IMG/VR virus record: IMGVR_UViG_3300037296_000220 | Location: 38,535 to 102,534 of that record | Length of the DNA stretch: 64,000 nucleotides | DNA from: a virus | Direction: 5' to 3' (one strand) | Part shown: in pieces, positions 1 to 64,000 of the stretch | Layout of the letters: every line of letters begins with the position of its first letter | Position numbering within the stretch: the first letter of the stretch is position 1 | Program-made: the position numbers and the translations under genes | The notes under the pieces: generated by a model | Databases searched by the model: none | Told to the model about the DNA's origin: nothing | The model's input: only the letters and a program-made list of their open reading frames with translations

Positions 1-313
1 GTTTGAACTCCGCTCTACTGATGTCGTTGATGAATAAGAAGGTTCGAGAAGCTGTGTTCGTTGCTTCATCCAGCTTAAATACCTGTTGCCGTCGGAGCTG
101 GCCGAAATGAAACCCTTTACCGCGCAAAAACTGACCTAGATTGGTATCAAGACCTGCCAGCATGTTTTCCGCGTCGTAGCTGAGCTTATCCAAACAGGCA
201 AAGTTAATACTCTCTACGTCTCTGGCCTTCAGCAGCATTTTGGTAAAGTAGCCCTCATCAGCACGGCCAAACTGGTTAACCCCAAATCCCGTATTCAGGA
301 TAGCCATTGCCAT
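1..313 (-). CDS. Hypothetical protein, 3' end cut by the window edge
   Basis: An open frame of 104 codons runs from an ATG at 313 leftward to base 1 without a stop, so the C-terminus lies outside the window. The start is supported by a GGAGG Shine-Dalgarno nine bases upstream. It overlaps the preceding gene (stop at 276) by 38 bases, typical of translational coupling in this phage. The visible protein begins MAMAILNTGF and has no motif that I recognise. It lies downstream of the SbcC-like gene in the recombination cluster, but that does not define a function. Confidence 0.7.
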   Translation of the reverse strand, partial: MAMAILNTGFGVNQFGRADEGYFTKMLLKARDVESINFACLDKLSYDAENMLAGLDTNLGQFLRGKGFHFGQLRRQQVFKLDEATNTASRTFLFINDISRAEFK

Positions 314-683
314 CAGATTGTTCCTCCAAGTGGGATACGCAGTAGTCCAGCATCCGGTCAATTTCATCATCACCAAACAGATCGAGTGCTGTTTTGAGCC
401 GGAGGGTCGATTCGTACTTGTCGCACACTAGGTGCACCAGCATTTCATCAACCCCGTCTATGTTGCCTACCGTCAGTTTGTCTACATCAACCACCGTGTC
501 AGCGTCGAACGTGATCATGGTGGTTGGGACTTCGTCGTCTACAGCATGGTGGCCGGCGGCGCCCGCTTGAGTGAACGCCAGCCGGGTCTTTGTGTGAACC
601 TTGAGCGGGTAGATTCCTCCAGCTCTGGCAAGGCCACGACCCGCTTTAGACCAGGCACCCTTATCCCTATAGGTTTCCTTCAT
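276..683 (-). CDS. Hypothetical 135-residue protein downstream of SbcC
   Basis: The start codon at 683 follows a GAGAGG ribosome site and lies 12 bases beyond the stop of the SbcC-like gene, so the two are probably in one operon. The N-terminal 45 residues are basic and the rest is acidic, with an Asp/Val-rich stretch (DADTVVDVDK) and a likely helical segment around residues 90-120. The protein ends in YGIWG. I do not recognise a family. It may be an accessory of the nuclease complex only because of its position. Confidence 0.65.
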   Translation of the reverse strand: MKETYRDKGAWSKAGRGLARAGGIYPLKVHTKTRLAFTQAGAAGHHAVDDEVPTTMITFDADTVVDVDKLTVGNIDGVDEMLVHLVCDKYESTLRLKTALDLFGDDEIDRMLDYCVSHLEEQSDGNGYPEYGIWG

Positions 684-695
684 GGTAAATTCCTC

Positions 696-2633
696 TCAAA
701 GTGCTGAACCTTCGAGGGTAGAATAGCCGTTCTCTTTCTTCATTGTCACGCTATCCCTGATCCAGTCAGATAGGTCATTGTGAGATACAACCAGGACTGT
801 TCCGCGCTCCTTCGCCCGGTCATTCAGAACCGACATCAGACGCTCAAGGCCGGATGTGTCAAGCGAGTCGTCAATCTCGTCGGCGATAAATAGAGCGATC
901 GGCTTACTGCTTCGGGTCGCAACCAGGTCTTGTAGCGCCATGAAGCAGGACAGGCGCACTTTGCGCTTCTCGCCACCGGACAGTAACTTGTAGGTCCGCC
1001 GGCCGGTGGTGCTGCTTGCAGTGATGGCAAACTTCTCACGCTGCTCACCTTTGGCATTGATCGACAGCGTGTCCCAGACCGCTTCAATGGCCCCGTCGGA
1101 CAACTGACTGAGGTAGTAAGCCGTGCGCTCATTCAGATAGGGAGTGACCGTATCGAGAACATAGGCTCGCACCCCTTTCGGACTGAACGTATCGACCACG
1201 CACTTAGCGACACGCTCCTTCACGCGTGCCTCATCCAGATGGACCGTCACTTTTTCGACCTGTTCCTGCAGTGGCTCGATCTTCGCCTCTTCCTCACCGA
1301 TCAGGTCGGTGTGCGGGTTCTCTTCCGCTTTCAGACGCTTCAGCTCTTTGATGGCCTGAGTGAACTTGTGCGACACTGTCTCGATGTTCTGGACCGCTAA
1401 CTGTGACGCTCTGAGCGCTTGCTGCAGCTGCTGGGACTGTTTAGCTATGTCAGCACTCGACACTTGCTTACCCTTCGCGTCAGCGAGCGCTGAGACAGCT
1501 TTGGCTTTGTCGACTTCAATACCCGCAGTTGACTTTTTGAGCGTCTGGGCTTCGGCGGCGATCTCTCGAATCCGAGTTTTCAGCGCCTGACGTGCGTCAG
1601 CAAGGTCAGCCGACTCATAGGTCTTGCCACACTCACTGCAATCGGTGCCAACTTTGTTCTCGACGTTGTCCAACTCATGCTTGCGGCGATGGACTTCCTG
1701 CATGACCCGGGCTAGGTCTGACTGATTGATGGACAGTGCGCGCTCGACTTCAGCCAGAGCCTTTTGTTCGGTACTGATGTCGTTGGTTTCATCCAGCTTT
1801 TGCAGCTGATTGTTGACGGCCTTGAGCTGGGTAGAGATACGCTCCATTTCATCGACTTCAGCCTGCTTGTCGCAGCCGTCGTATTCAGATTTCAGCTTGC
1901 GTACCGTCACAGCTTGGCTCTGTAGGTTGACGCCGTGCTGGGTGGCCCAGTTGTCAGCGCGCTCCTTCAAGTTGGCCACACGCTCAACGATGCCCTGTTT
2001 CTGGTTGACGATCCGTTGAAGCTCAACCTCTACCAGGCTGACGTTGGCCGTTGCTGACTTGTGTCGGTCCCGGGCGACTGCATAGGCTGATTCCAGCTCA
2101 GTAATGCCAGCGGCTTCTTCGACTACCTGTTTGAGCAGACGGTCAGTCATCGATGGCAGGTCTGGCATCTTTTCCTGACCCGCATAGATGGCAGCGTTGA
2201 ACACATCGATGGAGCAACCAGTCAACTGGTCGATGACCTTCTGAGTCTCCTTGTCAGTACCTTTGGTCATATCGACCGGCCCCTGACTGGTTGTTTTGGT
2301 GACGCGCACCCGGTTTTTGAGACCCTTATGCTTGCGACCCCGCTCAATGAGGTATTCGTCAGCGTCATCGAGCAGAGTGATGGCGACCCGGGTGCCTGTC
2401 TTGTGTAGCTCATGGATCACATCGTCACCCGACTCACCCCGCGCTGTCTCGCCGTACAGGCACCAGCTGATCGAGTCTGCGAAGGTGCTTTTGCCCGAGC
2501 CATTGCTGTTCTGTGAGCTGTCATCGCGGTTCTCGCCCTGGATCAGGACCAAACCCTTGTCATCGAGCTTTGCGGTCATCTGACCAATGGGCATGAAGTT
2601 GGTCACTTCCAGCTGTTTGATTTTGACGGTCAT
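696..2633 (-). CDS. SbcC/Rad50/gp46-like recombination nuclease ATPase subunit
   Basis: This 645-residue protein has the architecture of SMC-type DNA-repair ATPases. A Walker A loop (NSNGSGKST) is at about residues 42-50. Long coiled-coil arms surround a zinc-hook motif (CSEC) at about residues 332-335. An ABC signature (LSGGEKRK) is at about 551 and a Walker B (IADEIDD) at about 583. In phage T4 the equivalent, gp46, works with gp47 to resect DNA ends for recombination-dependent replication. The partner phosphoesterase is encoded just upstream at 2995-4065, separated by one small membrane-protein gene. Its start ATG overlaps the stop of that gene by four bases. It acts in the cytoplasm on double-strand ends. 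Confidence 0.93.
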   Translation of the reverse strand: MTVKIKQLEVTNFMPIGQMTAKLDDKGLVLIQGENRDDSSQNSNGSGKSTFADSISWCLYGETARGESGDDVIHELHKTGTRVAITLLDDADEYLIERGRKHKGLKNRVRVTKTTSQGPVDMTKGTDKETQKVIDQLTGCSIDVFNAAIYAGQEKMPDLPSMTDRLLKQVVEEAAGITELESAYAVARDRHKSATANVSLVEVELQRIVNQKQGIVERVANLKERADNWATQHGVNLQSQAVTVRKLKSEYDGCDKQAEVDEMERISTQLKAVNNQLQKLDETNDISTEQKALAEVERALSINQSDLARVMQEVHRRKHELDNVENKVGTDCSECGKTYESADLADARQALKTRIREIAAEAQTLKKSTAGIEVDKAKAVSALADAKGKQVSSADIAKQSQQLQQALRASQLAVQNIETVSHKFTQAIKELKRLKAEENPHTDLIGEEEAKIEPLQEQVEKVTVHLDEARVKERVAKCVVDTFSPKGVRAYVLDTVTPYLNERTAYYLSQLSDGAIEAVWDTLSINAKGEQREKFAITASSTTGRRTYKLLSGGEKRKVRLSCFMALQDLVATRSSKPIALFIADEIDDSLDTSGLERLMSVLNDRAKERGTVLVVSHNDLSDWIRDSVTMKKENGYSTLEGSAL

Positions 2634-2998
2634 GCGATAATCCCCAGGCGCTTAGCTGAACTGTATTTGATGAAAATGTAGGCATAGGCTGTTGTCAGGT
2701 AGGCAATGGCCAGCTTCGGTTGACCCAGCACATACATCATAACCGCTTCCATCGTGGAAGATCCGACCAGATAATGAACGTACTTGGAGTTCTGAAACTT
2801 GGCCATCTGCCGTTGCAATTTTGGCCTGTGGTTAATCAGATCGTCTTTCCAGGCGGCAGCAATGAAGGCGAACATAAAAACGAAGAACCACCAGAGAACA
2901 TAGATGAACTCGAAGAACTCGAAGCCAGCCAGAATGAGAACCGCTGGCGCCCAGTAGACGATTAGGTCGCCTACAATTATTGTTTTTAATGCGCTCAT
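2630..2998 (-). CDS. Small integral membrane protein between the SbcC- and SbcD-like genes
   Basis: The 122-residue product is very hydrophobic, with about three to four possible membrane helices: residues 5-30, 32-50 and a pair in 80-112, separated by a basic loop. It overlaps the genes on both sides by four bases (ATGA junctions), so it is translationally coupled between the two nuclease subunits. No family is recognised. A membrane protein inserted in a resection-nuclease operon is unusual; it could anchor the complex or act independently, for example in exclusion of other phages. This is inference from position only. Confidence 0.75.
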   Translation of the reverse strand: MSALKTIIVGDLIVYWAPAVLILAGFEFFEFIYVLWWFFVFMFAFIAAAWKDDLINHRPKLQRQMAKFQNSKYVHYLVGSSTMEAVMMYVLGQPKLAIAYLTTAYAYIFIKYSSAKRLGIIA

Positions 2999-4065
2999 GC
3001 CTCACCCCCGATCGTGGACAGAATGTCTTCCGATTCAGCCATCACCGCTGCCTTCAATGAGTCAGGCGTGTTGCCCTCGATCCAGGAGCCGGTCTGCTGT
3101 TTCAGACTTAGTTGTTGGTTTGTTGTGTTGGCGTTACTTTGCCGTGACACAGTCTTTGCAGGCGTGTGGTTCACAATCACACCGACGGCACCCAACTCCA
3201 TCAGGTAGTCACGACACTCGATGACTTCCTTCTTTTCAGCCTGAGCCAGGCGCAACCGGGCATAGTTGCCTTCGACATGCTTTTGAAGGTCGTCAGCATC
3301 CATTGTGGCGATGGCACTTACGTCGATGAACTTCGGCGCAGAGGTCTCGCGCTGTTCGACTTCATTGGTCTCTGTGTTGTAGATGACGTAACCAGCCTGA
3401 GAGCCGATGTCGCCCCAGGTTTGATGCGTCAGCGCACCGATCGACCAGACTTTGTTGCCCACTTCCTTAAAGTTGTGATAGTGGCCACTGAACAGCGCCT
3501 TAAAGCCGAAGGCTTCTAGCTCTGTTGATGACAGGCCGTGATCGGGGATACCTTCGATGACCCCATTGAGCGGTGCGTGAATGAACACAACCAACTCACT
3601 GACATCTTCGGACAGATCGGCAATGGTCTGCAGCTCACCACGCAAAGCATCGAGCGATGACTTCCAGGGCACCATGACGATGTCACCTATCTGCTTCGTG
3701 TCGGTGTAGACGTTCACACCCACCGTCGTCAGCACCTGGCTGGCGTTGGTCAGCTCGCAACTGTTGTCCGATTCCAGGTCGTGATTACCCGGGATAGCAT
3801 GAACGGTCATGCCCCGCTTGGTGATCTTGCCGAAGCAATCCACTACCCGATTCAGCACTGACGGAGGCAAGCTGCCCCGGGTGTGAAACAGATCACCAGC
3901 GAGGTACATTTCGTCAATACCCTCTTCGAGTGCGGTATCGACCGCCTCAAGCAGCGAGTCTAGGATGATGGACAGGCGCGTGTTCCGACCTTCATCATCG
4001 GCAGATGCAAACTGAGTCCAGTTGTGCATATGCAGGTCGCTTGCGATTAGTACCCGTTTACTCAC
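2995..4065 (-). CDS. SbcD/Mre11/gp47-like metallophosphoesterase nuclease subunit
   Basis: The calcineurin-like phosphoesterase motifs occur in order: SDLHMH at residues 9-14, GDLFH at 57-61, GNHD at 93-96, a His near 163, and GHYH at 194-197. These are the usual two-metal ligands of Mre11/SbcD nucleases. At 356 residues it is close to T4 gp47 in size. With the SbcC-like ATPase it should form the resection complex that makes 3' single strands for the RecA-like protein encoded nearby. The start is a GTG with a GGAGAA ribosome site and overlaps the end of the upstream gene by four bases. Confidence 0.93.
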   Translation of the reverse strand: MSKRVLIASDLHMHNWTQFASADDEGRNTRLSIILDSLLEAVDTALEEGIDEMYLAGDLFHTRGSLPPSVLNRVVDCFGKITKRGMTVHAIPGNHDLESDNSCELTNASQVLTTVGVNVYTDTKQIGDIVMVPWKSSLDALRGELQTIADLSEDVSELVVFIHAPLNGVIEGIPDHGLSSTELEAFGFKALFSGHYHNFKEVGNKVWSIGALTHQTWGDIGSQAGYVIYNTETNEVEQRETSAPKFIDVSAIATMDADDLQKHVEGNYARLRLAQAEKKEVIECRDYLMELGAVGVIVNHTPAKTVSRQSNANTTNQQLSLKQQTGSWIEGNTPDSLKAAVMAESEDILSTIGGEA

Positions 4066-4607
4066 TTGCTTCTCCTTAATTGAACGACTGTGATGTGTGT
4101 ATTGTTGCGTACAATCAGACCCCCGTACAGATTGGGGAGTAGCTTCGCCATGCGTCTTGCTGCGTCGTCTTTGCTCAGTTTCTGATCGATGTAGGTGTGG
4201 TTGTCACGAGAGTATTCCGCGATAGCGTCGTCTTTGGGCAGCGTGATGATGTCCAACACAGCCGCCTCTCCAAACTTGTAGCCCTCCTTGTCCACCAAAG
4301 CTACGATGTCACCTGTAGCCGTGCGCTCAGCAGAGGCTTTGCCCAGGCGGAAGGTGTTGAAGATACCCCCAGTGCCCACCGGGTCCACGAACTTGAATGG
4401 CTGCTGATAATCGGAGCAGTGCAGAATCATGGTGTGGATTTTGTTCTTATCGAACAGCGCCCGGGCTACTCGATAGTGATGACAACTGTTTGAAATACCG
4501 CAGCTTTCGCACAGATCAAACGACCGGGTCTCGTTGTCCAGTACCGGCTTAGGCATCATCGTATGGCCCTTGTCGGAACGCTTCAGGCTTCTCAAATTGG
4601 TGTTCAT
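4062..4607 (-). CDS. ASCH-like protein with an N-terminal cysteine cluster
   Basis: This 181-residue protein has Cys/His residues (CESC, CHHY and a later HCSDY) in its first 75 residues that could bind a metal. These are followed by a segment (TFRLGKASAERTATGD, then LVDKEGYKFGEAAVLDI) resembling ASCH domains, RNA- or nucleotide-binding folds related to PUA. The start at 4607 has an AGGGG ribosome site five bases away. It lies between the RecA-like and SbcD-like genes and overlaps the latter. The ASCH assignment is by pattern only and its role is unknown. Confidence 0.5.
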   Translation of the reverse strand: MNTNLRSLKRSDKGHTMMPKPVLDNETRSFDLCESCGISNSCHHYRVARALFDKNKIHTMILHCSDYQQPFKFVDPVGTGGIFNTFRLGKASAERTATGDIVALVDKEGYKFGEAAVLDIITLPKDDAIAEYSRDNHTYIDQKLSKDDAARRMAKLLPNLYGGLIVRNNTHITVVQLRRSK

Positions 4608-4612
4608 TCTGA

Positions 4613-4636
4613 CCCCTGTGGGGCCTTGAAGGCCCC
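4613..4636 (-). promoter_or_regulatory. Competing hairpins over the ribosome site of the 4607 gene
   Basis: In the leader read leftward, GGGGCCTTCAAGGCCCC (4620-4636) forms a strong hairpin. Its last four C residues can instead pair with the AGGGG ribosome site (4613-4616) as CCCCACAGGGG. The two foldings exclude each other, so the arrangement could tune translation. There is no U-run for termination on this strand. Confidence 0.35.
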
Positions 4637-4649
4637 TATTATTGTCGGC

Positions 4650-5768
4650 TTACTTGCTCTTGATCGAGCTTTCGGCAGCAGCTTCACGCTGAGCACCGAT
4701 GTCAGTCTCGGTCACGTCCTTGTCCAGGTCGCCCTGGGTGTTTGGCAGCAGCTTCATCATTTCCTGGTACATGGATCGGTCGTTCTTCATCTGCTCGACC
4801 AGTTGCACCTGATACAACTTCTTACCGTCGAACTCGACCCGGTTGCCAGCTTTCTCGATGTAGCCCTTGCGCACCATGTAATCGACGTTGGTTGCAACGT
4901 CATCGATGTAGACGCCCTGATCACCGCCATTGAAGCGCACTTGCCAGGTTGCTTCCTGCAGCGGGCGGCTGACCTTGTTCTTCACTGACTTGGCCTTCAC
5001 TTCAAAGCCGATGACCTCTTTATCCTTGCCAGTACCGGAGACCAGGTTCTTTTTACCCAGCGACAGTCGAATGCTGGCGTAGAACTCAGCAGCGGCACCA
5101 CCCGGGGTCGTCGTCGGATCACCGTACATCACGCCGGGCTTCATGCGCGTCTGGTTCAGCAGCAGTACCAGCATGTTGTTGTCTTCGGCAAACTGAGACA
5201 GCATGGGGTAGTTCTGCGAGCACGACGAGGCCAGAGCCAGCTTGTCACGCATGTTGTGCGAGCCGACTTCACGACGATTGCCCTTGTCGTCGTAGAGCTT
5301 TTCATGAGGGATAGCCGCTGCCACTGAGTCGAGCACATAGACCAGGGGCTTGCTTTCTGCGATCAGGCCGCGAGCACGCACCAGCTCACAGAACTTCATG
5401 GCTGTCTCAACACCCTCTTCAAAGGTTTTGGGTCGCAGATAGCGAAAGTGGTTCGCATTGTCCGTGTTGAGGCCCAATGATTTGGCCAGCTTCGGCTCAA
5501 ACGAACGCTCATGATCACCAAACAGACTGATACCGCCCATGTTCTGCGCTGCGATCATGGCCATTGTGGAAATGAAGGTCTTGCCCGATGATGCCGGGCC
5601 GAAGATTTCGACCATGCGACCCATTGGCAGACCACCGTCGTGTCGGCCGCTCAGCAGCTTGTTCAGCTCTGCCAGGCCGGTATCGAGATAGCTGGATACA
5701 CCCAGGTGGGTATCGTTCGCGCCCAGAATGTCGTCCAGAGCATTGGCCAAGTCATTCGATTTTGACAT
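4650..5768 (-). CDS. RecA/UvsX-like recombinase
   Basis: The 372-residue protein has a RecA-fold ATPase core: Walker A GPASSGKT at residues 57-64, a Walker B-like segment (YVLDSVAAA) near 142, and the L1/L2 region containing LLLNQTRMKPGVMYGDP and TPGGAAAEFYAS. It is shorter than bacterial RecA but similar to phage recombinases such as UvsX. It would coat single-stranded DNA and drive strand invasion with the gp32-like SSB encoded upstream. The start has a GGAGAA ribosome site, and the stop is followed by the hairpin region at 4613-4636. Confidence 0.92.
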   Translation of the reverse strand: MSKSNDLANALDDILGANDTHLGVSSYLDTGLAELNKLLSGRHDGGLPMGRMVEIFGPASSGKTFISTMAMIAAQNMGGISLFGDHERSFEPKLAKSLGLNTDNANHFRYLRPKTFEEGVETAMKFCELVRARGLIAESKPLVYVLDSVAAAIPHEKLYDDKGNRREVGSHNMRDKLALASSCSQNYPMLSQFAEDNNMLVLLLNQTRMKPGVMYGDPTTTPGGAAAEFYASIRLSLGKKNLVSGTGKDKEVIGFEVKAKSVKNKVSRPLQEATWQVRFNGGDQGVYIDDVATNVDYMVRKGYIEKAGNRVEFDGKKLYQVQLVEQMKNDRSMYQEMMKLLPNTQGDLDKDVTETDIGAQREAAAESSIKSK

Positions 5769-5777
5769 ACAGTTCTC

Positions 5778-6728
5778 CTATTGCGCGCCGAAGGTTTTGT
5801 CCCAGGCGGTGCGCTTTGTTGCAATGCTCATAAAGCCCTGCTCTGCAGCCAGCTCCATGAATCCGTCGATGTCGTACACGCCTTTGTCCATCTGCATCAC
5901 TTTGCGCATAGCACCGTCTTTGGCGGGTGACATCAGGTTCATCAGTTTGAGGTTCCGGGTGAACACACCCATCTGCTCGTTCAGAAAGCGGTTGATCGGC
6001 ACCCTGGCACGACTCAGTGATTTGGGCAGTTCACCCTTCTCGAAGTCGGTCTCGTTGTTGTCGACCCAGACTTTCTTCAGCCCTGCGACACCCCCAAACT
6101 CTTCCATAATGGCTTTAGCGGCCTTCTCACCGATGCCCGTGACACCTTGAATGTTGTCTGATGTGTCACCTTCCAGGGCTTTCACCTGCAGAAACTGGCT
6201 GGCGGTTCTGCAACCGGTAAAGTCTGTGAAATTGAGGGCTGTGACGTACTTGTTTGCGCCCTTACGCGGGTCGATCCAGCTCACTTTGCTGCCGACAAGC
6301 TGCATCCAGTCTTCGTCGCCTGAGCCCAGCAGCACCCGGTGCCCGTTCGGCGTCAGTAAGCGGACAAAGAACCCGGCATAGTCATCAGCCTCGAATCCTT
6401 CACCCATCACTTGAGTAGTGCCCAGACGACGCATCAGCTCACGAATGACCGGGGTCTGACGTTTGACCTGAGCCTTGTCAGCGACTTTCTGTGGGTCGTC
6501 TGAGCGTTTACCTTTGTATTCTGGGTACAGATCGAAGCGCCATTCAGCGCGCATATCCCACAACACAATGATCTTCGTGTACCGCACATTGCGATCCATG
6601 AGGTTCTTGAGCATGTTCAGCGTGTGAAAGGTGCACTGCGTTTGTTCGCCGTCAGCATTCGTCAGGGCTCTTGCGTGCTGGGCAGCATGAGCTAACGAGT
6701 TACCGTCAACTACGAGGTAAGCAGTCAT
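5778..6728 (-). CDS. 5'-3' exonuclease / flap endonuclease (T5 D15 or RNase H-like)
   Basis: The 316-residue sequence shows the FEN family acidic clusters: an N-terminal VDGNSLAHAA, YPEYKGKR, EADDYA, GSGDEDWMQL, and later EGDTSDNIQGVTGIGEKAA, the helix-three-turn-helix that binds DNA. Such enzymes remove RNA primers and flaps at replication forks and would work with the ligase at 21366-22721. It is separated from the recA-like gene by nine bases. A hairpin with a U-rich tail lies in front of its ribosome site at 6741-6766. Confidence 0.92.
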   Translation of the reverse strand: MTAYLVVDGNSLAHAAQHARALTNADGEQTQCTFHTLNMLKNLMDRNVRYTKIIVLWDMRAEWRFDLYPEYKGKRSDDPQKVADKAQVKRQTPVIRELMRRLGTTQVMGEGFEADDYAGFFVRLLTPNGHRVLLGSGDEDWMQLVGSKVSWIDPRKGANKYVTALNFTDFTGCRTASQFLQVKALEGDTSDNIQGVTGIGEKAAKAIMEEFGGVAGLKKVWVDNNETDFEKGELPKSLSRARVPINRFLNEQMGVFTRNLKLMNLMSPAKDGAMRKVMQMDKGVYDIDGFMELAAEQGFMSIATKRTAWDKTFGAQ

Positions 6729-6740
6729 TGATGTTCTCCG

Positions 6741-6766
6741 AAAATAAAGGGGCCGACTGGCCCCTT
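6741..6766 (-). terminator. Rho-independent terminator after the SSB gene
   Basis: Read leftward, AAGGGGCCAGTCGGCCCCTT is followed by TATTTT. It sits between the SSB stop (6780) and the exonuclease start (6728), so it probably lowers expression of the downstream repair genes relative to the SSB. Confidence 0.7.
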
Positions 6767-6779
6767 GCAGGATGGCTGC

Positions 6780-7706
6780 TTAGCTGCCGGTTTCGTCCAG
6801 GTCTGCCAGCATGGCGTCGATGTCGTCTTCGTCGAGTTCCGCATCTGCCGTTGACTCAATCGCGGCTGTATCCACTTCCTTTTCAGGGGCGGAGTTAGAC
6901 TCAGCGACAGCTTCTTCCTGAACCAGCTCTTCAAACTCGGCATCGTCGGCTTCATCAGCCAACTGGTGAGTCAGAGAAGCGGTTGCAGAAGGCTTCGGTG
7001 GCATGATGCCAACAACTTGACCAATACCTTCGAGAGCCTGCTTTTTCTTGGTCTCGTTGGCCTGGTTCACGACGTTGTCCAGGTTCGTCAGCTTGGTCAG
7101 CATCGCTTCATCTACGACGGTAGACTTCGGTGCTGGGGTCACGACGTACTTGGTATCAAAACCTGAGCCTGAGCGAGTGATGGTGAAGTCAGTGCCTTCG
7201 GTCAAGCTCAGTGCGTCCACATCATCACCGGCATAGTCAATGATGCATTCGGACAGGGCGTTGAAGATCGTTGCACCGATTTCCATAACAACCGGGTCCG
7301 TCAGATTCTTGTCAGACTGTACCAGCACGTTCATCAGGAACTTCTGCTGGGAGTTGGACTCTTTCAGAATCTCGACCAGGTCGTCGTCGTCACACTGCTT
7401 GATGGAAGTGCCGATCGCCTGGCAAATATCGCAAGGCTCGCCGTAGGTCTTGTCCATGCAAACGTGTACCGCATGCACTTTGCCGTTCTTCTCGGTCTTG
7501 ACGAAGTGTTGGCCATAGTCATGCCAGAACTGCTCGGGGATACCGGTCTCAGCCTCTTTCTCACGCGACGGGTCGCGCCAGGAAGGCAGGATGCGGATCT
7601 TGGACTTACCCATAGGGGGCTTCCAGGTCTTCATGCCAGAGGCTTTCTTGGCATCAATTTCCTGATTCTTCTTCTTCATCATTTCAGCGAGGGCGTTCAT
7701 ACTCAT
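6780..7706 (-). CDS. gp32-like single-stranded DNA binding protein
   Basis: This 308-residue protein resembles T4 gp32 in layout. It has a basic N-terminus, an OB-like core beginning KIRILPSW, and likely zinc ligands H67, C83, C92 and C95, matching the H-C-C-C spacing of gp32 closely. An acidic tail (from about residue 230, ending DDIDAMLADLDE) would recruit partner proteins. It should protect replication and recombination intermediates for the nearby recombinase and polymerase. The start has AAGGAA eight bases upstream. The repeated leader element lies about 70 bases upstream, and a terminator follows the gene, consistent with a strongly expressed unit. Confidence 0.88.
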   Translation of the reverse strand: MSMNALAEMMKKKNQEIDAKKASGMKTWKPPMGKSKIRILPSWRDPSREKEAETGIPEQFWHDYGQHFVKTEKNGKVHAVHVCMDKTYGEPCDICQAIGTSIKQCDDDDLVEILKESNSQQKFLMNVLVQSDKNLTDPVVMEIGATIFNALSECIIDYAGDDVDALSLTEGTDFTITRSGSGFDTKYVVTPAPKSTVVDEAMLTKLTNLDNVVNQANETKKKQALEGIGQVVGIMPPKPSATASLTHQLADEADDAEFEELVQEEAVAESNSAPEKEVDTAAIESTADAELDEDDIDAMLADLDETGS

Positions 7707-7773
7707 TGTTGAGTTCCTTACGTTATTTTAGAGGTTTCAATTACTGTTACGGGTTGGTTAAAACACACCAACA

Positions 7774-7787
7774 TAGTTGTTTGTGTG
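7774..7787 (-). promoter_or_regulatory. Repeated leader element, copy 1
   Basis: Read leftward this is CACACAAACAACTA, preceded by AATT. It lies in the 91-base gap upstream of the SSB gene, about 10 bases after the stop of the preceding gene. Confidence 0.7.
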
Positions 7788-7797
7788 AATTGATAGA

Positions 7798-8445
7798 TTA
7801 AGCTGTTTTAGCCCGGGCATCAAGCAGATTCTCTTTTCTACCTGCAGGTGATTCGTTCATGCGCAAAGAGGTCTGCTTCTCTGCCCGAACGTCAGCACCG
7901 GCCTGGATCAGCATGTCACGACGATGGCGGAAGGATTCGACAATCTCCGACAGCAGTTCGTAAATGTGATCCGCCTCCAGGTACTGCTCTTTCGCTTCCT
8001 GAAAGCCGATTGATGCCTGAATGCGCTTGGTAATGGCGCCTTCGGTAATCTTCTCGCTGTCCTGGGCAGCCAGGCGGCGGATCGCCGTGTCCATCTTGGC
8101 TTCAGTCAGCTCCATGCGCTGTTTGAACCGCTTGGCCTGCATGTGCGCTTTGGCTTTGGCGTGCGCGTAATGCACATAAAGAGCCGCCTGGTCGACGAAG
8201 GCCGACTGCATGTCCTGGATGTTGAACGTCACATCCTCCTTGAACTTGTCCATGTTGACGAAGGTTTCAGGGCGATCAGGCAGATGACCCGGTTTAGTCG
8301 TCGGTGCGGCGTTGCCCATTGCTGGGGGTGGCGTCGCTTTCTTTGGTGTTGGTGGCGCTTCAGCCTTAGTTGCCGGCTCTTCTACGCTACCGTTCTCAAT
8401 GTCGTCAAGCAGTGCGTCCAGATCCATGTCCAAATCATCTGACAT
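7798..8445 (-). CDS. Putative UvsY-like recombination mediator
   Basis: I place the start at 8445, where an ATG follows GAGAGG, rather than at an in-frame start further upstream that would lie across the promoter and leader element. The 215-residue product has an acidic N-terminus (MSDDLDMDLDALLDD), a Pro/Ala linker, and a long helical core (about residues 65-190) with LYVHYAHAKAKAHMQAKR and an RRDMLIQAGADVR segment. Helical proteins of this type sit near phage recombinases and SSBs, where UvsY loads UvsX. The assignment rests on layout and helical pattern only; hypothetical is the safe label. Confidence 0.45.
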   Translation of the reverse strand: MSDDLDMDLDALLDDIENGSVEEPATKAEAPPTPKKATPPPAMGNAAPTTKPGHLPDRPETFVNMDKFKEDVTFNIQDMQSAFVDQAALYVHYAHAKAKAHMQAKRFKQRMELTEAKMDTAIRRLAAQDSEKITEGAITKRIQASIGFQEAKEQYLEADHIYELLSEIVESFRHRRDMLIQAGADVRAEKQTSLRMNESPAGRKENLLDARAKTA

Positions 8446-8469
8446 TGTGTTGCCTCTCAGTTTGTGTGT

Positions 8470-8493
8470 TAGTTGTCTGTTTGTATTATCGCA
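8470..8493 (-). promoter_or_regulatory. Extended -10 promoter plus leader element, copy 2
   Basis: Read leftward, TTGCGATAAT (an extended -10, TGn before GATAAT) is followed directly by ACAAACAGACAACTA, so the element would be the first transcribed bases. The gene start at 8445 follows. Confidence 0.6.
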
Positions 8494-8510
8494 AGCAAGC
8501 GACACCCCTG

Positions 8511-11500
8511 CTAGTCAAGAATGTCGACTACCTGCGCGACTGCTTCGTCGATCAGCTCACGGCGCGAGTCATCGAAGAAGCACATATTGGGGTTTATCCC
8601 AATGACGTAACTGGTGTCCTGGCCATGATCGTACTCGACCTGCCCAGCCAGTTGTTCAAACCCACCCTGCACCTCTGGCAGTAGGTAGTTGCGAGCCTTA
8701 GTGCCCATGATCAGCACGACAGCCGGGTTTAGCAGCTCAATCTCCCGCTTCAGACTTGGGCCATAGACACGGATCATTTCAGAGACATAGTCTTCCGGCA
8801 TGTCCTTTGTCTTGTTGGCCTTGATCAGCGCGGTTTGATAGAGGTCAGAGCGCTTGTAACCCGCCGCCTTGAAGCCCGGTAGGATGAAGTCGGCATAGTC
8901 GCCCTCCCCTATTTTACCCATCTTCTCATCTTTGAAGTTGCCGTTGTCGTAGATCACCATGACTCTCGGATTTTTACCCAAACGGGGCGCGAGCGAAATC
9001 TCGATAGCCAACTCATTCTCGGCCTTCATGCTGTACTTCTCGACCTCCTTCGACAATTCATCAATCACATGCGGCTGCAGGTCCAGCTTCCGATCGGCCT
9101 TTACGGCAGCAAGCATGATGCCGGGCATTGCCGCCTTCTGAGACTTGAGTCGGGTCGGGTGCAGCGGGTCATCCTGGTTCTCGATACCGGCGAACACCCC
9201 AATGTCATCGAGCATCGACTGAATCCGCTTGTTGACGTAGCGCTTATTGGTGATGTTCTCCAAAAAGTGCGCGAAGCTGGTGAAGCTGCCACCCGCCTTC
9301 TCCCGACACTCCATGATGTGCTCACTGGCGTTCTGCGTCAGGCCCTTCACCATCTGGAACGGGGCATAGATCACCCGGCGTTTGCGGTTGCTGTCGTAGC
9401 CAATCTCGAACCGACTGGTGCTGATGTTCACGTCCGGTGGCATGACGTACACACCCCGCCGCTCAGCATCTTTCACCAAGCCCATGCGTTTGTCTTCGCC
9501 CAGAATCGTCAGTGCGGCCGCAAAGAATGCCTCCGGCTTGTACACCTTCAACCACATTGCCCAGAAGGCAATGATCGCGTACTCCACCGAGTGCGACTTG
9601 TTGAAGCCGTAGCCGGCGAACTTCTCGATGATGTCGAACAGGCCCGCTGCCTCCGTCTCTTCCATCTGTGAGTGAGACTTGCACCCAGCGACCCAGCTAT
9701 CGCGCACTTTGGCCATCTGCTCAGCGTCTTTCTTGCCCATCGCTTTACGAAGGTGGTCGGCCTGAGCCATCGAGAAGCCCGCTAGATCACGCGCGACCTG
9801 CATGACCTGCTCCTGGTACACGATGACCGAATACGTCGATTCCAGGGCCGGGATCATCGAGTCATGTGGATATGTGGGGCTCATGTAACCCCGCTTAATC
9901 GCCTTGAAGTTGTCGGTTAGACCTGAGTCCAGTGGGCCTGGCCGGAACAGGGCGTTACAGGCTGACAAGTCTTCAAAGGTCAGCGGGTCATTCTCAGCCA
10001 GCTCACGCAATAGACCCCGCATACCGCCCGACTCGAACTGAAACACCCCCAACGTCTCACCCAGGCCGAAGGCTTTAAGCACTTCCGGGTCTTCGAGTGG
10101 GATTGTGGTGTAGTCCAGGTCTTCCTTGTCCTGCTCCTTGATGTAGTCTTTGGCCAGGCGCAGCAGATCCAATGTGCTCAGGCCCAGTACGTCGAGCTTG
10201 ACCAAGCCAAACTCTTCACAGCTTCGTTTATCCCAGTTGATCACCTGGTTCTCGCCCCGCTTCTCAACGATGGCTCGATTAGACAGCTCAGTGTCAGCCA
10301 CGATCACCCCGGCGGCGTGCACCCCGTAGTTGCGAAACACCTTCTGCAACTTGATGGCGTTGCCAAACAATACTGGATCTCGTTTGGCAAAATCCTTCAG
10401 CTCGGGCACTTGCTCAATGGCTTCCTCCAGGGATACCGGCTGGCCGTGATTGCTGGGGATGCGTTTGGCCACCTTCATTTCAGCTTCGGTGTAGCCCAGG
10501 GATTTGGCCACGCTACGCAGTGCCGACGAGCTGCCCAATACCCCATAGTTCGAGATTTTGGCCACGCGCTCTTTGCCGTACCGATCGGACAGGTAGTTAT
10601 ACACTTCGCCCAGTCGGGAACTCATGAAGTCAAGGTCGATGTCGGGTAAGTCCAGTCGCTCCGGGTTGATGAACCGTTCGAAGAACAGGTTGAAGCGGAT
10701 CGGATCAACGTCAGTGATGCCCATCAGGAAGGCTACGATTGAGCCGCCGACTGAGCCTCGACCAGGGCCGACGATAATACCCTGCTGCTTTGACCAGCTC
10801 ACCAGGTCATGCACCAGGAGGAAGTAGTCTTCAAAGCCCATGTCTTTCAAGATGGTCAGCTCACGCTTGAGCCGGTCCTTGTACTGAGGAATCAGCGACA
10901 CGTCCGGCTTGTAGCCCAGAAACGGCTTGTCGATGCGCTCCTTCCAGCCCTGAACGCAGAGCTTGGTCATGGCGGCGCTGGGGTTGGCCGCAAGCGAGGG
11001 CAGCGACACATCCATCTTCTCCCACTTGTACGAGAACTGATCTGCCCAGGGCCCGTTGGAATGGACATAGGCTTTGTTCAGCAGTTCAGCACCCGGCACA
11101 TCGATGAAGCCGTCGCCCTTCATCATGTGAACCCACTTCTTGAACTTCATGATGCCGTCTTTGCGACCCAAAATACCCATGTCGGAGCCACCGGCTGCAG
11201 CAAAGGGGCTGTCCAGTCGGGTGTTGAAGTTCAGGATGTTGGCCATGATGTTGCGCGAGTCTGCCATACCCTCTGCGTACAGCGTCGGACGGCTGACAAG
11301 CACTTTTCGGGAACGCATCTGTGCGCTGTTCAGAGCGCGCTTAGACACTTGACGATAGTAGAGACTGTCAGCATACGGGCACTCAATATAGAAGCGCTCA
11401 GTGTCGTTCCCGATAGCGTTTTCAATGCGATCAATGATCGCTTCGCGCTGATCATGGGCGAAGATTGAGCCGATACCACCGGTTGTTATCACCACGTTGC

Positions 11501-11891
11501 CCAGGCTGTAGGTGTGTAGCACGTCCTCCCAGCATAACCGGGGCTGACCACTGCGAATGTGGGTATCTTCGTAGGCTCTGGACAGTAGGCGAGTGACATC
11601 CTTGAACCCTTCATCGTTCATGATGTACAGGATAGGTGAAGTAAAGGTGTCTCGATTGGACTTGTCGTCGGTCTTCTCCCAATCCAGGTCGTCGACCACG
11701 TTTAAGCGAACGCCCATGATGACTTTCACATCACCGGCGTTCTGCGTGAGAATGGGTAAGGCGTTCAAGGTCATGTAATCGGCGACAGCCAGCGCTCTAT
11801 ACCCCTGCTCTTTGGCTACTGTAGCCAATTGCTTTGGGGATAAGATGCTGGCTTTGGTCGAGAAGTGCGTTTCAGCGCCAATGATGTTCAT
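8511..11891 (-). CDS. DNA polymerase III alpha (DnaE)-like replicative polymerase with C-terminal UDG-like domain
   Basis: At 1126 residues this is a C-family polymerase. The N-terminal PHP-like domain (residues 1-250) lacks the usual His-x-His start and is probably inactive as a nuclease. The catalytic palm has GPGRGSVGGS near 375, PDIDLDF at 416-422 and KLDVLGL at 565-571, giving the three catalytic Asp residues. The FQFESGGM and LFRPGPLDSG segments follow. Residues from about 974 to the end look like the uracil-DNA glycosylase fold (ELLNPAVVLIMGTKAR), but without the GEAPG active-site motif. It would be the fork polymerase with the phage primase and helicase. It overlaps the next upstream gene by 20 bases. 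Confidence 0.92.
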   Translation of the reverse strand: MNIIGAETHFSTKASILSPKQLATVAKEQGYRALAVADYMTLNALPILTQNAGDVKVIMGVRLNVVDDLDWEKTDDKSNRDTFTSPILYIMNDEGFKDVTRLLSRAYEDTHIRSGQPRLCWEDVLHTYSLGNVVITTGGIGSIFAHDQREAIIDRIENAIGNDTERFYIECPYADSLYYRQVSKRALNSAQMRSRKVLVSRPTLYAEGMADSRNIMANILNFNTRLDSPFAAAGGSDMGILGRKDGIMKFKKWVHMMKGDGFIDVPGAELLNKAYVHSNGPWADQFSYKWEKMDVSLPSLAANPSAAMTKLCVQGWKERIDKPFLGYKPDVSLIPQYKDRLKRELTILKDMGFEDYFLLVHDLVSWSKQQGIIVGPGRGSVGGSIVAFLMGITDVDPIRFNLFFERFINPERLDLPDIDLDFMSSRLGEVYNYLSDRYGKERVAKISNYGVLGSSSALRSVAKSLGYTEAEMKVAKRIPSNHGQPVSLEEAIEQVPELKDFAKRDPVLFGNAIKLQKVFRNYGVHAAGVIVADTELSNRAIVEKRGENQVINWDKRSCEEFGLVKLDVLGLSTLDLLRLAKDYIKEQDKEDLDYTTIPLEDPEVLKAFGLGETLGVFQFESGGMRGLLRELAENDPLTFEDLSACNALFRPGPLDSGLTDNFKAIKRGYMSPTYPHDSMIPALESTYSVIVYQEQVMQVARDLAGFSMAQADHLRKAMGKKDAEQMAKVRDSWVAGCKSHSQMEETEAAGLFDIIEKFAGYGFNKSHSVEYAIIAFWAMWLKVYKPEAFFAAALTILGEDKRMGLVKDAERRGVYVMPPDVNISTSRFEIGYDSNRKRRVIYAPFQMVKGLTQNASEHIMECREKAGGSFTSFAHFLENITNKRYVNKRIQSMLDDIGVFAGIENQDDPLHPTRLKSQKAAMPGIMLAAVKADRKLDLQPHVIDELSKEVEKYSMKAENELAIEISLAPRLGKNPRVMVIYDNGNFKDEKMGKIGEGDYADFILPGFKAAGYKRSDLYQTALIKANKTKDMPEDYVSEMIRVYGPSLKREIELLNPAVVLIMGTKARNYLLPEVQGGFEQLAGQVEYDHGQDTSYVIGINPNMCFFDDSRRELIDEAVAQVVDILD

Positions 11892-12396
11892 AATACACCC
11901 TGTTTTTGTCTCGTTTGATGATGCCTGACGCCTCTAAAATGTTGAGTGCCCGGCCTATTCTGTTCTCTGCCGTTCGGATCGACAGCGTGTACTGGTCTGC
12001 AAAGCTCCCGGTCAGCTTATTCACGGTAGTCCCCGCCTCATTCAGATGGAGAATTGCAAAGTCGAGACCCGTGTCGACCCCCGTAGTGCGACGCTCAGCA
12101 ATGACAGCCGGAATACTGACACCCTTCTGATTCAACCGTCTTGCGAGAGGCTGCGCTTTGCGCGAAACCTTCGTTAAATCAATAAGTTGGCTCAAGTATG
12201 CGCTGGACATTTTGGGCAACTTGTTGACGCTGGACGACACAGAGACGGTCGTACTGATGATCGTGGCTGATTGAGAACAGGTATCAGCGCATCGAGTCTG
12301 GACTTTGCAGGCCTGACACGCTTCACTATCCCGACTGCAACAGATCAATGACCCGAAGCAGCCGGGTTCATCAGTTCCCCAGTTGGATTTGGACAT
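11872..12396 (-). CDS. Cys-rich winged-helix protein of unknown role
   Basis: The first 42 residues hold about eight cysteines (GCFGSLICC, ACQACK, RCADTC), suggesting a zinc or Fe-S cluster. The C-terminal half (LSIRTAENRIGRALNILEASGIIKRDK) looks like a winged-helix DNA-binding segment. The 174-residue gene overlaps the CobS-like ATPase by 26 bases and the polymerase by 20, so the three are translationally linked. It could be a DNA-binding accessory of replication or a regulator. Start choice is uncertain because no strong ribosome site is visible. Confidence 0.55.
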   Translation of the reverse strand: MSKSNWGTDEPGCFGSLICCSRDSEACQACKVQTRCADTCSQSATIISTTVSVSSSVNKLPKMSSAYLSQLIDLTKVSRKAQPLARRLNQKGVSIPAVIAERRTTGVDTGLDFAILHLNEAGTTVNKLTGSFADQYTLSIRTAENRIGRALNILEASGIIKRDKNRVYYEHHWR

Positions 12397-13534
12397 ACTT
12401 CATCACCGCATCGCGTTCATCACTGGGTAAACGGTTGGCGTAGGCCAACTCGAAGCCTTTGACGAATGAGCCCTTCATGACGCCGATCTGCGCAATGCGG
12501 ATCAGCACTCGGTTACCAATGGTTAGCGAGTATTCATCAGGGTTTTCGCGCACCTTTTTGGCAATCGCAATCAACGACTTGGCGTCTTTCTCTTCGAGGC
12601 CCACAGCCAGGTTCAACATGGTTATTTCCTGGCTCTCTGCCAGATAACCCTTCTTCATGACGACGCCGAAGCGCTCGATCGTGGCGGCATCTTGCTGAAA
12701 GGTGGATTGAAAGCGCTCTCCCCCATCACCTGAGCCGTTCGTGTTGCCAGTGGCGACGAAGCGGAACATCGGGTGCGGGTCAATGCGCTGATATTGAGGC
12801 GGCGCATCGGGGATGATCAGCGGTTGACCTTCAAGCACAGCCTGATAGACAGACAGCACTGATGGGTGGCAGCGATCGTATTCGTCAGCCAGAAACACTT
12901 CGCCGTTGATCATCGCCAGTGGCAATGGCCCCAGCTCGAAGTCGGTCACAGAGATGGCATTACCTCCTTCATCGCGCTCAGCCCGGGCGATCTGACGGCC
13001 TACAATCTGCGACTCTTCCAGGTTGGCTGTGTGTTGAAGACGGCGCAGGCGACGGTTGGTTGCGGCACAGAATTGGCGATATTCAGTCGTTTTACCGACG
13101 CCGGCTTCGCCGTAGATATAGATTGGAATGTTGCGCTCCATACCCATCGCGACGGTCTTCACTTCTTCCAGGTCGGAAATGATCAACTCGTCGAAGTCGG
13201 GCACATTGGCATCAGTTTCACGTTCATCGCGGGTCAACATGATGGGTTGGCCATTGCCGTACTGCGTCTTTTTGCTGTTGCGCAGGCGATAGGCTTTATG
13301 CAGCTCTATCTTGTTGTCGGGCGTTGCGACCTCTTCAGGCTCAGCAAGGGCAGTTTTAGCAGCCATTCGCTTCTGAACTTCCTGGCGTGCAAAATCAGAA
13401 ATGGTCGGCGCGTCCGGGTATTGCTCGCTGTATTCTTCGAGGGTCAAGCTGTGAGCTTCGTCACTCATTTTCGCCAGGTGAGTCTTGATAACGTGCACCT
13501 TCTCACCGCAAATCTGACAAGTAATCTTTTCCAT
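12371..13534 (-). CDS. CobS/MoxR-like AAA+ ATPase with N-terminal zinc finger
   Basis: The 387-residue protein begins with a probable zinc-binding motif (CQICG with His residues at about 14 and 19). An AAA+ module follows: Walker A GEAGVGKTT, a Walker B-like FLADEYDRC, sensor-like FVATGNTNGSGD, and a region similar to CobS. It is encoded directly downstream of a VWA-domain protein, the standard pairing of MoxR/CobS ATPases with VWA/CobT partners. In bacteria such pairs remodel or insert metals into target complexes. The target here is unknown, and cobalamin synthesis is unlikely because no other pathway genes are present. The start has GGAG and the leader element lies 26 bases upstream. Confidence 0.88.
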   Translation of the reverse strand: MEKITCQICGEKVHVIKTHLAKMSDEAHSLTLEEYSEQYPDAPTISDFARQEVQKRMAAKTALAEPEEVATPDNKIELHKAYRLRNSKKTQYGNGQPIMLTRDERETDANVPDFDELIISDLEEVKTVAMGMERNIPIYIYGEAGVGKTTEYRQFCAATNRRLRRLQHTANLEESQIVGRQIARAERDEGGNAISVTDFELGPLPLAMINGEVFLADEYDRCHPSVLSVYQAVLEGQPLIIPDAPPQYQRIDPHPMFRFVATGNTNGSGDGGERFQSTFQQDAATIERFGVVMKKGYLAESQEITMLNLAVGLEEKDAKSLIAIAKKVRENPDEYSLTIGNRVLIRIAQIGVMKGSFVKGFELAYANRLPSDERDAVMKYVQIQLGN

Positions 13535-13559
13535 TCTGTCGAACTCCTGAAAACCTAGT

Positions 13560-13573
13560 TAGTTGTTTGTGTG
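13560..13573 (-). promoter_or_regulatory. Repeated leader element, copy 3
   Basis: Read leftward this is CACACAAACAACTA, preceded by an AT-rich TACTATTTTAAAA that may contain the -10. It is in the gap between the VWA gene stop and the AAA+ gene start. Confidence 0.7.
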
Positions 13574-13620
13574 TTTTAAAATAGTATCGCATTAGTTCAA
13601 TGCGATACACAATGGGGTGA

Positions 13621-16002
13621 CTATTTAAGCATGTCGCCAACGTGACGAATTAGGCTGCCGCCCAACTGTTCAATGTTGTGCAGTACCTCATAGTTCTTGT
13701 AGTACCGCGACACTGAGTTGTCCTTAATGCCAATGCTGGACACGGAAATGTCTTCCTTTTCCAGTTGTTTCAGGGCGTATTGCATGGCTGTGGGGTAAGA
13801 CATGCCTCCACCGTTGCCGTAGGCGGGGTTACCATCTGACAGCACGATCAATCCCTTCTTGGAGGTTTCCTGGGTCATTAGCATGTCGCGAGCGGCCAGC
13901 AGAGCGTCCGGGTCTGCATTGCCTCCGTTGATAGGTATTTCAATGTGCCAGTCAGCGATGCGACGCTTGGCTGTTAAGCCCCAGCGTTCGTCAAACCCCT
14001 TGAAGATGGGGTGAAATACCTCCCCATAGCGGCTGAACTGGCCGGCGCCAGAGCTGTAAACCTTATGCATTTTCTGTCGAGCTACTTCGATAGCCTGCTG
14101 AGAAGGCATCTGACGATGGTCCTCCAAAACGTCCGAGCTTGGTAGTGCCGTCGCAAATCCCATGATTGCAAAGTTCACCTTGACGGCACTCAAGGACTCG
14201 GCCATTGCATAAGCCGCCTGAAAAGCCAGCTTGTACTTGCTCGACAATTCCATAGACCCACTGTTATCGATCAGTAATAGAATGGACGCGCCCTGACGCT
14301 CAACGATTCGACGTTTGCGGAATACCCGCTCTTCGCCCAATGACAGCCGGGCTATTGCGGTCGGATTCAGTCGGCCTGAGCGTTGCCCGGCTTCCCAAGA
14401 CTTCTTTTCCATAGAGCGCAGATAGCGGATTAAAGAGCGAGACACCTGACCTGTCATGCCGCCAGTGGACTTCTCAATCTCAGCCATTGACTTGGCGAGT
14501 CTGTCCTGAGAATGAACTGGTTTCACCTTCGCCTGAAGATCGCCGGCTGTTGAATACGGCGTGTAGACTGAGCCAGAATCACCCTCTCTGAACTGGTCCG
14601 CGATCATTTCTTCCAGCATGTCATCGAAGTCTTCCACATTGGCTTCGTTTTCATCCATCCCCAGAGCTACGCCAAACCCTTCATTGTTGTTTTCTTCGTC
14701 ATCGCCAGCTTCTTCGTCTGGGAACTCACCATCTGACGCTTCGTCATTGGTGCCAGAGGCCGAATTGGAACCGTCATCTTCTTCCTCTTCATCGTCACCC
14801 AGTTCGTCACTGGAGCCGGCGGCTTCGGCATCGTCATCATCTTCTCCAGGGTCAGATTCGCCACCAGGCTCGCCGCTGGCGTCATCATCGGCCCCTTCGG
14901 CTTCAGATTCACCGGCGCCCTCTCCATCTCCAGCGTCATCATCCCCAGGTTCATCATCGTCATCATCGTCCGATTCTGATACATCCTCCCCAGCGTCGTC
15001 GCTGTCCGGGTCATCGTCTGATTCAGCTCCCTCATCTTCTCCGCCGTCATCAGACTCGCTATCGCCATCCTCCTCATGTGACCCGTCGCCATCATCGTCG
15101 CCATCATCGGAGGTATCATCTGATTCAGGCTCTTTTGCTGCGCCATCGCCAGACTCAGACCCTTCTGATTCACCGCTGTCATCTGGTTCATCTGGTTGCT
15201 CCTGCCCGTTTGACCCCTGTTCAGATAGGTCTTCTTGAAATGTCTCGGCGTCGTCATTGTCACCAGCTTGATCGCTGTCTTCCGATTCACCTGCGTCACC
15301 GTCTGATTCAGGTCTTGGGTCGCGATTGGGCTTGGTGAAGAACTTGGAGTAAGCCAACTGGGTCAGTCGTAGAACGTCCCAACTGTTTTTGCATTCACTG
15401 ATCCGACGACTAAAGTCCAAGTCGTCGAGCGCTGTCATAAGCCACTCAGTTTCCGCTTTGTAGTGCTCTTCTATATAGTCAGCGACTGTTTTTTGGCCCG
15501 CCTTAGCGCGACAGCAAGCAGTGATGAGGCGGTTGAATGCTTGCGACTTCTTGGTGAGGTCAGTCTGGTCTTTCTCGATACCGGCCGTGATAATGTCAGT
15601 CAACCAAATCTCCCGGGTCCGATCCAGCTCCTTGAAGCCGCCAGCAAAGTCTTCCTCGCCCCGTATCTCGATGTAGCAGTCTTCAATGGCATTGTTTAAC
15701 CCGCCGAAAACCTCAGATTTGGACTGAGCCTCAAGTGTGGCAGCGGGGTCTGTGTACAGGATGTGACAGCACTCATGCAGCAGAAAGCCGATGATGGCGT
15801 AGCAGAACTTAGCAGAGCATTGGTCTGGCACAACAGGCAAGTTGACGAACTTAGCCTCATGCGTGAGCCCATCCCATTGAACATAAGCCTGGGCGCCAAC
15901 GTGATACACAGGGATCTTTGAGTCGGTGATTAACCGTGCGACCTTTTGAGACATGCCCCGAGTGGATTGGATTAGGCGCTTACTCGCTTGTGGAGCTGAC
16001 AT
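13621..16002 (-). CDS. CobT-like VWA-domain protein with HExxH motif and long acidic linker
   Basis: The start at 16002 has AAGGAA six bases away and is preferred to an in-frame GTG at 16020. The 793-residue product has three parts. An N-terminal domain contains HECCH at residues 76-80 and a later NAIED, as in putative metallopeptidases linked to VWA domains. A very acidic Asp/Glu/Ser linker spans about residues 230-450. A C-terminal VWA domain carries the MIDAS motif DNSGS at 579-583 and a later LSDGNP. It is the natural partner of the AAA+ ATPase encoded next. Whether the HExxH site is catalytic cannot be told from sequence. Confidence 0.87.
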   Translation of the reverse strand: MSAPQASKRLIQSTRGMSQKVARLITDSKIPVYHVGAQAYVQWDGLTHEAKFVNLPVVPDQCSAKFCYAIIGFLLHECCHILYTDPAATLEAQSKSEVFGGLNNAIEDCYIEIRGEEDFAGGFKELDRTREIWLTDIITAGIEKDQTDLTKKSQAFNRLITACCRAKAGQKTVADYIEEHYKAETEWLMTALDDLDFSRRISECKNSWDVLRLTQLAYSKFFTKPNRDPRPESDGDAGESEDSDQAGDNDDAETFQEDLSEQGSNGQEQPDEPDDSGESEGSESGDGAAKEPESDDTSDDGDDDGDGSHEEDGDSESDDGGEDEGAESDDDPDSDDAGEDVSESDDDDDDEPGDDDAGDGEGAGESEAEGADDDASGEPGGESDPGEDDDDAEAAGSSDELGDDEEEEDDGSNSASGTNDEASDGEFPDEEAGDDEENNNEGFGVALGMDENEANVEDFDDMLEEMIADQFREGDSGSVYTPYSTAGDLQAKVKPVHSQDRLAKSMAEIEKSTGGMTGQVSRSLIRYLRSMEKKSWEAGQRSGRLNPTAIARLSLGEERVFRKRRIVERQGASILLLIDNSGSMELSSKYKLAFQAAYAMAESLSAVKVNFAIMGFATALPSSDVLEDHRQMPSQQAIEVARQKMHKVYSSGAGQFSRYGEVFHPIFKGFDERWGLTAKRRIADWHIEIPINGGNADPDALLAARDMLMTQETSKKGLIVLSDGNPAYGNGGGMSYPTAMQYALKQLEKEDISVSSIGIKDNSVSRYYKNYEVLHNIEQLGGSLIRHVGDMLK

Positions 16003-16021
16003 AAAGAGTTCCTTACTCACT

Positions 16022-16040
16022 TAGTAGTTTGTGTATTATA
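16022..16040 (-). promoter_or_regulatory. -10 box plus leader element, copy 4
   Basis: Read leftward, TATAAT (16035-16040) is followed directly by ACACAAACTACTAAGTG, and the VWA gene starts 20 bases further on. No good -35 box is visible, so activation or weak basal use is likely. Confidence 0.65.
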
Positions 16041-16046
16041 AGCGCA

Positions 16047-16084
16047 TAAGAAAGGGCGCGACAGCGTGGGAGCTGGGCGCCCTA
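16047..16084 (-). terminator. Hairpin terminator between the small leftward gene and the VWA gene
   Basis: Read leftward, AGGGCGC (16078-16084) pairs with GCGCCCT (16053-16059) and is followed by TTCTTATG. It would isolate the VWA-gene promoter at 16035 from transcription starting at 16345. Confidence 0.55.
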
Positions 16085-16090
16085 TTCAGA

Positions 16091-16291
16091 TTACTGGAGT
16101 AGGATGGGGTCGCCGATGATCGGCATGATCAGAGTGCGGGTTCCGTCGGAGTAGATTGATATGGAGCCATCTGTGCCTATGTAATCCATCTGGTCAACCA
16201 GGTCGTTGCATCGATCCAGGGTAATGCTTGCCATTTTGTTTGTGTGGGTGGGCAGAGGGTGTTGTTGCGCGGTCAATTTATAGTCCTTCAT
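16091..16291 (-). CDS. Small hypothetical protein at the head of the leftward transcripts
   Basis: A 66-codon frame begins with ATG at 16291, about 45 bases after the leftward promoter at 16345-16374. An internal ATG at 16234 would give a 47-residue product (MASITLDRCNDL). Neither start has a strong ribosome site. The second start follows a partial copy of the leader element (CCCACACAAACAAA), which makes it a real alternative. The product is small and acidic in its C-terminal half, with no recognised motif. As the first gene of the leftward block it may be regulatory. Confidence 0.4.
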   Translation of the reverse strand: MKDYKLTAQQHPLPTHTNKMASITLDRCNDLVDQMDYIGTDGSISIYSDGTRTLIMPIIGDPILLQ

Positions 16292-16327
16292 GCAGTTTTA
16301 CTAAAGTACCCGGTTTCCCTAGTACGC

Positions 16328-16374
16328 GTGTTTGTGTGATGGAGATCATAGAACGACGGCGTTTTGTGTGTCAA
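16328..16374 (-). promoter_or_regulatory. Leftward sigma-70-type promoter
   Basis: Read leftward, TTGACA (16369-16374) is followed after 18 bases by TATGAT (16345-16350). A CACACAAACA segment resembling the leader element lies at the expected transcript start. This would start the leftward block from the divergent control region. Confidence 0.65.
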
Positions 16375-16399
16375 TCACTTGACTGAAAATAAGATTTTA

Positions 16400-16458
16400 C
16401 TACCTAATCTACCTTTTTGACTTGACAACCCAAACAGATTACTATGTTTGCAAGGTAG
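16400..16458 (+). promoter_or_regulatory. Rightward promoter flanked by CTACCT half-sites (candidate operator)
   Basis: TTGACT (16417-16422) and TACTAT (16440-16445) are 17 bases apart and face the helix-turn-helix gene. CTACCT occurs at 16400-16405 and 16409-16414, and its complement AAGGTAG at 16452-16458, bracketing the promoter. This placement suits autoregulation by the encoded DNA-binding protein, which is an inference. Confidence 0.55.
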
Positions 16459-16524
16459 GGCGAAGAGGGATTGTCCAACCCGAAAACATAAAATCCAAAA
16501 AGGAATTGTAAGGGGAAAATTATA

Positions 16525-17019
16525 ATGGCCAATGTTAAAAAACACTTTCAAGAGACGGGCGTACCCGCTGCCGATTTGTTGAATGAATACCTACAAAACT
16601 GTGACAAAACGCAGACTGAAATCACCAAAGAATTGGGTGCTTTAACTGGCGCTCGTTCTTTCGGTAGCTTGATGACTCAATGGAAAACGGGTCGTTCACC
16701 GATCCCATTGCGCATGGTTCTCCCACTGTGTCGCATCATCGATGCTGAGCCGGGTCCGATGTTTCAAGCAATTCTTGAACATCAGATGCCCGATGCCCTC
16801 GTTGCTCTTGAGCATTTGTCCGGGCAGTCTTTCAGCCCCGGCGAGCGAGTCATGCACGACCTGGTTATCGAAACAGTAAATGAAGCCAAGAACGCTTTCA
16901 AAAAAGAAAGTCGCTCTCCGAAGGCTGAAGTGGTAGCGACGTTCGATCTGTCCCCAGAGAGAAAAGCGGCTATCAAAGCGGCTATCAAAAAAGCAACCGT
17001 GGTTAAGTATTCCAGCTAA
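16525..17019 (+). CDS. Helix-turn-helix (XRE-like) DNA-binding regulator
   Basis: This 164-residue protein has a Cro/CI-like helix-turn-helix in its N-terminal half (KTQTEITKELG, then SFGSLMTQWKTGRSPIPL, residues about 29-68). A conserved-looking CRIIDAEPGPMF segment follows, and the C-terminus is basic. The start has AAGGGG eight bases upstream. It is the first gene of the only rightward module and is followed by a strong terminator, so it is transcribed separately from parA. Likely roles are repressor of the divergent promoters or control of lysogeny and copy number. None is shown by the sequence. Confidence 0.72.
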   Translation: MANVKKHFQETGVPAADLLNEYLQNCDKTQTEITKELGALTGARSFGSLMTQWKTGRSPIPLRMVLPLCRIIDAEPGPMFQAILEHQMPDALVALEHLSGQSFSPGERVMHDLVIETVNEAKNAFKKESRSPKAEVVATFDLSPERKAAIKAAIKKATVVKYSS

Positions 17020-17040
17020 TTTAAATTAGCCGACCTTCCA

Positions 17041-17062
17041 AAGGGCCATCTGGCCCTTTTTT
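17041..17062 (+). terminator. Rho-independent terminator between the HTH gene and parA
   Basis: AAGGGCCATCTGGCCCTT is followed by TTTTG on the plus strand, a textbook GC stem with a T tract, 21 bases after the regulator stop codon. Confidence 0.85.
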
Positions 17063-17078
17063 GTTGCCTGCAATAAAT

Positions 17079-17118
17079 CCCTGCCTTATCCTTTTGGAAC
17101 AATTTATAAAAGGCAGGG
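17079..17118 (+). promoter_or_regulatory. 9-bp inverted repeat covering the parA ribosome site
   Basis: CCCTGCCTT (17079-17087) and AAGGCAGGG (17110-17118) are perfect inverted repeats 22 bases apart. The right arm is the ribosome site for parA (ATG at 17125). It could be an operator for ParA, as in P1-type par operons, or an RNA hairpin limiting translation. Confidence 0.5.
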
Positions 17119-17124
17119 AAAATT

Positions 17125-18234
17125 ATGAAAAGAGTTGCCACCGCGGACGACTTCATGGCCATGATGAAGTCAGGTGAACAGGACTTGGCCAACCTCAGAA
17201 CAGAAACCAACAACCCTCAACCCACCAAGGTCGCACGCACCTGGTCATTGGAGGAAGCGGTAGGCATGGTGAAGAAGCCCGCCAAGTGGGTGCTTAGTGA
17301 AGCAGGCAAAGCGGGCTATACTGACCAGGAACGCTTCTCATTGGAGGTCATCAACCACCTGAGAGACGCTGCCGGCACTCGATTCTCCAAACCTGTTGGC
17401 GCGCCAACACCCACCCTGCTGATCTCCAACTTCAAAGGCGGGGTAGGTAAATCCACGACGACGATACACCTGGCACAATACTGTGCCATCCAGGGGCTGA
17501 AAGTCCTGGTGGTAGAGCTGGACCCCCAGGCCACCACAACCGAGAACCTGCTGAACTGCTCACCAGCGACCGAGCTGACCCGAGAGCAAACCCTGGTCCC
17601 TGCCCTGCTCGATGACACGGACGACTTTCTGCCCTGCATCCAGTGGACCTACTTTCCCGGCGTAGCCATTGCCCCCGGCAACCTGTTCTTGCAGCAAGTG
17701 GACAGCAACATCGTGGATACAGTCGACGAGATGGGCGACCCAGCGACCCGGTTGTCTCGCTGCCTGGAGGAAGCAAAGGAGCACTTCGACCTGATTGTGA
17801 TCGACTGCCCACCTAACATGGGGTGGCTCACAACGAACGCTCTGTATGCAGCCGATGGGTTGCTGACCCCAGTACCCCCTGCCCTGTTTGACCGGGCCTC
17901 ATTCACTCAGTTGGCTGGTACGATCGGAACCTTTGCGCGCAACTACAACAAGGAGTTCAAACTGTTCCGCATCCTGATCACCAAGCACGGCAAGTCCACT
18001 GAGGCCCGGCGCAACGAGAAGAAGATGCGCGAGACCTACGGCGACTGGGTGATGAAAAACTGCTTCTATGTGACCACCGAGATAGAGAAGGCCAGCGCTG
18101 TCTATTCCTCTGTGTACGACCTGATGAAGCCGATGAACAAACGTGAAACCTATCAGCGAGCCCTGGACATTGTGAACCGGGTTAACGCCGAAATACTGCA
18201 AGACGTACAGCAATTGTGGGAGACCAAACTATGA
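17125..18234 (+). CDS. parA: ParA partition ATPase (large, plasmid type Ia)
   Basis: The 369-residue protein has an N-terminal extension of about 95 residues, as in P1/F-type ParA, where this part binds the operator. A deviant Walker A, KGGVGKST, is at residues 104-111. The A' segment VVELDPQATTTENL and the Walker B region (DLIVIDCPPNMGWLT) follow. It would bind the nucleoid and pull ParB-centromere complexes to daughter cells. It overlaps parB by four bases (ATGA). One copy of the 19-bp palindrome that is a candidate parS lies inside the gene at 17392-17410. Confidence 0.95.
   Translation: MKRVATADDFMAMMKSGEQDLANLRTETNNPQPTKVARTWSLEEAVGMVKKPAKWVLSEAGKAGYTDQERFSLEVINHLRDAAGTRFSKPVGAPTPTLLISNFKGGVGKSTTTIHLAQYCAIQGLKVLVVELDPQATTTENLLNCSPATELTREQTLVPALLDDTDDFLPCIQWTYFPGVAIAPGNLFLQQVDSNIVDTVDEMGDPATRLSRCLEEAKEHFDLIVIDCPPNMGWLTTNALYAADGLLTPVPPALFDRASFTQLAGTIGTFARNYNKEFKLFRILITKHGKSTEARRNEKKMRETYGDWVMKNCFYVTTEIEKASAVYSSVYDLMKPMNKRETYQRALDIVNRVNAEILQDVQQLWETKL
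17392..17410. repeat. Candidate parS site 1 (within parA)
   Basis: CCTGTTGGCGCGCCAACAC contains the perfect 16-bp palindrome TGTTGGCGCGCCAACA. The identical 19 bases recur at 19210-19228 after parB. ParB proteins bind such palindromes. Confidence 0.6.
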
Positions 18235-19205
18235 GCGATGCATTTTCATCCGGCCCTCTGGGCACTCAGGCTTTTGCCAAGAAAGAGAAGAAAGAGGCTC
18301 CGAAGCCTGAAGGGACCAAGCCAGTGCAAAAGGTTCAAAAGCCGTCCGATCGAACCCCCAACAACCCTACTAAGGCCCCAGTATCTACTCAAAAAGGGTC
18401 CGTTAATGGAACGCTGCTGAAGGTCGACCCCGACAAGTTGAGCGTCTGGCGCTACGCTGATCGCCCTATCGAGGAAATGGGTGACCTGGCAGAGCTTGCC
18501 TCCAACATTCGCACCGTCGGTCAGATAGCTCCGGTCGTCGCTCGCCCATTAGGCTCAGGGAAATACGAACTCGTTGCCGGGCGCCGCAGATACGAAGCCT
18601 GCAAACTTGCAGGTATTGAAGTCCTTGTTCTATCACGCGAACTTTCCGATGTGGAAGCCCTGGCTATTCAGGATTCGGAGAATGATTCACGGGACTCTAT
18701 CAGCCCTGCTGCAAAAGGTATTCACTATCGTCGACTTCTTGATGATGGGGTTTTTAACTCAGTCAACCAGATGGCTATTCGTTTTGAGAAAAACAGAACC
18801 TCTTTGATAGAGCTGCTGAGGTTCGCAGATATCCCAAAAGACCTACGTGACGCTATTGGTGACCTCTCTCAAATGTCCCAACGCATGGCTAGGTTTCTGG
18901 TTCCGTTCTGTGAATCCCATAAAAACCACCTAGAATTACTAACGCCATTCGTAGACGACCTGAGAGCAGGCAAAGCTACACCAAGAATGATTGAAGATTC
19001 AATTAACCTCCCTGGTGTCTCACTTGATGAAGGAAACACTCAGATAAAAGGCAAAAACGGTGAGGCGTACTTCACGCTGAATAGAACAAAGCAGGGAGGC
19101 CTTTCGATCAATGTGCTGAAGTCTGGTAGGAGAATCTTTAATCAGGAGGTGCTTGTGAAGGCTCTGGAAGGTTTTATCGAAGACCAGATCAAAGACAGAA
19201 CCTGA
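18231..19205 (+). CDS. parB: ParB partition centromere-binding protein
   Basis: The start at 18231 overlaps the parA stop and has GGGAG upstream. The 324-residue product has a basic, Pro/Lys-rich N-terminus of about 60 residues. A ParB/Spo0J nuclease-like domain carries VAGRRRYEACKLAG, and then comes a helix-turn-helix region (SVNQMAIRFEKNRTSLIELL). This order matches plasmid ParB proteins that bind parS and spread or slide from it. Two identical palindromes, in parA and just downstream of parB, are the obvious binding sites. Confidence 0.93.
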   Translation: MSDAFSSGPLGTQAFAKKEKKEAPKPEGTKPVQKVQKPSDRTPNNPTKAPVSTQKGSVNGTLLKVDPDKLSVWRYADRPIEEMGDLAELASNIRTVGQIAPVVARPLGSGKYELVAGRRRYEACKLAGIEVLVLSRELSDVEALAIQDSENDSRDSISPAAKGIHYRRLLDDGVFNSVNQMAIRFEKNRTSLIELLRFADIPKDLRDAIGDLSQMSQRMARFLVPFCESHKNHLELLTPFVDDLRAGKATPRMIEDSINLPGVSLDEGNTQIKGKNGEAYFTLNRTKQGGLSINVLKSGRRIFNQEVLVKALEGFIEDQIKDRT

Positions 19206-19209
19206 TTGA

Positions 19210-19228
19210 CCTGTTGGCGCGCCAACAC
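19210..19228. repeat. Candidate parS site 2 (downstream of parB)
   Basis: These 19 bases are an exact copy of 17392-17410, starting five bases after the parB stop, in the position where plasmid parS loci are usually found. Confidence 0.7.
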
Positions 19229-19243
19229 TGGGTTTATATACAG

Positions 19244-19267
19244 TGTTGGCGGCTTTGGGTGCCAACA
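19244..19267. repeat. Split half-sites of the candidate parS
   Basis: TGTTGGC (19244-19250) and GCCAACA (19261-19267) are the two arms of the palindrome separated by 10 bases, just beyond site 2. They may extend the partition-complex site. The rest of the 19205-19467 gap shows no gene or clear signal. Confidence 0.55.
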
Positions 19268-19466
19268 GGGTTAAATTTTCGGAGCGGCGCAAGACGAAGT
19301 GGGATAACGGTATAACTACCTAGGCTAAGTCGATGTTGGGCAGAATGTCGATTCGGATAAGCTGCTGAGTGCGTCTGAGTGATCGCAGAACGAACGGGGA
19401 GGGGTAGAGTAGGGCGAGTGTACTGCCCTTGAAGCTGCGTCGCTCACAAGGGCTTACAGAGAGTCT

Positions 19467-19949
19467 TTAGTGAGTGGCTTCAAACGCCAAATCGACTGCT
19501 GATTGGTGGACATAAATCATGTCCCGAACGTCGAAGTAAGGCATCTGAATGCCGCGACGGTATTTTTTGTAGTACCCATAGACTCGCTTACCCAAACCGG
19601 GCGCCAACGCTGAGTCGCAGATATTGTAGATCGTCCCATCGGCATGCGCCAGGATCACTATGCAATCCAAACCCACGTTCAAAAGTTCTTCTTCCAGCTC
19701 AGGCGTTTCCGCGAAATCTTCAATACGATAGTCGAACCGGGTAGTGCGACCTGACAGTTCTTCCCTTAGATTTAGAAAGCCGCCGTCGGTGTCGAGTGTT
19801 GCCTGGATGGTCAATTCCCCAGCTTCCCGACGCTGACCTGACAGGTGGTCCTGCACAATGATGATCGGATGGCCTGAGTTGAACAGGAACAGAAAGCCGT
19901 TCGGATCGAAGGGTAGCTTCTGGCCAATGTCGAATGTGGTTTCTTTCAT
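19467..19949 (-). CDS. Hypothetical 160-residue protein
   Basis: The ATG at 19949 has a GAGAA ribosome site. An in-frame ATG at 19961 would add four residues and lies closer to a partial leader element (AACAGACAAATA). The sequence is mixed alpha/beta, with hydrophobic strands (GFLFLFNSGHPIIIV, LDCIVILAHADG) and no recognised catalytic motif. It faces the par module convergently and starts the gap-separated unit after it. The function is unknown. Confidence 0.65.
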   Translation of the reverse strand: MKETTFDIGQKLPFDPNGFLFLFNSGHPIIIVQDHLSGQRREAGELTIQATLDTDGGFLNLREELSGRTTRFDYRIEDFAETPELEEELLNVGLDCIVILAHADGTIYNICDSALAPGLGKRVYGYYKKYRRGIQMPYFDVRDMIYVHQSAVDLAFEATH

Positions 19950-20028
19950 GATGATTCTCATATTTGTCTGTTGTGGGTAGTGTCTCAGATTGCTGCATTA
20001 AAACAATACGGCAAACGGGACTACCTAC

Positions 20029-20643
20029 TCATAGCCAGGACTCAAGCAAAGTATGCTGGTCTTCAGTCAGTTCATCGAGCAGTTGGCCCACCTGGTCGAC
20101 ATAAGGCTGAAAGTCCTGGTGCGTTAACGTCTCAACCTTTTTATCCACCTGGGGCAGTGCGGCCGGCTGTTCATCCTTCAGGCGCCAGAATAGAAGAGGG
20201 CACTTGAAGTGGGGGACCGACTTCTTGATCAGCACGAAGCCCAGTTTGGTCTTGTAAGTCATGGTCGCTTCGCTGCGGGACAAAGTCAGCACCTGGTTCA
20301 TTGGGATGCGTTCGATGGCACAGTAGAGTAGGGCGCGTGCCTCAATTACATCGAGCTGTTTCAGCAGTTCAACCAATTGAAAGGTGGTGACGCGATGACG
20401 ATTGAGCCGGGGCTTCAGGATGGTAGCTTGCTGCATCTTGCCAAACAGAAAGGCGCGATCCAGTTCTTCCATTAGAGAATGAAAGGCGGTCTCAGTATCT
20501 GGGCGTCCGATGTGGTTTTCGAGCGTCTGAGTGCCCATCAACAGTATGATGGGCGTCAGTTGCTCCAGGTCTTTGTTCCAAATGGGCGTTTGTTGGTAAG
20601 CTGCAGCGGGGTAATCCGCTGCGATTAGATCCGATAGTTTCAT
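20029..20643 (-). CDS. Hypothetical 204-residue protein
   Basis: A strong GGAGGG ribosome site three bases before ATG supports the start at 20643. The protein is largely helical, with a basic middle part (KPRLNRHRVTTFQ) and an acidic C-terminus (LLDELTEDQHTLLESWL). I considered a helix-turn-helix or recombinase but found no supporting motif. It lies between unrelated nucleotide-metabolism and unknown genes. Confidence 0.65.
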   Translation of the reverse strand: MKLSDLIAADYPAAAYQQTPIWNKDLEQLTPIILLMGTQTLENHIGRPDTETAFHSLMEELDRAFLFGKMQQATILKPRLNRHRVTTFQLVELLKQLDVIEARALLYCAIERIPMNQVLTLSRSEATMTYKTKLGFVLIKKSVPHFKCPLLFWRLKDEQPAALPQVDKKVETLTHQDFQPYVDQVGQLLDELTEDQHTLLESWL

Positions 20644-20685
20644 AAACCCTCCTTTTTGAGCAGGAGCTTATGCTATCTAGGAGGT

Positions 20686-21369
20686 TCAGTCCAATGGAAC
20701 AATGCCTACGTCGAGCAAATGGTCGTAACCCAGGGCGGCGCCTTCCTTCCTGTAAATGTGTTCGCTACCTGGTGGGACTTCAGAACTGAAGTGGTAGATC
20801 CGATTGTCGGCCCCCGTGTGTGACACGATGGGGCGGTCATCACTCGCTGTGCCCAAATGCCAACTGTACGCGAACTCCCCCTCTTGCTTAATGGCCTCCA
20901 GCAGCCGCACCGTGTCTGCTTTGGGCAGTTCGAGGGTTCGTTCACCAATCTCAATGAGTCGATCAGCCAGACGCTGCACGATCGTGTCCGGTGTCGTTCT
21001 CATGTAGATTGCGCGCCACTCAAACTTGCCCCGTCGCGCTTGCTCGATCCAGTTGTTGACCCCGGCCAGATTCAAGGCCATCACCGGCAGCTTGTTCTGC
21101 TTCCAGATTTCATGAATCTGGTCCCAGGTGACGCCATAGCTGTAGCCGTTGTGATCGTCTTCCTCCGCAAGCTGACCGGTGCGACGCATCAGATCGAAGG
21201 TGGCCTGGTCAACGAACAGGTGTTCATCGTCACTCTCGCTCCGTTTGGGTCGAGTGGTGAGCGACTGCACCTTCGCCATGTCGTTAGGCCAGGCTTCGAC
21301 CAGAATGTTGATCAGCGTAGACTTGCCGGACCCCGAAGGGCCGGCAACCATGAGAATGGCTTTGATCAT
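20686..21369 (-). CDS. Guanylate-kinase-like P-loop kinase
   Basis: The P-loop GPSGSGKST at residues 10-18 and the TTRPKR segment near 40, followed by an Asp/Glu-His stretch, match the guanylate kinase family (phosphorylation of GMP/dGMP). At 227 residues it is slightly long, and the C-terminal part (residues 150-227) is unlike standard Gmk. It may be a phage nucleotide kinase that supplies dNTPs or handles a modified nucleotide. It overlaps the ligase gene by four bases, so the two are co-translated. Confidence 0.75.
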   Translation of the reverse strand: MIKAILMVAGPSGSGKSTLINILVEAWPNDMAKVQSLTTRPKRSESDDEHLFVDQATFDLMRRTGQLAEEDDHNGYSYGVTWDQIHEIWKQNKLPVMALNLAGVNNWIEQARRGKFEWRAIYMRTTPDTIVQRLADRLIEIGERTLELPKADTVRLLEAIKQEGEFAYSWHLGTASDDRPIVSHTGADNRIYHFSSEVPPGSEHIYRKEGAALGYDHLLDVGIVPLD

Positions 21370-22721
21370 ACGCCCACTCCATCTTCAGGACGTTTCTCGT
21401 CTACGGCATAGGGGCCTGAGCGAAAGCGGCTGAAACGGGGGTGACGCAAACTGCCATCAGGGGTCTCTTCATGAAATTCGACCTCAATCAGCCAACCTTT
21501 GCATCCATCCGGGTCACCTAGATTGAAATAGCCGCGTATCTGATCGGTTAAGCCAGAGACTTTGACAGCAACCCCTTTGTAATCGACAACGACTGCGCCG
21601 ACCAGGCCCACGTTTTTACCGGTGCCCTCCTCAAGGCCAATGATGGGCACGTCCACCGTCTGGCGGTCTTTAATCTTCAACCAGTCAGTTGTGCGTTTAT
21701 TGTGCCACTTGCCAGCCAAAGGCTTGATGATCACCCCTTCACCACCGCGATTGCGAACAGACTGGTAGATGCCTTCAATCTCAGCCGGGTTGCTGCACAG
21801 GTAGCGCTGAGCTACTGAGATATTGGCACAGGCGGTGGGCGCTTTCGGATCGAACAGGCCTTGCAGGCGTTTGCGACGCTGAACGTAATCTCCTTTGGTG
21901 GCGCCAGCTTTCATTTCAGCTTCGGTGATGATGTCGAACGCCTGGAAGAACACCTTGTCGGTGGAGTCCTTGCGATGCACAGCGCCCACTACCGTATTGA
22001 AGTTGTCGGAGGTCAGTTCGCCATCGAGGTAGAAGGATGAATTGAAGGTGTGACCCTTCAACTGCTCGATCACTTCAGTACCGGCGTTCAACGGCTTGCC
22101 GGTACGACTGTAGAAAATGGCATCAACGTCAGGCTGAATGTGAATCAGACAGCGCACACCGTCGAACTTCTCTTCAACTGCTACGGGGTATCCCTTGATC
22201 TTGTGGCCGTGTTTCTCATACGACTGAGCAAGCTGCACCGTGAAGTCGTCAAACAGCCCTGGGAACGCTTTGAGCGTCGATGAACGGTTGACCCCGATGC
22301 GCAGGTCGCGAGACAGAACCCGGCGCACTACGTCCCAGATCGGCTTTGACTCCTGATACTGAGTGAGTGACACAGCCAGTGTCTTGACGGCCATTGTAGC
22401 GGCGCCACCGGTCAGGCGACGTTCTTCAAGGTGACCAAGCAGCTCCAGAATTTCGTCCGCTTCCAGATCCGGGTCCGGGTCCACGTCAACCAGGTCGGCT
22501 TCAGACCATTCAAGCTGACGGATGTAGTAGTTGCGAAAGGGGTTGTACGTCAGGTCAAAGACGATCCGCAACAGATCGTCTTCCTGATGCTGGCTCAGCA
22601 GCGCGACCTTCTGTTTGCCTGTGGCTTCAGCCACCTGGTCGAGTATCGCGTGAACACGCTTCCAGTCGGAAAAGCCAAAGGTGAGAGCCAGGCTTATAGG
22701 TGCAGTTTCTTGTACGGTCAT
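21366..22721 (-). CDS. ATP-dependent DNA ligase
   Basis: The nucleotidyltransferase motif I, KFDGVR, has its reactive Lys at about 185. LDGEL (motif III), EGVIIKPL (motif IV) and WLKIK (motif V) follow in order, with an OB-like end. The 451 residues include an N-terminal helical domain, as in larger ATP-dependent ligases. It would seal Okazaki nicks with the exonuclease at 5778-6728. The ATG follows AGGAATCACTC. Confidence 0.92.
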   Translation of the reverse strand: MTVQETAPISLALTFGFSDWKRVHAILDQVAEATGKQKVALLSQHQEDDLLRIVFDLTYNPFRNYYIRQLEWSEADLVDVDPDPDLEADEILELLGHLEERRLTGGAATMAVKTLAVSLTQYQESKPIWDVVRRVLSRDLRIGVNRSSTLKAFPGLFDDFTVQLAQSYEKHGHKIKGYPVAVEEKFDGVRCLIHIQPDVDAIFYSRTGKPLNAGTEVIEQLKGHTFNSSFYLDGELTSDNFNTVVGAVHRKDSTDKVFFQAFDIITEAEMKAGATKGDYVQRRKRLQGLFDPKAPTACANISVAQRYLCSNPAEIEGIYQSVRNRGGEGVIIKPLAGKWHNKRTTDWLKIKDRQTVDVPIIGLEEGTGKNVGLVGAVVVDYKGVAVKVSGLTDQIRGYFNLGDPDGCKGWLIEVEFHEETPDGSLRHPRFSRFRSGPYAVDEKRPEDGVGV

Positions 22722-22730
22722 GAGTGATTC

Positions 22731-23216
22731 CTACAGTTGGGTAGCTTCAATGATTTGAGCCGGGTTGAATTGAGTCAGTTCTGACTTCTTGTCAGTCTTG
22801 GTTGTTTGTTTGTTTTGAGTGGGTTTAGTCGGCTTAGAGCCGCTGATGAACGGCTTGGCATTCCAGCCACGCTGATACCCTTCGGACTGGGTGTCGACGT
22901 TGCGACGGTCCTCTTCCAAACGTTTGTCTTCCAGGGTAGGTCGGGCCTGAGCTTCGACATGCACATAGGGCACATAGTAGAGAGCCTTGCCCGCTTTTTT
23001 CTCTTCCCGAAGCATGCCTATGGCAGGGCATGACCGGTCTTTGATGCAGCCCTGGCAATCCTTAAAGCGATCCGGGCCCAGCAAAGTCTCTCCGTTGACG
23101 GTTTTGCGCAGGCTGAGGCTGATTACATTCAGGCAGACTGCATAGGCGGCGCCCGGTCGTTTGGTTGGTTCGCAGTTGATGCGGTGTGTGTTGTCCGCGC
23201 TTTTACTTAGGTGCAT
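22731..23216 (-). CDS. Hypothetical protein with a CxxC..C cluster and Lys/Thr-rich tail
   Basis: The 161-residue protein has a likely metal-binding motif DCQGCIKDRSC in the middle and a flexible tail rich in Lys, Thr and Gln (residues about 120-150). Its ATG overlaps the stop of the preceding gene (TGATG) and has GGGGA as ribosome site inside that gene. It belongs to a run of three overlapping unknown genes ahead of the ligase. Confidence 0.6.
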   Translation of the reverse strand: MHLSKSADNTHRINCEPTKRPGAAYAVCLNVISLSLRKTVNGETLLGPDRFKDCQGCIKDRSCPAIGMLREEKKAGKALYYVPYVHVEAQARPTLEDKRLEEDRRNVDTQSEGYQRGWNAKPFISGSKPTKPTQNKQTTKTDKKSELTQFNPAQIIEATQL

Positions 23217-23749
23217 CAGAAAATCCCCCAGTTGTTATAGGTTGGTTGTGGTGTGACTTCCCCTGGCAACTTTCGCTTGGGTGCGGTCGGTTGGATGTAG
23301 CATTCGCTAATTACTTTTATAAAATTCACCTTGTAGCGGGATGGCAACTCGTAAGAATGCTTAGTGGCAAAAGCCTTACCAAACATAGAGAGTTCACTCA
23401 GGCCATCGCCGCGCCATTTATTGGAAGTATCTTTCTCATGAGGTATAGCCAGATGAAGAACCCTCCAGGCCCAGTCTATAAATGACGACTCTTCTACCTT
23501 ACGAGTTGCCACCGGTGATTCATTAAAGCCGTAACGAGTAGCCAAATTGCGACGCAGCGTAAACAGGTCATGGGGCATGTCTCTGCGACCCACGCCAATC
23601 AGCTCAGTTATGCCGTCCTCGCGTCTAAGTAGTTCCATGTAAAAGGACTCCTTGACACCTGGCTCTGCGTTCAGTTTCTCACCTGCGGCCTGAACATAGC
23701 GAAATCCCCCTTTTTGAAACACGCAGTAGTTGCCCGAGTACAGAGCCAT
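23216..23749 (-). CDS. Hypothetical 177-residue protein, ends NWGIF
   Basis: No family is recognised. The protein is basic overall, with an internal RREDGITELIGVGRRD segment. It ends in NNWGIF, almost the same as the end of the next upstream gene product (SDWGMF). It overlaps both neighbours through TGATG junctions and is probably translated with the WGR-like protein. The shared ending could be a protein-binding tail or only a consequence of encoding the next ribosome site. Confidence 0.6.
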   Translation of the reverse strand: MALYSGNYCVFQKGGFRYVQAAGEKLNAEPGVKESFYMELLRREDGITELIGVGRRDMPHDLFTLRRNLATRYGFNESPVATRKVEESSFIDWAWRVLHLAIPHEKDTSNKWRGDGLSELSMFGKAFATKHSYELPSRYKVNFIKVISECYIQPTAPKRKLPGEVTPQPTYNNWGIF

Positions 23750-24240
23750 CAGAACATACCCCAGTCGCTGTATTTTTCCGAAGGCCGTTTGGGTATCGGG
23801 TCGTTGTTGACGATGAATCCTTCAGGTGGTTCAACGCTATCGTCTTGGTGGAAGGCGCCATTCCCTAAAATGACACCATTGCGAAACTGTTGTTCAACCT
23901 TTCTAAGGATGTCGTCGCTCGCGGCAAATCTTGTGGTATTGAACAGAAGCGCGTTCACCACTGGCCTAATGTCAGTATCGAAAACGTTGTCAGTATCGAC
24001 AATGTGATAGCCCTTTTTCCGCTTTTTCTCGATGATTCTTTCAGCTTCAGCCAGGTTGTCCAAATTCCAGGCGGCAACTATTCGCTGAGTTACGGGCGAC
24101 TTGCCATTGCGACCAGAGAAACAAACGCTCAACGACTTGTCTTTGCCCTCCATCGTGATGTTGGTCACGACGTAATACTTGTCAGAGCTACCTTCGGTGC
24201 AATTTAGCAAAGTGCTATGTGCCTGAATCTTCTTGGTCAT
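23749..24240 (-). CDS. WGR-domain-like protein
   Basis: Residues about 10-80 follow the WGR-domain pattern: a start like SSDKYYVV, a strand with CFSGRNGKSP in place of the usual W/Y-GR-x-G turn, and an end of AERIIEKKRKKGYHIV. WGR domains bind nucleic acid in PARPs and in several bacterial proteins of unknown role. The C-terminal half is unassigned and ends SDWGMF. It is the first gene after a 70-base gap containing a palindrome-like site at 24262-24274, and it leads the run toward the ligase. Confidence 0.5.
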   Translation of the reverse strand: MTKKIQAHSTLLNCTEGSSDKYYVVTNITMEGKDKSLSVCFSGRNGKSPVTQRIVAAWNLDNLAEAERIIEKKRKKGYHIVDTDNVFDTDIRPVVNALLFNTTRFAASDDILRKVEQQFRNGVILGNGAFHQDDSVEPPEGFIVNNDPIPKRPSEKYSDWGMF

Positions 24241-24261
24241 GATGTTCTCGCTTTCTTAAGT

Positions 24262-24274
24262 CTATGTTACATAT
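24262..24274. repeat. CTATGTTACATA(T) operator-like site 1
   Basis: CTATGTTACATAT is one base short of the perfect palindrome CTATGTTACATAG found at 61192-61204. It lies 20-odd bases upstream of the WGR-like gene start. It may be an operator. Confidence 0.35.
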
Positions 24275-24310
24275 TTTACGCTAAACGTTCTGAATGTCAC
24301 TGAAGGGACG

Positions 24311-25405
24311 CTATCTACCGCGCCCTGACCGCATCAGTTTGTCGCGCAGATTTGAGGCTTTGGTGGCACTGCGCGCCCCATCGTAAGCGGCCTGTATCTG
24401 AGCAGCGGTGGCATCACCCGGGTCGGTCCCTGGTGGTAAAGTCGCACTCTGCACTTCAATGCCTACTCGGGAGCGGATCAGTAGCGCCATTTCATTCATC
24501 TGGATCTGGGTCTTCTCGTCGCTGTCCCACATCATCACCAGTTTGCGGAGACCCAGGGCCTTGAGTTGAATCAATACCCCAAGCTGATCGTTGTCTTCCC
24601 GGGTCTCGTTGCCTGATAAGTGCTTGCCGAAAGAGGCCACTGCCTTAATCTCAGTGCGGCTCGCAACACCCAGCCAGTCGGTCGCGCCCTCAACTAGGGC
24701 AATCTCGGGCTCTCCCACAATCCGATCGGCGTTGTAGAGGTAGCGGCCTGAACCCGAGAGTCCCGGCGGGAAGCGGTAACGTTCACCCTCTGCAACCTCG
24801 CCGCTGATGTCCCGGCCCTGGAAGGTCATCAACTTGCCCTCCAGGTTCCGCACCGGTATCACGATGCGCTGGCTGTAGTCCTGGTACATGTCCCGCTTGT
24901 GAAACTGATAGTCGTAACCCCCGTTCTCGCAGTAATACCAGCCCGCATCGTGGGCAACGCGCAAGTCATAGCCGCGACTGACCAGGTACTGAGCCGCCCC
25001 GTAGTGCGTCAGTATCGAGACACCTTCGGGCAGTGCGACTTCGTCATCCTGGTAGCCCAGCTCTTTCTTCTTGGCGAGTTGGTCGCCGTAAATCAGAGCC
25101 AGGTCTTTAAGCTCATGGAAGAAACTGCTGGTCCGCTTGCCGTCTTTACCCAAGTGGTTGAACGCAAAGGAGAATTTGTTGAAACCAGGCTCGCCCTGGC
25201 AAGAGCCGTGAAAGCAGTTGCCCAGACCGGTTTCGGCGTTTAGATACACCTTGCCCCAACCCTCGCCGCCGCAACGTGGGCATCGAAATACCTGGAGCTG
25301 AACCCCTTTGGAGCCCAGCGATTCGCGGTAGTCGACACCCAGCTCTGCCAAGATCGTCTCGGGCGGCAAGGTGTCGAGCAGGCGAGTGAGTTGGCCGTCG
25401 CGCAT
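24311..25405 (-). CDS. DnaG/T7 gp4-like DNA primase
   Basis: The 364-residue protein has an N-terminal zinc-binding set (C42, C45, C64, C69; CPRC and CFHGSC). A TOPRIM domain with LVEGATDWLGV and MMWDSDEKT provides the acidic metal site for primer synthesis. It would lay down RNA primers for the DnaE-like polymerase and act with the helicase encoded directly upstream, to which it is coupled by a TGATG junction. Confidence 0.92.
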   Translation of the reverse strand: MRDGQLTRLLDTLPPETILAELGVDYRESLGSKGVQLQVFRCPRCGGEGWGKVYLNAETGLGNCFHGSCQGEPGFNKFSFAFNHLGKDGKRTSSFFHELKDLALIYGDQLAKKKELGYQDDEVALPEGVSILTHYGAAQYLVSRGYDLRVAHDAGWYYCENGGYDYQFHKRDMYQDYSQRIVIPVRNLEGKLMTFQGRDISGEVAEGERYRFPPGLSGSGRYLYNADRIVGEPEIALVEGATDWLGVASRTEIKAVASFGKHLSGNETREDNDQLGVLIQLKALGLRKLVMMWDSDEKTQIQMNEMALLIRSRVGIEVQSATLPPGTDPGDATAAQIQAAYDGARSATKASNLRDKLMRSGRGR

Positions 25406-26772
25406 CAGTTGATGGCCAGAATTTGTTCGATGAAGTTCATGGACTCGATGTTCTGCTTGATCGTGATCGAGACCTCGCCAGCCTGGTTACGCGAAGCGGC
25501 CAGGAACAGTCGGGCCTGGTTGCGTTTGCGCTCCTGCTCCGTTCGGTTGATGGAGATCATGATGTCGGCGATACGCACCTTGTTGAAATCTTCAGCCACA
25601 TCGGTGTCTTTGGTGGTCTCCGCTTTAGCGCCGTCCCGGTTAGCCTGGGTCGCGGTCAGCATGGCCAGGTTGTACTCCTGAGCGATGGAGCGCAGCCCGA
25701 TCCAGATGCTTTTACTGTTTTCGATGGCGTCATTGGTCTTCTCGTCCGGGGCCATGATGTCAGCGTAGTCGGGCACGACCATGTCGTAGGTGATGCCTTT
25801 AGCCATCTGCTTGTCGAGAATCCGTCGCAATTGCATGGGCTTGAAGGAGCCAGTCGGCACTTCGAGAATGTCAATTCGACCCACTTTACCCGCGATGCCG
25901 CGTGACTCGACCTTGCGGTGCACATCATTGATCCGGGTGCGTATTTCGTCCATCGTCAGTCCGCTGACGTTCGCATCCATACGATCAGCAACGATTGACC
26001 CTGCGACTTCAGCAGTGACGTAAAAGACGTTGAAGCCAGCCAGAGAGGCCAGTATCGAGAAATGGATAAGAGCGGTCGACTTACCCCGCTTCGCAGCCCC
26101 CAAAAACACTGACAGCTCTTTACGGCCCCAACCTTTGTGGTACAGCAGGTTATCGAGCTGCTTAATGCCTGTCGTGATGCCCTGCGGCTTGATCAGCCCG
26201 GACGCTACGTCTTTACGAACATTGGTGCGTTGCTCGACCGTGCTCCAGTATTCAACGATGTCGTCTGTGTCCACGTCGACACCGGTGCGAAAGGCCTGCT
26301 CCATCTTCTTCTTGATGTCTTCAAAACGATGTTGTTGCAGCAGGTCGACACACTCAATCATCGTCTCTTGAATGGCCTGATGTAGAGAGAACTTACTGAT
26401 TTCGTCCTCAACGTGACGCTGACCAGCCAGATTCTCCTTGTGAATCAGTTTGAACTGCGTGAACACGTCGGCCTTCACGTCAGATCGGATCATGTTGCTA
26501 GCTATGGCGTCCTTTAGCAGTTGTGACCAGACGCTTACGCTCGATGGCACGGTGTTGTATTTGGTGAAGTGATCAACCGCCAGCTTAATCAGAATCCGGG
26601 TGCTCAGCGTGTCGAACAGCTCCGGTTGAATCAGATCGATGGTGCGCCGTGCGAACGATTCATCACGCATAAAGTGTGCAGCGATCTTGGTCTGAAACGC
26701 TTCATCAAAGTCGAAGGTTACGGGCGGCATACTGGGAGTAGCTGCGGCGCTTGGGGCAGTCTGTGTGGTCAC
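25405..26772 (-). CDS. DnaB-like replicative helicase
   Basis: The RecA-type motor carries Walker A GAAKRGKST near residue 220 and VVPDYADIMAP (Walker B region). Near the end are LTATQANRDGAK and later arginine-rich residues typical of DnaB motif H4. The N-terminal 150 residues are helical, as in DnaB. I choose the GTG at 26772 with GGAG upstream; a TTG at 26787 is the alternative. It would unwind the fork and recruit the adjacent primase. Confidence 0.9.
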   Translation of the reverse strand: MTTQTAPSAAATPSMPPVTFDFDEAFQTKIAAHFMRDESFARRTIDLIQPELFDTLSTRILIKLAVDHFTKYNTVPSSVSVWSQLLKDAIASNMIRSDVKADVFTQFKLIHKENLAGQRHVEDEISKFSLHQAIQETMIECVDLLQQHRFEDIKKKMEQAFRTGVDVDTDDIVEYWSTVEQRTNVRKDVASGLIKPQGITTGIKQLDNLLYHKGWGRKELSVFLGAAKRGKSTALIHFSILASLAGFNVFYVTAEVAGSIVADRMDANVSGLTMDEIRTRINDVHRKVESRGIAGKVGRIDILEVPTGSFKPMQLRRILDKQMAKGITYDMVVPDYADIMAPDEKTNDAIENSKSIWIGLRSIAQEYNLAMLTATQANRDGAKAETTKDTDVAEDFNKVRIADIMISINRTEQERKRNQARLFLAASRNQAGEVSITIKQNIESMNFIEQILAIN

Positions 26773-26789
26773 TCTGGATAACTCCAACT

Positions 26790-26817
26790 TAGTTGTCTGT
26801 GTGTTTTAGAATCATAG
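26790..26817 (-). promoter_or_regulatory. -10 box plus leader element, copy 5
   Basis: Read leftward, TATGAT is followed by TCTAAAACACACAGACAACTAAG, with the helicase gene starting shortly after. The element would lie at the start of the transcript. Confidence 0.6.
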
Positions 26818-26826
26818 CGCAAGCGT

Positions 26827-27528
26827 TCAAACAAAAAACTGTTGGGCTCTCGCAAACAGTCTGTTGCCGTCTGGTAATGCGTTTTTGAGTATGGCTTCGG
26901 GGATGTATCGATTCTGTAGGTAGAAGGCAGCGCTGATGTGAGCCATCGAGGAATCTTTGATGATCTTCAGAATGTGCCGGAAGTGCTGCAACTGGTAGGG
27001 GTGGCCAACAAAGGCGTCGGTGCGAAAGAACTCGGCGTGCGATATGTGAGCGGACTCTTCCTTGCGATCCAACCACTTCATGACGATGTACTCGACCATC
27101 GTGTGATCTTCTTCAAACCGGGTCTCGCTGTACAAGTGCATCGGCTGGGGCAGAAATTCCCAGTTGCGCTTGCGTGCGTATTCAAAGGCTAGATCGCAAA
27201 AGTCCTGGTAAGGCATACCATATTCATCGGCTAAGCGACGCGCTTTCCAGATGCCCGTCCGTTCGCGAGCAGGGAGGTCTTGCCAGAAAGGAGCCTTGAG
27301 TACACGCATGCCTTCGGCTTTACCCTTGTCCTGGCGTGCAGCAACGGATTCACGATAGACTTTATCGTAGGCTTCCATGAAGACCTGACACGCTTGAACC
27401 GGGTGCAACAGCTTGTAATCAAACCACTTGCTCTGATACAGATCGGACTCTTGTTTGCGGTGCTTGGGCGCAACAAACTGAAGAACGAATGTATCTAGCT
27501 CCGGGGTATCAAGGGACAGTGGATTCAT
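26827..27528 (-). CDS. Hypothetical 233-residue protein upstream of the helicase
   Basis: The protein has conserved-looking aromatic-rich segments (PFWQDLPARERTGIWKARRLADEYGMPYQDF, split over residues 80-115, and FLPQPMHLYSE). A helical C-terminus has possible DNA-contacting Arg residues. Its place immediately before the helicase could suit a helicase loader, but no sequence motif supports that. A leader element lies in front of the gene at 27545-27558. Confidence 0.6.
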   Translation of the reverse strand: MNPLSLDTPELDTFVLQFVAPKHRKQESDLYQSKWFDYKLLHPVQACQVFMEAYDKVYRESVAARQDKGKAEGMRVLKAPFWQDLPARERTGIWKARRLADEYGMPYQDFCDLAFEYARKRNWEFLPQPMHLYSETRFEEDHTMVEYIVMKWLDRKEESAHISHAEFFRTDAFVGHPYQLQHFRHILKIIKDSSMAHISAAFYLQNRYIPEAILKNALPDGNRLFARAQQFFV

Positions 27529-27544
27529 CAGGGCTCGGATTAGT

Positions 27545-27558
27545 TAGTTGTTTGTGTG
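27545..27558 (-). promoter_or_regulatory. Repeated leader element, copy 6
   Basis: Read leftward this is CACACAAACAACTA, preceded by AATT as in copies 1 and 13, and followed 17 bases later by the gene start at 27528. Confidence 0.7.
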
Positions 27559-27611
27559 AATTGAATTGTGACACAACAACTTATGGGATAGCAACTCAGA
27601 CGTTTGCTTAT

Positions 27612-27700
27612 GCCTGCGACTCACAGTCTTTTAATGTTTTTATTCTTTTAATGTATTTAGTGTTTATAAGTAATGTGACTGATCGGACATCGACGTAGTC
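27612..27700. repeat. AT-rich intergenic block A (shared with 61205-61301)
   Basis: In order it holds GACTCACA, two TTTTAATGT units, GTTTATAA, TAATGTGACT and ATCGACGTAGT. The same ordered words occur at 61205-61301. The 195-base gap contains no gene. It may be a regulatory region or a replication origin. Confidence 0.55.
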
Positions 27701-27722
27701 GTCAATGCCCGGTTCCAGAGGG

Positions 27723-28541
27723 TTAGGCCTCGTATCGATCCAGTATGTCTCGGATCAATCCATGTCGAACAATATCGTCCCGGGTGAAGAAGCATGCCTC
27801 TATCCCAGGTACACCGCTCAGACGATCCAGAGCGTCGTCCAGACCGTTGACCTTTATCACACCTCGGCCATCCTTCAGGTCAGACTGCTTGGGGTCGCCG
27901 TTGATCATCAGCTTTGAGCCTTCGCCCAGTCGAGTCAGGAACATTTTCATCTGGCTGGGGGTGCTGTTCTGAGCTTCGTCGAGAATGACGTAGGCGTTCT
28001 TGAAGCTGCGACCGCGCATTAGGGTAAAGGGCGCCGTGCGGATCTTCTCATGCTTGACCATGTACTCGTAGGCTCCGGCACCCAGGCGCTCCTTGAACAC
28101 CTCGACGATCGGCACCAACCAGGGGGCGAACTTCTCTTCTTCGTCACCCGGTAGGAAGCCCATTTCTTCGTCACAGGCACTTTGCGGCCGAGTGATAATG
28201 ACCTGGTCGATTTCATTGTTGCGCAGGGCATCGGCCGCCAGAGCTGCGAACACATAAGTCTTGCCGGTGCCGGCCGGGCCTACACCGAACACGATGTCAT
28301 TGGTTTCCGTGGCCATGATCAGGTGAGCTTGAGCTTCTGTCTTGGCTTCCAGGGGTGGGATTTGCTTGTAGCGCAGAGGCTGGTTTTGGCCATGGCCATA
28401 CATGGACTTGCGAGCTTCGTTCAGTTCAATCTCCAACTCTTTGATGTGATTTTCGTTGACTTCCGGCTTGCGGAGTTCACGCTTGATGTTGCGACGCACT
28501 GAGCGGGTGGCTCGTTTACCTTTCACGTTCTTGGATGACAT
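27723..28541 (-). CDS. phoH: PhoH-like ATPase
   Basis: This protein of about 272 residues has the PhoH family P-loop (GPAGTGKT), IITRPQSACDEEMGFLPGD, and Walker B ILDEAQNSTPSQMKMFLTR, then MINGDPKQSDL. PhoH-like proteins are frequent in marine phages and are thought to be RNA- or nucleic-acid-dependent ATPases. The true role is unsettled. The ATG at 28541 follows a GGGA site; an upstream in-frame start at 28586 is possible. The N-terminal 50 residues are very basic (KGKRATRSVRRNIKRELRK). Confidence 0.9.
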   Translation of the reverse strand: MSSKNVKGKRATRSVRRNIKRELRKPEVNENHIKELEIELNEARKSMYGHGQNQPLRYKQIPPLEAKTEAQAHLIMATETNDIVFGVGPAGTGKTYVFAALAADALRNNEIDQVIITRPQSACDEEMGFLPGDEEEKFAPWLVPIVEVFKERLGAGAYEYMVKHEKIRTAPFTLMRGRSFKNAYVILDEAQNSTPSQMKMFLTRLGEGSKLMINGDPKQSDLKDGRGVIKVNGLDDALDRLSGVPGIEACFFTRDDIVRHGLIRDILDRYEA

Positions 28542-28625
28542 TTGCAATTTCCCACTGTGGTAAAACAAATTGACTGTTGATCGCACCAGGTCTTCACTGC
28601 GGGCCTTGCGGCCCAGTTATCTCGA

Positions 28626-29960
28626 TCACAGAGCCTTTGCGTAGGCGCCAACCATTTCATCTGGTCGACGGTAGAAGTAGACGCCGCCAACAATGGCCAT
28701 GTCCGTCACTTTGATGTACTCCTGATTCACGGAGCCGGTCAGGGTATTGTAATGGGCGATCATGAAACCCTGGTCCCAGTGTTCACCCTCGCAGTAACTG
28801 GCGCTTAACTTGTGACCACACCCAAGCTGGAACCATTGATAGTTGCCGTTCATGACACTGGCTTTGTTCCACAGCGCGACCCGGTGGTGATGGCCATTCC
28901 AGCCTGAGAGGCCCCAGTTGCGCGCATGAGGGTGGTGATGGATCAGCAGAGTGTTGTCATAGACCTTGTAGGACTTCTGCACCTGCTTGCTTTGTTCCGC
29001 TTTGGTGAAGGCACCCAGGTCAGCCTTGGCGATGTAGTTGATCTCGAACTTGTCCAGACCCAGCAGTTGCGAGACAGTCAGGCCATGCAAGTCGGCCAGC
29101 AGCGACTTCATGGCTGGGCTGGCATCGGCCAGGTGACGCAGTAAACGGTATTCGTGGTTACCTTCTACGAAGTCGATCTGTAGATCCGGGTGAGCCTCGC
29201 GGATCGGTTTGAAAATGTGCTCATGGGCGAACTTGATCCGACCGGTCACATCCCACTCCCGCGGGTCCACACTGAACTTGCCAAACTCGGGCAAGTCAAA
29301 AATGTCGCCGCCGAAGTTGAGCACATCCGGGCTCACCAGCTTCACCGACTCTTTCAGCACTCGCAGGAAGAAGGGGTCTACTTCCACATCGTGCAGGTCA
29401 GAACAGCCAATGATGGTTTTGATCGGGCGTTTGGTGTCTTTCAGGTAGCGATCATCGAGTTCACGACGGTCGTTGAAGTCACGGTAATGGTCAGCAGCAA
29501 CGTGCTTGGCCACCTGGCGCGTAACCTGGTGCTGGCTTCGTGACAGCTCCAGCCCGGACTGACGACGAAACTCCAGAAAGGTGCCGAAGTGATGCAGCCA
29601 GACGGAGTCAGCGATGCGGGTTTCATTACGGAAGTGAATGCGGGTGATGTTCTTACCAGGCTGGGCGGCTTGCATCCGGTACAGCAGCTCTTTCAGTTCG
29701 GCTGCCTTGCGCGGCGTCTGGTCGTACATCAGCTCGGGGATGATACTGACCTGGAGCCCGGCAGACCGGTCAATCAGATAGGGGGCCGACTTAGCCTTTT
29801 CAGCGTGTGCCTTGCGAATCTTAGAGGCGCGCTTCTTGGTCGTGCCGTAGGAGTAGCCCAGTTTCTGAGCTACATCGCGGACGGTGGACAGTTCTTCATG
29901 ATCATTCCAGGCTGCGGCGAACGCCTGATCACTGATCACTGGCTTGTTGGTGGAGGTCAT
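28626..29960 (-). CDS. Metallophosphoesterase with N-terminal helix-turn-helix
   Basis: The catalytic part has phosphoesterase motifs in order: CSDLHDVEV, FGGDIFDLPEF, EGNHEYRLLRHL, then IHHHPHA and GHHHRV. Residues 15-60 (TVRDVAQKLGYSYGTTKKRASKI) look like a DNA-binding helix-turn-helix. The architecture resembles phage calcineurin-like proteins of unknown substrate. An ATG at 29960 is chosen; a TTG at 29972 is possible. The start lies inside the end of the spanin gene, suggesting coupling to the lysis cassette. Confidence 0.82.
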   Translation of the reverse strand: MTSTNKPVISDQAFAAAWNDHEELSTVRDVAQKLGYSYGTTKKRASKIRKAHAEKAKSAPYLIDRSAGLQVSIIPELMYDQTPRKAAELKELLYRMQAAQPGKNITRIHFRNETRIADSVWLHHFGTFLEFRRQSGLELSRSQHQVTRQVAKHVAADHYRDFNDRRELDDRYLKDTKRPIKTIIGCSDLHDVEVDPFFLRVLKESVKLVSPDVLNFGGDIFDLPEFGKFSVDPREWDVTGRIKFAHEHIFKPIREAHPDLQIDFVEGNHEYRLLRHLADASPAMKSLLADLHGLTVSQLLGLDKFEINYIAKADLGAFTKAEQSKQVQKSYKVYDNTLLIHHHPHARNWGLSGWNGHHHRVALWNKASVMNGNYQWFQLGCGHKLSASYCEGEHWDQGFMIAHYNTLTGSVNQEYIKVTDMAIVGGVYFYRRPDEMVGAYAKAL

Positions 29961-30444
29961 AGTTGGTTTCAATCCATTCTATCAGGCTGTTGCACTGGGT
30001 TCGGGCTTGGTTGTATCTCACCTGCATACTGTTCAGCTCGGAGACGAGGTCTCTGTATTCAATAAAGGGGGAAGGGCAGGAATCGGCACCATCAATTCCT
30101 CGGGTGGCGGCGTCATCTCCTGGTATCTGACGGGATTCGAGGAGCACGCCTGTAACGCCAGCACTGGTAGTGCAAGCAGCATTAGTTTGGTCATCGATAA
30201 GGGTTTCGATCTGGGCATTGAGTTCTCTCTCTTGCTGTTCCAATTGGGCTTGAGTGCGCTCATGAACACCGATGATCCGGGTGTACTCTTTGACCTGTGC
30301 CTGGTGGTTCTGTACGACCTGGTCAAAGATCGCTGTGGACTCACGCAGGTTGTCGATCTCGCTGGAGTTGTAGCCGGCGAAGTAGCCCAGCACGGCTACC
30401 AGGCCATAGGTCGCGACGGGCTTGAGAAGGGCGCCGTAGTTCAT
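29929..30444 (-). CDS. Rz-like inner-membrane spanin
   Basis: The 171-residue product has one N-terminal membrane helix (about residues 5-24), then a long periplasmic coiled coil (residues 30-85) rich in Glu and Gln, and a Cys-containing C-terminal part. This is the i-spanin layout. The o-spanin gene is embedded in another frame at 30033-30218, the classic Rz/Rz1 arrangement. The pair would fuse inner and outer membranes at the end of lysis. It overlaps the putative holin by four bases. Confidence 0.8.
   Translation of the reverse strand: MNYGALLKPVATYGLVAVLGYFAGYNSSEIDNLRESTAIFDQVVQNHQAQVKEYTRIIGVHERTQAQLEQQERELNAQIETLIDDQTNAACTTSAGVTGVLLESRQIPGDDAATRGIDGADSCPSPFIEYRDLVSELNSMQVRYNQARTQCNSLIEWIETNYDLHQQASDQ
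30033..30218 (-). CDS. Rz1-like outer-membrane lipoprotein spanin, embedded in Rz
   Basis: In a different frame inside the Rz gene, a 61-codon reading frame starts at 30218 (ribosome site GAGAG) or at 30194. It encodes a basic start, a hydrophobic stretch LMLLALPVLALQAC ending in a lipobox Cys, and then a Pro-rich tail (TPPPEELMVPIPALPPLL). This is the signature of Rz1 o-spanins. The mature lipoprotein would be about 35 residues. Confidence 0.78.
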   Translation of the reverse strand: MPRSKPLSMTKLMLLALPVLALQACSSNPVRYQEMTPPPEELMVPIPALPPLLNTETSSPS

Positions 30445-30803
30445 TTGGGCATCCCCTTCACTTGACCGGCTCCTAGCGTGAGATCCAGCATGTCATCAGT
30501 GGTTTTGAACTTGTTGATGGCTGAATCCAGCGAGTAGCCGACTGCGATCATCATCAACAGGCCACCCACTGTGGACACATCCACCTGGTCCTGGGAGATC
30601 AGCACGACGATGGTCAGCAGCATTGAGAAGAAGGCTTGGGCGGTGGAGTAGGGGGCACTTTTGAAGAAGTAATCGACCAGGGTGGCCTCGATCTCGCTGC
30701 GCCGGCTCTTCTTGCCAAAGTGGAAGAGGGCGCCCAAGATCGCAAAGGCCATGCCCAGCACCACGTCAGGCCACCACATCACGTCCAATAGGGATATGTT
30801 CAC
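30441..30803 (-). CDS. Putative holin (three membrane helices)
   Basis: The 120-residue protein has hydrophobic segments at about residues 8-28, 55-70 and 75-92, and a charged C-terminus. Its gene lies between endolysin and spanins, overlapping both by four bases. Position, size and topology suit a class I holin that permits endolysin release. The start is a GTG with GAGG upstream. No family motif exists to prove it, and the protein encoded at 31260-31649 is an alternative. Confidence 0.6.
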   Translation of the reverse strand: MNISLLDVMWWPDVVLGMAFAILGALFHFGKKSRRSEIEATLVDYFFKSAPYSTAQAFFSMLLTIVVLISQDQVDVSTVGGLLMMIAVGYSLDSAINKFKTTDDMLDLTLGAGQVKGMPK

Positions 30804-31276
30804 GACTCGTAAACCTCATAGGCTGTCTTGCTGTGCGAGTTCCAGAAGGCGGTCAGGAACTCATGACGTGGCTCTGCTTCGGCCCGGCGGACACCCAGGT
30901 GTATCCACTCGCCGTATTCGTAAATGCACTGATCGATGAAGGGGTACTTTTCACGGTTGTCGTAGATGAACTGGTACATGTCATCGACGGAAACCTTGGG
31001 CGAGGTGAAGTCGATGGCCAGAGCGTCCTTGTGAGCGCTGGTCTTGGAGCCGCCCAGCTTGCGATTCAGACGAGGCGTCCGGTAGCCGCTGGAAATGCTC
31101 ACAGGAACGTCTTTACCGAAATGTTTGGACATGTCATCACGCAGGGTCTGGGCGCACACCGCCAGGAACGCAACGTTATCCATCAACTTTGCCGGGACCG
31201 AGTTGTCGATGCCGTATTTGCGCGCAGTGCGACTGATCGTGAACTCGCTCAGTGGGAAGTTACGAGTTAGCTTCAT
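30800..31276 (-). CDS. Endolysin, M15-type L,D/D-Ala-peptidase
   Basis: From ATG 31276 (GAGG nine bases upstream) the 158-residue protein has peptidase M15 motifs: SSGYRTPRLNRKLGG, SAHKDALAIDF and WIHLGV, giving the His, Asp, His zinc ligands. It would cut peptide stems of peptidoglycan. A longer in-frame version from 31393 would run through the overlapping upstream gene and has no good ribosome site. No signal peptide is seen, so it should depend on the holin. Confidence 0.88.
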   Translation of the reverse strand: MKLTRNFPLSEFTISRTARKYGIDNSVPAKLMDNVAFLAVCAQTLRDDMSKHFGKDVPVSISSGYRTPRLNRKLGGSKTSAHKDALAIDFTSPKVSVDDMYQFIYDNREKYPFIDQCIYEYGEWIHLGVRRAEAEPRHEFLTAFWNSHSKTAYEVYES

Positions 31277-31649
31277 TCGTTTGTACCTCGACATTGGAAG
31301 ATTGATCCTGCTTGGGCAGCCCGGGCACCATCTTGGAAATGTTCGGGTAGCTGACGACGATGGCCATCGCGAAGAAGATGCTGATAGCGGCAAAGACGAT
31401 GCGCTTGGTGACGTAGAGCTTGATGTCCTTGATCTGCTTGGACACCTCAGTGAAGCTGGCGTGGTGCAGCATGTGTTGCGTTGAATCGATGCCGAGAACG
31501 TCGTGGATCTCTGACCGAATGGTTTGAGTCAGGTCGTGGCGCATCTGCAAACCCTGAAGCTGATTGCGGGCCTCCATTGCCTGAGCGGACTCTGTCATTG
31601 CGTCTCGGATGATTTGACGGATTTCGCGTTCGCTCAATTGTTCAGCCAC
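31260..31649 (-). CDS. Single-pass membrane protein of the lysis cassette
   Basis: The 129-residue product has an amphipathic helical N-terminus and one membrane helix at about residues 84-104 (VFAAISIFFAMAIVVSY), then a short polar tail. The start is a GTG with AAGGTGA. It is the first gene after a composite late promoter (31677-31703) and overlaps the endolysin, so it belongs to the lysis unit. It could be a second holin, antiholin or lysis regulator. Confidence 0.6.
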   Translation of the reverse strand: MAEQLSEREIRQIIRDAMTESAQAMEARNQLQGLQMRHDLTQTIRSEIHDVLGIDSTQHMLHHASFTEVSKQIKDIKLYVTKRIVFAAISIFFAMAIVVSYPNISKMVPGLPKQDQSSNVEVQTNEANS

Positions 31650-31676
31650 TACAGATCACCTTTTGGGTATGCGGCG

Positions 31677-31703
31677 AATATACCACACTTAGTTGTTTGT
31701 TTG
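31677..31703 (-). promoter_or_regulatory. Composite late promoter with leader element, copy 7
   Basis: Read leftward: CAAACAAACAACTAAG, then TGTGG, TATATT (31677-31682) and CGCCG. It includes an extended -10 (TGG before TATATT) and lies before the lysis cassette. Confidence 0.7.
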
Positions 31704-31707
31704 ATAT

Positions 31708-31736
31708 ACCCGCACAGCAAAAACTGGCGGGTTTTT
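31708..31736. terminator. Hairpin between tail and lysis units
   Basis: ACCCGCACAG and CTGGCGGGT form a stem with a short A-rich loop. A T tract follows on the plus strand; on the minus strand TATATC follows. It may end leftward tail transcription weakly, or act on the plus strand. Confidence 0.45.
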
Positions 31737-31764
31737 CTATTTCCGATAATGAGAATTACAGGAA

Positions 31765-32052
31765 TTAAGAGGGGTCTTTGGGCACCAAGTCCCAATAATG
31801 ATGCGGCAACTGTCTGCGACGCTTCTCTGCGATGTAACTGCCCTCGCAGTGCTTCACGGTTCGCCCTGTAGCGTCCTGAGACGTGTCCCAGAAGAACAGG
31901 GTGTCAATGATATTGCGCATGACTGCCCAGCGCTTGTAGCGCTTCCCAAGTCGATAGGTAGCTGCACTCAAGGTTTCATCGGCGTAACCCAGCAGCAAAG
32001 CGGCCAGAACCTGATCAATAGCGATCAGTGTGGCCCATATTCGTTTTTTCAT
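31765..32052 (-). CDS. Small hypothetical protein with N-terminal hydrophobic helix
   Basis: From ATG 32052 (GAG upstream) the 95-residue protein has a hydrophobic segment at about residues 5-22 and a C-terminal HCEGSY...PHHYW pattern that resembles small conserved phage proteins of unknown role. It follows the tail-fibre chaperone gene with a GTGA-type overlap. No function is assigned. Confidence 0.6.
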   Translation of the reverse strand: MKKRIWATLIAIDQVLAALLLGYADETLSAATYRLGKRYKRWAVMRNIIDTLFFWDTSQDATGRTVKHCEGSYIAEKRRRQLPHHYWDLVPKDPS

Positions 32053-32057
32053 TAGCG

Positions 32058-32822
32058 TCACTCTATGGCTTTTAAGGAAGTGATGTCGCCGGCTTCATAG
32101 GCCGCCCACACCAGGTCTACCTTGTGCTGCCGAAGTCCTTCAATGGAAGCGGCAGCGGTTCGGTATTCATTTGCTCGATACAACACCCGCTGCGCCAGTT
32201 CATCAAGGGGAATACCGCGACTGGCAGAAAGTACGGACAACACCGGCAGTTCAACCGGGTCCGTCAGCGGGTTCTCAATCACCAGTTTGGCCTCCCTTTC
32301 CTGGTCTGCCCAGGTCAGTTTGGCAAAGTCTGGATAATCCGCTGTGAGGGCTGAAACCGCTATGGAAGCCTGCTCTTTCAAGCTGAGTATCTTCGCATCT
32401 CTAACGGCGGTCAGGTGTTGTGCGGCGTCAATCTTGCCAAGTTCGGCCATCTCTTCAATGGTCGAGTCGACAATCGTTTGGTTCTCTTCATCCACGTACT
32501 GATTCGTCATCAGCTCAAGCACACCCTCTTGAACCAGGTCAAAGTGCGTTTTGGGTAAGACACTTTCCCCTTGCACTTTCTCCAGTACGGTACCTGGCGG
32601 AAGACCGTCAGAGCCGTCAGAAACAGAGAGGGTTATGAGGCCATCAGCGATCAAGTCCACCAAGGGCCTCATGTCCCAGTTTTCATCAAACCGGCGTATG
32701 TCATCCCCTTGATAGATGCCGCCGGCCAGATCGACGAGCTGATAACCCTCTGTCACAGGGTGGTCATCTGGCACCGAGAGGATTTCCGTAACAATAAAGT
32801 CTTCTACTTTGATCAGTTCCAT
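32058..32822 (-). CDS. Putative tail-fibre assembly chaperone / fibre-associated protein
   Basis: This 254-residue protein directly follows the tail-fibre gene (gap of four bases). Its C-terminal 110 residues (from LTWADQEREAKLVI) match the pattern of fibre-assembly proteins with a WxxQ-start helix and repeated Ala/Glu helices. The N-terminal half is unassigned. It may help fold or trimerise the fibre. The assignment depends mainly on position and the helical pattern. Confidence 0.5.
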   Translation of the reverse strand: MELIKVEDFIVTEILSVPDDHPVTEGYQLVDLAGGIYQGDDIRRFDENWDMRPLVDLIADGLITLSVSDGSDGLPPGTVLEKVQGESVLPKTHFDLVQEGVLELMTNQYVDEENQTIVDSTIEEMAELGKIDAAQHLTAVRDAKILSLKEQASIAVSALTADYPDFAKLTWADQEREAKLVIENPLTDPVELPVLSVLSASRGIPLDELAQRVLYRANEYRTAAASIEGLRQHKVDLVWAAYEAGDITSLKAIE

Positions 32823-32826
32823 GCGA

Positions 32827-35800
32827 TTAGCTCACCTTTACCCATACTCGAATAGTTCTGTTTCGGGGCCTCGTTTCGGACCCACCCTCGTAGGCTGTGT
32901 AGGCAGTGCCACCACTAGGGGATCTGTTTTCTAGGGCCCCCGGGCTGCTCCCTCCATTTGCAGTTCTCAGAGAGTGACGGTGACTTCTCAATTCATCACC
33001 TTGAATCCCTGCTCCAAAACTCGATGCTCCACTACCAGGTGTGCGGAAAAAGATGCCCTCATTATCAAAGATGGCTGACCAGCTACCTCCAAACAGTGAT
33101 GCGGGAGTCGAGCGCCCCGGGAATTGGATATAGGTCATGCCCACCGGGATAATCTCTCGGCCGGCAACTCTCGGCATGTTGATGAACTCATTGGCGCCAC
33201 CAAACCGAGTGCCGTTTGATTCCGTAAAGGCGATACCCAGATAGTTGCTGAAATCACTAGGTTCGATTGAGCCCGATAGGTAGATCGATGAAGACCAACC
33301 AAAGAAGTCCCAATGAGAGTGACTGTATGTCCCTAAAATTAAAGAGCTGCGGGTTGCCTGAAAGATGTACCCGCTCTGACTAGCTATTAACTGACCAATC
33401 AGTCCATAGCAACCAATCATGACGACTGTGGCATCTTGGGAGTAAATTGCTCTCAACCTTTCCAGTCTGATATGGCAATCGACCAAAAACAGGGTGTCAT
33501 TATTGTTCGAGCTAGACAGATCCAGTGTACTCTCCCCTCCCGACAGAGAAGACCTGATACCAACCAATTCACAACCTGACGCATAAAGCGTGTCGCCTGT
33601 AGAAGCTGTGGAGACGTTGTACCCAACGCTCAAACTGGCTATGTTCAACTTGGCACCAAAGGCACTTATCACACTGTAGGCCGGGTTGTTCGACTTGATC
33701 GTGCAGACAAAGCGTGGCGATGAGGCTCCGTTGCGTATCGTCATTGCTGGAGCGTTGTCGTTATCATTGCTGATGTTGACGCTGCCCTGTAGCGTAATTC
33801 TGGAGTAGTCACCACTGAGCGTCACCGGGTCCAGCTGGGTGAAGTTCATTGCGATTATGTTGACTTCCGCCCCTTGACTCAAAATCAGAGACTGAGCGTA
33901 ATCCAGAGCTTCCATCAATTCGCTGAAATCACCAGTGGGAGTCCCATCACTTAAAGGGTTTTGCAAAGTGAATGAGTAATAGCGACTACCTGTAGCCCTA
34001 CTGGTGCCACTGATGTTCACATCGACAAAGTTACCTTCTTGTACCTCGAACCCTTTCAGCTCGAAAATGTCATCCCCTGGAATCACCCTGAAAGACTTGG
34101 TGGCGTTACCAATGTGCAAGCCTGGCTTGGTGCCATCAAAGCCCATGTACCAGCCATTGGTGACACTGTTCAGCGTCGTCTTCCCTGCCCCAATACCACC
34201 TTTGGTGATTACGGTGCTGGCCTCCAACTTGTCCTTGGTTAGGTCAGCGGTAGTACGCCAGGCACTGAACTTGTAAATGCGAAGCTCAAAGGTGTCCGGG
34301 TGTATCCAGATGCTGCCGTCTTCGGGGTTAAAAGGTGCTGCAGTCTGGCGATAGATGCTGTTTTTGGTGGCGCCGGCGGCTACGGTGTTGAGCTTCAGTG
34401 TCAGAGCATTGATGCCTGGGAAGTCGTCGGCTAGCATGACAAAGGGTCTGGCCATTTGCTGCGACAGAACATCGTGAGGCGGGGTCTCGTTGTAGTAGTG
34501 GTAGACGCGCTGCTGCTGGAGGGTCTGTCCAGCACGCTGACGGAACTCTCTGATGTTTTGAACCATTTGGCCATCTGACACTCGATAGATGCCAGCTAGC
34601 CCAGTATCCCCACCGTCATACCCTTCAGGGTGAACTACCCCAATCATCAAGTACCAATCACCATTAGTGGGCAAGTCTCCCGACCAGAAATAGGGGTTTG
34701 AATCGACTGAACCGCCCAGGCTTTCAGTGTATGAGGTGCCGCAACCAATATAGGATGAGCCGTCATAGTCGAACCTCTTCATGTAGACGCCGTGTATGTA
34801 AGTTTTGGCCGGGTCTACCGTAAAAGCATCCGTATTCCAGCCGCCGTCGGCGTCGTCGGCGCTGTTGGGGTAGCACTCCCAGAGGGTGTCTACGGTCTCG
34901 AAAGGTCCAAGGCCGACTGCGATACGGTTCTCTGTTGCATTCCCATTGCGGTTAAACCCTGGCTGGGTGCCGGTTGAGCCAACCACCCACGCATTAGGGT
35001 TCAGCAGGTTCCCGGAGCCACCGATTTTACTCCATGAGTAAGCCGCCGGGTTGGTCGATTCGGTAGATGAAGCCTTATTGTAGGCCAAGCCGATATACTT
35101 GCGGGCGCCCGGGTCTCCGTTGGTGAAGTTTAGTGTACCTGTTGGGCTGTCCGCATAGGCCAACCAGGTGTATAAACTTTCACCATTTGGGCCTACAGAC
35201 CCTTGAATACCCTGCGGCCCTTGAGATCCAGTTGGGCCTTGTGGCCCAGTATCCCCGGTCGCACCCTTTATTAAAGACCATGAGTAGTCAGCCGGGTTCG
35301 TAGACTCAGTTGATGAGGTTTTATTGTAAGCCAAGCCAATATAGGTGCGCGTACCTGGCGCCCCATTGGTGAATGATGATGTCCCAGTGCTGTTGTTGGC
35401 GTAAGCGACCCAGGTGTAGAGAGATTGCCCGGTTGAACCTGTTGGCCCCTGAACACCCTGCGGGCCTTGAACGCCCTGTTGCCCTGTTGCCCCTTGAGGA
35501 CCATCTTTGGCCAACGGAGCCCAGCCGGTAGACTTGTAGACCCGGGATTGCTTGAGTGTGGTGTCGTAGTAGAACCAGTTTACCTGGGGTGACGCTGGGG
35601 CTGTCGCCAACTCGCCCTGCCAGACCAAGGCGTGCTCGTTCAGGATTGCGTCATCAGCAGGCTTGTCCGACAAGTTGCTCCAGCCGGTAGATCCCGCACC
35701 GATCGTCAACTTCCCGCTCAGCTCGATGTTGCGCAGCTTCAGGGTGTTGTTTTCATAGTAGAGGTCGGCATTGTCAGTATCCGGGTTCACGATCTCGAAC

Positions 35801-36951
35801 CGATCGGCAATCATCGAGAAGGTGCCGGTCGTGCCGTCGTTCTGCTGAACAATACCAGTCACGCGCCCGTTCACGTCCAGGGTCACGCTGTTGATAGCGT
35901 TGATCTTGGTGCCCTGCTGATCAACGGTGGAACTCAGTGAGTTGACGGTGGTGATCAATCCAACGTTCGACCCGCCGTCACCGGCAACTGTCAAGGTTAG
36001 GGTGTCAACCTGGGAGACCAAACCTGTTGAGGTTCCATCCCCATTCAGTATGAGATTAACATTGCTGACTGCTGTATTGGTCCCAATTAGAGACTGGCTT
36101 TGCGAGCTGACGCTGCCCAATAGTTGGGTTGTTAAATCTGAAAGCGTCTGATTGTCATTCGACAGAGTTGTTATGGACTGTTGAATGTTCGCAATGGAAC
36201 CATTTGTGGACGCTTCAAAGGTGTCGATGCGCGAGGTTAGCTGACTATCGGCAGTTTCCAGGGCAATCACTTTCTGACTGTAGGCGTTAGAAAGAGCGCT
36301 CAAGTCATTAGTGATGACCGTGACGGAGTCGTTCAGCGCCGTCTGATCTAGCTCATATCCCCCACCGACATTCAGAAAAGCGTCAACCTGGCTCTGTACA
36401 GCACTGGCTGCGTTACTGGCTGCTGTGGCGGCATCGTTGGCGGCCGTGACCGCATCCGAAATAGTGGGCAACTGACCAAAATCATCCTCAAGCTGAGTCA
36501 GCTCAGCCCGGAACCCGTCGACGATGTCCTGTAAGGCCGAAGGTGAAGTGTACAGTTCGACAACCCCGAACCGGTCGGTCATGGGGTACTTGCCGTCGCT
36601 GTTTGGTCCACCGTCAGGCGTCCCGTTCAACCAGTCGCGAAACTCATTCAGACTGGTTTGGCGACCCACCAGAAACTCTTCGATCTTTTCGACCACCGAT
36701 ACCGTAATCGACTCAGGCTGTGGCGAGCGAATGATGAAGTAGTCCAGGGTTGCGTCCGCATCCGTCCAGGCTGTGTGCAGTAGGATGGTGCTTGCATCAA
36801 CAACGTTGTCCAGGTGAAACAGCTTCAAAGAGCCGGCTTCTACCGCAACCAGGTCGCCCGGGTGTGCATTAGTGACGAAGTCAGCCCCAGTCGCTGTCGC
36901 GTACTGTTGACCCTGAACAAAAGACAACTGACCAAACTGATACCAACTCAT
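32827..36951 (-). CDS. Tail fibre with collagen-like repeats and collar-type tip
   Basis: The 1374-residue fibre starts with a virion-binding segment (MSWYQFGQLSFVQG). A coiled-coil/beta region and two collagen-like Gly-x-y blocks (coded near 35410-35510 and 35180-35270) alternate with a duplicated 60-residue unit (SLYTWVAYA / SLYTWLAYA). A beta-helix-like region follows. The C-terminal tip has PVGMTYIQFPG, GIFFRTPG and SHRHS, typical of tail-collar/fibre tips. It should bind the host surface. The composite late promoter at 36979-37005 lies 28 bases upstream. Confidence 0.87.
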   Translation of the reverse strand: MSWYQFGQLSFVQGQQYATATGADFVTNAHPGDLVAVEAGSLKLFHLDNVVDASTILLHTAWTDADATLDYFIIRSPQPESITVSVVEKIEEFLVGRQTSLNEFRDWLNGTPDGGPNSDGKYPMTDRFGVVELYTSPSALQDIVDGFRAELTQLEDDFGQLPTISDAVTAANDAATAASNAASAVQSQVDAFLNVGGGYELDQTALNDSVTVITNDLSALSNAYSQKVIALETADSQLTSRIDTFEASTNGSIANIQQSITTLSNDNQTLSDLTTQLLGSVSSQSQSLIGTNTAVSNVNLILNGDGTSTGLVSQVDTLTLTVAGDGGSNVGLITTVNSLSSTVDQQGTKINAINSVTLDVNGRVTGIVQQNDGTTGTFSMIADRFEIVNPDTDNADLYYENNTLKLRNIELSGKLTIGAGSTGWSNLSDKPADDAILNEHALVWQGELATAPASPQVNWFYYDTTLKQSRVYKSTGWAPLAKDGPQGATGQQGVQGPQGVQGPTGSTGQSLYTWVAYANNSTGTSSFTNGAPGTRTYIGLAYNKTSSTESTNPADYSWSLIKGATGDTGPQGPTGSQGPQGIQGSVGPNGESLYTWLAYADSPTGTLNFTNGDPGARKYIGLAYNKASSTESTNPAAYSWSKIGGSGNLLNPNAWVVGSTGTQPGFNRNGNATENRIAVGLGPFETVDTLWECYPNSADDADGGWNTDAFTVDPAKTYIHGVYMKRFDYDGSSYIGCGTSYTESLGGSVDSNPYFWSGDLPTNGDWYLMIGVVHPEGYDGGDTGLAGIYRVSDGQMVQNIREFRQRAGQTLQQQRVYHYYNETPPHDVLSQQMARPFVMLADDFPGINALTLKLNTVAAGATKNSIYRQTAAPFNPEDGSIWIHPDTFELRIYKFSAWRTTADLTKDKLEASTVITKGGIGAGKTTLNSVTNGWYMGFDGTKPGLHIGNATKSFRVIPGDDIFELKGFEVQEGNFVDVNISGTSRATGSRYYSFTLQNPLSDGTPTGDFSELMEALDYAQSLILSQGAEVNIIAMNFTQLDPVTLSGDYSRITLQGSVNISNDNDNAPAMTIRNGASSPRFVCTIKSNNPAYSVISAFGAKLNIASLSVGYNVSTASTGDTLYASGCELVGIRSSLSGGESTLDLSSSNNNDTLFLVDCHIRLERLRAIYSQDATVVMIGCYGLIGQLIASQSGYIFQATRSSLILGTYSHSHWDFFGWSSSIYLSGSIEPSDFSNYLGIAFTESNGTRFGGANEFINMPRVAGREIIPVGMTYIQFPGRSTPASLFGGSWSAIFDNEGIFFRTPGSGASSFGAGIQGDELRSHRHSLRTANGGSSPGALENRSPSGGTAYTAYEGGSETRPRNRTIRVWVKVS

Positions 36952-36978
36952 GAACTGCTCCCGATTCTGATGGCGCCG

Positions 36979-37005
36979 ATTATACCAAACTTAGTTGTTT
37001 GTGTG
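36979..37005 (-). promoter_or_regulatory. Composite late promoter with leader element, copy 8
   Basis: Read leftward: CACACAAACAACTAAG, TTTGG, TATAAT (36979-36984) and CGG. The element begins directly after the stop codon of the tip-protein gene and precedes the tail-fibre gene. Confidence 0.72.
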
Positions 37006-40000
37006 TTATCTCATCGCGGCAATACCCATGATCGTCATGGGGGAATTGTCCAATACAAACTGTGGAGAAGCGCCCAAATCATCTAGCAACATTCGGAACT
37101 GATACTGGGTGTACCCAGAGCTTAATGACATACCAAAACTGAAATTGTGAACGAAATCGGAGGGCTTGTAGGTGTAGATCGTCCCGCCGCCGGCTTGGTA
37201 TTGGTAGTCGTCAGAATACCACTCTCGGGTGTTCACCGTCGACCATCCGCTCCAAGAAACGCCATTATTGCGTCGCCACTGCAGCCTTGCTCTAAACCAG
37301 CCTCCAGCAGTCATGTTAACCATGACGATGACACCGCTCTCGTTAGTCGCGGACCCCGTTTCAAAGGTGATAACTGCTGTATTTGTTCCGATTGTGGACG
37401 TTTTTTCAAACTGCGAAATTGACCCGCTTTCAATTTTGTCTACCGTGATGGCGCCCGTCTCTACCGAATCAGCCTTGACCGCCCCAACAGTTAAAGCGTT
37501 AGCCGTAATGTTGCCCCGGGCTGTCAGGTTGTTGATCTCGACTGAACCCGTCGCAGCGTCTAGTTTGAAGCCAGCGACACCAGAGTCAAAGTTCATGCTG
37601 CGCACTTCGGACTGGATGACCGCGTTGATCATTCGAACCTCACCCGACTCAGTGTCCACGCCAAATACCGGGACAGTTGCGCCCTGGGCTGAGGTGCCAT
37701 CCTTGGAGACCAGAAAGCTATCGGCTGCGATGATGAACTGGCTGGTCACTTCGTCATACTCGTTCAGTTCGGACATCAGCCCAAAGCCGCTGAACACGCC
37801 ATTGTTGTTGATGCTGACGAAGTGCTGTGCTTTAACGCCGTCCACCACTTCACTGATGGTGTTCAGACTGGTTGTATTTTGACCACTGGTTGTCTCAAGG
37901 GTGGTGACGCGCCCCGCAATTGAAGTTTGATCATCGGCCAAGGTCAGGATTTGATCGGTTGCGGTGGCGATGTTCCCATCAATTTCGCTTCTCTGGTCGG
38001 CCACGGTGTTTATTGTGAAGTCACGCAGCACCTGCTCGTCTACCAGGGAGTCGGCCACCGTAGTGCTCAGTTCATTGATCGACTGCGCCAGGGTGGTGTT
38101 GCCCACATCGCTCAGCAAGGAGCCAGACAGCATCGAGTGCGTGATGCCCACAGGGAACAATGACTCAAAGTCTGCTGCGCCGGCTGTCTGGAAGGTGATC
38201 TTCACCAGGTCGGACGCGACATCGGGCTGGAGTCGGTTCAGCTCGCGTATCCACAACGAGTAGTTAGTCTCCGCCACCAGGCCAGCAATGAATGCCCGGG
38301 TCGACGCCAGAGTTGATTTAAGCTGCACAGAGGGGTCTGTGAACTCCGTTGCAAGGCCAGGGGCCATCCATATCTCAAACACGCCCTGACCGCCCCGTGC
38401 GACGATTGATCCCTCTTCCCGCTTGGTTGGCTTCCACACCAGGTCAACGCTGTTGTCACGCGGTGTGGCAACTACGTCAATGGGTGCTGTGGGCGCCACT
38501 GGCTTCACACCGGCCACAATGTGCTGATACAGGGTCGCTTCACCCAGAGACGGACGACGCTCATAGGCATCGATCGGCAGAATCTTCACCTTAACCAGAT
38601 CGCTCGGCTGCACTTCCATCGAGTAGGACTTGGGGTGCTGCCCCATGTAGGCGAAGCCTTCGTCGTTCACGTTCACCCAGACTTCGGACGACTTGTAGCC
38701 CGGGTCGACCACTTCCCAACTGAACGACAAAATGGTGACGACGGCATCCGCGACTGACTGAGGTGCTTCGGTAAAGCCGTTCCAGCCCACGTTCACAATG
38801 CGGCTGGGGGTCGGTGAGTAGTCCTGAATGTCAGTGATCAGGGTTGCGTCAAAGACCGTCTCGTCGTACTCCAGGGCCGTCACGGTGCGGAAGTGATCGT
38901 TCTTGATACCGATGTCACGGATGACGAACGGTTTGGCTTCACGCCCCTGCTTACCCGCAATCCAGGGTGTGTATTCATCGGGCACACGGCTGAACGGCTG
39001 AGTTAGGGTCAGAGTGTCGGTCATGCCGGGAGCGTTGGCGATCGCCCGGGTCTCGACCACGTCGGTGTCGAACAGGTCCAGCAGGTCCCCTATCAGGACG
39101 CCAGAGGCATCACGCAGCACAACCCCCTGCCCTGTCCCGTCTGACCAGGTTTGCTCCACTTCATAGTCGGTGCCGTTGGCCTGGCTCACCGCGCGCTGTA
39201 TCTGCTCGTAGGTGGCTACGCTGAAAGCGCCCAGGTAGACGATGTCACCATTGACCCCTGTCACCTCAAAGGTTTGCAGGTAGTCAGAGGAAAACTTGAC
39301 CAGCACGCTGTCGATGGCTTCACTGATCTCAATCTCTTTGTCGAGCACCAGGGTATTTGCGTCACTACCTTCCGCTGACAGGCCGCCCTGAGACCACTGT
39401 GGCATGTCGTGCTGAATCAGTATCTTGTCGCCTACCTGACAGGCCAGAGCCTCTACAGAGGTCTCGAACGTGACCGTCTGGCTGAGCTTGTTCATGTTCA
39501 GCGCCAGGGTGCCCGCCTTCACGGCCTGGTCGCGGTTGTCTACGCCGCGCAGCTTCAGCTCAGTCGAGCGCACCTTCAGGCGAGACTTGTCGATGGTGGG
39601 GTCGTTGAAAACCTTGTCGCGCAGGGTGACCATGGCTTCCTTGTTGAAGTTGTCCTTGTCGTAATAGACCACCTTCACTTCGTTGGAGCGATCGGAGACC
39701 GTTGTCCAGTTGGTACCCAGGCTGCCCGAGACAATGCTGGCCACGTTGAACATCATGGAAGCCGGCTTACTGCTCTCAATCGACACAGAGATCGTTGTGC
39801 CCGTGTAGAGCTGTATTGCTTGCCCAGTCTGAAAGACAGCTTTAACAGCGTCCCAGGCGTTCTTACGCCCGTCTATGACCCCGTTGAACTTCAAAGCATT
39901 GTCGTCGCAGAACTGAGCCCACTTCAGAAAAGCGGATAGGTGCATCTTGGAATCAGGTCTGCCCGGGCCGTAGCGATCATTGGTCAGTATGTCATACGCA

Positions 40001-41436
40001 ATCCAGGCCGGGTTCTGACTCCATTGCCGGGACCAGTCTTTTGTTTCAGGGTCGTAGACGCGCACACGGATGCCGCGCACCTGAGCCAGCACCTTCGGCA
40101 TCCGGTTAATGACTTCACCCATGCGAATCTTGATGCCGGTCAGAGCGGTCAGCTTGTAGCGCACCTTGCTGTTCAGAATCTCAACAACGCCGCCCAACAC
40201 CAGGTCGTCGCTGTAGTCGTAGTCTTCCAGGCGCGGAGCCGTCGTCGACATGCGGAACTCATAGCCCAACAGCGGGTCAAAGTTCATCGAGGAAAAGGCG
40301 CTGTAACGCAGGGTCTCGCGCTTTTTGCCCTTGTAGCGGATGGTGGATACGCCTGCTGCCGCCAGGTCTGCCTGAGCTTTTGTCAGTGCTTCCTGAGCAA
40401 ATACGGCCTCGTTGCTGTCTACGCCATAGTAGGAACTCATGACATCGTAGTGCTGCTGTGCCTCCTGCACCTGTTCAGCCAGTTCAGCCTGACTGTTGCC
40501 ATCCATCGGCAGCTCTAACCAGGTAGTCGCGCCGGTTTCGCGGTACTGGAACTTGACATCGACGTAGGTGGTCTTTTTGTCGTTGTCGTCGTCATAGGCG
40601 ATCAGACCCTGGGAGAAAGTCAGATCAAAGCGAATCTGATCCATGCCGGGCGGTGACGTGTGTATCAGGGTGTCAGTGTCGTTATGGGCAAATGTGACGG
40701 ACTTGGCGATCGACTGATAAATCTGGTTGAACCAGGGGATGATCGGCTGATCCGCGGTGCCCGCACGATGCTCTATCTCAATGCCGGAGATTTCCGAAGC
40801 GTCGCTCTCATCGATGGTCACTTTCTCGACACCATCGATCTCACCCTCACCCAGGGCCAGCAGCATGAACAAGTCCTGCTTGGTCGGGGTCACGTTGACC
40901 GTGTGTACATCCACCAGGTTGCCGCCGGTCCAGTGCCGGCCATAGATCAGGGGGATGGGCGAACCCTCTTTGGAGTTGTTCTGAGGGCCGTTGACGCCGT
41001 AAGTGTTGGGTGTTTCACCATCTTCGTCGACGATGGGCGGCCAGATGCTGTTGGTCAGCAGGTTGCCGCCGACAGACAAAATGGTGGCCACAGCCCACAG
41101 AGCGGGGTTGGTTGCGACAATGGCAAAGGCGGCAATGGCAAAGCCGGCCTGCAACACGGTGCGGAACTTGCCCCGGTCTTCCTCGTTTTTGCCGCCGGCT
41201 GCGACGATCGGTGTGTAACAGACGTAATCACCGGGGGCGGGAATCGTCGTCGCACACTGCTCGTCTGGGATATGTTCGCCATTCAGGAAGACGGCGTGAT
41301 ACTCAGCAATGTCACCACCGAGCAGTTCCAGCAGAGTCTTGGCCTCAAAGTCGAGTTGATACCGCACATGGCCATCATTGGAGAAGTCCAGCGGGTTGGT
41401 AACGATGATCAGTTCAATCTTGGCGTTTGTATTCAT
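37006..41436 (-). CDS. Tail tip attachment protein (lambda gpJ-like), with gpI-like N-terminus
   Basis: At 1476 residues this is the central tip protein. Residues 1-80 resemble the tail-assembly (gpI, beta-grasp) domain. A membrane-like Ala-rich stretch (about 95-125) and the GSPIPLIYGRHWTGGN motif typical of gpJ follow. Long middle FN3-like domains are next, and a C-terminal part has DUF1983-type TARGNITANALTVGAV repeats. The extreme C-terminus likely determines receptor specificity. It is adjacent to gpK- and gpL-like genes, in the lambda order. Confidence 0.9.
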   Translation of the reverse strand: MNTNAKIELIIVTNPLDFSNDGHVRYQLDFEAKTLLELLGGDIAEYHAVFLNGEHIPDEQCATTIPAPGDYVCYTPIVAAGGKNEEDRGKFRTVLQAGFAIAAFAIVATNPALWAVATILSVGGNLLTNSIWPPIVDEDGETPNTYGVNGPQNNSKEGSPIPLIYGRHWTGGNLVDVHTVNVTPTKQDLFMLLALGEGEIDGVEKVTIDESDASEISGIEIEHRAGTADQPIIPWFNQIYQSIAKSVTFAHNDTDTLIHTSPPGMDQIRFDLTFSQGLIAYDDDNDKKTTYVDVKFQYRETGATTWLELPMDGNSQAELAEQVQEAQQHYDVMSSYYGVDSNEAVFAQEALTKAQADLAAAGVSTIRYKGKKRETLRYSAFSSMNFDPLLGYEFRMSTTAPRLEDYDYSDDLVLGGVVEILNSKVRYKLTALTGIKIRMGEVINRMPKVLAQVRGIRVRVYDPETKDWSRQWSQNPAWIAYDILTNDRYGPGRPDSKMHLSAFLKWAQFCDDNALKFNGVIDGRKNAWDAVKAVFQTGQAIQLYTGTTISVSIESSKPASMMFNVASIVSGSLGTNWTTVSDRSNEVKVVYYDKDNFNKEAMVTLRDKVFNDPTIDKSRLKVRSTELKLRGVDNRDQAVKAGTLALNMNKLSQTVTFETSVEALACQVGDKILIQHDMPQWSQGGLSAEGSDANTLVLDKEIEISEAIDSVLVKFSSDYLQTFEVTGVNGDIVYLGAFSVATYEQIQRAVSQANGTDYEVEQTWSDGTGQGVVLRDASGVLIGDLLDLFDTDVVETRAIANAPGMTDTLTLTQPFSRVPDEYTPWIAGKQGREAKPFVIRDIGIKNDHFRTVTALEYDETVFDATLITDIQDYSPTPSRIVNVGWNGFTEAPQSVADAVVTILSFSWEVVDPGYKSSEVWVNVNDEGFAYMGQHPKSYSMEVQPSDLVKVKILPIDAYERRPSLGEATLYQHIVAGVKPVAPTAPIDVVATPRDNSVDLVWKPTKREEGSIVARGGQGVFEIWMAPGLATEFTDPSVQLKSTLASTRAFIAGLVAETNYSLWIRELNRLQPDVASDLVKITFQTAGAADFESLFPVGITHSMLSGSLLSDVGNTTLAQSINELSTTVADSLVDEQVLRDFTINTVADQRSEIDGNIATATDQILTLADDQTSIAGRVTTLETTSGQNTTSLNTISEVVDGVKAQHFVSINNNGVFSGFGLMSELNEYDEVTSQFIIAADSFLVSKDGTSAQGATVPVFGVDTESGEVRMINAVIQSEVRSMNFDSGVAGFKLDAATGSVEINNLTARGNITANALTVGAVKADSVETGAITVDKIESGSISQFEKTSTIGTNTAVITFETGSATNESGVIVMVNMTAGGWFRARLQWRRNNGVSWSGWSTVNTREWYSDDYQYQAGGGTIYTYKPSDFVHNFSFGMSLSSGYTQYQFRMLLDDLGASPQFVLDNSPMTIMGIAAMR

Positions 41437-41797
41437 AAAACCCTACTGTGCGATGCTTCCAGCGGCCCAGGTCGTCCAAGATGACGCCCCCTGAAGCCTC
41501 CCAGGTATGAAGAAAATCGGTGCCGTTCAGGCAGAACCCGACGTGACTGGCAACCCCGGCGATCTTCAGCAGCACAACGCTGCCCAAGCGCGGCTCGGGT
41601 ATGGACTGCCAGCGGCCCAAGCTCAAATTCATCATGGTTGAGATAATCTTGGCGTTCTCAGACCAGGGCTCACTCTGGATCTCGATGCCCAGGCGACGGT
41701 GCATTTCCATCACCAAGCCGTAACAATCCAGGCTATCGCTACCTGGCCGTGCCCCGTAACGAAACGGGGTGCCGATCAGGTCTTCAAACTCAACCAC
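41414..41797 (-). CDS. NlpC/P60 tail peptidase (lambda gpK-like)
   Basis: The 127-residue product contains the NlpC/P60 Cys (SLDCYGLV) and His (ASHVGFCL), and lies between gpL- and gpJ-like genes, as gpK does in lambda. The peptidase may open peptidoglycan during entry or process tip proteins. I place the start at a GTG at 41797, overlapping the end of the gpL-like gene by eight bases. A longer reading frame from 41881 would run inside that gene. Confidence 0.82.
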   Translation of the reverse strand: MVEFEDLIGTPFRYGARPGSDSLDCYGLVMEMHRRLGIEIQSEPWSENAKIISTMMNLSLGRWQSIPEPRLGSVVLLKIAGVASHVGFCLNGTDFLHTWEASGGVILDDLGRWKHRTVGFYEYKRQD

Positions 41798-42416
41798 GGA
41801 CGATGATGCCTGGCATGCCGCCGTAGTTGCCCTCGTTGTCGTGTGCTCGGCATCCATTGGCGCCGGCCAGCGACAGGTCACAGGTGGGCATGGCCCCGCT
41901 GTAGCCGCAGTTTTGTGACTTGTAGATGAAGGAGCAGACGTTCTTCAGGGCGACCCGGGCAGGCACGTTTTGGTTTAGTGGGTTGTCAACGCCCAGCTCC
42001 CAGGTGACGACATAGTCTTTCACCGATGAATTGGTGATGGCGAAGTCATCCGACAGCTCCACTTCGCTGGTCAGAGCGTCTTTGTCCGGGCCTGTGACCA
42101 CCAGAACTTTGACGTTCGAGCCCGTGCCACCCTTGTAGGTCTGCAGGTAGCTCTGCACCATCTGCAACTGGTCCTGGATCGAAATGTTCACGCTCGGCGT
42201 CGAGTCGGACCTTTTGTCGATCTGGATCTCGAACGGCAATGCCTGGTAGGCCTCGCCATCAATGGTCACGTCTTCATCGTTCTGCACAAACCGCAGGGTG
42301 TCGATGAACGACTGGGTCGCTTCATCCCAGACCTCGATCTGCAAGGCAAACAAGAACGGCTGATCTGAGTGCAGCTTGTTCTTTTCGATAACGGTCAATA
42401 GGCTGAGATTATTCAT
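41790..42416 (-). CDS. Minor tail protein L-like (possible Fe-S cluster)
   Basis: The 208-residue protein ends with four Cys residues in the gpL pattern (VCSFIYK, NCGYSG, PTCDLS, NGCRAH). In lambda gpL these coordinate an iron-sulfur cluster at the tail tip. Gene order L-K-J matches lambda. The start ATG is directly preceded by the leader element, whose AAGTG serves as a ribosome site. Confidence 0.85.
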   Translation of the reverse strand: MNNLSLLTVIEKNKLHSDQPFLFALQIEVWDEATQSFIDTLRFVQNDEDVTIDGEAYQALPFEIQIDKRSDSTPSVNISIQDQLQMVQSYLQTYKGGTGSNVKVLVVTGPDKDALTSEVELSDDFAITNSSVKDYVVTWELGVDNPLNQNVPARVALKNVCSFIYKSQNCGYSGAMPTCDLSLAGANGCRAHDNEGNYGGMPGIIVRG

Positions 42417-42426
42417 AATTCACACT

Positions 42427-42440
42427 TAGTAGTTTGTGTG
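42427..42440 (-). promoter_or_regulatory. Repeated leader element, copy 9
   Basis: Read leftward this is CACACAAACTACTA, followed by AGTGTGAATT and the ATG of the gpL-like gene. It begins three bases after the stop codon of the gpM-like gene. Confidence 0.7.
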
Positions 42441-42442
42441 TA

Positions 42443-42796
42443 TTAGACCTCTTCGAGGCCCCATTGGTCAAGGTTGTATTTGTGTTGGCCACCTACACCG
42501 ATGTAGATCCAGTCGGGCGGTGCCGTAAATCGAACCTTCATCAGAACACCGGTCGTTGGGTGGGTGTAGTCAAAAATAGTATGAGTGCCGTGTTCATCCC
42601 AGAAGGCCTCCAGCTCCAACCATTCAGCCTGGGTGAGTTCGGTAAACCCCGTCATCAGCTTGCGGCGGGGTTTACGGGTATGGCGGCGACGGGTATGTGC
42701 ATACCCGCCCTCCATATCCCCGCGGACGGTGTTGTCGACCGAACCCGCCTTGAACTTAGCGCTATCCTGTCGGTTTTGCAGTGGCATGACGGCCAT
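42443..42796 (-). CDS. Minor tail protein M-like
   Basis: The 117-residue protein occupies the gpM position between the tape measure and the gpL-like gene. It shows the family pattern of an FTELTQAEWLELEAFW helix followed by a beta region (GVLMKVRFTAPPDW). It is a tail-tip component in lambda-like phages. Its ATG overlaps the tape measure stop (TAATG). Confidence 0.75.
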   Translation of the reverse strand: MAVMPLQNRQDSAKFKAGSVDNTVRGDMEGGYAHTRRRHTRKPRRKLMTGFTELTQAEWLELEAFWDEHGTHTIFDYTHPTTGVLMKVRFTAPPDWIYIGVGGQHKYNLDQWGLEEV

Positions 42797-45700
42797 TAGC
42801 GATTTGCTCCTTTTACAGCATCACGAACCGGGCCGGGTTTGCCCAGGTTCCTCAGTAATACATCAACCACGAAACCTTCGCCGTTGAAGCGCATGTCACC
42901 CTGCTGCTCAGCCTGTAGGCGTTCGCCCGACTGGTTGATCAGGTTGAATCCGATCACGGGCGCAACGACTGCTCCAGCACCCCCGCCCTTCATGCCCTCC
43001 ATATCAACCGTCACCGGGATCGATCGCCCGTCTGGCAGCGGCACATAGGCTTCGGGCATACGGCCTTCGCCAAATAGGGCGAGCTGTGGACTGCGAGCGA
43101 TACCCCCGTTGGCATACTTCTTCATGGCCAAAGGCCCATAGGAAGACATGATGCCGCCGCGAGCAAACTCGTTGATACCTACACCGCTGCTCAAGCTGCC
43201 CGACGTGGCGCCACTGGAGCCGGCCCCAAAGAAGCCTGTGGCCCCCTCAAATGCTCGGACCATTGCCATCTTGACCAGGAGCTGGGTGATCATCTTGGTC
43301 ATGCTCTTCAAGAAGCTCTCCAGGTCGGCCTCGCCATCCAGCAACACGTCCGACAGTAGGTCACCCATGCCATTGAGCGAGTCGTACCAGACATCCGACA
43401 TTTGATCGGATATGTCGTAGAACTCTTCGGAGAACTTCAACCAGCCCCGGGTCCAGACACTTGCCTGTTCAGCCCCGGCCATCATCAGGTCGATGTTCTG
43501 CTGCACCAGGCGGAGAGACTCTTCGCTCAGGCTGTCCAGCTGCAGCAAACCATTCAAGGCTTCGATGGTCTGCCGATCGATCTCTACCCCGGCGCCCTTC
43601 GCATCCACGATGTCTCGCTCCAGCTGCAGACGGTCTTCAACCAACTGCTTCTGAATGGCGGCATTCAGGTTATCAGTTGCGGCACCCTCATTGCGGTTGG
43701 CGCCGGCCAGGGCCTGCTGATATTCCTCCATCGCCTGAGCGCTGATACCGAACTGCTGAGCGGTGTCGTTCAGCTGGGTGCGCATTTCCTCAGCTTTGGC
43801 CCGAGTCTCTTCGATGGTGCGAGTTACATCGTTGTATTCAGCCACCACGTTCTGATACTGGCCGAAGTCCAACCCTGACTTGTCGCCTCGCTTCAGCAGG
43901 CGCTGTTCGAGCGAGCCCATTTCAGAGTTCAGATCGGCCAGGCCAGACTGAGCCTCTTTGATGGTGTTGATCGCCTGCTCGGTTTCGTATACCTGGGCGG
44001 CAAGGCCTCGAAGGTCTGTTTCATTTATCTCTTCGCCCGCTTTAACCCAGGCTTTCATCCGAACTTCAAGCTCCGCCAGGTAGGGGTTAGCCTCATTGGC
44101 CTTAGCCTTCATTTCAACCATGCGCTCAGTGATGCGGTTAATCCACTGCTGGTACTGGGGTAGCTCTTTTTTCTCATCACCACCCAGGCTCTCCATGAGA
44201 TCGAAGCCACCTTCTTGACGCATCTGCTCCTGAAGGTTGATCAATTGCTCCTGAAGCACCTGAATTTGAGCGGCAGCGGCAGCCGTAGCTTCGGGCGGGA
44301 TCACCTGACCATTGGCATAGGTGCGCGCCATTTCCGCAGCGACACCATTGATCAACGCCTTTACCTGCTCAACTTCACTCTGCAGGATGGCATTACGCTT
44401 GGAGATACTGGCTTCCAAGAACTCAGTTTGGTACTCATCCCGGGTCACGCCTCGTTCGCGCAGGTCTGCATCTAGGGCATCAAGTTCAGCTTGGTAGCCG
44501 GCGCGAAGCAGCGTTGTACTTCGTGACACTTCGTCCAGCGCCTGCTGAGCTGAAGAGCGGGCTTCACGAATGGCCTGCTGAGTCACAGTCTCGGTGATGC
44601 TGCCGCTCAGTGCTGCCCGGGATTCCACCGCGTATCGGATTGAATTTTCTAACTGGGAGATTTCTTCGCGCAGGCGATCTGGCACAGTTCCAATATAGCG
44701 GTCGCGCTGATCTTCGCGCCTTTGTAATTTGGCTCGCTTGTCTTCCAGTTGCTCATCCAGGTCTTCAATCTGTGCTCGAGCGCTTTCCATTTCCTGCTGA
44801 TTCAGGTCGGAGCGAATACCCTTGCGCAGCTCAGCCCGCAACTCTTCAGCCCGTTTGCGCGTCTGGTAATACTTAAAGCCTAGAGCAGCAACGACCCCGG
44901 CCAGGACGCCCAAAGGCCCAAGGGCAACAGAGGCGGCGGTACCTAGACCACGAAAGGCGGTACCCAACACCGTAGCTGTTTTAGCGGCGGCGCCCTGAGC
45001 AGCACCGGCGGCCGCGACCTTGGTGGTCATGCCACCCATGCCTGCTTGGGCGCGAGCTGACGCGACGGGAATAGCCATTAGTGAGCCGGCGAACTGACTG
45101 ACGTTTGCGCGCCCTTTCAGCATCTGGCCATCGAGACGCATCATGCTGGCGCTGATGCCACCAAACACATTGCCCGCCAGTTTCACAGCTTTGATGGCGA
45201 TGAATATCTGAAGCACAGCACCGATCGCATCCCGATACTCATAGATGAATTGGATGCCGGATCGAATTGTGACGATCAATTGGGTCAGGGCCTGGCCCAG
45301 GTCACGCGCCAAAGTGACAGCCTCATTGGAAGAGAGAAACCCTTCGAGCAACTGGCGCAATGACTCTTTGGCCTCCTCAAAGTAGCCCGCGTCACCAATA
45401 CCTTTGGCAAAGATCAGCCATTTAGTCTGAAGACGGTTCATCAAACCGTCCCAGGTTTTGGCCATTTCAGCGGCGGACCCGGCGTTCTCAAACTGCATCT
45501 GCGCCAACATAGACTTCAGAGCGCGAGTCGACGCCACGCTACCGCTGGAAATCTCTGCGACCAACTCGCCCAGTGGAAGACCTACCCCCCGGGCCATGAC
45601 CACCATCGCGTTGGGGATAGCCTCGCCCAACTGCTGACGCAGCTCTTCCATAGAGATGACGCCCTTACCTGCCATTTGCTGCATGGCGATTGAGGCGCGT

Positions 45701-46218
45701 TTGAGCTGTTCATCTGAGCCGCCGAACTTAGCCACCGAGTCAACCAGGGCCTGCAATGAGCCGTTAGCCGGGTCAATACCCGCACTTCTCATTTTTACAA
45801 ATGAGTCCGTCAATGCGCTAAGGTTGGTTGGTGAGGCTTGGGATAGATCCAGCAGGTACTGCATGGAACCTTCCGCCTCTTTGTTGATGGCGGCCATACT
45901 GCTGGTTTCTTTCGACAGGCCCTTCATCAGCACCTGCATCTTCTCAAGTTGGGCATTGGCACGAATGATGGCACCAAATGTTCCGCCCATGACCTGAACC
46001 AGGGTCTCCAGGGCATAGCGGAAGGCACCCAGTGTTACCAGGGTGTCGCGCATGGTGGCGCCGAAGCCCTGGAATCCACCCTGGGCCCCACGCATGCCGG
46101 TATCGACGCTGCTAACGGTTCGCTGGAACTGACGCAGGGCAGCCGAGTTGACCTTGAGCCGCCCAGTAAAGTTCGCATCGTCCAGTTCGAGTTCTACTAC
46201 AAGCTGCTCAAGAGCCAT
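42796..46218 (-). CDS. Tail tape measure protein
   Basis: The 1140-residue protein has an N-terminal tape-measure domain (LEKMQVLMKGLSKE, SMEELRQQLGEAIP), a hydrophobic segment around residues 420-450, long coiled coils (450-900), and a C-terminal Gly/Met-rich region. Its length sets the tail length. It is the largest tail gene after the fibre and tip, and starts right after the chaperone frame (stop at 46218). Confidence 0.9.
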   Translation of the reverse strand: MALEQLVVELELDDANFTGRLKVNSAALRQFQRTVSSVDTGMRGAQGGFQGFGATMRDTLVTLGAFRYALETLVQVMGGTFGAIIRANAQLEKMQVLMKGLSKETSSMAAINKEAEGSMQYLLDLSQASPTNLSALTDSFVKMRSAGIDPANGSLQALVDSVAKFGGSDEQLKRASIAMQQMAGKGVISMEELRQQLGEAIPNAMVVMARGVGLPLGELVAEISSGSVASTRALKSMLAQMQFENAGSAAEMAKTWDGLMNRLQTKWLIFAKGIGDAGYFEEAKESLRQLLEGFLSSNEAVTLARDLGQALTQLIVTIRSGIQFIYEYRDAIGAVLQIFIAIKAVKLAGNVFGGISASMMRLDGQMLKGRANVSQFAGSLMAIPVASARAQAGMGGMTTKVAAAGAAQGAAAKTATVLGTAFRGLGTAASVALGPLGVLAGVVAALGFKYYQTRKRAEELRAELRKGIRSDLNQQEMESARAQIEDLDEQLEDKRAKLQRREDQRDRYIGTVPDRLREEISQLENSIRYAVESRAALSGSITETVTQQAIREARSSAQQALDEVSRSTTLLRAGYQAELDALDADLRERGVTRDEYQTEFLEASISKRNAILQSEVEQVKALINGVAAEMARTYANGQVIPPEATAAAAAQIQVLQEQLINLQEQMRQEGGFDLMESLGGDEKKELPQYQQWINRITERMVEMKAKANEANPYLAELEVRMKAWVKAGEEINETDLRGLAAQVYETEQAINTIKEAQSGLADLNSEMGSLEQRLLKRGDKSGLDFGQYQNVVAEYNDVTRTIEETRAKAEEMRTQLNDTAQQFGISAQAMEEYQQALAGANRNEGAATDNLNAAIQKQLVEDRLQLERDIVDAKGAGVEIDRQTIEALNGLLQLDSLSEESLRLVQQNIDLMMAGAEQASVWTRGWLKFSEEFYDISDQMSDVWYDSLNGMGDLLSDVLLDGEADLESFLKSMTKMITQLLVKMAMVRAFEGATGFFGAGSSGATSGSLSSGVGINEFARGGIMSSYGPLAMKKYANGGIARSPQLALFGEGRMPEAYVPLPDGRSIPVTVDMEGMKGGGAGAVVAPVIGFNLINQSGERLQAEQQGDMRFNGEGFVVDVLLRNLGKPGPVRDAVKGANR

Positions 46219-46927
46219 TACCGTTTACCTTTTGCTAATGCCTTCATTCGCTCCCGGGCTCCAGGCGCAGGGGCTTCGATACGGGCTTTCTCAACCCGGA
46301 CTATTTCACCCATGTCGAGATTCAGTTGTTCGACAACCTTCTCGTAGTTCTCCTGACTGACGGCGGCCTTGGATGCGTTGATGAAGCGCAGGTCGTCCGC
46401 AGCTTTAATCCGGTGGATCTGGCCGTTCATCGACCAGAAGCGACGTGCCGGCATGGCCAGCACATCGGTATCCTTGACGTGGTAGAAGTGGCAGAAGCGA
46501 GCAAACAGGAACGCGAAATCGAGGTGCGTTACTCGGTCTCGCTGGTACTGGACTCCCCCAGCGTTACTGCGTCGCCCTCCGCCTCTGCTTGTTTGGCGGC
46601 CTCTTCCACCAGCTCTTCGTTGGTCTTGTTGGCAAAGTCCACGATGGCTTTGAGTTGGTGAATGTTCAGCGAACCCAGGTCGGCATCCGGCAGGGTTGGA
46701 AGCAGCACACGCACTGAGTCGCGCAGGGCCGATAGAAAGGTTTCAACTTGTTCATCCGGCTGCATGTCCAGCACGTCTTTGGTGTTGCGTGCGGTGCGCA
46801 GGCCGATGATCATCTGATCGATGGTCTGCTCGGCGATCGGGTGAGAAACACCGCGCAGCGTGATGGCTCGGGCAACCGGGCCTGCGACTTCGTCCAGGTT
46901 CAATAAAACGGGTTGATTGCTTTTCAC
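46218..46927 (-). CDS. Tail assembly chaperone GT fusion made by -1 frameshift
   Basis: The second frame (46218-46556) is open in the -1 frame relative to the G-like gene, has no good start of its own, and overlaps its end. The G gene contains CTG-GGG-GAG, with the run GGGGG at 46555-46559, where a -1 slip of the Gly codon keeps full pairing. Slipping yields a product of about 236 residues, reading VQYQRDRVTHLDFAFL after the site. This is the layout of lambda gpG/gpGT, located directly before the tape measure. The slippery site is inferred. Confidence 0.75.
46529..46927 (-). CDS. Tail assembly chaperone G-like
   Basis: The 132-residue protein starts at a GTG at 46927 with GGAGAAG upstream and ends in an acidic tail (SSTSETE). 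It contains a conserved-looking helical core (LRTARNTKDVLDMQ, AIVDFANKTNEELVEEA). It lies between the tail tube gene and the tape measure, the standard site of gpG-like chaperones that coat the tape measure during assembly. A terminator and the leader element stand between it and the tube gene. Confidence 0.78.
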   Translation of the reverse strand: MKSNQPVLLNLDEVAGPVARAITLRGVSHPIAEQTIDQMIIGLRTARNTKDVLDMQPDEQVETFLSALRDSVRVLLPTLPDADLGSLNIHQLKAIVDFANKTNEELVEEAAKQAEAEGDAVTLGESSTSETE

Positions 46928-46938
46928 GATCTCTTCTC

Positions 46939-46964
46939 CAAAAAGAGGCGGCCGAAGCCGCCTT
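46939..46964 (-). terminator. Rho-independent terminator after the tail tube gene
   Basis: Read leftward, AAGGCGGCTTCGGCCGCCTC is followed by TTTTT. It separates the highly expressed tube gene from the chaperones and lies just downstream of leader element copy 10. Confidence 0.8.
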
Positions 46965-46970
46965 CTCACT

Positions 46971-46984
46971 TAGTTGTTTGTTTG
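46971..46984 (-). promoter_or_regulatory. Repeated leader element, copy 10
   Basis: Read leftward this is CAAACAAACAACTA, starting directly after the stop codon of the tail tube gene. No -10 box is near and a terminator follows, so here the element is not an obvious promoter. Confidence 0.65.
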
Positions 46985-47545
46985 TTATACGACCGCGGTT
47001 ACGTCGCCGTATTGGAACAACACGCCTTCTGCGGTCGGGTAACCAGAGAAGTCAGAGTTGAACACCCGCTCCTGGTCGGTCTTGTACGCGAAGTTCATCG
47101 CGCCCGGGGCAGATGCTTTCGGAATGACCACGTCTTCGCTGTAGTCGTCGTCCAGCAGGCCCACCGGGTGCAGAACGAGCTGGCGCGCGGTCTGAATCAG
47201 GGAGGTGCCCACGCCGGTCTTTACTTCGACGTAGCGCTTGGTGGGTTCAGTACCATCAGTGATCAGGGTCGCACCTGGGATCAGGGCTACCATGTTCTCC
47301 AAAGTGGTCTCGGCCAGAGGCACCGTCACTTTGATGTTTCGACCGATGATGGTTTCATCAACGATGGTCTCACCAAACTGATCCACTTTGGTCTGACGGG
47401 TGTCAGTTGTTACTTCACAATCAACACCGCCGATGGTGAGACCCATGTCGGTCATCATCACACCAGTGCCGTTGTAGTCGATGTCGCCGTTCGGGTCTTC
47501 GTAAAGGACTTTACAAGTTCCCAGGCGCAGGTTTTCAGTACCCAT
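46985..47545 (-). CDS. Major tail (tube) protein
   Basis: This 186-residue, beta-rich protein (TENLRLGTCKVLYED, ENMVALIPGATLI, GAMNFAYKTDQERVFN) is in the tube position between the tail terminator and the tail chaperones. It has a strong terminator downstream, as expected for an abundant structural protein. The fold assignment rests on position and on the pattern of strands. Confidence 0.8.
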   Translation of the reverse strand: MGTENLRLGTCKVLYEDPNGDIDYNGTGVMMTDMGLTIGGVDCEVTTDTRQTKVDQFGETIVDETIIGRNIKVTVPLAETTLENMVALIPGATLITDGTEPTKRYVEVKTGVGTSLIQTARQLVLHPVGLLDDDYSEDVVIPKASAPGAMNFAYKTDQERVFNSDFSGYPTAEGVLFQYGDVTAVV

Positions 47546-47554
47546 TGCTTACTC

Positions 47555-47920
47555 CTAGTTTGTGTACACAACTCGGTAATTGACGGACGCTTCGTAAAGT
47601 CCACCGTCTGACCCTGGATAACCCAACGGTTCGTGCTTGGGATGAATCACCCAGAATCGGTAGTCTCCAATCTGGCCAGGGCCAGGCATCAGTGACATTG
47701 CTTGCTCAGCCATAGCCTTTGCTGCGTCGACGGACTCAGCTCGGGCTATGATCTGCAACTCGCCGGTACGGGTTCCGTGATCGGCGATGAATGTGGGGGT
47801 CTGACTGGTGATCAACCAGGCGATGCGAGCCTCGGCCGGCATCTCGTTGCGAAACAGGTTCAGGCCGGGTGTTCCCAGTCCGCCCGCCGCCAGTTGTTCG
47901 ATGAACACTTGCAAATTCAT
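47555..47920 (-). CDS. Tail terminator / completion protein (gpU-like)
   Basis: The 121-residue protein sits between the HK97 gp10-like gene and the tail tube gene, the usual place for tail terminator proteins. It has segments (LNLFRNEMPAEARIAWLIT, EASVNYRVVYTN) resembling that family. It would cap the tail tube and join it to the head. It overlaps its neighbour through a TAATG junction. Confidence 0.65.
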   Translation of the reverse strand: MNLQVFIEQLAAGGLGTPGLNLFRNEMPAEARIAWLITSQTPTFIADHGTRTGELQIIARAESVDAAKAMAEQAMSLMPGPGQIGDYRFWVIHPKHEPLGYPGSDGGLYEASVNYRVVYTN

Positions 47921-48348
47921 TACTTGAGCCTCCGCAGGCGTTCGCGAACTTGGGGTTCAACCCTGTTGAACGCCTTAACGAGATACTTGCCGCCGACATC
48001 GCGACCGTTCGCTTCAGCCTTGGCCTGAGAAAGCTCGCCCCGGTTCTTGTAGTGCTCATGGGTAAAGACGGCATAGTTGAAGCCCCAGCGGGTGTAGCCC
48101 GGGCCCAGAGCGTCCAGGTTGAATACACCCACATCGATCTGGAGTCGGCCCCGAATGCCCTGCTTGTTTTCTTTCAGGTCAATGGCTTTTTCCAGGAAAC
48201 CTTCGTCGACAGGTGCATGAGCCCTCGCCTCTTCCAGCATCAGGTTGGCTCCCCAGCGCAAAACACTTTCAGAGTGCTTTTTCACCCGGTCAGTGTCTCG
48301 ATACAGGCGCTTGATGACGGAACTCAACCCCCTCAGTTTGACGCTCAT
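47920..48348 (-). CDS. HK97 gp10-like head-tail connector protein
   Basis: The 142-residue protein shows the gp10 pattern: an N-terminal helix (VIKRLYRDTDRVKKHSESVL), then APVDEGFLEKAID and a beta region with YTRWGFNYAVFTHEHY. Such proteins help complete the neck or tail. It overlaps the next gene by four bases, in the normal connector gene order. Confidence 0.78.
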   Translation of the reverse strand: MSVKLRGLSSVIKRLYRDTDRVKKHSESVLRWGANLMLEEARAHAPVDEGFLEKAIDLKENKQGIRGRLQIDVGVFNLDALGPGYTRWGFNYAVFTHEHYKNRGELSQAKAEANGRDVGGKYLVKAFNRVEPQVRERLRRLK

Positions 48349-48695
48349 AGCTTCAGCGCCACCTGGTAATGATCGATCTGTCCAGACATGGAGAAGGTTG
48401 GCTCGACGCGCCAGATTTTGTACCGCTTACCCATGATGGTGATGGCATCGTCTTCTTTAAGACTGGCTGTTGGCGCAACCAGGATCGAGTAATTGGCAGT
48501 CTGTTCGCTGGCCCGCTCTTTGGAGCCCGACTTGTCCGCTCGAATACTGGAAGACTGCAGCTCGGAGATCAGGTTGATAGGGGTGATGCCGACAGGGGCC
48601 GCGGGGCCATACTCTTTTTGTCCGGTCACGGTGTAGCCCACAACCGGCTGGGTCATGACATACATCGTTGGCAGAAACATAGAGCTGAGAAACAT
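48345..48695 (-). CDS. Head closure / head-tail joining protein
   Basis: This 116-residue, beta-rich protein (YSILVAPTASLKEDDAITIMGKRYKIWRVEP, in parts) has the pattern of SPP1 gp16-type head-closure proteins. It lies first in the connector unit. The start has GGAGG. The composite late promoter at 48717-48743 is 22 bases upstream. Confidence 0.65.
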   Translation of the reverse strand: MFLSSMFLPTMYVMTQPVVGYTVTGQKEYGPAAPVGITPINLISELQSSSIRADKSGSKERASEQTANYSILVAPTASLKEDDAITIMGKRYKIWRVEPTFSMSGQIDHYQVALKL

Positions 48696-48716
48696 GACAC
48701 CTCCAGAGTTGGCCCG

Positions 48717-48743
48717 ATTATAACAAACTTAGTTGTTTGTGTA
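48717..48743 (-). promoter_or_regulatory. Composite late promoter with leader element, copy 11
   Basis: Read leftward: ACACAAACAACTAAG, TTTGT, TATAAT (48717-48722) and CGGGC. It starts just after the stop codon of the preceding gene and drives the connector and tail genes. Confidence 0.7.
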
Positions 48744-48745
48744 TA

Positions 48746-49450
48746 TTACAAGTCCACGAAGGCGAAGCTGTTCGGATGAAAGTACACCGACTCCAGATCC
48801 TGATACTCAGACAGATCAAACTCCCGACCGTGAAAGCGATGCCCGGGTCGATCAATGCGCCCTTGCGACTGCCCCAGCTTTAACCAGGTGGCTGTCCGGA
48901 CAACGTTGACGATCTCCAGGTAGCCCTGCTGCAAGTGATTGCGAATGTAGTTCTCCGCTTTCAGGCGCCGACCAATACTGTCCATGTGCTCAAACTCGGG
49001 CATGCCAAAGTTTGCGCTGGCCTTCCCGTCCAGATCCGCAAGCTGATACATGCGAAAGTGTTTCAGTACGGTTTGCGCGTCTGACCCAAGCTGATGAATG
49101 ACGTTGTCGAGCAGTCTGTTTGACGCGCTCTCAGCATACGCTTGGACGAACGTTTTCAGCTCAGTAGTGTGTTGGTTTGACTCAGTCCCGGGTGCGCGCT
49201 GTAGTGCGTATGAGAGCGCTTTCTCGAACGCGACCGTCGCAGTGTCCTGTATTTCTTCCTTGATCACCGGGCCGTAGTGACCTAGCGCCCAATGACATTG
49301 TGTCACCAATGGGTTGAACTGGGTCAGCGGCTCGTCATGAACTGTCGCGTTTTGGTAGGCACCGATCAAGGTGTCCTGATACAGAGAGTAATGCTGCAGG
49401 GTTTTGGCCACCTGGGCGCGCAACAGGGCGCGCAATTCATCATTGTTCAT
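48746..49450 (-). CDS. Hypothetical head-region protein, 234 residues
   Basis: The mostly helical protein ends with GQSQGRIDRPGH, then YFHPNSFAFVDL, which resembles the ends of some phage minor head or adaptor proteins. It overlaps the next upstream gene by four bases. Position between capsid and connector genes suggests a virion or assembly role, otherwise unassigned. Confidence 0.55.
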   Translation of the reverse strand: MNNDELRALLRAQVAKTLQHYSLYQDTLIGAYQNATVHDEPLTQFNPLVTQCHWALGHYGPVIKEEIQDTATVAFEKALSYALQRAPGTESNQHTTELKTFVQAYAESASNRLLDNVIHQLGSDAQTVLKHFRMYQLADLDGKASANFGMPEFEHMDSIGRRLKAENYIRNHLQQGYLEIVNVVRTATWLKLGQSQGRIDRPGHRFHGREFDLSEYQDLESVYFHPNSFAFVDL

Positions 49451-50310
49451 CGAGACACCTTTGCGGTCCAGTTGACCAAGCCTTTCATGGCGTCCATCGT
49501 TTTGCGGCTGACGGGCAGTGCCACCGGCTTTGAGGTTTGAAAGAAGTGCGTACTTTCACCGGCAGAATGTGACAAAAGTCCCGCTTTGCGTCGCTCTTCA
49601 ATTGGGTCGCCACCCAGCAGGTAGTTGGCCTCGATCAACGTGGCCAGCATCAGTTGTTTGCGAACCCGCTCGGTTAACATGCCCAACTCCGCCAGGTCCA
49701 GATCGTTGGTAGTGCTCACGATGTTGTCCGGGGTTGCCTGAATGTTGACCCGAACCAGGCCAATGTTGTCGTAGGCGTTCATGATCGCTGTGCGGAAGGT
49801 TGACAGGTCTGTGCTCAGATACTGACCCAGTGCCGGCAAATCCAGGCGGCGTTGAGCCAGCTTGATCAGGTCATCCTCAACCGCAAAGCTGTCCACGCCG
49901 GGTGTCAGGCCTTCCGGCTCAAAGTAAAGAACTTGGCGCTGCAGGTAGCTCTCGCCCTCTTCGTCAAAATTCAGGTCGAAGGTTGAGACCGAGTCGGCAC
50001 TGCCTCCGTTGGGCAGGTATGCGATTGCCTTACCTTCTTTGATGATCAGGTGATATTGCTCGCCGAAGCTCAGAAACACATCGACCAGAACAACCGTTGT
50101 GTCAGGGTATGTCAGGGTTATGACCGCTTTGTCACTGCCTTCAAACCCGCTGGGGATTGAGCCCTGAGCAAAGACATTACTTAACCAATTGATTGCCTGA
50201 CCAAAGGCGAAGGTGGCAAAGGGGGTGGTCAGTTCGGCATCCGTCCCGACTGGGTAAGTCAGGCCATAGAGCAAACTGGTCTTTTCGGGTGTTCCAGCCG
50301 GGATGATCAT
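49447..50310 (-). CDS. Hypothetical head-region protein, 287 residues
   Basis: The N-terminal half is beta-rich (VITLTYPDTTVVLVDVFLSF, in parts) and the C-terminal half helical. No family is recognised. The start at 50310 uses AAGTGAGA, partly supplied by leader element copy 12. It may be a virion adaptor or connector because it lies between the surface-protein genes and the connectors. Confidence 0.55.
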   Translation of the reverse strand: MIIPAGTPEKTSLLYGLTYPVGTDAELTTPFATFAFGQAINWLSNVFAQGSIPSGFEGSDKAVITLTYPDTTVVLVDVFLSFGEQYHLIIKEGKAIAYLPNGGSADSVSTFDLNFDEEGESYLQRQVLYFEPEGLTPGVDSFAVEDDLIKLAQRRLDLPALGQYLSTDLSTFRTAIMNAYDNIGLVRVNIQATPDNIVSTTNDLDLAELGMLTERVRKQLMLATLIEANYLLGGDPIEERRKAGLLSHSAGESTHFFQTSKPVALPVSRKTMDAMKGLVNWTAKVSR

Positions 50311-50321
50311 AGATTCTCACT

Positions 50322-50335
50322 TAGTTGTCAGTGTG
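50322..50335 (-). promoter_or_regulatory. Repeated leader element, copy 12
   Basis: Read leftward this is CACACTGACAACTA, preceded by GGTACATTCGG (a possible -10) and followed at once by the ribosome site of the 50310 gene. Confidence 0.6.
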
Positions 50336-50368
50336 CCGAATGTACCGCAATTTGGCACGAAACTCCAG

Positions 50369-50391
50369 AAAAAGGGGCCGTAGCCCCTCCC
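50369..50391 (-). terminator. Rho-independent terminator after the Ig/esterase gene
   Basis: Read leftward, AGGGGCTACGGCCCCT is followed by TTTTC, three bases after the stop codon of the large surface-protein gene. Confidence 0.8.
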
Positions 50392-50393
50392 TT

Positions 50394-53300
50394 TTATGTT
50401 GACAGCGCCATCTTGTTCAAGGTGAGCTGGGGTGTTCCGGTTGTGGGTGTCGTCGGGTCAGGGGTAAACGTCACGGTTGTGTCGTTCGATGCTGTGACAG
50501 TAACGGGGTAATCCGCCCCTGCAACGGTCACAAACCCTTCCCAATACTGACTCGCTTCCAGGCTGGCTGACAACGAGAATGTCACCACGTTCGACTGCCC
50601 CAGGCGCAACACGTTGTCACCATTGATGCCCGTCACTTCATTTACGGAAGGCGCTTCAACAGTCACGGTGCGTGTTGCTGTGCCAGTGTTACCCCGTGAG
50701 TCCGTCACTGAGTAAGTCAGGGTATAAACCCCATCTGTACCAGTGTCGACTGACCCCGTCACAACAACTGCGCCGGTGATGTTTCCATCCAGGTTATCGC
50801 TGGCTGAGAAGCCCGGCTCTGTCCAGGTGTCACCCCGGGTCAGCGTGACCGCGCCGCCCACAAGCGTAATGACAGGCAGCACAGCATCGGCTGTTACGGT
50901 GACGGTGCGCGTCGCCGTACCGGTGTTATCTGCCGAGTCAGTGACGCTGTAGGTCAGAACGTACTGGCCAGGCACCGCCGTGTTCACTGAACCCGTGATC
51001 GTCACTGAACCCGTGATGTTTCCATCCAGGTTGTCGCTGGCTGTGAAGCCCGGCTCTGCCCAGGTGTCACCCTCTGCGATTGACACATCCCCGCCGGTCA
51101 ACGTGATCACCGGCAAAACGGTATCAGCCACCACTGTCACAGTTCGAGTAACAGAACTCTCGTTGCCGGCTGCATCCGTCACGCTGTAGGTCAGGATGTA
51201 AGTGCCTGGCACGGCAGAGTTCACTGTGCCCGTAACCACAACTGAGCCGGTTAAGTCGCCGTCAACGCCGTCGTTCGCTGAGTAGCCAGGTTCCGAGAAC
51301 GCTTCACCTTCAGCAATGGAAATGTCGCCATCGGTCAAAGTGATGACGGGGGCAGTAACATCCAAACCTGTAACGGTGACAGTACGAGTAGTTGTGCCGG
51401 TGTTGCCGGCGGCATCTGTAACACTGTAGGTTAGAACGTATTGACCCGGTACCGCCGTATTGACAGTGCCTGAGATCGACACAGAGGCGGTCAGATCACC
51501 GTCTTCGTTGTCTGTCGCTAAATAGCCGGGCTCGGTCCAGGCTGTACCCTCCTCAATCGACACATCACCATCAGTCAGAGTGATAACGGGCGCGATACCG
51601 TCTGCTATCCCGACATTATTTGCTGTTACCAATGGCAACCCGGTATCACTTAATACCGCCCCACTGATGTCAGGGTCGGCTTCAAAGTGATAAGTTAGTA
51701 ACGATGTTGTCGCCAAGGCGGCGTGCGTCAGCTCGATCTGGTCGTTGCCGACTGCAACCGCTGCGCTGATCGCCTCACCTTCAGTAAAGCGAAAACCAGT
51801 AATGCCTGTCTGTGGAGTAATGGCGGTGACGTTGGCCAGTGTGACGACGGTTGTGGTTGCAGAGGTTGCCGCTGCCGACACGACGGTGGGCGCAGAGTCG
51901 TATGGCAAACCTTCCAACACTGAACCAACTACGGTCGCAGCACGCTCAGCCTGGATAGCGTAGGCAGCGTTCGTCAGATGCACTGTGTCGCCGTGCATGG
52001 TCAGGTCGTAGGAGTAAGCAGCTCGATACACGCCATCTGTCTGCAAGAACTGTTCTTCGGCCTCAAGCAAATACTGCCACTGAATATCAGTCCGGGGCGG
52101 TGTGCCTCGCTGCACCCCAATGTTGAAAAAGGGAACACTGGCGCCAACTAGAGTTTGGACCCGGTTGTGCAGTCGCGTGAACTTGTCTAGGGCGTCTGCC
52201 GTATCGACTAGCGCTTCCCAGGCGGCGTCGTTGTAGCCGGCAATCATGACTACACCAGCAATCGCTGTGCCCTGAGCCGCGAGGTTCTGCACAGCAGTTT
52301 GAAACAGAGGGTATTGCGAGCTTCCGTTGGCCCATGAGCCCATGTGAGAACCGCTATAGCCGAAATCCAGCGCAAGCATTGCGGCTCCGGTGATTGCGGT
52401 AATGCTAGCCGCAAATGACAAGCCGCCCTGACCCGATGTCACATTGTTCCGGTATCCATCCTGATCGAGCACGACAAAGCCCGGCACTTCTGTACCTGAA
52501 CCATTGCCATACCAGTATTGCATCGAACTATCGCCGATCATCCCGAACACGTCGCCCACATACCAGGCGCCAGATGCGACCGTCGAGCTGACCGGGGTTC
52601 CTGACAGCATCGATCGCACTTCTACGGTGTAAGGCTCAACGCTTTTGGGTACCACAATATCAACTGTAAAGTCATCAGCGCCAACCGTAGAGGATGTCCA
52701 ACTAACCACCTCTGTCACGCCTTGTATTACGCGTACTTCAACATCGTCCAGCTCAGCACCGGCCTCAAACGTGCCGCTTACGGTGACTGTGCCGTTATCC
52801 CCTGTCCGGGTCACGAACTGATTTTCAACAGGGGCCGTGATGGTAGGCGTTGTGACAGCCGCCTCAACCACTGTGACGGTTCGGGTGGCTGTGACGGTGT
52901 TTTCTGCGGCGTCCGTCACTGAGTAGTTCAGCGTGTACGTCCCAGCCGTAGAAGTGTCTACTGTGCCCGTAACACCTACGTTCGAGGTGATGTCACCGTC
53001 CACGTTGTCAGTCGCAGAGTAGCCCGGGTCTGTCCAGGTTGACCCAACAACCCTGGTCACGTCACCATCGACCAGCGTGATTACTGGAGCTGTGGTATCT
53101 GCTACTGCTGGTGCTGCACTGGCAAACCCGAACCAGGCGGACCAATCTGAAGTCACAGCATCCAGGGTTTCATTAACCCGGTATTCATACTGAGTTTCAG
53201 AGGCAAGGCCTGCCAGTGCGTAGCTGGGGCTGGTCAGACCTGAGACCAGAGTTTCGTTACCTGTGTCGTTTAGCAGACGCCATTGCAGATCGTTGGTGGC

Positions 53301-53969
53301 ACCGGTTGGGCCGGCATCCCAGGACAGGTCCACAGTTGTCTCAGTGGCGTTATCTGCAGCCAAGCCGGTTGGTACACTTGCAGCAACGTCATACTCAATC
53401 CACTGACTGTCATCACCCACAAAATTGAGCAACGTGCCGTCGTTTCCGCCAATCTCATCAATCAGCACTAGCCCGGTGCCACCGGAGGCATCGGCATTCC
53501 AGTAATGCGAGATACCGCCGGGTGCCTCAAGGCTGACGCTGTACAAGTCATAGTCGGAGTAATAGTTGGTCGATACTTGGCCAAAGCGCTCAAATTCAAA
53601 TGTAGCGGGATGGTTGCCTGCAATCGTGCGAACGGCCCCACCATTAACCTGTATTCCTATAACGCCAGCCGTTCGAGTAAAGACCACGGTGAACCGCTGG
53701 CCCTGACCAGGCCAGTAATCCGTTGGGTCGCCGTAGTTGATGAAACCCCCGCCGGCAACGTTCCAGAAGACCCCAGGGCTGCCGTAGACTGCGGCGAAGT
53801 TCTGGTTGCTTGTGGCGCCACCAAACAGCACAGCAGCCCCGCCGTTGCCACTGTTCGTCACCATGGATATGTCCATAGTGATCGTAAAGTCACCGGTCAG
53901 TTGTATCGCTGAAGCAAGCTGTACCCACTCGTTTGTAGTACGACCCAGTTTTCGTAGAAAGTGCGCCAT
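50394..53969 (-). CDS. Large virion surface protein: LamG-like, FN3, Ig-like repeats and SGNH esterase
   Basis: The 1191-residue protein has an N-terminal LamG/concanavalin-like domain (about 1-190) and an FN3-like domain (200-285). An Ig-like DUF5011 repeat (PVITLVDGDV...TVTV) is followed by an SGNH hydrolase with GDS near 476, GYND near 577 and DTVH near 660. Four more tandem Ig-like repeats of about 78 residues and a C-terminal domain complete it. SGNH enzymes remove acyl groups from polysaccharides. Lying among head genes, it is more likely a head decoration or fibre than a tail protein. This is inference. Confidence 0.82.
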   Translation of the reverse strand: MAHFLRKLGRTTNEWVQLASAIQLTGDFTITMDISMVTNSGNGGAAVLFGGATSNQNFAAVYGSPGVFWNVAGGGFINYGDPTDYWPGQGQRFTVVFTRTAGVIGIQVNGGAVRTIAGNHPATFEFERFGQVSTNYYSDYDLYSVSLEAPGGISHYWNADASGGTGLVLIDEIGGNDGTLLNFVGDDSQWIEYDVAASVPTGLAADNATETTVDLSWDAGPTGATNDLQWRLLNDTGNETLVSGLTSPSYALAGLASETQYEYRVNETLDAVTSDWSAWFGFASAAPAVADTTAPVITLVDGDVTRVVGSTWTDPGYSATDNVDGDITSNVGVTGTVDTSTAGTYTLNYSVTDAAENTVTATRTVTVVEAAVTTPTITAPVENQFVTRTGDNGTVTVSGTFEAGAELDDVEVRVIQGVTEVVSWTSSTVGADDFTVDIVVPKSVEPYTVEVRSMLSGTPVSSTVASGAWYVGDVFGMIGDSSMQYWYGNGSGTEVPGFVVLDQDGYRNNVTSGQGGLSFAASITAITGAAMLALDFGYSGSHMGSWANGSSQYPLFQTAVQNLAAQGTAIAGVVMIAGYNDAAWEALVDTADALDKFTRLHNRVQTLVGASVPFFNIGVQRGTPPRTDIQWQYLLEAEEQFLQTDGVYRAAYSYDLTMHGDTVHLTNAAYAIQAERAATVVGSVLEGLPYDSAPTVVSAAATSATTTVVTLANVTAITPQTGITGFRFTEGEAISAAVAVGNDQIELTHAALATTSLLTYHFEADPDISGAVLSDTGLPLVTANNVGIADGIAPVITLTDGDVSIEEGTAWTEPGYLATDNEDGDLTASVSISGTVNTAVPGQYVLTYSVTDAAGNTGTTTRTVTVTGLDVTAPVITLTDGDISIAEGEAFSEPGYSANDGVDGDLTGSVVVTGTVNSAVPGTYILTYSVTDAAGNESSVTRTVTVVADTVLPVITLTGGDVSIAEGDTWAEPGFTASDNLDGNITGSVTITGSVNTAVPGQYVLTYSVTDSADNTGTATRTVTVTADAVLPVITLVGGAVTLTRGDTWTEPGFSASDNLDGNITGAVVVTGSVDTGTDGVYTLTYSVTDSRGNTGTATRTVTVEAPSVNEVTGINGDNVLRLGQSNVVTFSLSASLEASQYWEGFVTVAGADYPVTVTASNDTTVTFTPDPTTPTTGTPQLTLNKMALST

Positions 53970-53972
53970 CGA

Positions 53973-54356
53973 TTACACTCCCGACTCTGTCAGAGTTATT
54001 GAGGCTGCCTGGGTTGGGTGCAAAACCGTGCCCGGGCCTGAGTCGTTACCTGCTGTTGGGAGAGCTGGGAAGGTGCCCGGGAACAGAGGGTCGTTATCGA
54101 CCGTGTCGTAATAGATATTCCCACCATTGATACCGGTGGCGCCCTGGTTGCCATAAAAATTCAGATAGCCCCCACCAGGCTGCGCATTGGACTCACCAAT
54201 GTTTGCGGGCAACTGGTTTTCAAAAGCCAGTTCAAAAAATTTTACGGCACCTTCGGCGCGGGTCCCGCTAACCAATGCTGGGTTCGTGCTAATTAGCGGG
54301 TTATTCGCTTTGCGAATGCCCTGAATCAGACTGAGATTTAATGCTGGGACTGCCAT
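53973..54356 (-). CDS. Hypothetical 127-residue protein beside the Ig-like genes
   Basis: The Gly/Asn/Pro-rich sequence (QPGGGYLNFYGNQGATGINGGN, in parts) looks like a small beta structural protein. It is three bases from the surface-protein gene on one side and two bases from the PKD gene on the other, so they form one unit. A head attachment or decoration part is possible; no family was recognised. Confidence 0.55.
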   Translation of the reverse strand: MAVPALNLSLIQGIRKANNPLISTNPALVSGTRAEGAVKFFELAFENQLPANIGESNAQPGGGYLNFYGNQGATGINGGNIYYDTVDNDPLFPGTFPALPTAGNDSGPGTVLHPTQAASITLTESGV

Positions 54357-54358
54357 TG

Positions 54359-55123
54359 TTATGCCTCTACGGTCATGTTTGAGAAGGTGAAGGTTTCAAC
54401 AACAGTAGGAATCCGAACCGTAAATCCAGAGAAGATGAATGACTCGACCAGAGTGGGTTCAGGTTCAACAACGTCATCAATGACGGCCAGCAGCTTGGTT
54501 TGGGTCGCTGTCAATTCCCCGTCGGAGACGGTCAGTGTCACGCTGTAGTTGCCGGCTGTGGCGTAGGTGTAAGTCACCTGAGCACCTTCGGCGGACGCAC
54601 CATTGCCAAAGGTCCAGATGTAGCTCAGGGCATCCCCATCCGGGTCACTCGACGCAGACGCATCTAAATCGACGCTCAGGCCGTCCAGAATCTGTGTGTA
54701 GCTCGCGACAGGGGGATTGTTCACTGTGACGACAGACACGCTCAGGGACGCTGTCAGAGCGCTTGCGTTGCCCGCCCTGTCAACTGCCTGGGCTGAGACT
54801 TCATAGTCGCCCGTCGGCAGGTTCAGATCGTTCAACTCGAAGGAGCCAGTCAGGCCGCTTCGTACCGGTGCACCATCGACATAGAGCGTCCAGACAGCGG
54901 TCGCATCGTCGATGGTTGGGATAAGGAGTGAGCCAACCAGGGTCAGCTCAATGGTGGGGGCTACGGTGTCCGTCAGGTCGATACGCACCGTGGTGATGAC
55001 ACCAGTGGCGTTGCGCTTAGACAGGCTCAGGACATCCGGCAGAATGAAATTTCCATCGATGTCTTTAAGGTCAAATTCAATGATGACCGGTTCGCCAGGC
55101 TTCCGTTTGATCACCCCCGACAT
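54359..55123 (-). CDS. PKD/Ig-domain virion protein
   Basis: The 254-residue protein has an N-terminal Ig-like domain (about 1-125). A PKD domain follows (NPPVASYT, DPDGDALSYIWTFGNG, YSVTLTVSDG; about 130-215). A C-terminal tail contains the related motifs VESFIFSGFTV and VETFTFSNMTV. PKD domains occur on capsids as adhesion or decoration modules. Its gene follows the gene after the capsid gene, so it is a candidate head-decoration protein. Confidence 0.7.
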   Translation of the reverse strand: MSGVIKRKPGEPVIIEFDLKDIDGNFILPDVLSLSKRNATGVITTVRIDLTDTVAPTIELTLVGSLLIPTIDDATAVWTLYVDGAPVRSGLTGSFELNDLNLPTGDYEVSAQAVDRAGNASALTASLSVSVVTVNNPPVASYTQILDGLSVDLDASASSDPDGDALSYIWTFGNGASAEGAQVTYTYATAGNYSVTLTVSDGELTATQTKLLAVIDDVVEPEPTLVESFIFSGFTVRIPTVVETFTFSNMTVEA

Positions 55124-55124
55124 G

Positions 55125-55565
55125 TTAGCTGCCCCGCTTTGCTTTCAAGGCCAGCAGACCGTCGATGATGCCAACGATCGAGGTGCCCTTGACGCCATAG
55201 GGGGTAGCAAATTCACGCAAAGGTGAAATGCCCTGGTCGGCCAGTTCAGCTAGGGTTTCAGCAGTGAAGTCCCAGGTTAGGCTTTCATCGGTAGGCACTT
55301 TCACTTCAGCCTTTTTCTTGCCGGTCGCCTTGACCGCCTTACCTTCGATGGACTTGTTGCGAGATTTCAGCTCGCGAGTACCGGCGCCGCCCTGCTCGCT
55401 GGAGCCGTCGGTATTGAGCACTTCAATTTGTACGATCGCACCAATCTGCTCAACTTCCCGGGAGGTCAGTTCGTCAACGGAGACGCCTTCTACAAATTGG
55501 TGAACGCCGAAAAAGCCGGTCAGGTTCATCCATCCTTTGCTCAGTAATTTGATCTTGTTAGCCAT
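55125..55565 (-). CDS. Hypothetical head protein next to the major capsid gene
   Basis: The 146-residue protein has an acidic N-terminal part, a Lys-rich middle (KGKKKAEVKV-like, about residues 72-90) and a helical end. It is the first gene downstream of the major capsid protein and is separated from it by a strong terminator. Small decoration or head-completion proteins often occupy this spot; no motif confirms it. Confidence 0.55.
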   Translation of the reverse strand: MANKIKLLSKGWMNLTGFFGVHQFVEGVSVDELTSREVEQIGAIVQIEVLNTDGSSEQGGAGTRELKSRNKSIEGKAVKATGKKKAEVKVPTDESLTWDFTAETLAELADQGISPLREFATPYGVKGTSIVGIIDGLLALKAKRGS

Positions 55566-55576
55566 ATAACCCTCTC

Positions 55577-55602
55577 AAACAAAAGGGGCTCGAAGCCCCT
55601 TA
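55577..55602 (-). terminator. Rho-independent terminator after the capsid gene
   Basis: Read leftward, AAGGGGCTTCGAGCCCCTT is followed by TTGTTT. It lies between leader copy 13 and the start of the 55565 gene, and probably caps abundant capsid mRNA. Confidence 0.82.
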
Positions 55603-55629
55603 TAAGTTAACTCACCAAATAATCAATCT

Positions 55630-55643
55630 TAGTTGTTTGTGTG
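55630..55643 (-). promoter_or_regulatory. Repeated leader element, copy 13
   Basis: Read leftward this is CACACAAACAACTA, beginning four bases after the capsid-gene stop codon and preceded by AATT as in copies 1 and 6. A terminator follows. Confidence 0.7.
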
Positions 55644-55645
55644 AA

Positions 55646-56551
55646 TTAGACGTTAGTAATACCGTACAGAGCAGCCAGGGACTGAGTGCTCTTCAGTGCA
55701 ACACTCCAGTAGGCCTTGAGGCGTGTACGGGTGGCATCTTTATTTTGGACGGTGCCCAGGTCTTCGACGATGATGCCGGCAGATTCGCCACCGTAGATGC
55801 CGTGCAGACCGTCTACTTCGTTCAGGCGAACGGCGTAGATGGAGCAGGTGTCGTCAGCAGTACCCTGAGCGACATCACCTTCGATGAAGTCGTTGATCAG
55901 GATGGGCACGCCGTCGAACGCCGGGACCGAGAAACCGAAGTCTTCGATCATGAAACGTTCGGCAGTGTTACCGCCGGCTGCGCGCAGCAATTGCTTGAGC
56001 GCACGGTAGGTGCCGCGACGCATGACGTAAGCGTCAACGCCATTAGGGACCATGTCTTTCAGTTCGTCGAGCATGTCCATGGACAGAGCCATGCCGTTTG
56101 CACCCGCTTCCAGACGCTGACCGGTGTCGCGCACCAGCTTGTCGATGCCGTCGAAAGACTTGGCGTTGGCAGAAGAGTCACCCTGGACCAGCGCACGCTT
56201 GAACGCACGACCCATACCCTTCGCCTTCATCGCCAACTGAATGGCTTTCTGGTCATTGGTGTCAGACTCAGTACCTTGCAGGAACTTGTCGACATCAACG
56301 TCACCAGCGATGATCCGCAGGCGAGTAGTGATTTCTTCCGCCTGAGAGGCTTCTTCCGGAATGGTGTCGTTCGGGTCAAGGAACACGCCTTCAGACACAA
56401 CGCTTTCGCGGTTGTAGACGTAGGCCTTGCCGTCGGTACGCTGGAACGGCAGGAAGGCGAACAGGTCATCACGGTCGATGATCTCTTCGACGACGCCGCG
56501 CTGCAGGTCGTTGTTGCTGAGGTTATCAGCGATGGTTTTCAGTAATGGCAT
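55646..56551 (-). CDS. Major capsid protein (HK97 fold likely)
   Basis: The start ATG at 56551 has AGGAG seven bases upstream. The 301-residue protein has an N-terminal arm, an E-loop-like segment (FQRTDGKAYVYNRES), a long spine-like helix region and a C-terminal part with DATRTRLKAYWSVALKS. This pattern, size and position after portal and scaffold genes suit the capsid protein. A palindrome TGTCAATTGACA lies just upstream (56563-56574). Confidence 0.85.
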   Translation of the reverse strand: MPLLKTIADNLSNNDLQRGVVEEIIDRDDLFAFLPFQRTDGKAYVYNRESVVSEGVFLDPNDTIPEEASQAEEITTRLRIIAGDVDVDKFLQGTESDTNDQKAIQLAMKAKGMGRAFKRALVQGDSSANAKSFDGIDKLVRDTGQRLEAGANGMALSMDMLDELKDMVPNGVDAYVMRRGTYRALKQLLRAAGGNTAERFMIEDFGFSVPAFDGVPILINDFIEGDVAQGTADDTCSIYAVRLNEVDGLHGIYGGESAGIIVEDLGTVQNKDATRTRLKAYWSVALKSTQSLAALYGITNV

Positions 56552-56593
56552 TACCTTACTCCTGTCAATTGACAATTGCTTTGCACAAAGGGG

Positions 56594-57460
56594 TTACTTC
56601 TTCGCGTTCAGGGCGCCCAAAATTCGGGAATGCCCGCGAACTTCTTGCTTGTCCAGATCCGGGGTCTTCAGGTCTTCAGTGGTGCGACTGCCCGGGCCTG
56701 GTTTCATCTTGCTTTTAAGCAGTGACTTGCTTTCTGGGTGCTTCGCATACAGCTCTCCAATCGCTGCATCGAAACTCAATGGCTTGCCCTCTGCGTCCAC
56801 CAGGGGTGTTCGATCGGCGGCGCCCGCTGGCTTGTCATAAGCGACAACGCCGCTATCAGACCGCTCAAAGTGACCCAGGAACAGATTTCGAGCGATGCTC
56901 AACGGAATGGCGCTCTCTTTCGAAATGAACTCGGAGTCGCTGAATGAGCGCCCGATGGTCAGTTCTTCCAGTTGCGCGTTGGCTGCGGCCAGTTGCTCTT
57001 TTAAAGTGCCAACTTCGGTAGTCAGTTCTGTCGTGGCGGCTTCGGCTCGGGTCTTCATCTGCTCAACGATTCGGTCGTATTCGCCTTTGCGCTCCAGGTC
57101 TTGTCGTTCACGGTCAGCGCGAGCTTGTTCCAACTGCTCTACTGACTCGACGCCCAATTCCTTCAGAGTGCTGGACAGGCCAGACTGGAGCGATTCGAGC
57201 GTCTTGTTCAATTCAGCCAGTTGGCTGTCGCGAGCTTGCAGATCAGCTTTCAGCTTGGCTTCGGCAGCTTTAGCTTTGTCCGGGTCTGCTGCAGCGGCGG
57301 CTTTGGCGGCTGCAGCGTCTGCTGCGACTGCTTTGTCTGCTGCGGCTTTGTCTGCTGCGGCTTTGTCTGCTGCGGCTTTGTCAGCTTCAGAAGGCTCTTC
57401 ACGAACGAACATCGGCTGAGTTTGTTCAATGCGGTACAAAAAAGGTTCTGCTTTAGACAC
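56594..57460 (-). CDS. Capsid scaffolding protein
   Basis: A GTG start at 57460 with GGAG eight bases upstream is chosen. The 288-residue product has an Ala/Lys/Asp repeat block (KAAADKAAADKA near residues 28-45) and a long coiled coil to about 170. A basic C-terminus includes GPGSRTTED, the usual scaffold layout. It lies between portal and capsid genes. No separate maturation protease gene is visible. Confidence 0.82.
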   Translation of the reverse strand: MSKAEPFLYRIEQTQPMFVREEPSEADKAAADKAAADKAAADKAVAADAAAAKAAAAADPDKAKAAEAKLKADLQARDSQLAELNKTLESLQSGLSSTLKELGVESVEQLEQARADRERQDLERKGEYDRIVEQMKTRAEAATTELTTEVGTLKEQLAAANAQLEELTIGRSFSDSEFISKESAIPLSIARNLFLGHFERSDSGVVAYDKPAGAADRTPLVDAEGKPLSFDAAIGELYAKHPESKSLLKSKMKPGPGSRTTEDLKTPDLDKQEVRGHSRILGALNAKK

Positions 57461-57474
57461 GTTGGTCACTCCAA

Positions 57475-59070
57475 TCAGTTTTTCTGGTCAGCTTCCCGAC
57501 CCTTGGTTTTAGACTGCTTATCGCCAGAACTTTCGCGATTGCGCTTGGCCTCTTCGAGAACCCGGGATTTCTGATCCGGGCTGCCTTCCGTCAGAGCTGC
57601 GGCCGCCTCTTTGGCTTCTTTCACGGCGGCGGTAATCCCCTTCTCCATTTCACTGCGCAACTTTTTGCCCAGGCTTGGCCAGAGCTTGTCAACGACAGAC
57701 ATGGATTGGCGGGTCATCACCTCTTCAGGCATGGCCATGAGGCTCAGTCGCATCGATACATCGAACTCGTCCCACAGGTCGCGGGTTGAGAACTCATGCG
57801 GGTACTTGACAATGTCAGTCCGGGTCGCCCAGTCGGTGTCGCCCGAATACAGGCAGACCACGTTGGCGATTCGGTTTTCCAGGGTTTCCAGGGCATCCGC
57901 CCGGCTGCTCAGCAACGCGGTGACGCGCTCAAAGTCTTTGGACTTGGCGGCGCCACTGGAGTTGTCGATACCCTTGGAGTTGTCCTGCTTGGTGCGCTCA
58001 CCTGCCAGGCCAACGGTGTGATAAATTTCATTGATGATCTTCTCGATCACCGACACGATCAGTGATGCCTGGCGCGGGTCAGGGCTCAGAAACTCAGGCT
58101 TGACACCCTTCTCTCCGTCGAACAGGAACAGGCGCTTGGTGCCAGCGTTCAGTAACGCTTCCTCTTCGGTAGAGCCTGGCAGGATGCCCTGAGCGGGCAT
58201 GGCCAGTTGCGAGAAGGTCTGGTCCTGAATGATCGCGTCCAGGTTGGACAGGTAGTTCGCAACGGCCCGATCAAGGTACGCAATGTCATTGATCAGCGAG
58301 GGTACGTTGTGGGGCTCGCGAGACAGGGTGTGATCTGCCCGAATGACCGGCACCACGCCCAGGTCGTGAGCACCCTGCTCTACCAACTCGACCTTGAGCT
58401 GACTGCGGGCCCGGGTGTTTATCGAGCTGTGATTGCCTTTTGTCAGCTCGATCAAAAACCACTCTGTGCGCGTCCAAAGCCGGTAGCGGTCCTTGATGAC
58501 GATCTCGGTCGCAAATGGGTCGGAGTCGTCACGATACTCTTCGTAAATCAGAATCCAGTTCAGATTGCCGTGTTCATCCCAGCTCATGTCCAGAACGCGA
58601 GTCGGCGGCACGACGTACATGTAAATACCGCCAGCGGCTTCCTCTTCGTCTTTCACGGACGCGTTCTCGGGCAGCTTTTTACTGTTGTCGATCACAACCC
58701 AGGGGCAACCAAACGTGGATGACTTGGTGCTGACGATCCGCATCATTTCAGTCATGTCGATGCCGCGGCTGTCGGTGCTTGACCAGAATTTCTGCAACGC
58801 TTGTGGGGCATCGTCAGCGCGAGTTGGGTGCTGAACGAATTGGTATTTGGTCACCAGGTCAACCACTTCACGGGTGTGGTTGAATCGATAAGCTCGATCT
58901 TTACGGTCACAAAACTCGCCATCACCCTCTTTGAAATACTTGTGCAAATGACGGTCGAAATAGGCACGACCACCCCGGTAGGAGTCCTCAAGGAACTCCC
59001 AGTGGGTTTTCATGGCTTCGTAAAGCGGATGTCTGCGCCGAACAATGGCGCTGAGCTGTTTAATATCCAT
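57475..59070 (-). CDS. Portal protein
   Basis: The 531-residue protein has the portal pattern: EFLEDSYRGG, a middle segment IDNSKKLPENAS, and NDIAYLDRAVANYLSNLD. A helical crown region with Gln/Lys-rich C-terminus follows. It forms the dodecameric DNA channel. It lies between terminase large subunit and scaffold genes. The composite late promoter is at 59098-59124. Confidence 0.85.
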   Translation of the reverse strand: MDIKQLSAIVRRRHPLYEAMKTHWEFLEDSYRGGRAYFDRHLHKYFKEGDGEFCDRKDRAYRFNHTREVVDLVTKYQFVQHPTRADDAPQALQKFWSSTDSRGIDMTEMMRIVSTKSSTFGCPWVVIDNSKKLPENASVKDEEEAAGGIYMYVVPPTRVLDMSWDEHGNLNWILIYEEYRDDSDPFATEIVIKDRYRLWTRTEWFLIELTKGNHSSINTRARSQLKVELVEQGAHDLGVVPVIRADHTLSREPHNVPSLINDIAYLDRAVANYLSNLDAIIQDQTFSQLAMPAQGILPGSTEEEALLNAGTKRLFLFDGEKGVKPEFLSPDPRQASLIVSVIEKIINEIYHTVGLAGERTKQDNSKGIDNSSGAAKSKDFERVTALLSSRADALETLENRIANVVCLYSGDTDWATRTDIVKYPHEFSTRDLWDEFDVSMRLSLMAMPEEVMTRQSMSVVDKLWPSLGKKLRSEMEKGITAAVKEAKEAAAALTEGSPDQKSRVLEEAKRNRESSGDKQSKTKGREADQKN

Positions 59071-59097
59071 AACGACCGTCTACTGGCAGATGGGCCG

Positions 59098-59124
59098 AAT
59101 ATACCACACTTAGTTGTTTGTTTG
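59098..59124 (-). promoter_or_regulatory. Composite late promoter with leader element, copy 14
   Basis: Read leftward: CAAACAAACAACTAAG, TGTGG, TATATT (59098-59103) and CGGCC. It lies between terminase and portal genes and resembles copy 7 closely. Confidence 0.72.
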
Positions 59125-59132
59125 AAATCATT

Positions 59133-60365
59133 TTATAAGTTCCTACCCATGATTTTGATTTGCTTGGTCGGGAATCGGTATTGAACCGGGTAACCACACG
59201 CATCGGTGATGTGTTCAATGTTCATCTGCTTGTCGATGTCACCACTGCCCTGCTTGTACAGCGTCTGCTCCAGCGAAGCGATGAAATTCTTGCAGCTCGG
59301 ATCCACAAAGAAACGAACATCACCGGTCGCATCACGGAACATGCGGTTCATCGAGTTCACCCGGTCCTGCACCGGCGGGTGTTGCTTGTGATACAGGATC
59401 TTCTTGAACCCCTTGTCCCTGAAAATGTCCAGGGAGCTTTCGCCGCGGGCATGCTGTCGGGCGCCGCCGGCCGGGTCAGGGAAGATGATGATGTTCTGAC
59501 TCCAGCGCCAGTAGCGCCGCTCCAGCTCTTCGCACAGTTCGACCACGTTGGAGCTGCGCAGAAATATCTCGCTGACCGCGTGAAGCGTCTTGCCGTCGGC
59601 GGAGGGCTGCAGAATCACCGCGCTCATCGGATCGATGTTGAAGTCGACACCTACCCAAATCTCTTTGGATGGATCGAAGGCGCACGGCTTGACGTGGATG
59701 TTCCGATCGAACTCGTGGTACACCCGTCCGGACATGGTTTCAAACGACGCCTCAAATTCCTGACGGAAAGACTTCAGGTCCATATCCCGTTTGGCCATTT
59801 CGATTTCTGACTCGGGAATGAACGGCGAGGTGATGGTTGGGAACTGCCAGCTCTGCCAGACTCGGTTGTTCGGGTCTTGCCCAAGCTTGTGTACATCGTA
59901 GAGGTTCGCGTAACCCTTCGGCGTACCGATGATCATGGCGTTGCCGCGGTCTTTGGCCAAGGTTGGGCGCAGTACCTTCGTCCACACGTCGGGCTTCATG
60001 TCCTGAAACTCATCGAGCACGACGTAGTACAAGCCCACACCCCGCAAGGAGTCCGGGTCATCAGCGCCCTTCAGCTCGATCTTGGACTTGTTCTTGAGCA
60101 TCACCCACATTTCGGTGTGGTGAACCTTCTTGATCCACTGACGGGGAATGCTCTCGACCAGTTCGTCCCACATGATCTGCTTGGCCATGCGGTAGGACGG
60201 CGCCACATACCAGACCTTGCGCCGCGGGCCCCCGATCGCCTGCTGAATCAGTGTGAATCGAGCCAAAGCTGTCTTACCCCACCGACGACCCGCTGTGACG
60301 ACCTTGAATCGTGCGGGAAAGGCATGCACTTCAGCCTGTTTGGGGTGCAACAGCATTTCATGCAT
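59133..60365 (-). CDS. Terminase large subunit
   Basis: The 410-residue protein has Walker A TAGRRWGKTA at about residues 25-34 and Walker B YYVVLDEFQDM near 111-121. A C-terminal RNase H-like nuclease starts with VGVDFNIDPMSA, and later acidic residues (near IIFPDP and ITDACGY) complete it. It powers DNA packaging and cuts concatemers. The small subunit gene is immediately upstream in transcription order. Confidence 0.93.
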   Translation of the reverse strand: MHEMLLHPKQAEVHAFPARFKVVTAGRRWGKTALARFTLIQQAIGGPRRKVWYVAPSYRMAKQIMWDELVESIPRQWIKKVHHTEMWVMLKNKSKIELKGADDPDSLRGVGLYYVVLDEFQDMKPDVWTKVLRPTLAKDRGNAMIIGTPKGYANLYDVHKLGQDPNNRVWQSWQFPTITSPFIPESEIEMAKRDMDLKSFRQEFEASFETMSGRVYHEFDRNIHVKPCAFDPSKEIWVGVDFNIDPMSAVILQPSADGKTLHAVSEIFLRSSNVVELCEELERRYWRWSQNIIIFPDPAGGARQHARGESSLDIFRDKGFKKILYHKQHPPVQDRVNSMNRMFRDATGDVRFFVDPSCKNFIASLEQTLYKQGSGDIDKQMNIEHITDACGYPVQYRFPTKQIKIMGRNL

Positions 60366-60424
60366 GGCGTAACTCGCTCGACGCTCTGTAAGCGTCTGTG
60401 AGACGTTTTCGGGTCAACCCCTCA

Positions 60425-60444
60425 CACACAGACATGTTTGTGTG
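60425..60444. repeat. Near-palindrome between the terminase genes
   Basis: CACACAGACATGTTTGTGTG is a 20-bp imperfect palindrome whose arms match the leader element. The 60365-60500 gap also has GCGAGCGT-type direct repeats and a CGCTCGACGC/GCGAGCG set. It could be a packaging or regulatory site. Confidence 0.45.
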
Positions 60445-60499
60445 TTTTGAAGCGTCAGCGAGCGTACAGATGGGTTCGCGAGCGTGATTCGCATCAGAT

Positions 60500-61093
60500 T
60501 TACGACTGCTCAACGTCTGAACCCTCCCCTGTACCCTCGATCAGGGCCAATTCCGCTTCTTGCTGCTTTCGGATTTCCGCCACGTCGTCCTGGTTCATGA
60601 CGCGCATGAACATTTCCGGCAACACTTCGTTCGGGTCGGTGTCGTCTTTGCCAATACCCAGGATGGCTTCGGCTGTGCCGTAATTGTTCCCAAGCATCTT
60701 GCTGGCTTCGTGCAGAGTCTTCACATCATCCTTGATCATGCCGAACGGCTGTTGTTTTTGAGCGCACTGTCCGATCTCGAACATCACCCGCTTGTTCAGC
60801 AGCCGGATGGCCTTCAGCGTTTCCTCCTTGATGTCCACCGTCAGCTTGGCCAGCTCGTCCGCTTTCTGAGCTGTGGTGTTTTCAATCGACTGGCGGATCG
60901 CTTTCTCGCCTGCCTGAATGTCCTCACCCTTCTCGATCTTCTCTTTGGTGAAACGGCGATGCAGGTTATTCCGGGAGCAGCCGACTTGAGTCGCAATCGC
61001 ATCCAGGGTGTAACGTCCTGAACGCCACATGGACTTAGCCTTCAACCACTCATCCGGGGTCAGACGTTTTGATGGGGTAGCGTTTTCGGTCAT
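60500..61093 (-). CDS. Terminase small subunit
   Basis: From ATG 61093 (GGAG upstream) the 197-residue protein has an N-terminal helix-turn-helix (TLDAIATQVGCSRNNLHRRF), a helical oligomerisation core and an acidic C-terminus. This is the usual small terminase layout, and the gene directly precedes the large subunit. It would recognise the packaging site. Confidence 0.75.
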   Translation of the reverse strand: MTENATPSKRLTPDEWLKAKSMWRSGRYTLDAIATQVGCSRNNLHRRFTKEKIEKGEDIQAGEKAIRQSIENTTAQKADELAKLTVDIKEETLKAIRLLNKRVMFEIGQCAQKQQPFGMIKDDVKTLHEASKMLGNNYGTAEAILGIGKDDTDPNEVLPEMFMRVMNQDDVAEIRKQQEAELALIEGTGEGSDVEQS

Positions 61094-61191
61094 GGTAAAA
61101 ATTACTCCGGGCTCATCGAGCCTAAATCTGATTTTTGAATCCAATTTCACACCGGGGTTCTGTGCTCCGAATGTGATCAAATTTTATACAT

Positions 61192-61204
61192 CTATGTTAC
61201 ATAG
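61192..61204. repeat. CTATGTTACATAG palindromic operator-like site 2
   Basis: This is a perfect 13-bp palindrome about 100 bases upstream of the small terminase start; a nearly identical copy is at 24262-24274. It may bind a dimeric regulator. Confidence 0.4.
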
Positions 61205-61301
61205 CGGACTCACAAAGTATTGTATTTAATAACTATGTTTTAATGTTTTTGATGTTTATAAATATGTGAGTCGCAGGTAGACCCCTAAAATCGACGTAGT
61301 T
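61205..61301. repeat. AT-rich intergenic block B (shared with 27612-27700)
   Basis: It holds GGACTCACA, TTTTAATGT, GTTTATAA, TATGTGAGT and ATCGACGTAGT, in the same order as block A. GACTCACA and TGTGAGTC also form inverted repeats around the AT-rich centre. The 61093-61361 gap has no gene. Confidence 0.55.
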
Positions 61302-61360
61302 GTGGATTTGCACCCCGGAAACGCAGTAACGACGCATACACACCTGCTACGCACTATGTC

Positions 61361-61726
61361 TCATAGAAGGGCATCCAGGCCTACAAATTCCTCCGACGAA
61401 AATAGGCTCTCAGGAGACTGACCCGGGACCAGTTCACTGTCTGTTTTTTGATCAGAATCCATCACCGGCCGAAACACCGACAGGCCAAATTTAGTGGGTT
61501 CCAACACCCGTCTTCGCTTCGCTCGACGACACTCATAAACGGTCTTGATGAAGCCCCGGGACTCCAGTACGTCGAGCGACACTTGCATTGGTCGCTTGTT
61601 CACGGTGTAGGGTACTCGCTCGATCAGTTGGTCAATGTCGAACCACTTCACGCAGCGGGCTTTTTCGTCGTACCAGCCCTGCACCAGCACGCCCATAATC
61701 TGGCGCTGCTTTTGGGTCAGTCTCAT
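61361..61726 (-). CDS. Winged-helix-like small protein
   Basis: The 121-residue protein starts with LTQKQRQIMGVLVQGW and continues with MQVSLDVLESRGFIKTV, the pattern of a winged-helix DNA-binding domain; the C-terminus is acidic. It overlaps the GNAT-like gene by four bases and has a GGAGG ribosome site. It may be a regulator of the head or terminase operon. Confidence 0.6.
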   Translation of the reverse strand: MRLTQKQRQIMGVLVQGWYDEKARCVKWFDIDQLIERVPYTVNKRPMQVSLDVLESRGFIKTVYECRRAKRRRVLEPTKFGLSVFRPVMDSDQKTDSELVPGQSPESLFSSEEFVGLDALL

Positions 61727-62607
61727 AGTTCCTCCAGCTTCAACGGTTCAGTGGGCGACTGCAGGTCGAACGCACTGAGTGGCAGACGCACAGGGATGAC
61801 CTGACCAAGATCGGGGTTTTGCCAGATCCCATAGGCGGGACTGGAGAAGATCAGGGTTTGCAACTCTTTGATGATCCGCTTGTGCTTCCAGGAATTGACT
61901 TTGCCGTTACCCCGCCCCAGATTGCTCCCGGTCTTCTCCTTCGGGCTGTTTTTGTAGTAAAACCAGCACATGCGCTCCAGAGTCCGCTTTTGCAGCGCCG
62001 CCGGCAGAGCCTCGAACTCTTCGACCAGGGCCATGTAATCGGCTGGGTGGGCCTCGAACAGGCCGCGCATAAAGCGAAAGCCCTTGTCGTAGCTGCTGGC
62101 GTGGTTGAGTCGGCCATGGCTGAACCCGGCTTTGATGTCGAACGGGTTGAACTTGGACATCGATGACTGAATCTCGATCCACTTCTTGCCCTGCATCCGC
62201 ATTGCCAGGTTGACCATGCGATAGGAGACGCCCACGCCTCGATACATCGGGTCGGTCACGATGCGGGCAGCCCGGTTCATGTTGCGATTCAGCCAGCGAG
62301 CCCGTTGCACATTGGTGAAGTTGTTTTCGTCACCGCCCGGCTTGAGCTTCGGGAATATCTGATGCCGGGCCGCGAGCAGCAGTGACACTGAGCTGAACAC
62401 AACAATGCCGATCAAACGCCCCTCCTTGGTCACACAGCGCCAGTAGCGCGGAGCCAGGGGCAAGTTTTCGGCCTTGTAGTGGAACTCATGCAACTGATCC
62501 CAGTCTTCTTTGGTCCCAGGCTCGACGATCATGTCGTCAAGCGCTGAGAAACGGGCTCTGGGGCGCTCTGAGTAAACGATCTCGGTTGAGCAAGGGGATT
62601 CACTCAC
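61723..62607 (-). CDS. GNAT-like acetyltransferase-fold protein
   Basis: The 294-residue protein has an N-terminal region like GNAT N-acyltransferases (EFHYKAENLPLAPRYWRCV, GRLIGIVVFSS, RIVTDPMYRGVGVSYRMVNLAM). R-G-V-G-V serves as the acetyl-CoA loop near 120-130. The C-terminal half is basic (SWKHKRIIKEL). In phages this type of gene often lies next to an ABC ATPase gene, as here (62872-63510). The start is a GTG with GGGGG. Substrate unknown. Confidence 0.65.
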   Translation of the reverse strand: MSESPCSTEIVYSERPRARFSALDDMIVEPGTKEDWDQLHEFHYKAENLPLAPRYWRCVTKEGRLIGIVVFSSVSLLLAARHQIFPKLKPGGDENNFTNVQRARWLNRNMNRAARIVTDPMYRGVGVSYRMVNLAMRMQGKKWIEIQSSMSKFNPFDIKAGFSHGRLNHASSYDKGFRFMRGLFEAHPADYMALVEEFEALPAALQKRTLERMCWFYYKNSPKEKTGSNLGRGNGKVNSWKHKRIIKELQTLIFSSPAYGIWQNPDLGQVIPVRLPLSAFDLQSPTEPLKLEEL

Positions 62608-62882
62608 TTGAACCCCCGCAAGCGCTCTATGGCGTCTTCAAGCACTTTGATGCTGGCGTCCGTATCCTGATGCCAGTCAAAGTAAGTGGTGTAGACGCCA
62701 CCAGTCTCGGTCGGGATGACGATGATGGCGTTGCGAATGTCCGCATTGTCTTCCACGTCCATCACCGCCAGGTAATCGGTCAGCGACCGCAGGCTCTCCG
62801 GGTGAGACTCGACTTTCGACTGCTCAGGTTCGCCAAGCTGAATCCGCTTGCGTGTGGCAAAATCAATGATGTCAGCCGCCAT
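62604..62882 (-). CDS. Small hypothetical protein between the GNAT-like and ABC ATPase genes
   Basis: The 92-residue, mildly acidic protein has a helix-rich end (ASIKVLEDAIERL) and no recognised family. It overlaps both neighbours (four bases and 11 bases), so it is translated with them. GGAGG precedes its start. Confidence 0.6.
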   Translation of the reverse strand: MAADIIDFATRKRIQLGEPEQSKVESHPESLRSLTDYLAVMDVEDNADIRNAIIVIPTETGGVYTTYFDWHQDTDASIKVLEDAIERLRGFK

Positions 62883-63510
62883 AGTTCACCTCCACGCGCG
62901 ACTTGTAGCGCTTGACCACCGTCACATCGGGGGCCAGTTCCTCGATCATGTCGCCGTGAGTGGTCGCCAGAAGCACCGTGACGCCGACCTTGCGCGCCAG
63001 CTTCTGCAGGTTGAAACAGAGCACCCGGGCGGTCTCCCGATCCAGGAAGGCGGTGAACTCATCCGCTGTCCAGACTTCGGCATCGCTGTTCATCAGCAGC
63101 GCAATCGCAAAGCGGTACCGCTGACCGTCAGACAGTTCGGACGGCTTACGAACAAAGAGGTGGGCATCGTTCAAGCCTGCTGCCGATAGAATCCGAATGG
63201 CGTCATCCGTGCTTTTGCCGACTTGCTCAACCAGGGGCTTGTCGCTGTATTCGACCGAATCCAGGTCAGCAACCTTCTTGCCGGCGGCGAGCATCTGAGC
63301 GCGCAGGTCTTTGAGCAGCAGAGACTTGCCCGAGCCGGATTCACCGGTGATGAACACAATGGCGCCATCGTCGACGGTCAGTTCCAGGTTGTCGTAGACA
63401 ACGAACTCTTTCTCGTCGAGACCAATACCGAAGGCTTCAGCGCACTCGATGACCCGGGGTGAGCGTTCTACCCGCGAGTTAAAGCGTTGTGAAACGGTGT
63501 ATGTAGGCAT
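62872..63510 (-). CDS. ABC-type ATPase
   Basis: The 212-residue soluble ATPase has Walker A GESGSGKS (about 55-62), a signature-like PSELSDGQRYR, Walker B EVWTADEFTAFL, and a switch His in LLATTHGD. There is no membrane domain. Such stand-alone ABC ATPases form a conserved pair with GNAT-like proteins in some phages; their role is unknown. The start has AAGGAG. Confidence 0.8.
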   Translation of the reverse strand: MPTYTVSQRFNSRVERSPRVIECAEAFGIGLDEKEFVVYDNLELTVDDGAIVFITGESGSGKSLLLKDLRAQMLAAGKKVADLDSVEYSDKPLVEQVGKSTDDAIRILSAAGLNDAHLFVRKPSELSDGQRYRFAIALLMNSDAEVWTADEFTAFLDRETARVLCFNLQKLARKVGVTVLLATTHGDMIEELAPDVTVVKRYKSRVEVNYGG

Positions 63511-64000
63511 TCGCGTTGGTCTCCTTGGTCGATTTGGGTTTGGGTTTAGGCTTGCGTTTCGGTTTTGTATCAGAGGCGGGCTCTGGTACGGCAGCAGCTT
63601 CTTCAGCGGCGGCCATGTTCTCCAGAAAATGTCCCATCAGATCCGCCTTCAGTGGCTGCGGCTTCATGCCATAGAACTTTTTCTTGATTTCGCTGACCAG
63701 GTAGCTCTGGGCGTAGGTCATTGATTCGTGGTTGTCGGCCGTCACTCGCACGCCGACGCTGTCGAGCATGATGAAGGCGGCATGCAGGGCTTCGTGGTAG
63801 ATCACCTCTTCCTCGTACTCGCCCAGGACCATGACGAATATGGTGCCGCCGCTCACCAGAGGCAGCGCGTAAAAGGAGCCGCCAACGCCAGCCCACTCTT
63901 CCAACTCAGCGTTGGGCAGGTTCTTTTTGGGGGCGTTGACCAGCCACCACTCCAGGTCGACAACCTGCAGCGAGGCATTGAACGGTTTGAAGTCGATCCA
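63479..64000 (-). CDS. HExxH-containing protein, 5' end cut by the window edge
   Basis: The frame is open from base 64000 to the stop at 63479, giving 173 visible residues. The zinc-protease-like motif YHEALHAAF lies in the middle, followed by a VGVRVTADNHESMTY segment. The C-terminus is Ala/Glu-rich and then Lys-Pro-rich (KPKPKPKS). The true N-terminus lies outside the window. It overlaps the ABC ATPase gene by 32 bases. It may be a peptidase, but the key catalytic context is incomplete. Confidence 0.65.
   Translation of the reverse strand, partial: WIDFKPFNASLQVVDLEWWLVNAPKKNLPNAELEEWAGVGGSFYALPLVSGGTIFVMVLGEYEEEVIYHEALHAAFIMLDSVGVRVTADNHESMTYAQSYLVSEIKKKFYGMKPQPLKADLMGHFLENMAAAEEAAAVPEPASDTKPKRKPKPKPKSTKETNANAYIHRFTTL

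Follow-up and report, generated by a model that had tools for sequence, protein, structure and literature searches.

Composite promoters in the window

The window analysed here is a stretch of 64,000 nt, positions 38,535-102,534 of a 102,534-base record (IMGVR_UViG_3300037296_000220); coordinates refer to the window unless marked as record positions. The record is a phage-plasmid of the SSU5/nickie superfamily and encodes RepA, ParA and ParB. There are four composite promoters on the minus strand, each with a repeated element (the dyad described below) and a -10 hexamer:

59098-59121 (-): composite, class B; dyad 59105-59121 and -10 TATATT 59098-59103; heads the portal/capsid unit
48717-48740 (-): composite, class B; dyad 48724-48740 and -10 TATAAT 48717-48722; heads the neck/tail unit
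36979-37002 (-): composite, class B; dyad 36986-37002 and -10 TATAAT 36979-36984; heads the tail-fibre gene 32827-36951
31677-31700 (-): composite, class B; dyad 31684-31700 and -10 TATATT 31677-31682; heads the lysis unit with the M15 endolysin gene 30800-31276

All four are present where the first-pass annotation had put them, and the units downstream are the ones it described (M15 endolysin, tail fibre, neck/tail, and portal plus major capsid protein). Each contains a 13-mer (31688-31700, 36990-37002, 48728-48740 and 59109-59121, minus strand), which is followed by exactly five bases (TGTGG at 31677, TTTGG at 36979, TTTGT at 48717 and TGTGG at 59098), the -10 hexamer (TATATT, TATAAT, TATAAT and TATATT in coordinate order) and CG. 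The window holds 30 matches to the 13-mer with up to three mismatches, where 13 would be expected, and all of 100 shuffles gave fewer than 30. Recurrence of the composite by chance is excluded. A search of IMG/VR found no close relatives of the composite; three single matches were attributable to chance.

Two further composites are located outside the window, at record positions 9943 and 37534, and the latter precedes nrdA. The string TATA[AGT]TCG occurs six times on the minus strand of the record and all six occurrences are composites. Their spacing is invariant (6/6 copies) and their -10s have the form TGnTATAWT/TATAGT. Extended -10s of this form need no -35. The initial reading of the composites as one coordinated promoter class, in which the extended -10 is perfect or nearly so, the element stands where a -35 would be and late units follow downstream, is borne out. 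The reported lack of a -35 holds in that there is no TTGACA, but at 17-bp spacing three to four of the six bases agree with TTGACA. The TKTGK spacer and the TG of the extended -10 are both there, but both are the right arm of an inverted repeat.

The element is an imperfect dyad dispersed over the genome

The 13-mer is part of an imperfect inverted repeat of approximately 20 bp, CACACAAAC-AACTAA-GTKTGK, which has the consensus CACACAAACAACTAAGTKTGK in the record. About the best axis 63% of pairs (98/155) are complementary, compared with 49% for the next best; the left arm is conserved more than the right. The most over-represented 10-mers in the record are overlapping 10-mers of this element. 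There are 33 accepted sites in the record, most of them with PWM scores of 20-37, compared with 19.3 for the single best null score in 20 simulated strands. Although 88% of the record is coding, 31 of the 33 sites are intergenic and two lie inside genes. Orientation follows transcription at 30 of 31 sites.

The 31 intergenic copies comprise the six late-type composites and also copies at early and replication promoters and at the promoter of the gene 16525-17019 (+). Dyads are found upstream of cobS/cobT, the DnaB helicase and SSB genes, nrdA and early small genes. Other sites in the window are as follows:

7768-7784 (-): near-full palindrome CACACAAACAACTATGTTGGTGTG, upstream of the gp32-like SSB gene 6780-7706
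8464-8480 (-): dyad-related site, upstream of gene 7798-8445
13554-13570 (-): dyad-related site, class A, 10 nt after TACTAT, upstream of the cobS-like AAA gene 12371-13534
16016-16032 (-): dyad, upstream of the cobT-like gene 13621-16002
26784-26800 (-): dyad, class A, 10 nt after TATGAT, upstream of the DnaB-like helicase gene 25405-26772
27539-27555 (-): dyad-related site, upstream of gene 26827-27378
42421-42437 (-): dyad between stop and start codons, upstream of the minor tail gene 41790-42416
46965-46981 (-): dyad 3 nt past a stop codon, just before a terminator-like GC-rich hairpin and T-run; no evident promoter
50316-50332 (-): dyad, upstream of gene 49447-50310
55624-55640 (-): dyad 5 nt past the major capsid gene and ahead of a terminator-like hairpin
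60425-60441 (-): near-full palindrome CACACAAACATGTCTGTGTGTG, upstream of the terminase large subunit gene

The promoter-associated sites have two geometries. In class A, at early and replication promoters, the dyad lies about 10 nt past the -10. In class B the dyad is upstream of the -10 with its centre near -21.5, and its right arm gives the TG of the extended -10. The arrangement is that of one operator in many copies at promoters, six of class B and several of class A, and the element is not restricted to late promoters. An action on the 5' leader or translation only was considered and dropped, because class B sites are upstream of the -10 and the symmetry runs over the spacer. There is no promoter near some of the dyads (46981, 55640); these dyads, and the two sites inside genes, count against reading the dyad as a repressor operator.

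P0002 and its promoter

Two HTH proteins are candidates for binding the dyad; they are listed with the promoter of P0002:

16417-16450 (+): P0002 promoter; -35 TTGACT 16417-16422, 17-bp spacer, -10 TACTAT 16440-16445
16525-17019 (+): P0002, an XRE-like protein of 164 aa that is proposed to bind the dyad as immunity repressor; encoded directly ahead of parA and parB
record 8840-9739 (+): P0001, 299 aa; HTH at 172-227 and a weak HTH-like match at 44-67

There is a dyad, CAGAT-TACTAT-GTTTG (16435-16450, PWM score 23), centred on the -10 of P0002, and we propose that this is an autorepression site. P0002 is similar to an Acinetobacter regulator (BLASTP E=3e-9, single comparison), and it is the only significant match in the record to a regulator profile that was built without it (E=7e-9). 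Its homologues adjoin cobT in Acinetobacter, two Rhizobium phages, E. coli Cyrano and Klebsiella pJN2-26, and both homology and synteny place P0002 among the cobT-adjacent XRE regulators. A profile search of PDB sequences identified a LexA-like HTH (E=3e-5). The structure predicted for P0002 from the single sequence is poor (pLDDT 56), and a fold search with this model gave weak, mostly XRE-like matches, none at E <= 0.001. No relatives of P0002 were found in IMG/VR using peptide patterns; the alignment is too divergent for scanning. The presence of a second HTH protein, P0001, counts against the repressor reading.

Regulator and dyad in related genomes

Homologues of P0002 next to cobT are found in SSU5-type phage-plasmids of Acinetobacter, Klebsiella, E. 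coli, Rhizobium and Phyllobacterium. Each of the regulator-bearing genomes examined carries a dispersed dyad of its own, and a copy precedes the regulator gene: CAGATTACTATGTTTG in this record, GGTAAGTGCTTACC in Cyrano, GGTAAGTACTTACC in pJN2-26, and variants in Acinetobacter, RHph_Y2_11, B1VFA and Phyllobacterium, where the copy is a half-dyad at the contig edge. In two more long records the dispersed dyads were seen first and a search then found the regulator. Neither the regulator nor dispersed dyads were found in nickie and BUCTxx99, which have no annotated RepA or ParA. Among plasmid records, 932 have a related regulator compared with 904 that have a related portal, and the host spectra are similar. 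The Cyrano regulator, CYRAN_45, has been published as a putative master repressor: it is a 'putative repressor' whose transcription in the lysogen is 10-fold over the prophage background (PMC9928086).

In several relatives the -10 begins approximately 6-9 nt from the dyad centre, and these -10s have neither a TG nor a clear -35. Such an offset, and the invariant class B spacing, are more usual for activator sites and count against the repressor reading, as does the fact that -10s without TG or a clear -35 might need help. The conserved sequence TATAATCG before the portal gene of nickie, a virulent relative, was considered as proof of a dyad-independent promoter core, but the argument was dropped because ZY21 has TATAAACG.

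SSU5 lacks both an integrase and the regulator, yet has about 30 dyads. The flank of the missing segment is 98-99% identical to plasmid-state relatives, and the one such relative that was checked has an integrase and the regulator at the same spot. For these reasons the loss looks recent and decay of the dyads is not expected. SSU5 was isolated as a phage, and it is on this isolation that lytic growth without the regulator rests. That a genome with dyads but no regulator was isolated as a phage makes an obligatory late-activator role for the regulator unlikely. An AlpA-like protein of SSU5 was rejected as the regulator as it matches the excisionase family phrog_2620. A conserved gene of about 70 aa between the regulator and cobT was also considered; no HTH was seen in it, and the alignment was poor.

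A candidate set of repressor operators

Taken together, the data suggest, with a probability of about 0.72, that the element represents the dispersed operators of an autoregulated immunity repressor, most likely P0002, and not sites at which an obligatory late activator binds. The sequence shows the dyad, its copy number and positions, the homology of P0002 and the co-occurrence of regulator and dyads; that the repressor binds and represses, and that no activator is needed, is inferred. In the dormant plasmid state, about 30 operators would be occupied by the repressor, which would block promoters of host sigma70 in two geometries. At class B sites, with the dyad centre at about -21.5, it would exclude RNA polymerase because the right arm supplies the TG of the extended -10. 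At class A sites, the dyad about 10 nt past the -10 would cover the start site, and its right arm, GTGAGG, may also serve as a ribosome-binding site. P0002 would limit its own synthesis through the dyad centred on its own -10, and upon loss of the repressor both early and late promoters could open to host polymerase.

Some promoter-less sites may in addition be stoperators, at which bound repressor blocks elongating polymerase. This is compatible with the repressor explanation, as an addition and not a competitor, and we consider it possible but doubtful: sites at 46981 and 55640 lie right after stop codons and before terminator-like hairpins, and orientation follows transcription, but the L5-type consensus and repressor differ. 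A broader reading, which is unlikely, makes one small XRE protein a master switch whose effect depends on position: it would silence early promoters from past the -10, license late promoters at about -20 and stop elongating polymerase at promoter-less sites, with the layout conserved across the SSU5-type superfamily and the operator sequence swapped per lineage to give many immunity groups.

Some phage dual regulators repress early promoters and activate late ones. An early-to-late switch here, in which one dyad-binding protein represses class A from the start site and activates class B from -21.5, would account for one site in two geometries; the fixed class B spacing and the centre near -21.5 resemble activator-dependent late promoters, including the Lpa sites of P1 (near -22), and the -10 is at about +7 from the dyad centre in several relatives. 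We consider it improbable, as SSU5 was isolated as a phage without the regulator, class B also includes a promoter outside the late genes (nrdA, record 37534), the extended -10s of class B are close to consensus and the regulator is expressed in the lysogen (PMC9928086). It is also rather improbable that the operators are real but bound by P0001 instead of P0002. P0001 matches phage repressor profiles, a class B site at record 9943 faces its 3' end, and an asymmetric element, with a more conserved left arm and nearly all copies (30/31) following transcription, could suit a protein with two binding domains. However, the promoter of P0001 has no good element, and no relative of P0001 was found in phages, plasmids or IMG/VR, in contrast with a family-wide dyad layout that tracks the cobT-adjacent regulator.

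The first-pass annotation had taken the element for a late-promoter element read by a phage activator, and four of the six composites do head late units, TTGACA is absent and the CG after the -10 is conserved. A reader of this kind, or an alternative sigma factor, now appears very unlikely. About 25 more copies are at early or replication genes or have no following -10, and the element is a genome-wide dyad that is also on the -10 of the XRE regulator itself. In relatives the dyad goes together with the XRE regulator family, and one of its members is both annotated as a putative lysogeny repressor and expressed as such; SSU5 has kept dyads without the regulator and was isolated as a phage. KorB of RK2 is a precedent for dispersed ParB operators that silence genes. 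The parAB operon directly downstream of P0002 and its dyad would suit centromere-like sites for ParB (18231-19205) that also silence genes, but in Cyrano, pJN2-26 and the Rhizobium phages the dyads are at the XRE/cobT locus, away from parA, and sites sit precisely on promoters. We regard this as scarcely probable.

Klebsiella, E. coli, Enterobacter, Salmonella and Acinetobacter commonly carry phage-plasmids of the SSU5 type (a related portal is present in 904 plasmid records), and our literature search found no account of a set of dispersed operators in this group. If the repressor explanation is true, the master repressor is named, the immunity specificity of each lineage can be read from sequence, SSU5 is a natural repressor-loss variant and the lysis-lysogeny decision in the group can be tested by simple reporters.

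Comparison with known systems

The C1 repressor of P1 limits its own synthesis and has 22 operators dispersed at lytic promoters (PMC8546580). The present record is likewise a phage-plasmid with dispersed putative operators at promoters, including one in the promoter of the proposed repressor. In contrast, the P1 operator is a 17-bp asymmetric sequence, ATTGCTCTAATAAATTT, whereas that described here is an imperfect dyad of unrelated sequence; moreover, dyads lie directly on the late structural promoters, which P1 reaches through the activator Lpa. The Lpa-dependent late promoters of P1 have a repeat upstream of the -10, with a dyad centre near -22, and no -35. The composites share the upstream repeat and the lack of a -35, but the repeat here is found at early promoters and the promoter of the regulator as well, and SSU5 does not have the linked regulator.

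The stoperators of L5 and Cluster A phages are many short, dispersed, asymmetric sites, mostly away from promoters (PMC6550527, PMC9283540). Orientation of nearly all sites with transcription, a lineage-specific consensus and a site upstream of the repressor gene are common to both systems. Here, however, the site is a dyad, many copies abut -10 hexamers, and the proposed repressor, a small XRE protein, belongs to a different family. Operators for CYRAN_45 are not described in the portion of PMC9928086 covered. In Cyrano, a phage-plasmid of LF82, CYRAN_45 is a homologue of P0002 at the same locus with its own dyad upstream, but the dyad sequence differs and CYRAN_45 is approximately 20% identical to P0002.

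The repeated element and its copies

The four composite promoters reported in the first-pass annotation are present exactly as described, and about 30 bases of them can be aligned without gaps. Each consists of a repeated 13-mer, TKTGK, a -10 hexamer and CG. There are six composites in the whole 102,534-base record, whose bases 38535-102534 make up the window, and TATA[AGT]TCG also occurs six times on its minus strand, each occurrence being a composite. A position weight matrix scan of the record, in which genes were called with a simple script, gave about 31 intergenic sites and two inside genes. The null was a second-order Markov model, whose single best score was 19.3 in comparison with 20-37 for most accepted sites. 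The features referred to by name or position are as follows.

Window 31677, 36979, 48717 and 59098 (-): composites
Record 9943 (-): composite of the same type
Record 8840-9739 (+): P0001, an orphan protein of 299 aa that has an XRE HTH and, more weakly, a second HTH-like match
Window 16525-17019 (+): P0002, a 164-aa XRE-like protein
Record 12-29 kb, e.g. 21080, 22997, 25811 and 29135: early promoters with a CCACAGY box

Alignment of the sites shows that bases 1-5 of the 13-mer (CAAAC, counting from 0) pair best with bases 12-16 (GTTTG, GTGTG or GTGAG). At this axis 98 of 155 cells are complementary; the next axis gives 61 of 124. Near-full palindromes are found among the copies (CACACAAACAACTATGTTGGTGTG at 7784 and CACACAAACATGTCTGTGTGTG at 60441). 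The TKTGK bases had been described as a spacer carrying the TG of an extended -10. The bases are there, but because of this pairing they are not a mere spacer and form the right arm of a dyad.

Two promoter geometries

The dyads at promoters are arranged in two ways. In the six class B copies the dyad precedes the -10; these sites lie ahead of portal, neck, fibre, lysis and nrdA, and the sixth, at record 9943, points at the gene for P0001 from its 3' end. The position of this last copy suggests antisense or convergent transcription.

In class A the -10 (TATGAT, TATAGT or TACTAT) is about 10 nt upstream of the element, which would place the dyad over the likely start site, and in most cases a start codon follows within 8-23 nt of the dyad. 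Four class A sites share CCACAGYN-N21-TATNNT upstream of the dyad and there is no other such match in the record; the pattern searched, CCACAGY-N22-TATNAT/TATAGT, gave four matches. The CCACAGY box is possibly another regulatory element. Other dyads follow a stop codon and precede either the next gene or a terminator-like hairpin. Those at window 46981 and 55640 directly follow a stop codon, with a terminator-like hairpin next and no evident promoter.

A candidate regulator

The genome is homologous to SSU5, nickie and Acinetobacter phage-plasmids and also encodes RepA, ParA, ParB, a resolvase and a MazE-like antitoxin; on this gene content it is a phage-plasmid. In the Acinetobacter relative an HTH gene is divergent from cobT and has dyads in its control region. 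P0002 occupies the position of this gene and matches its product by BLASTP (E=3e-9, single comparison). Additionally, P0002 was the only significant match in the record to a profile made from the other five regulators. P0002 is preceded by the promoter TTGACT-N17-TACTAT, whose -10 lies at the centre of a dyad. Between a 66-aa gene and this dyad, three TTTGTGTG-like half-sites are clustered at window 16235-16370, an arrangement like that of a multi-site control region.

A dyad of the genome's own type lies just upstream of the regulator in Cyrano, pJN2-26, RHph_Y2_11, B1VFA and Phyllobacterium, each read in part, and one further regulator-bearing record has a half-dyad at the contig edge. Two separate searches, each counted on its own, gave 904 plasmid records with a related portal and 932 with a related regulator.

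Dyads in related phage-plasmids

When words and dyads were counted in the relatives, dispersed inverted repeats were apparent there too, with sequences that differ between genomes.

Acinetobacter NZ_CP115646: AGTCAGTACTGACT
Rhizobium B1VFA: TAAGTAAGTGCTTACTTA
RHph_Y2_11 and Phyllobacterium: AATCAATATTGATT
SSU5, Cyrano and others: dispersed dyads

The relatives' dyad counts allow 2-5 mismatches and have no null of their own, so the numbers are approximate; pJN2-26, Cyrano, RHph_Y2_11, B1VFA and Phyllobacterium were read in part. In the part of pJN2-26 read, an unbiased count of dyads returned nothing, leaving only the words TACTTACT/GTACTTAC and the copy at the regulator. The same counts found no dispersed dyads of comparable strength in nickie and BUCTxx99. 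A -10-like hexamer starting 6-7 nt from the dyad centre is commoner than elsewhere in several relatives (SSU5, 10/30; Cyrano, 11/24); there was no such peak in the part of RHph_Y2_11 read.

Other repeats were also seen. In addition to its TAAGTA dyad, SSU5 carries 14 exact copies of another dispersed inverted repeat, AAACA-N3-TGTTT (AAACAATTTGTTT type). The words AAACGCTTGC/TTGCAAGCGTTT (palindrome TAAACGCTTGCAAGCGTTTA) recur at about 95-104 kb of the nickie record, and TGCTGTCAGCGGT words recur in about eight copies in pJN2-26, where they are possibly replication iterons.

Repressor or activator

The composites had been proposed to be late promoters that depend on a phage activator or in which the element is recognised directly. 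The fixed spacing within them leaves room for a regulator with a dual role, activating as well as repressing. However, no regulator of the cobT-adjacent type was found in SSU5, which was isolated as a phage and retains about 30 dyads despite this absence. The flank of the regulator spot in SSU5 is 98-99% identical to that of plasmid-state relatives, and in the one relative checked, Enterobacter pMB2617_2, an integrase and the regulator are present at this spot. A required activator would be kept whereas a repressor can be lost, and nickie and BUCTxx99, which have no annotated RepA or ParA, have neither regulator nor dyads. Taken together, the genome comparisons favour the dyads being repressor operators rather than activator sites. 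A published account describes the Cyrano regulator as a putative repressor, and it is expressed by the lysogen (PMC9928086).
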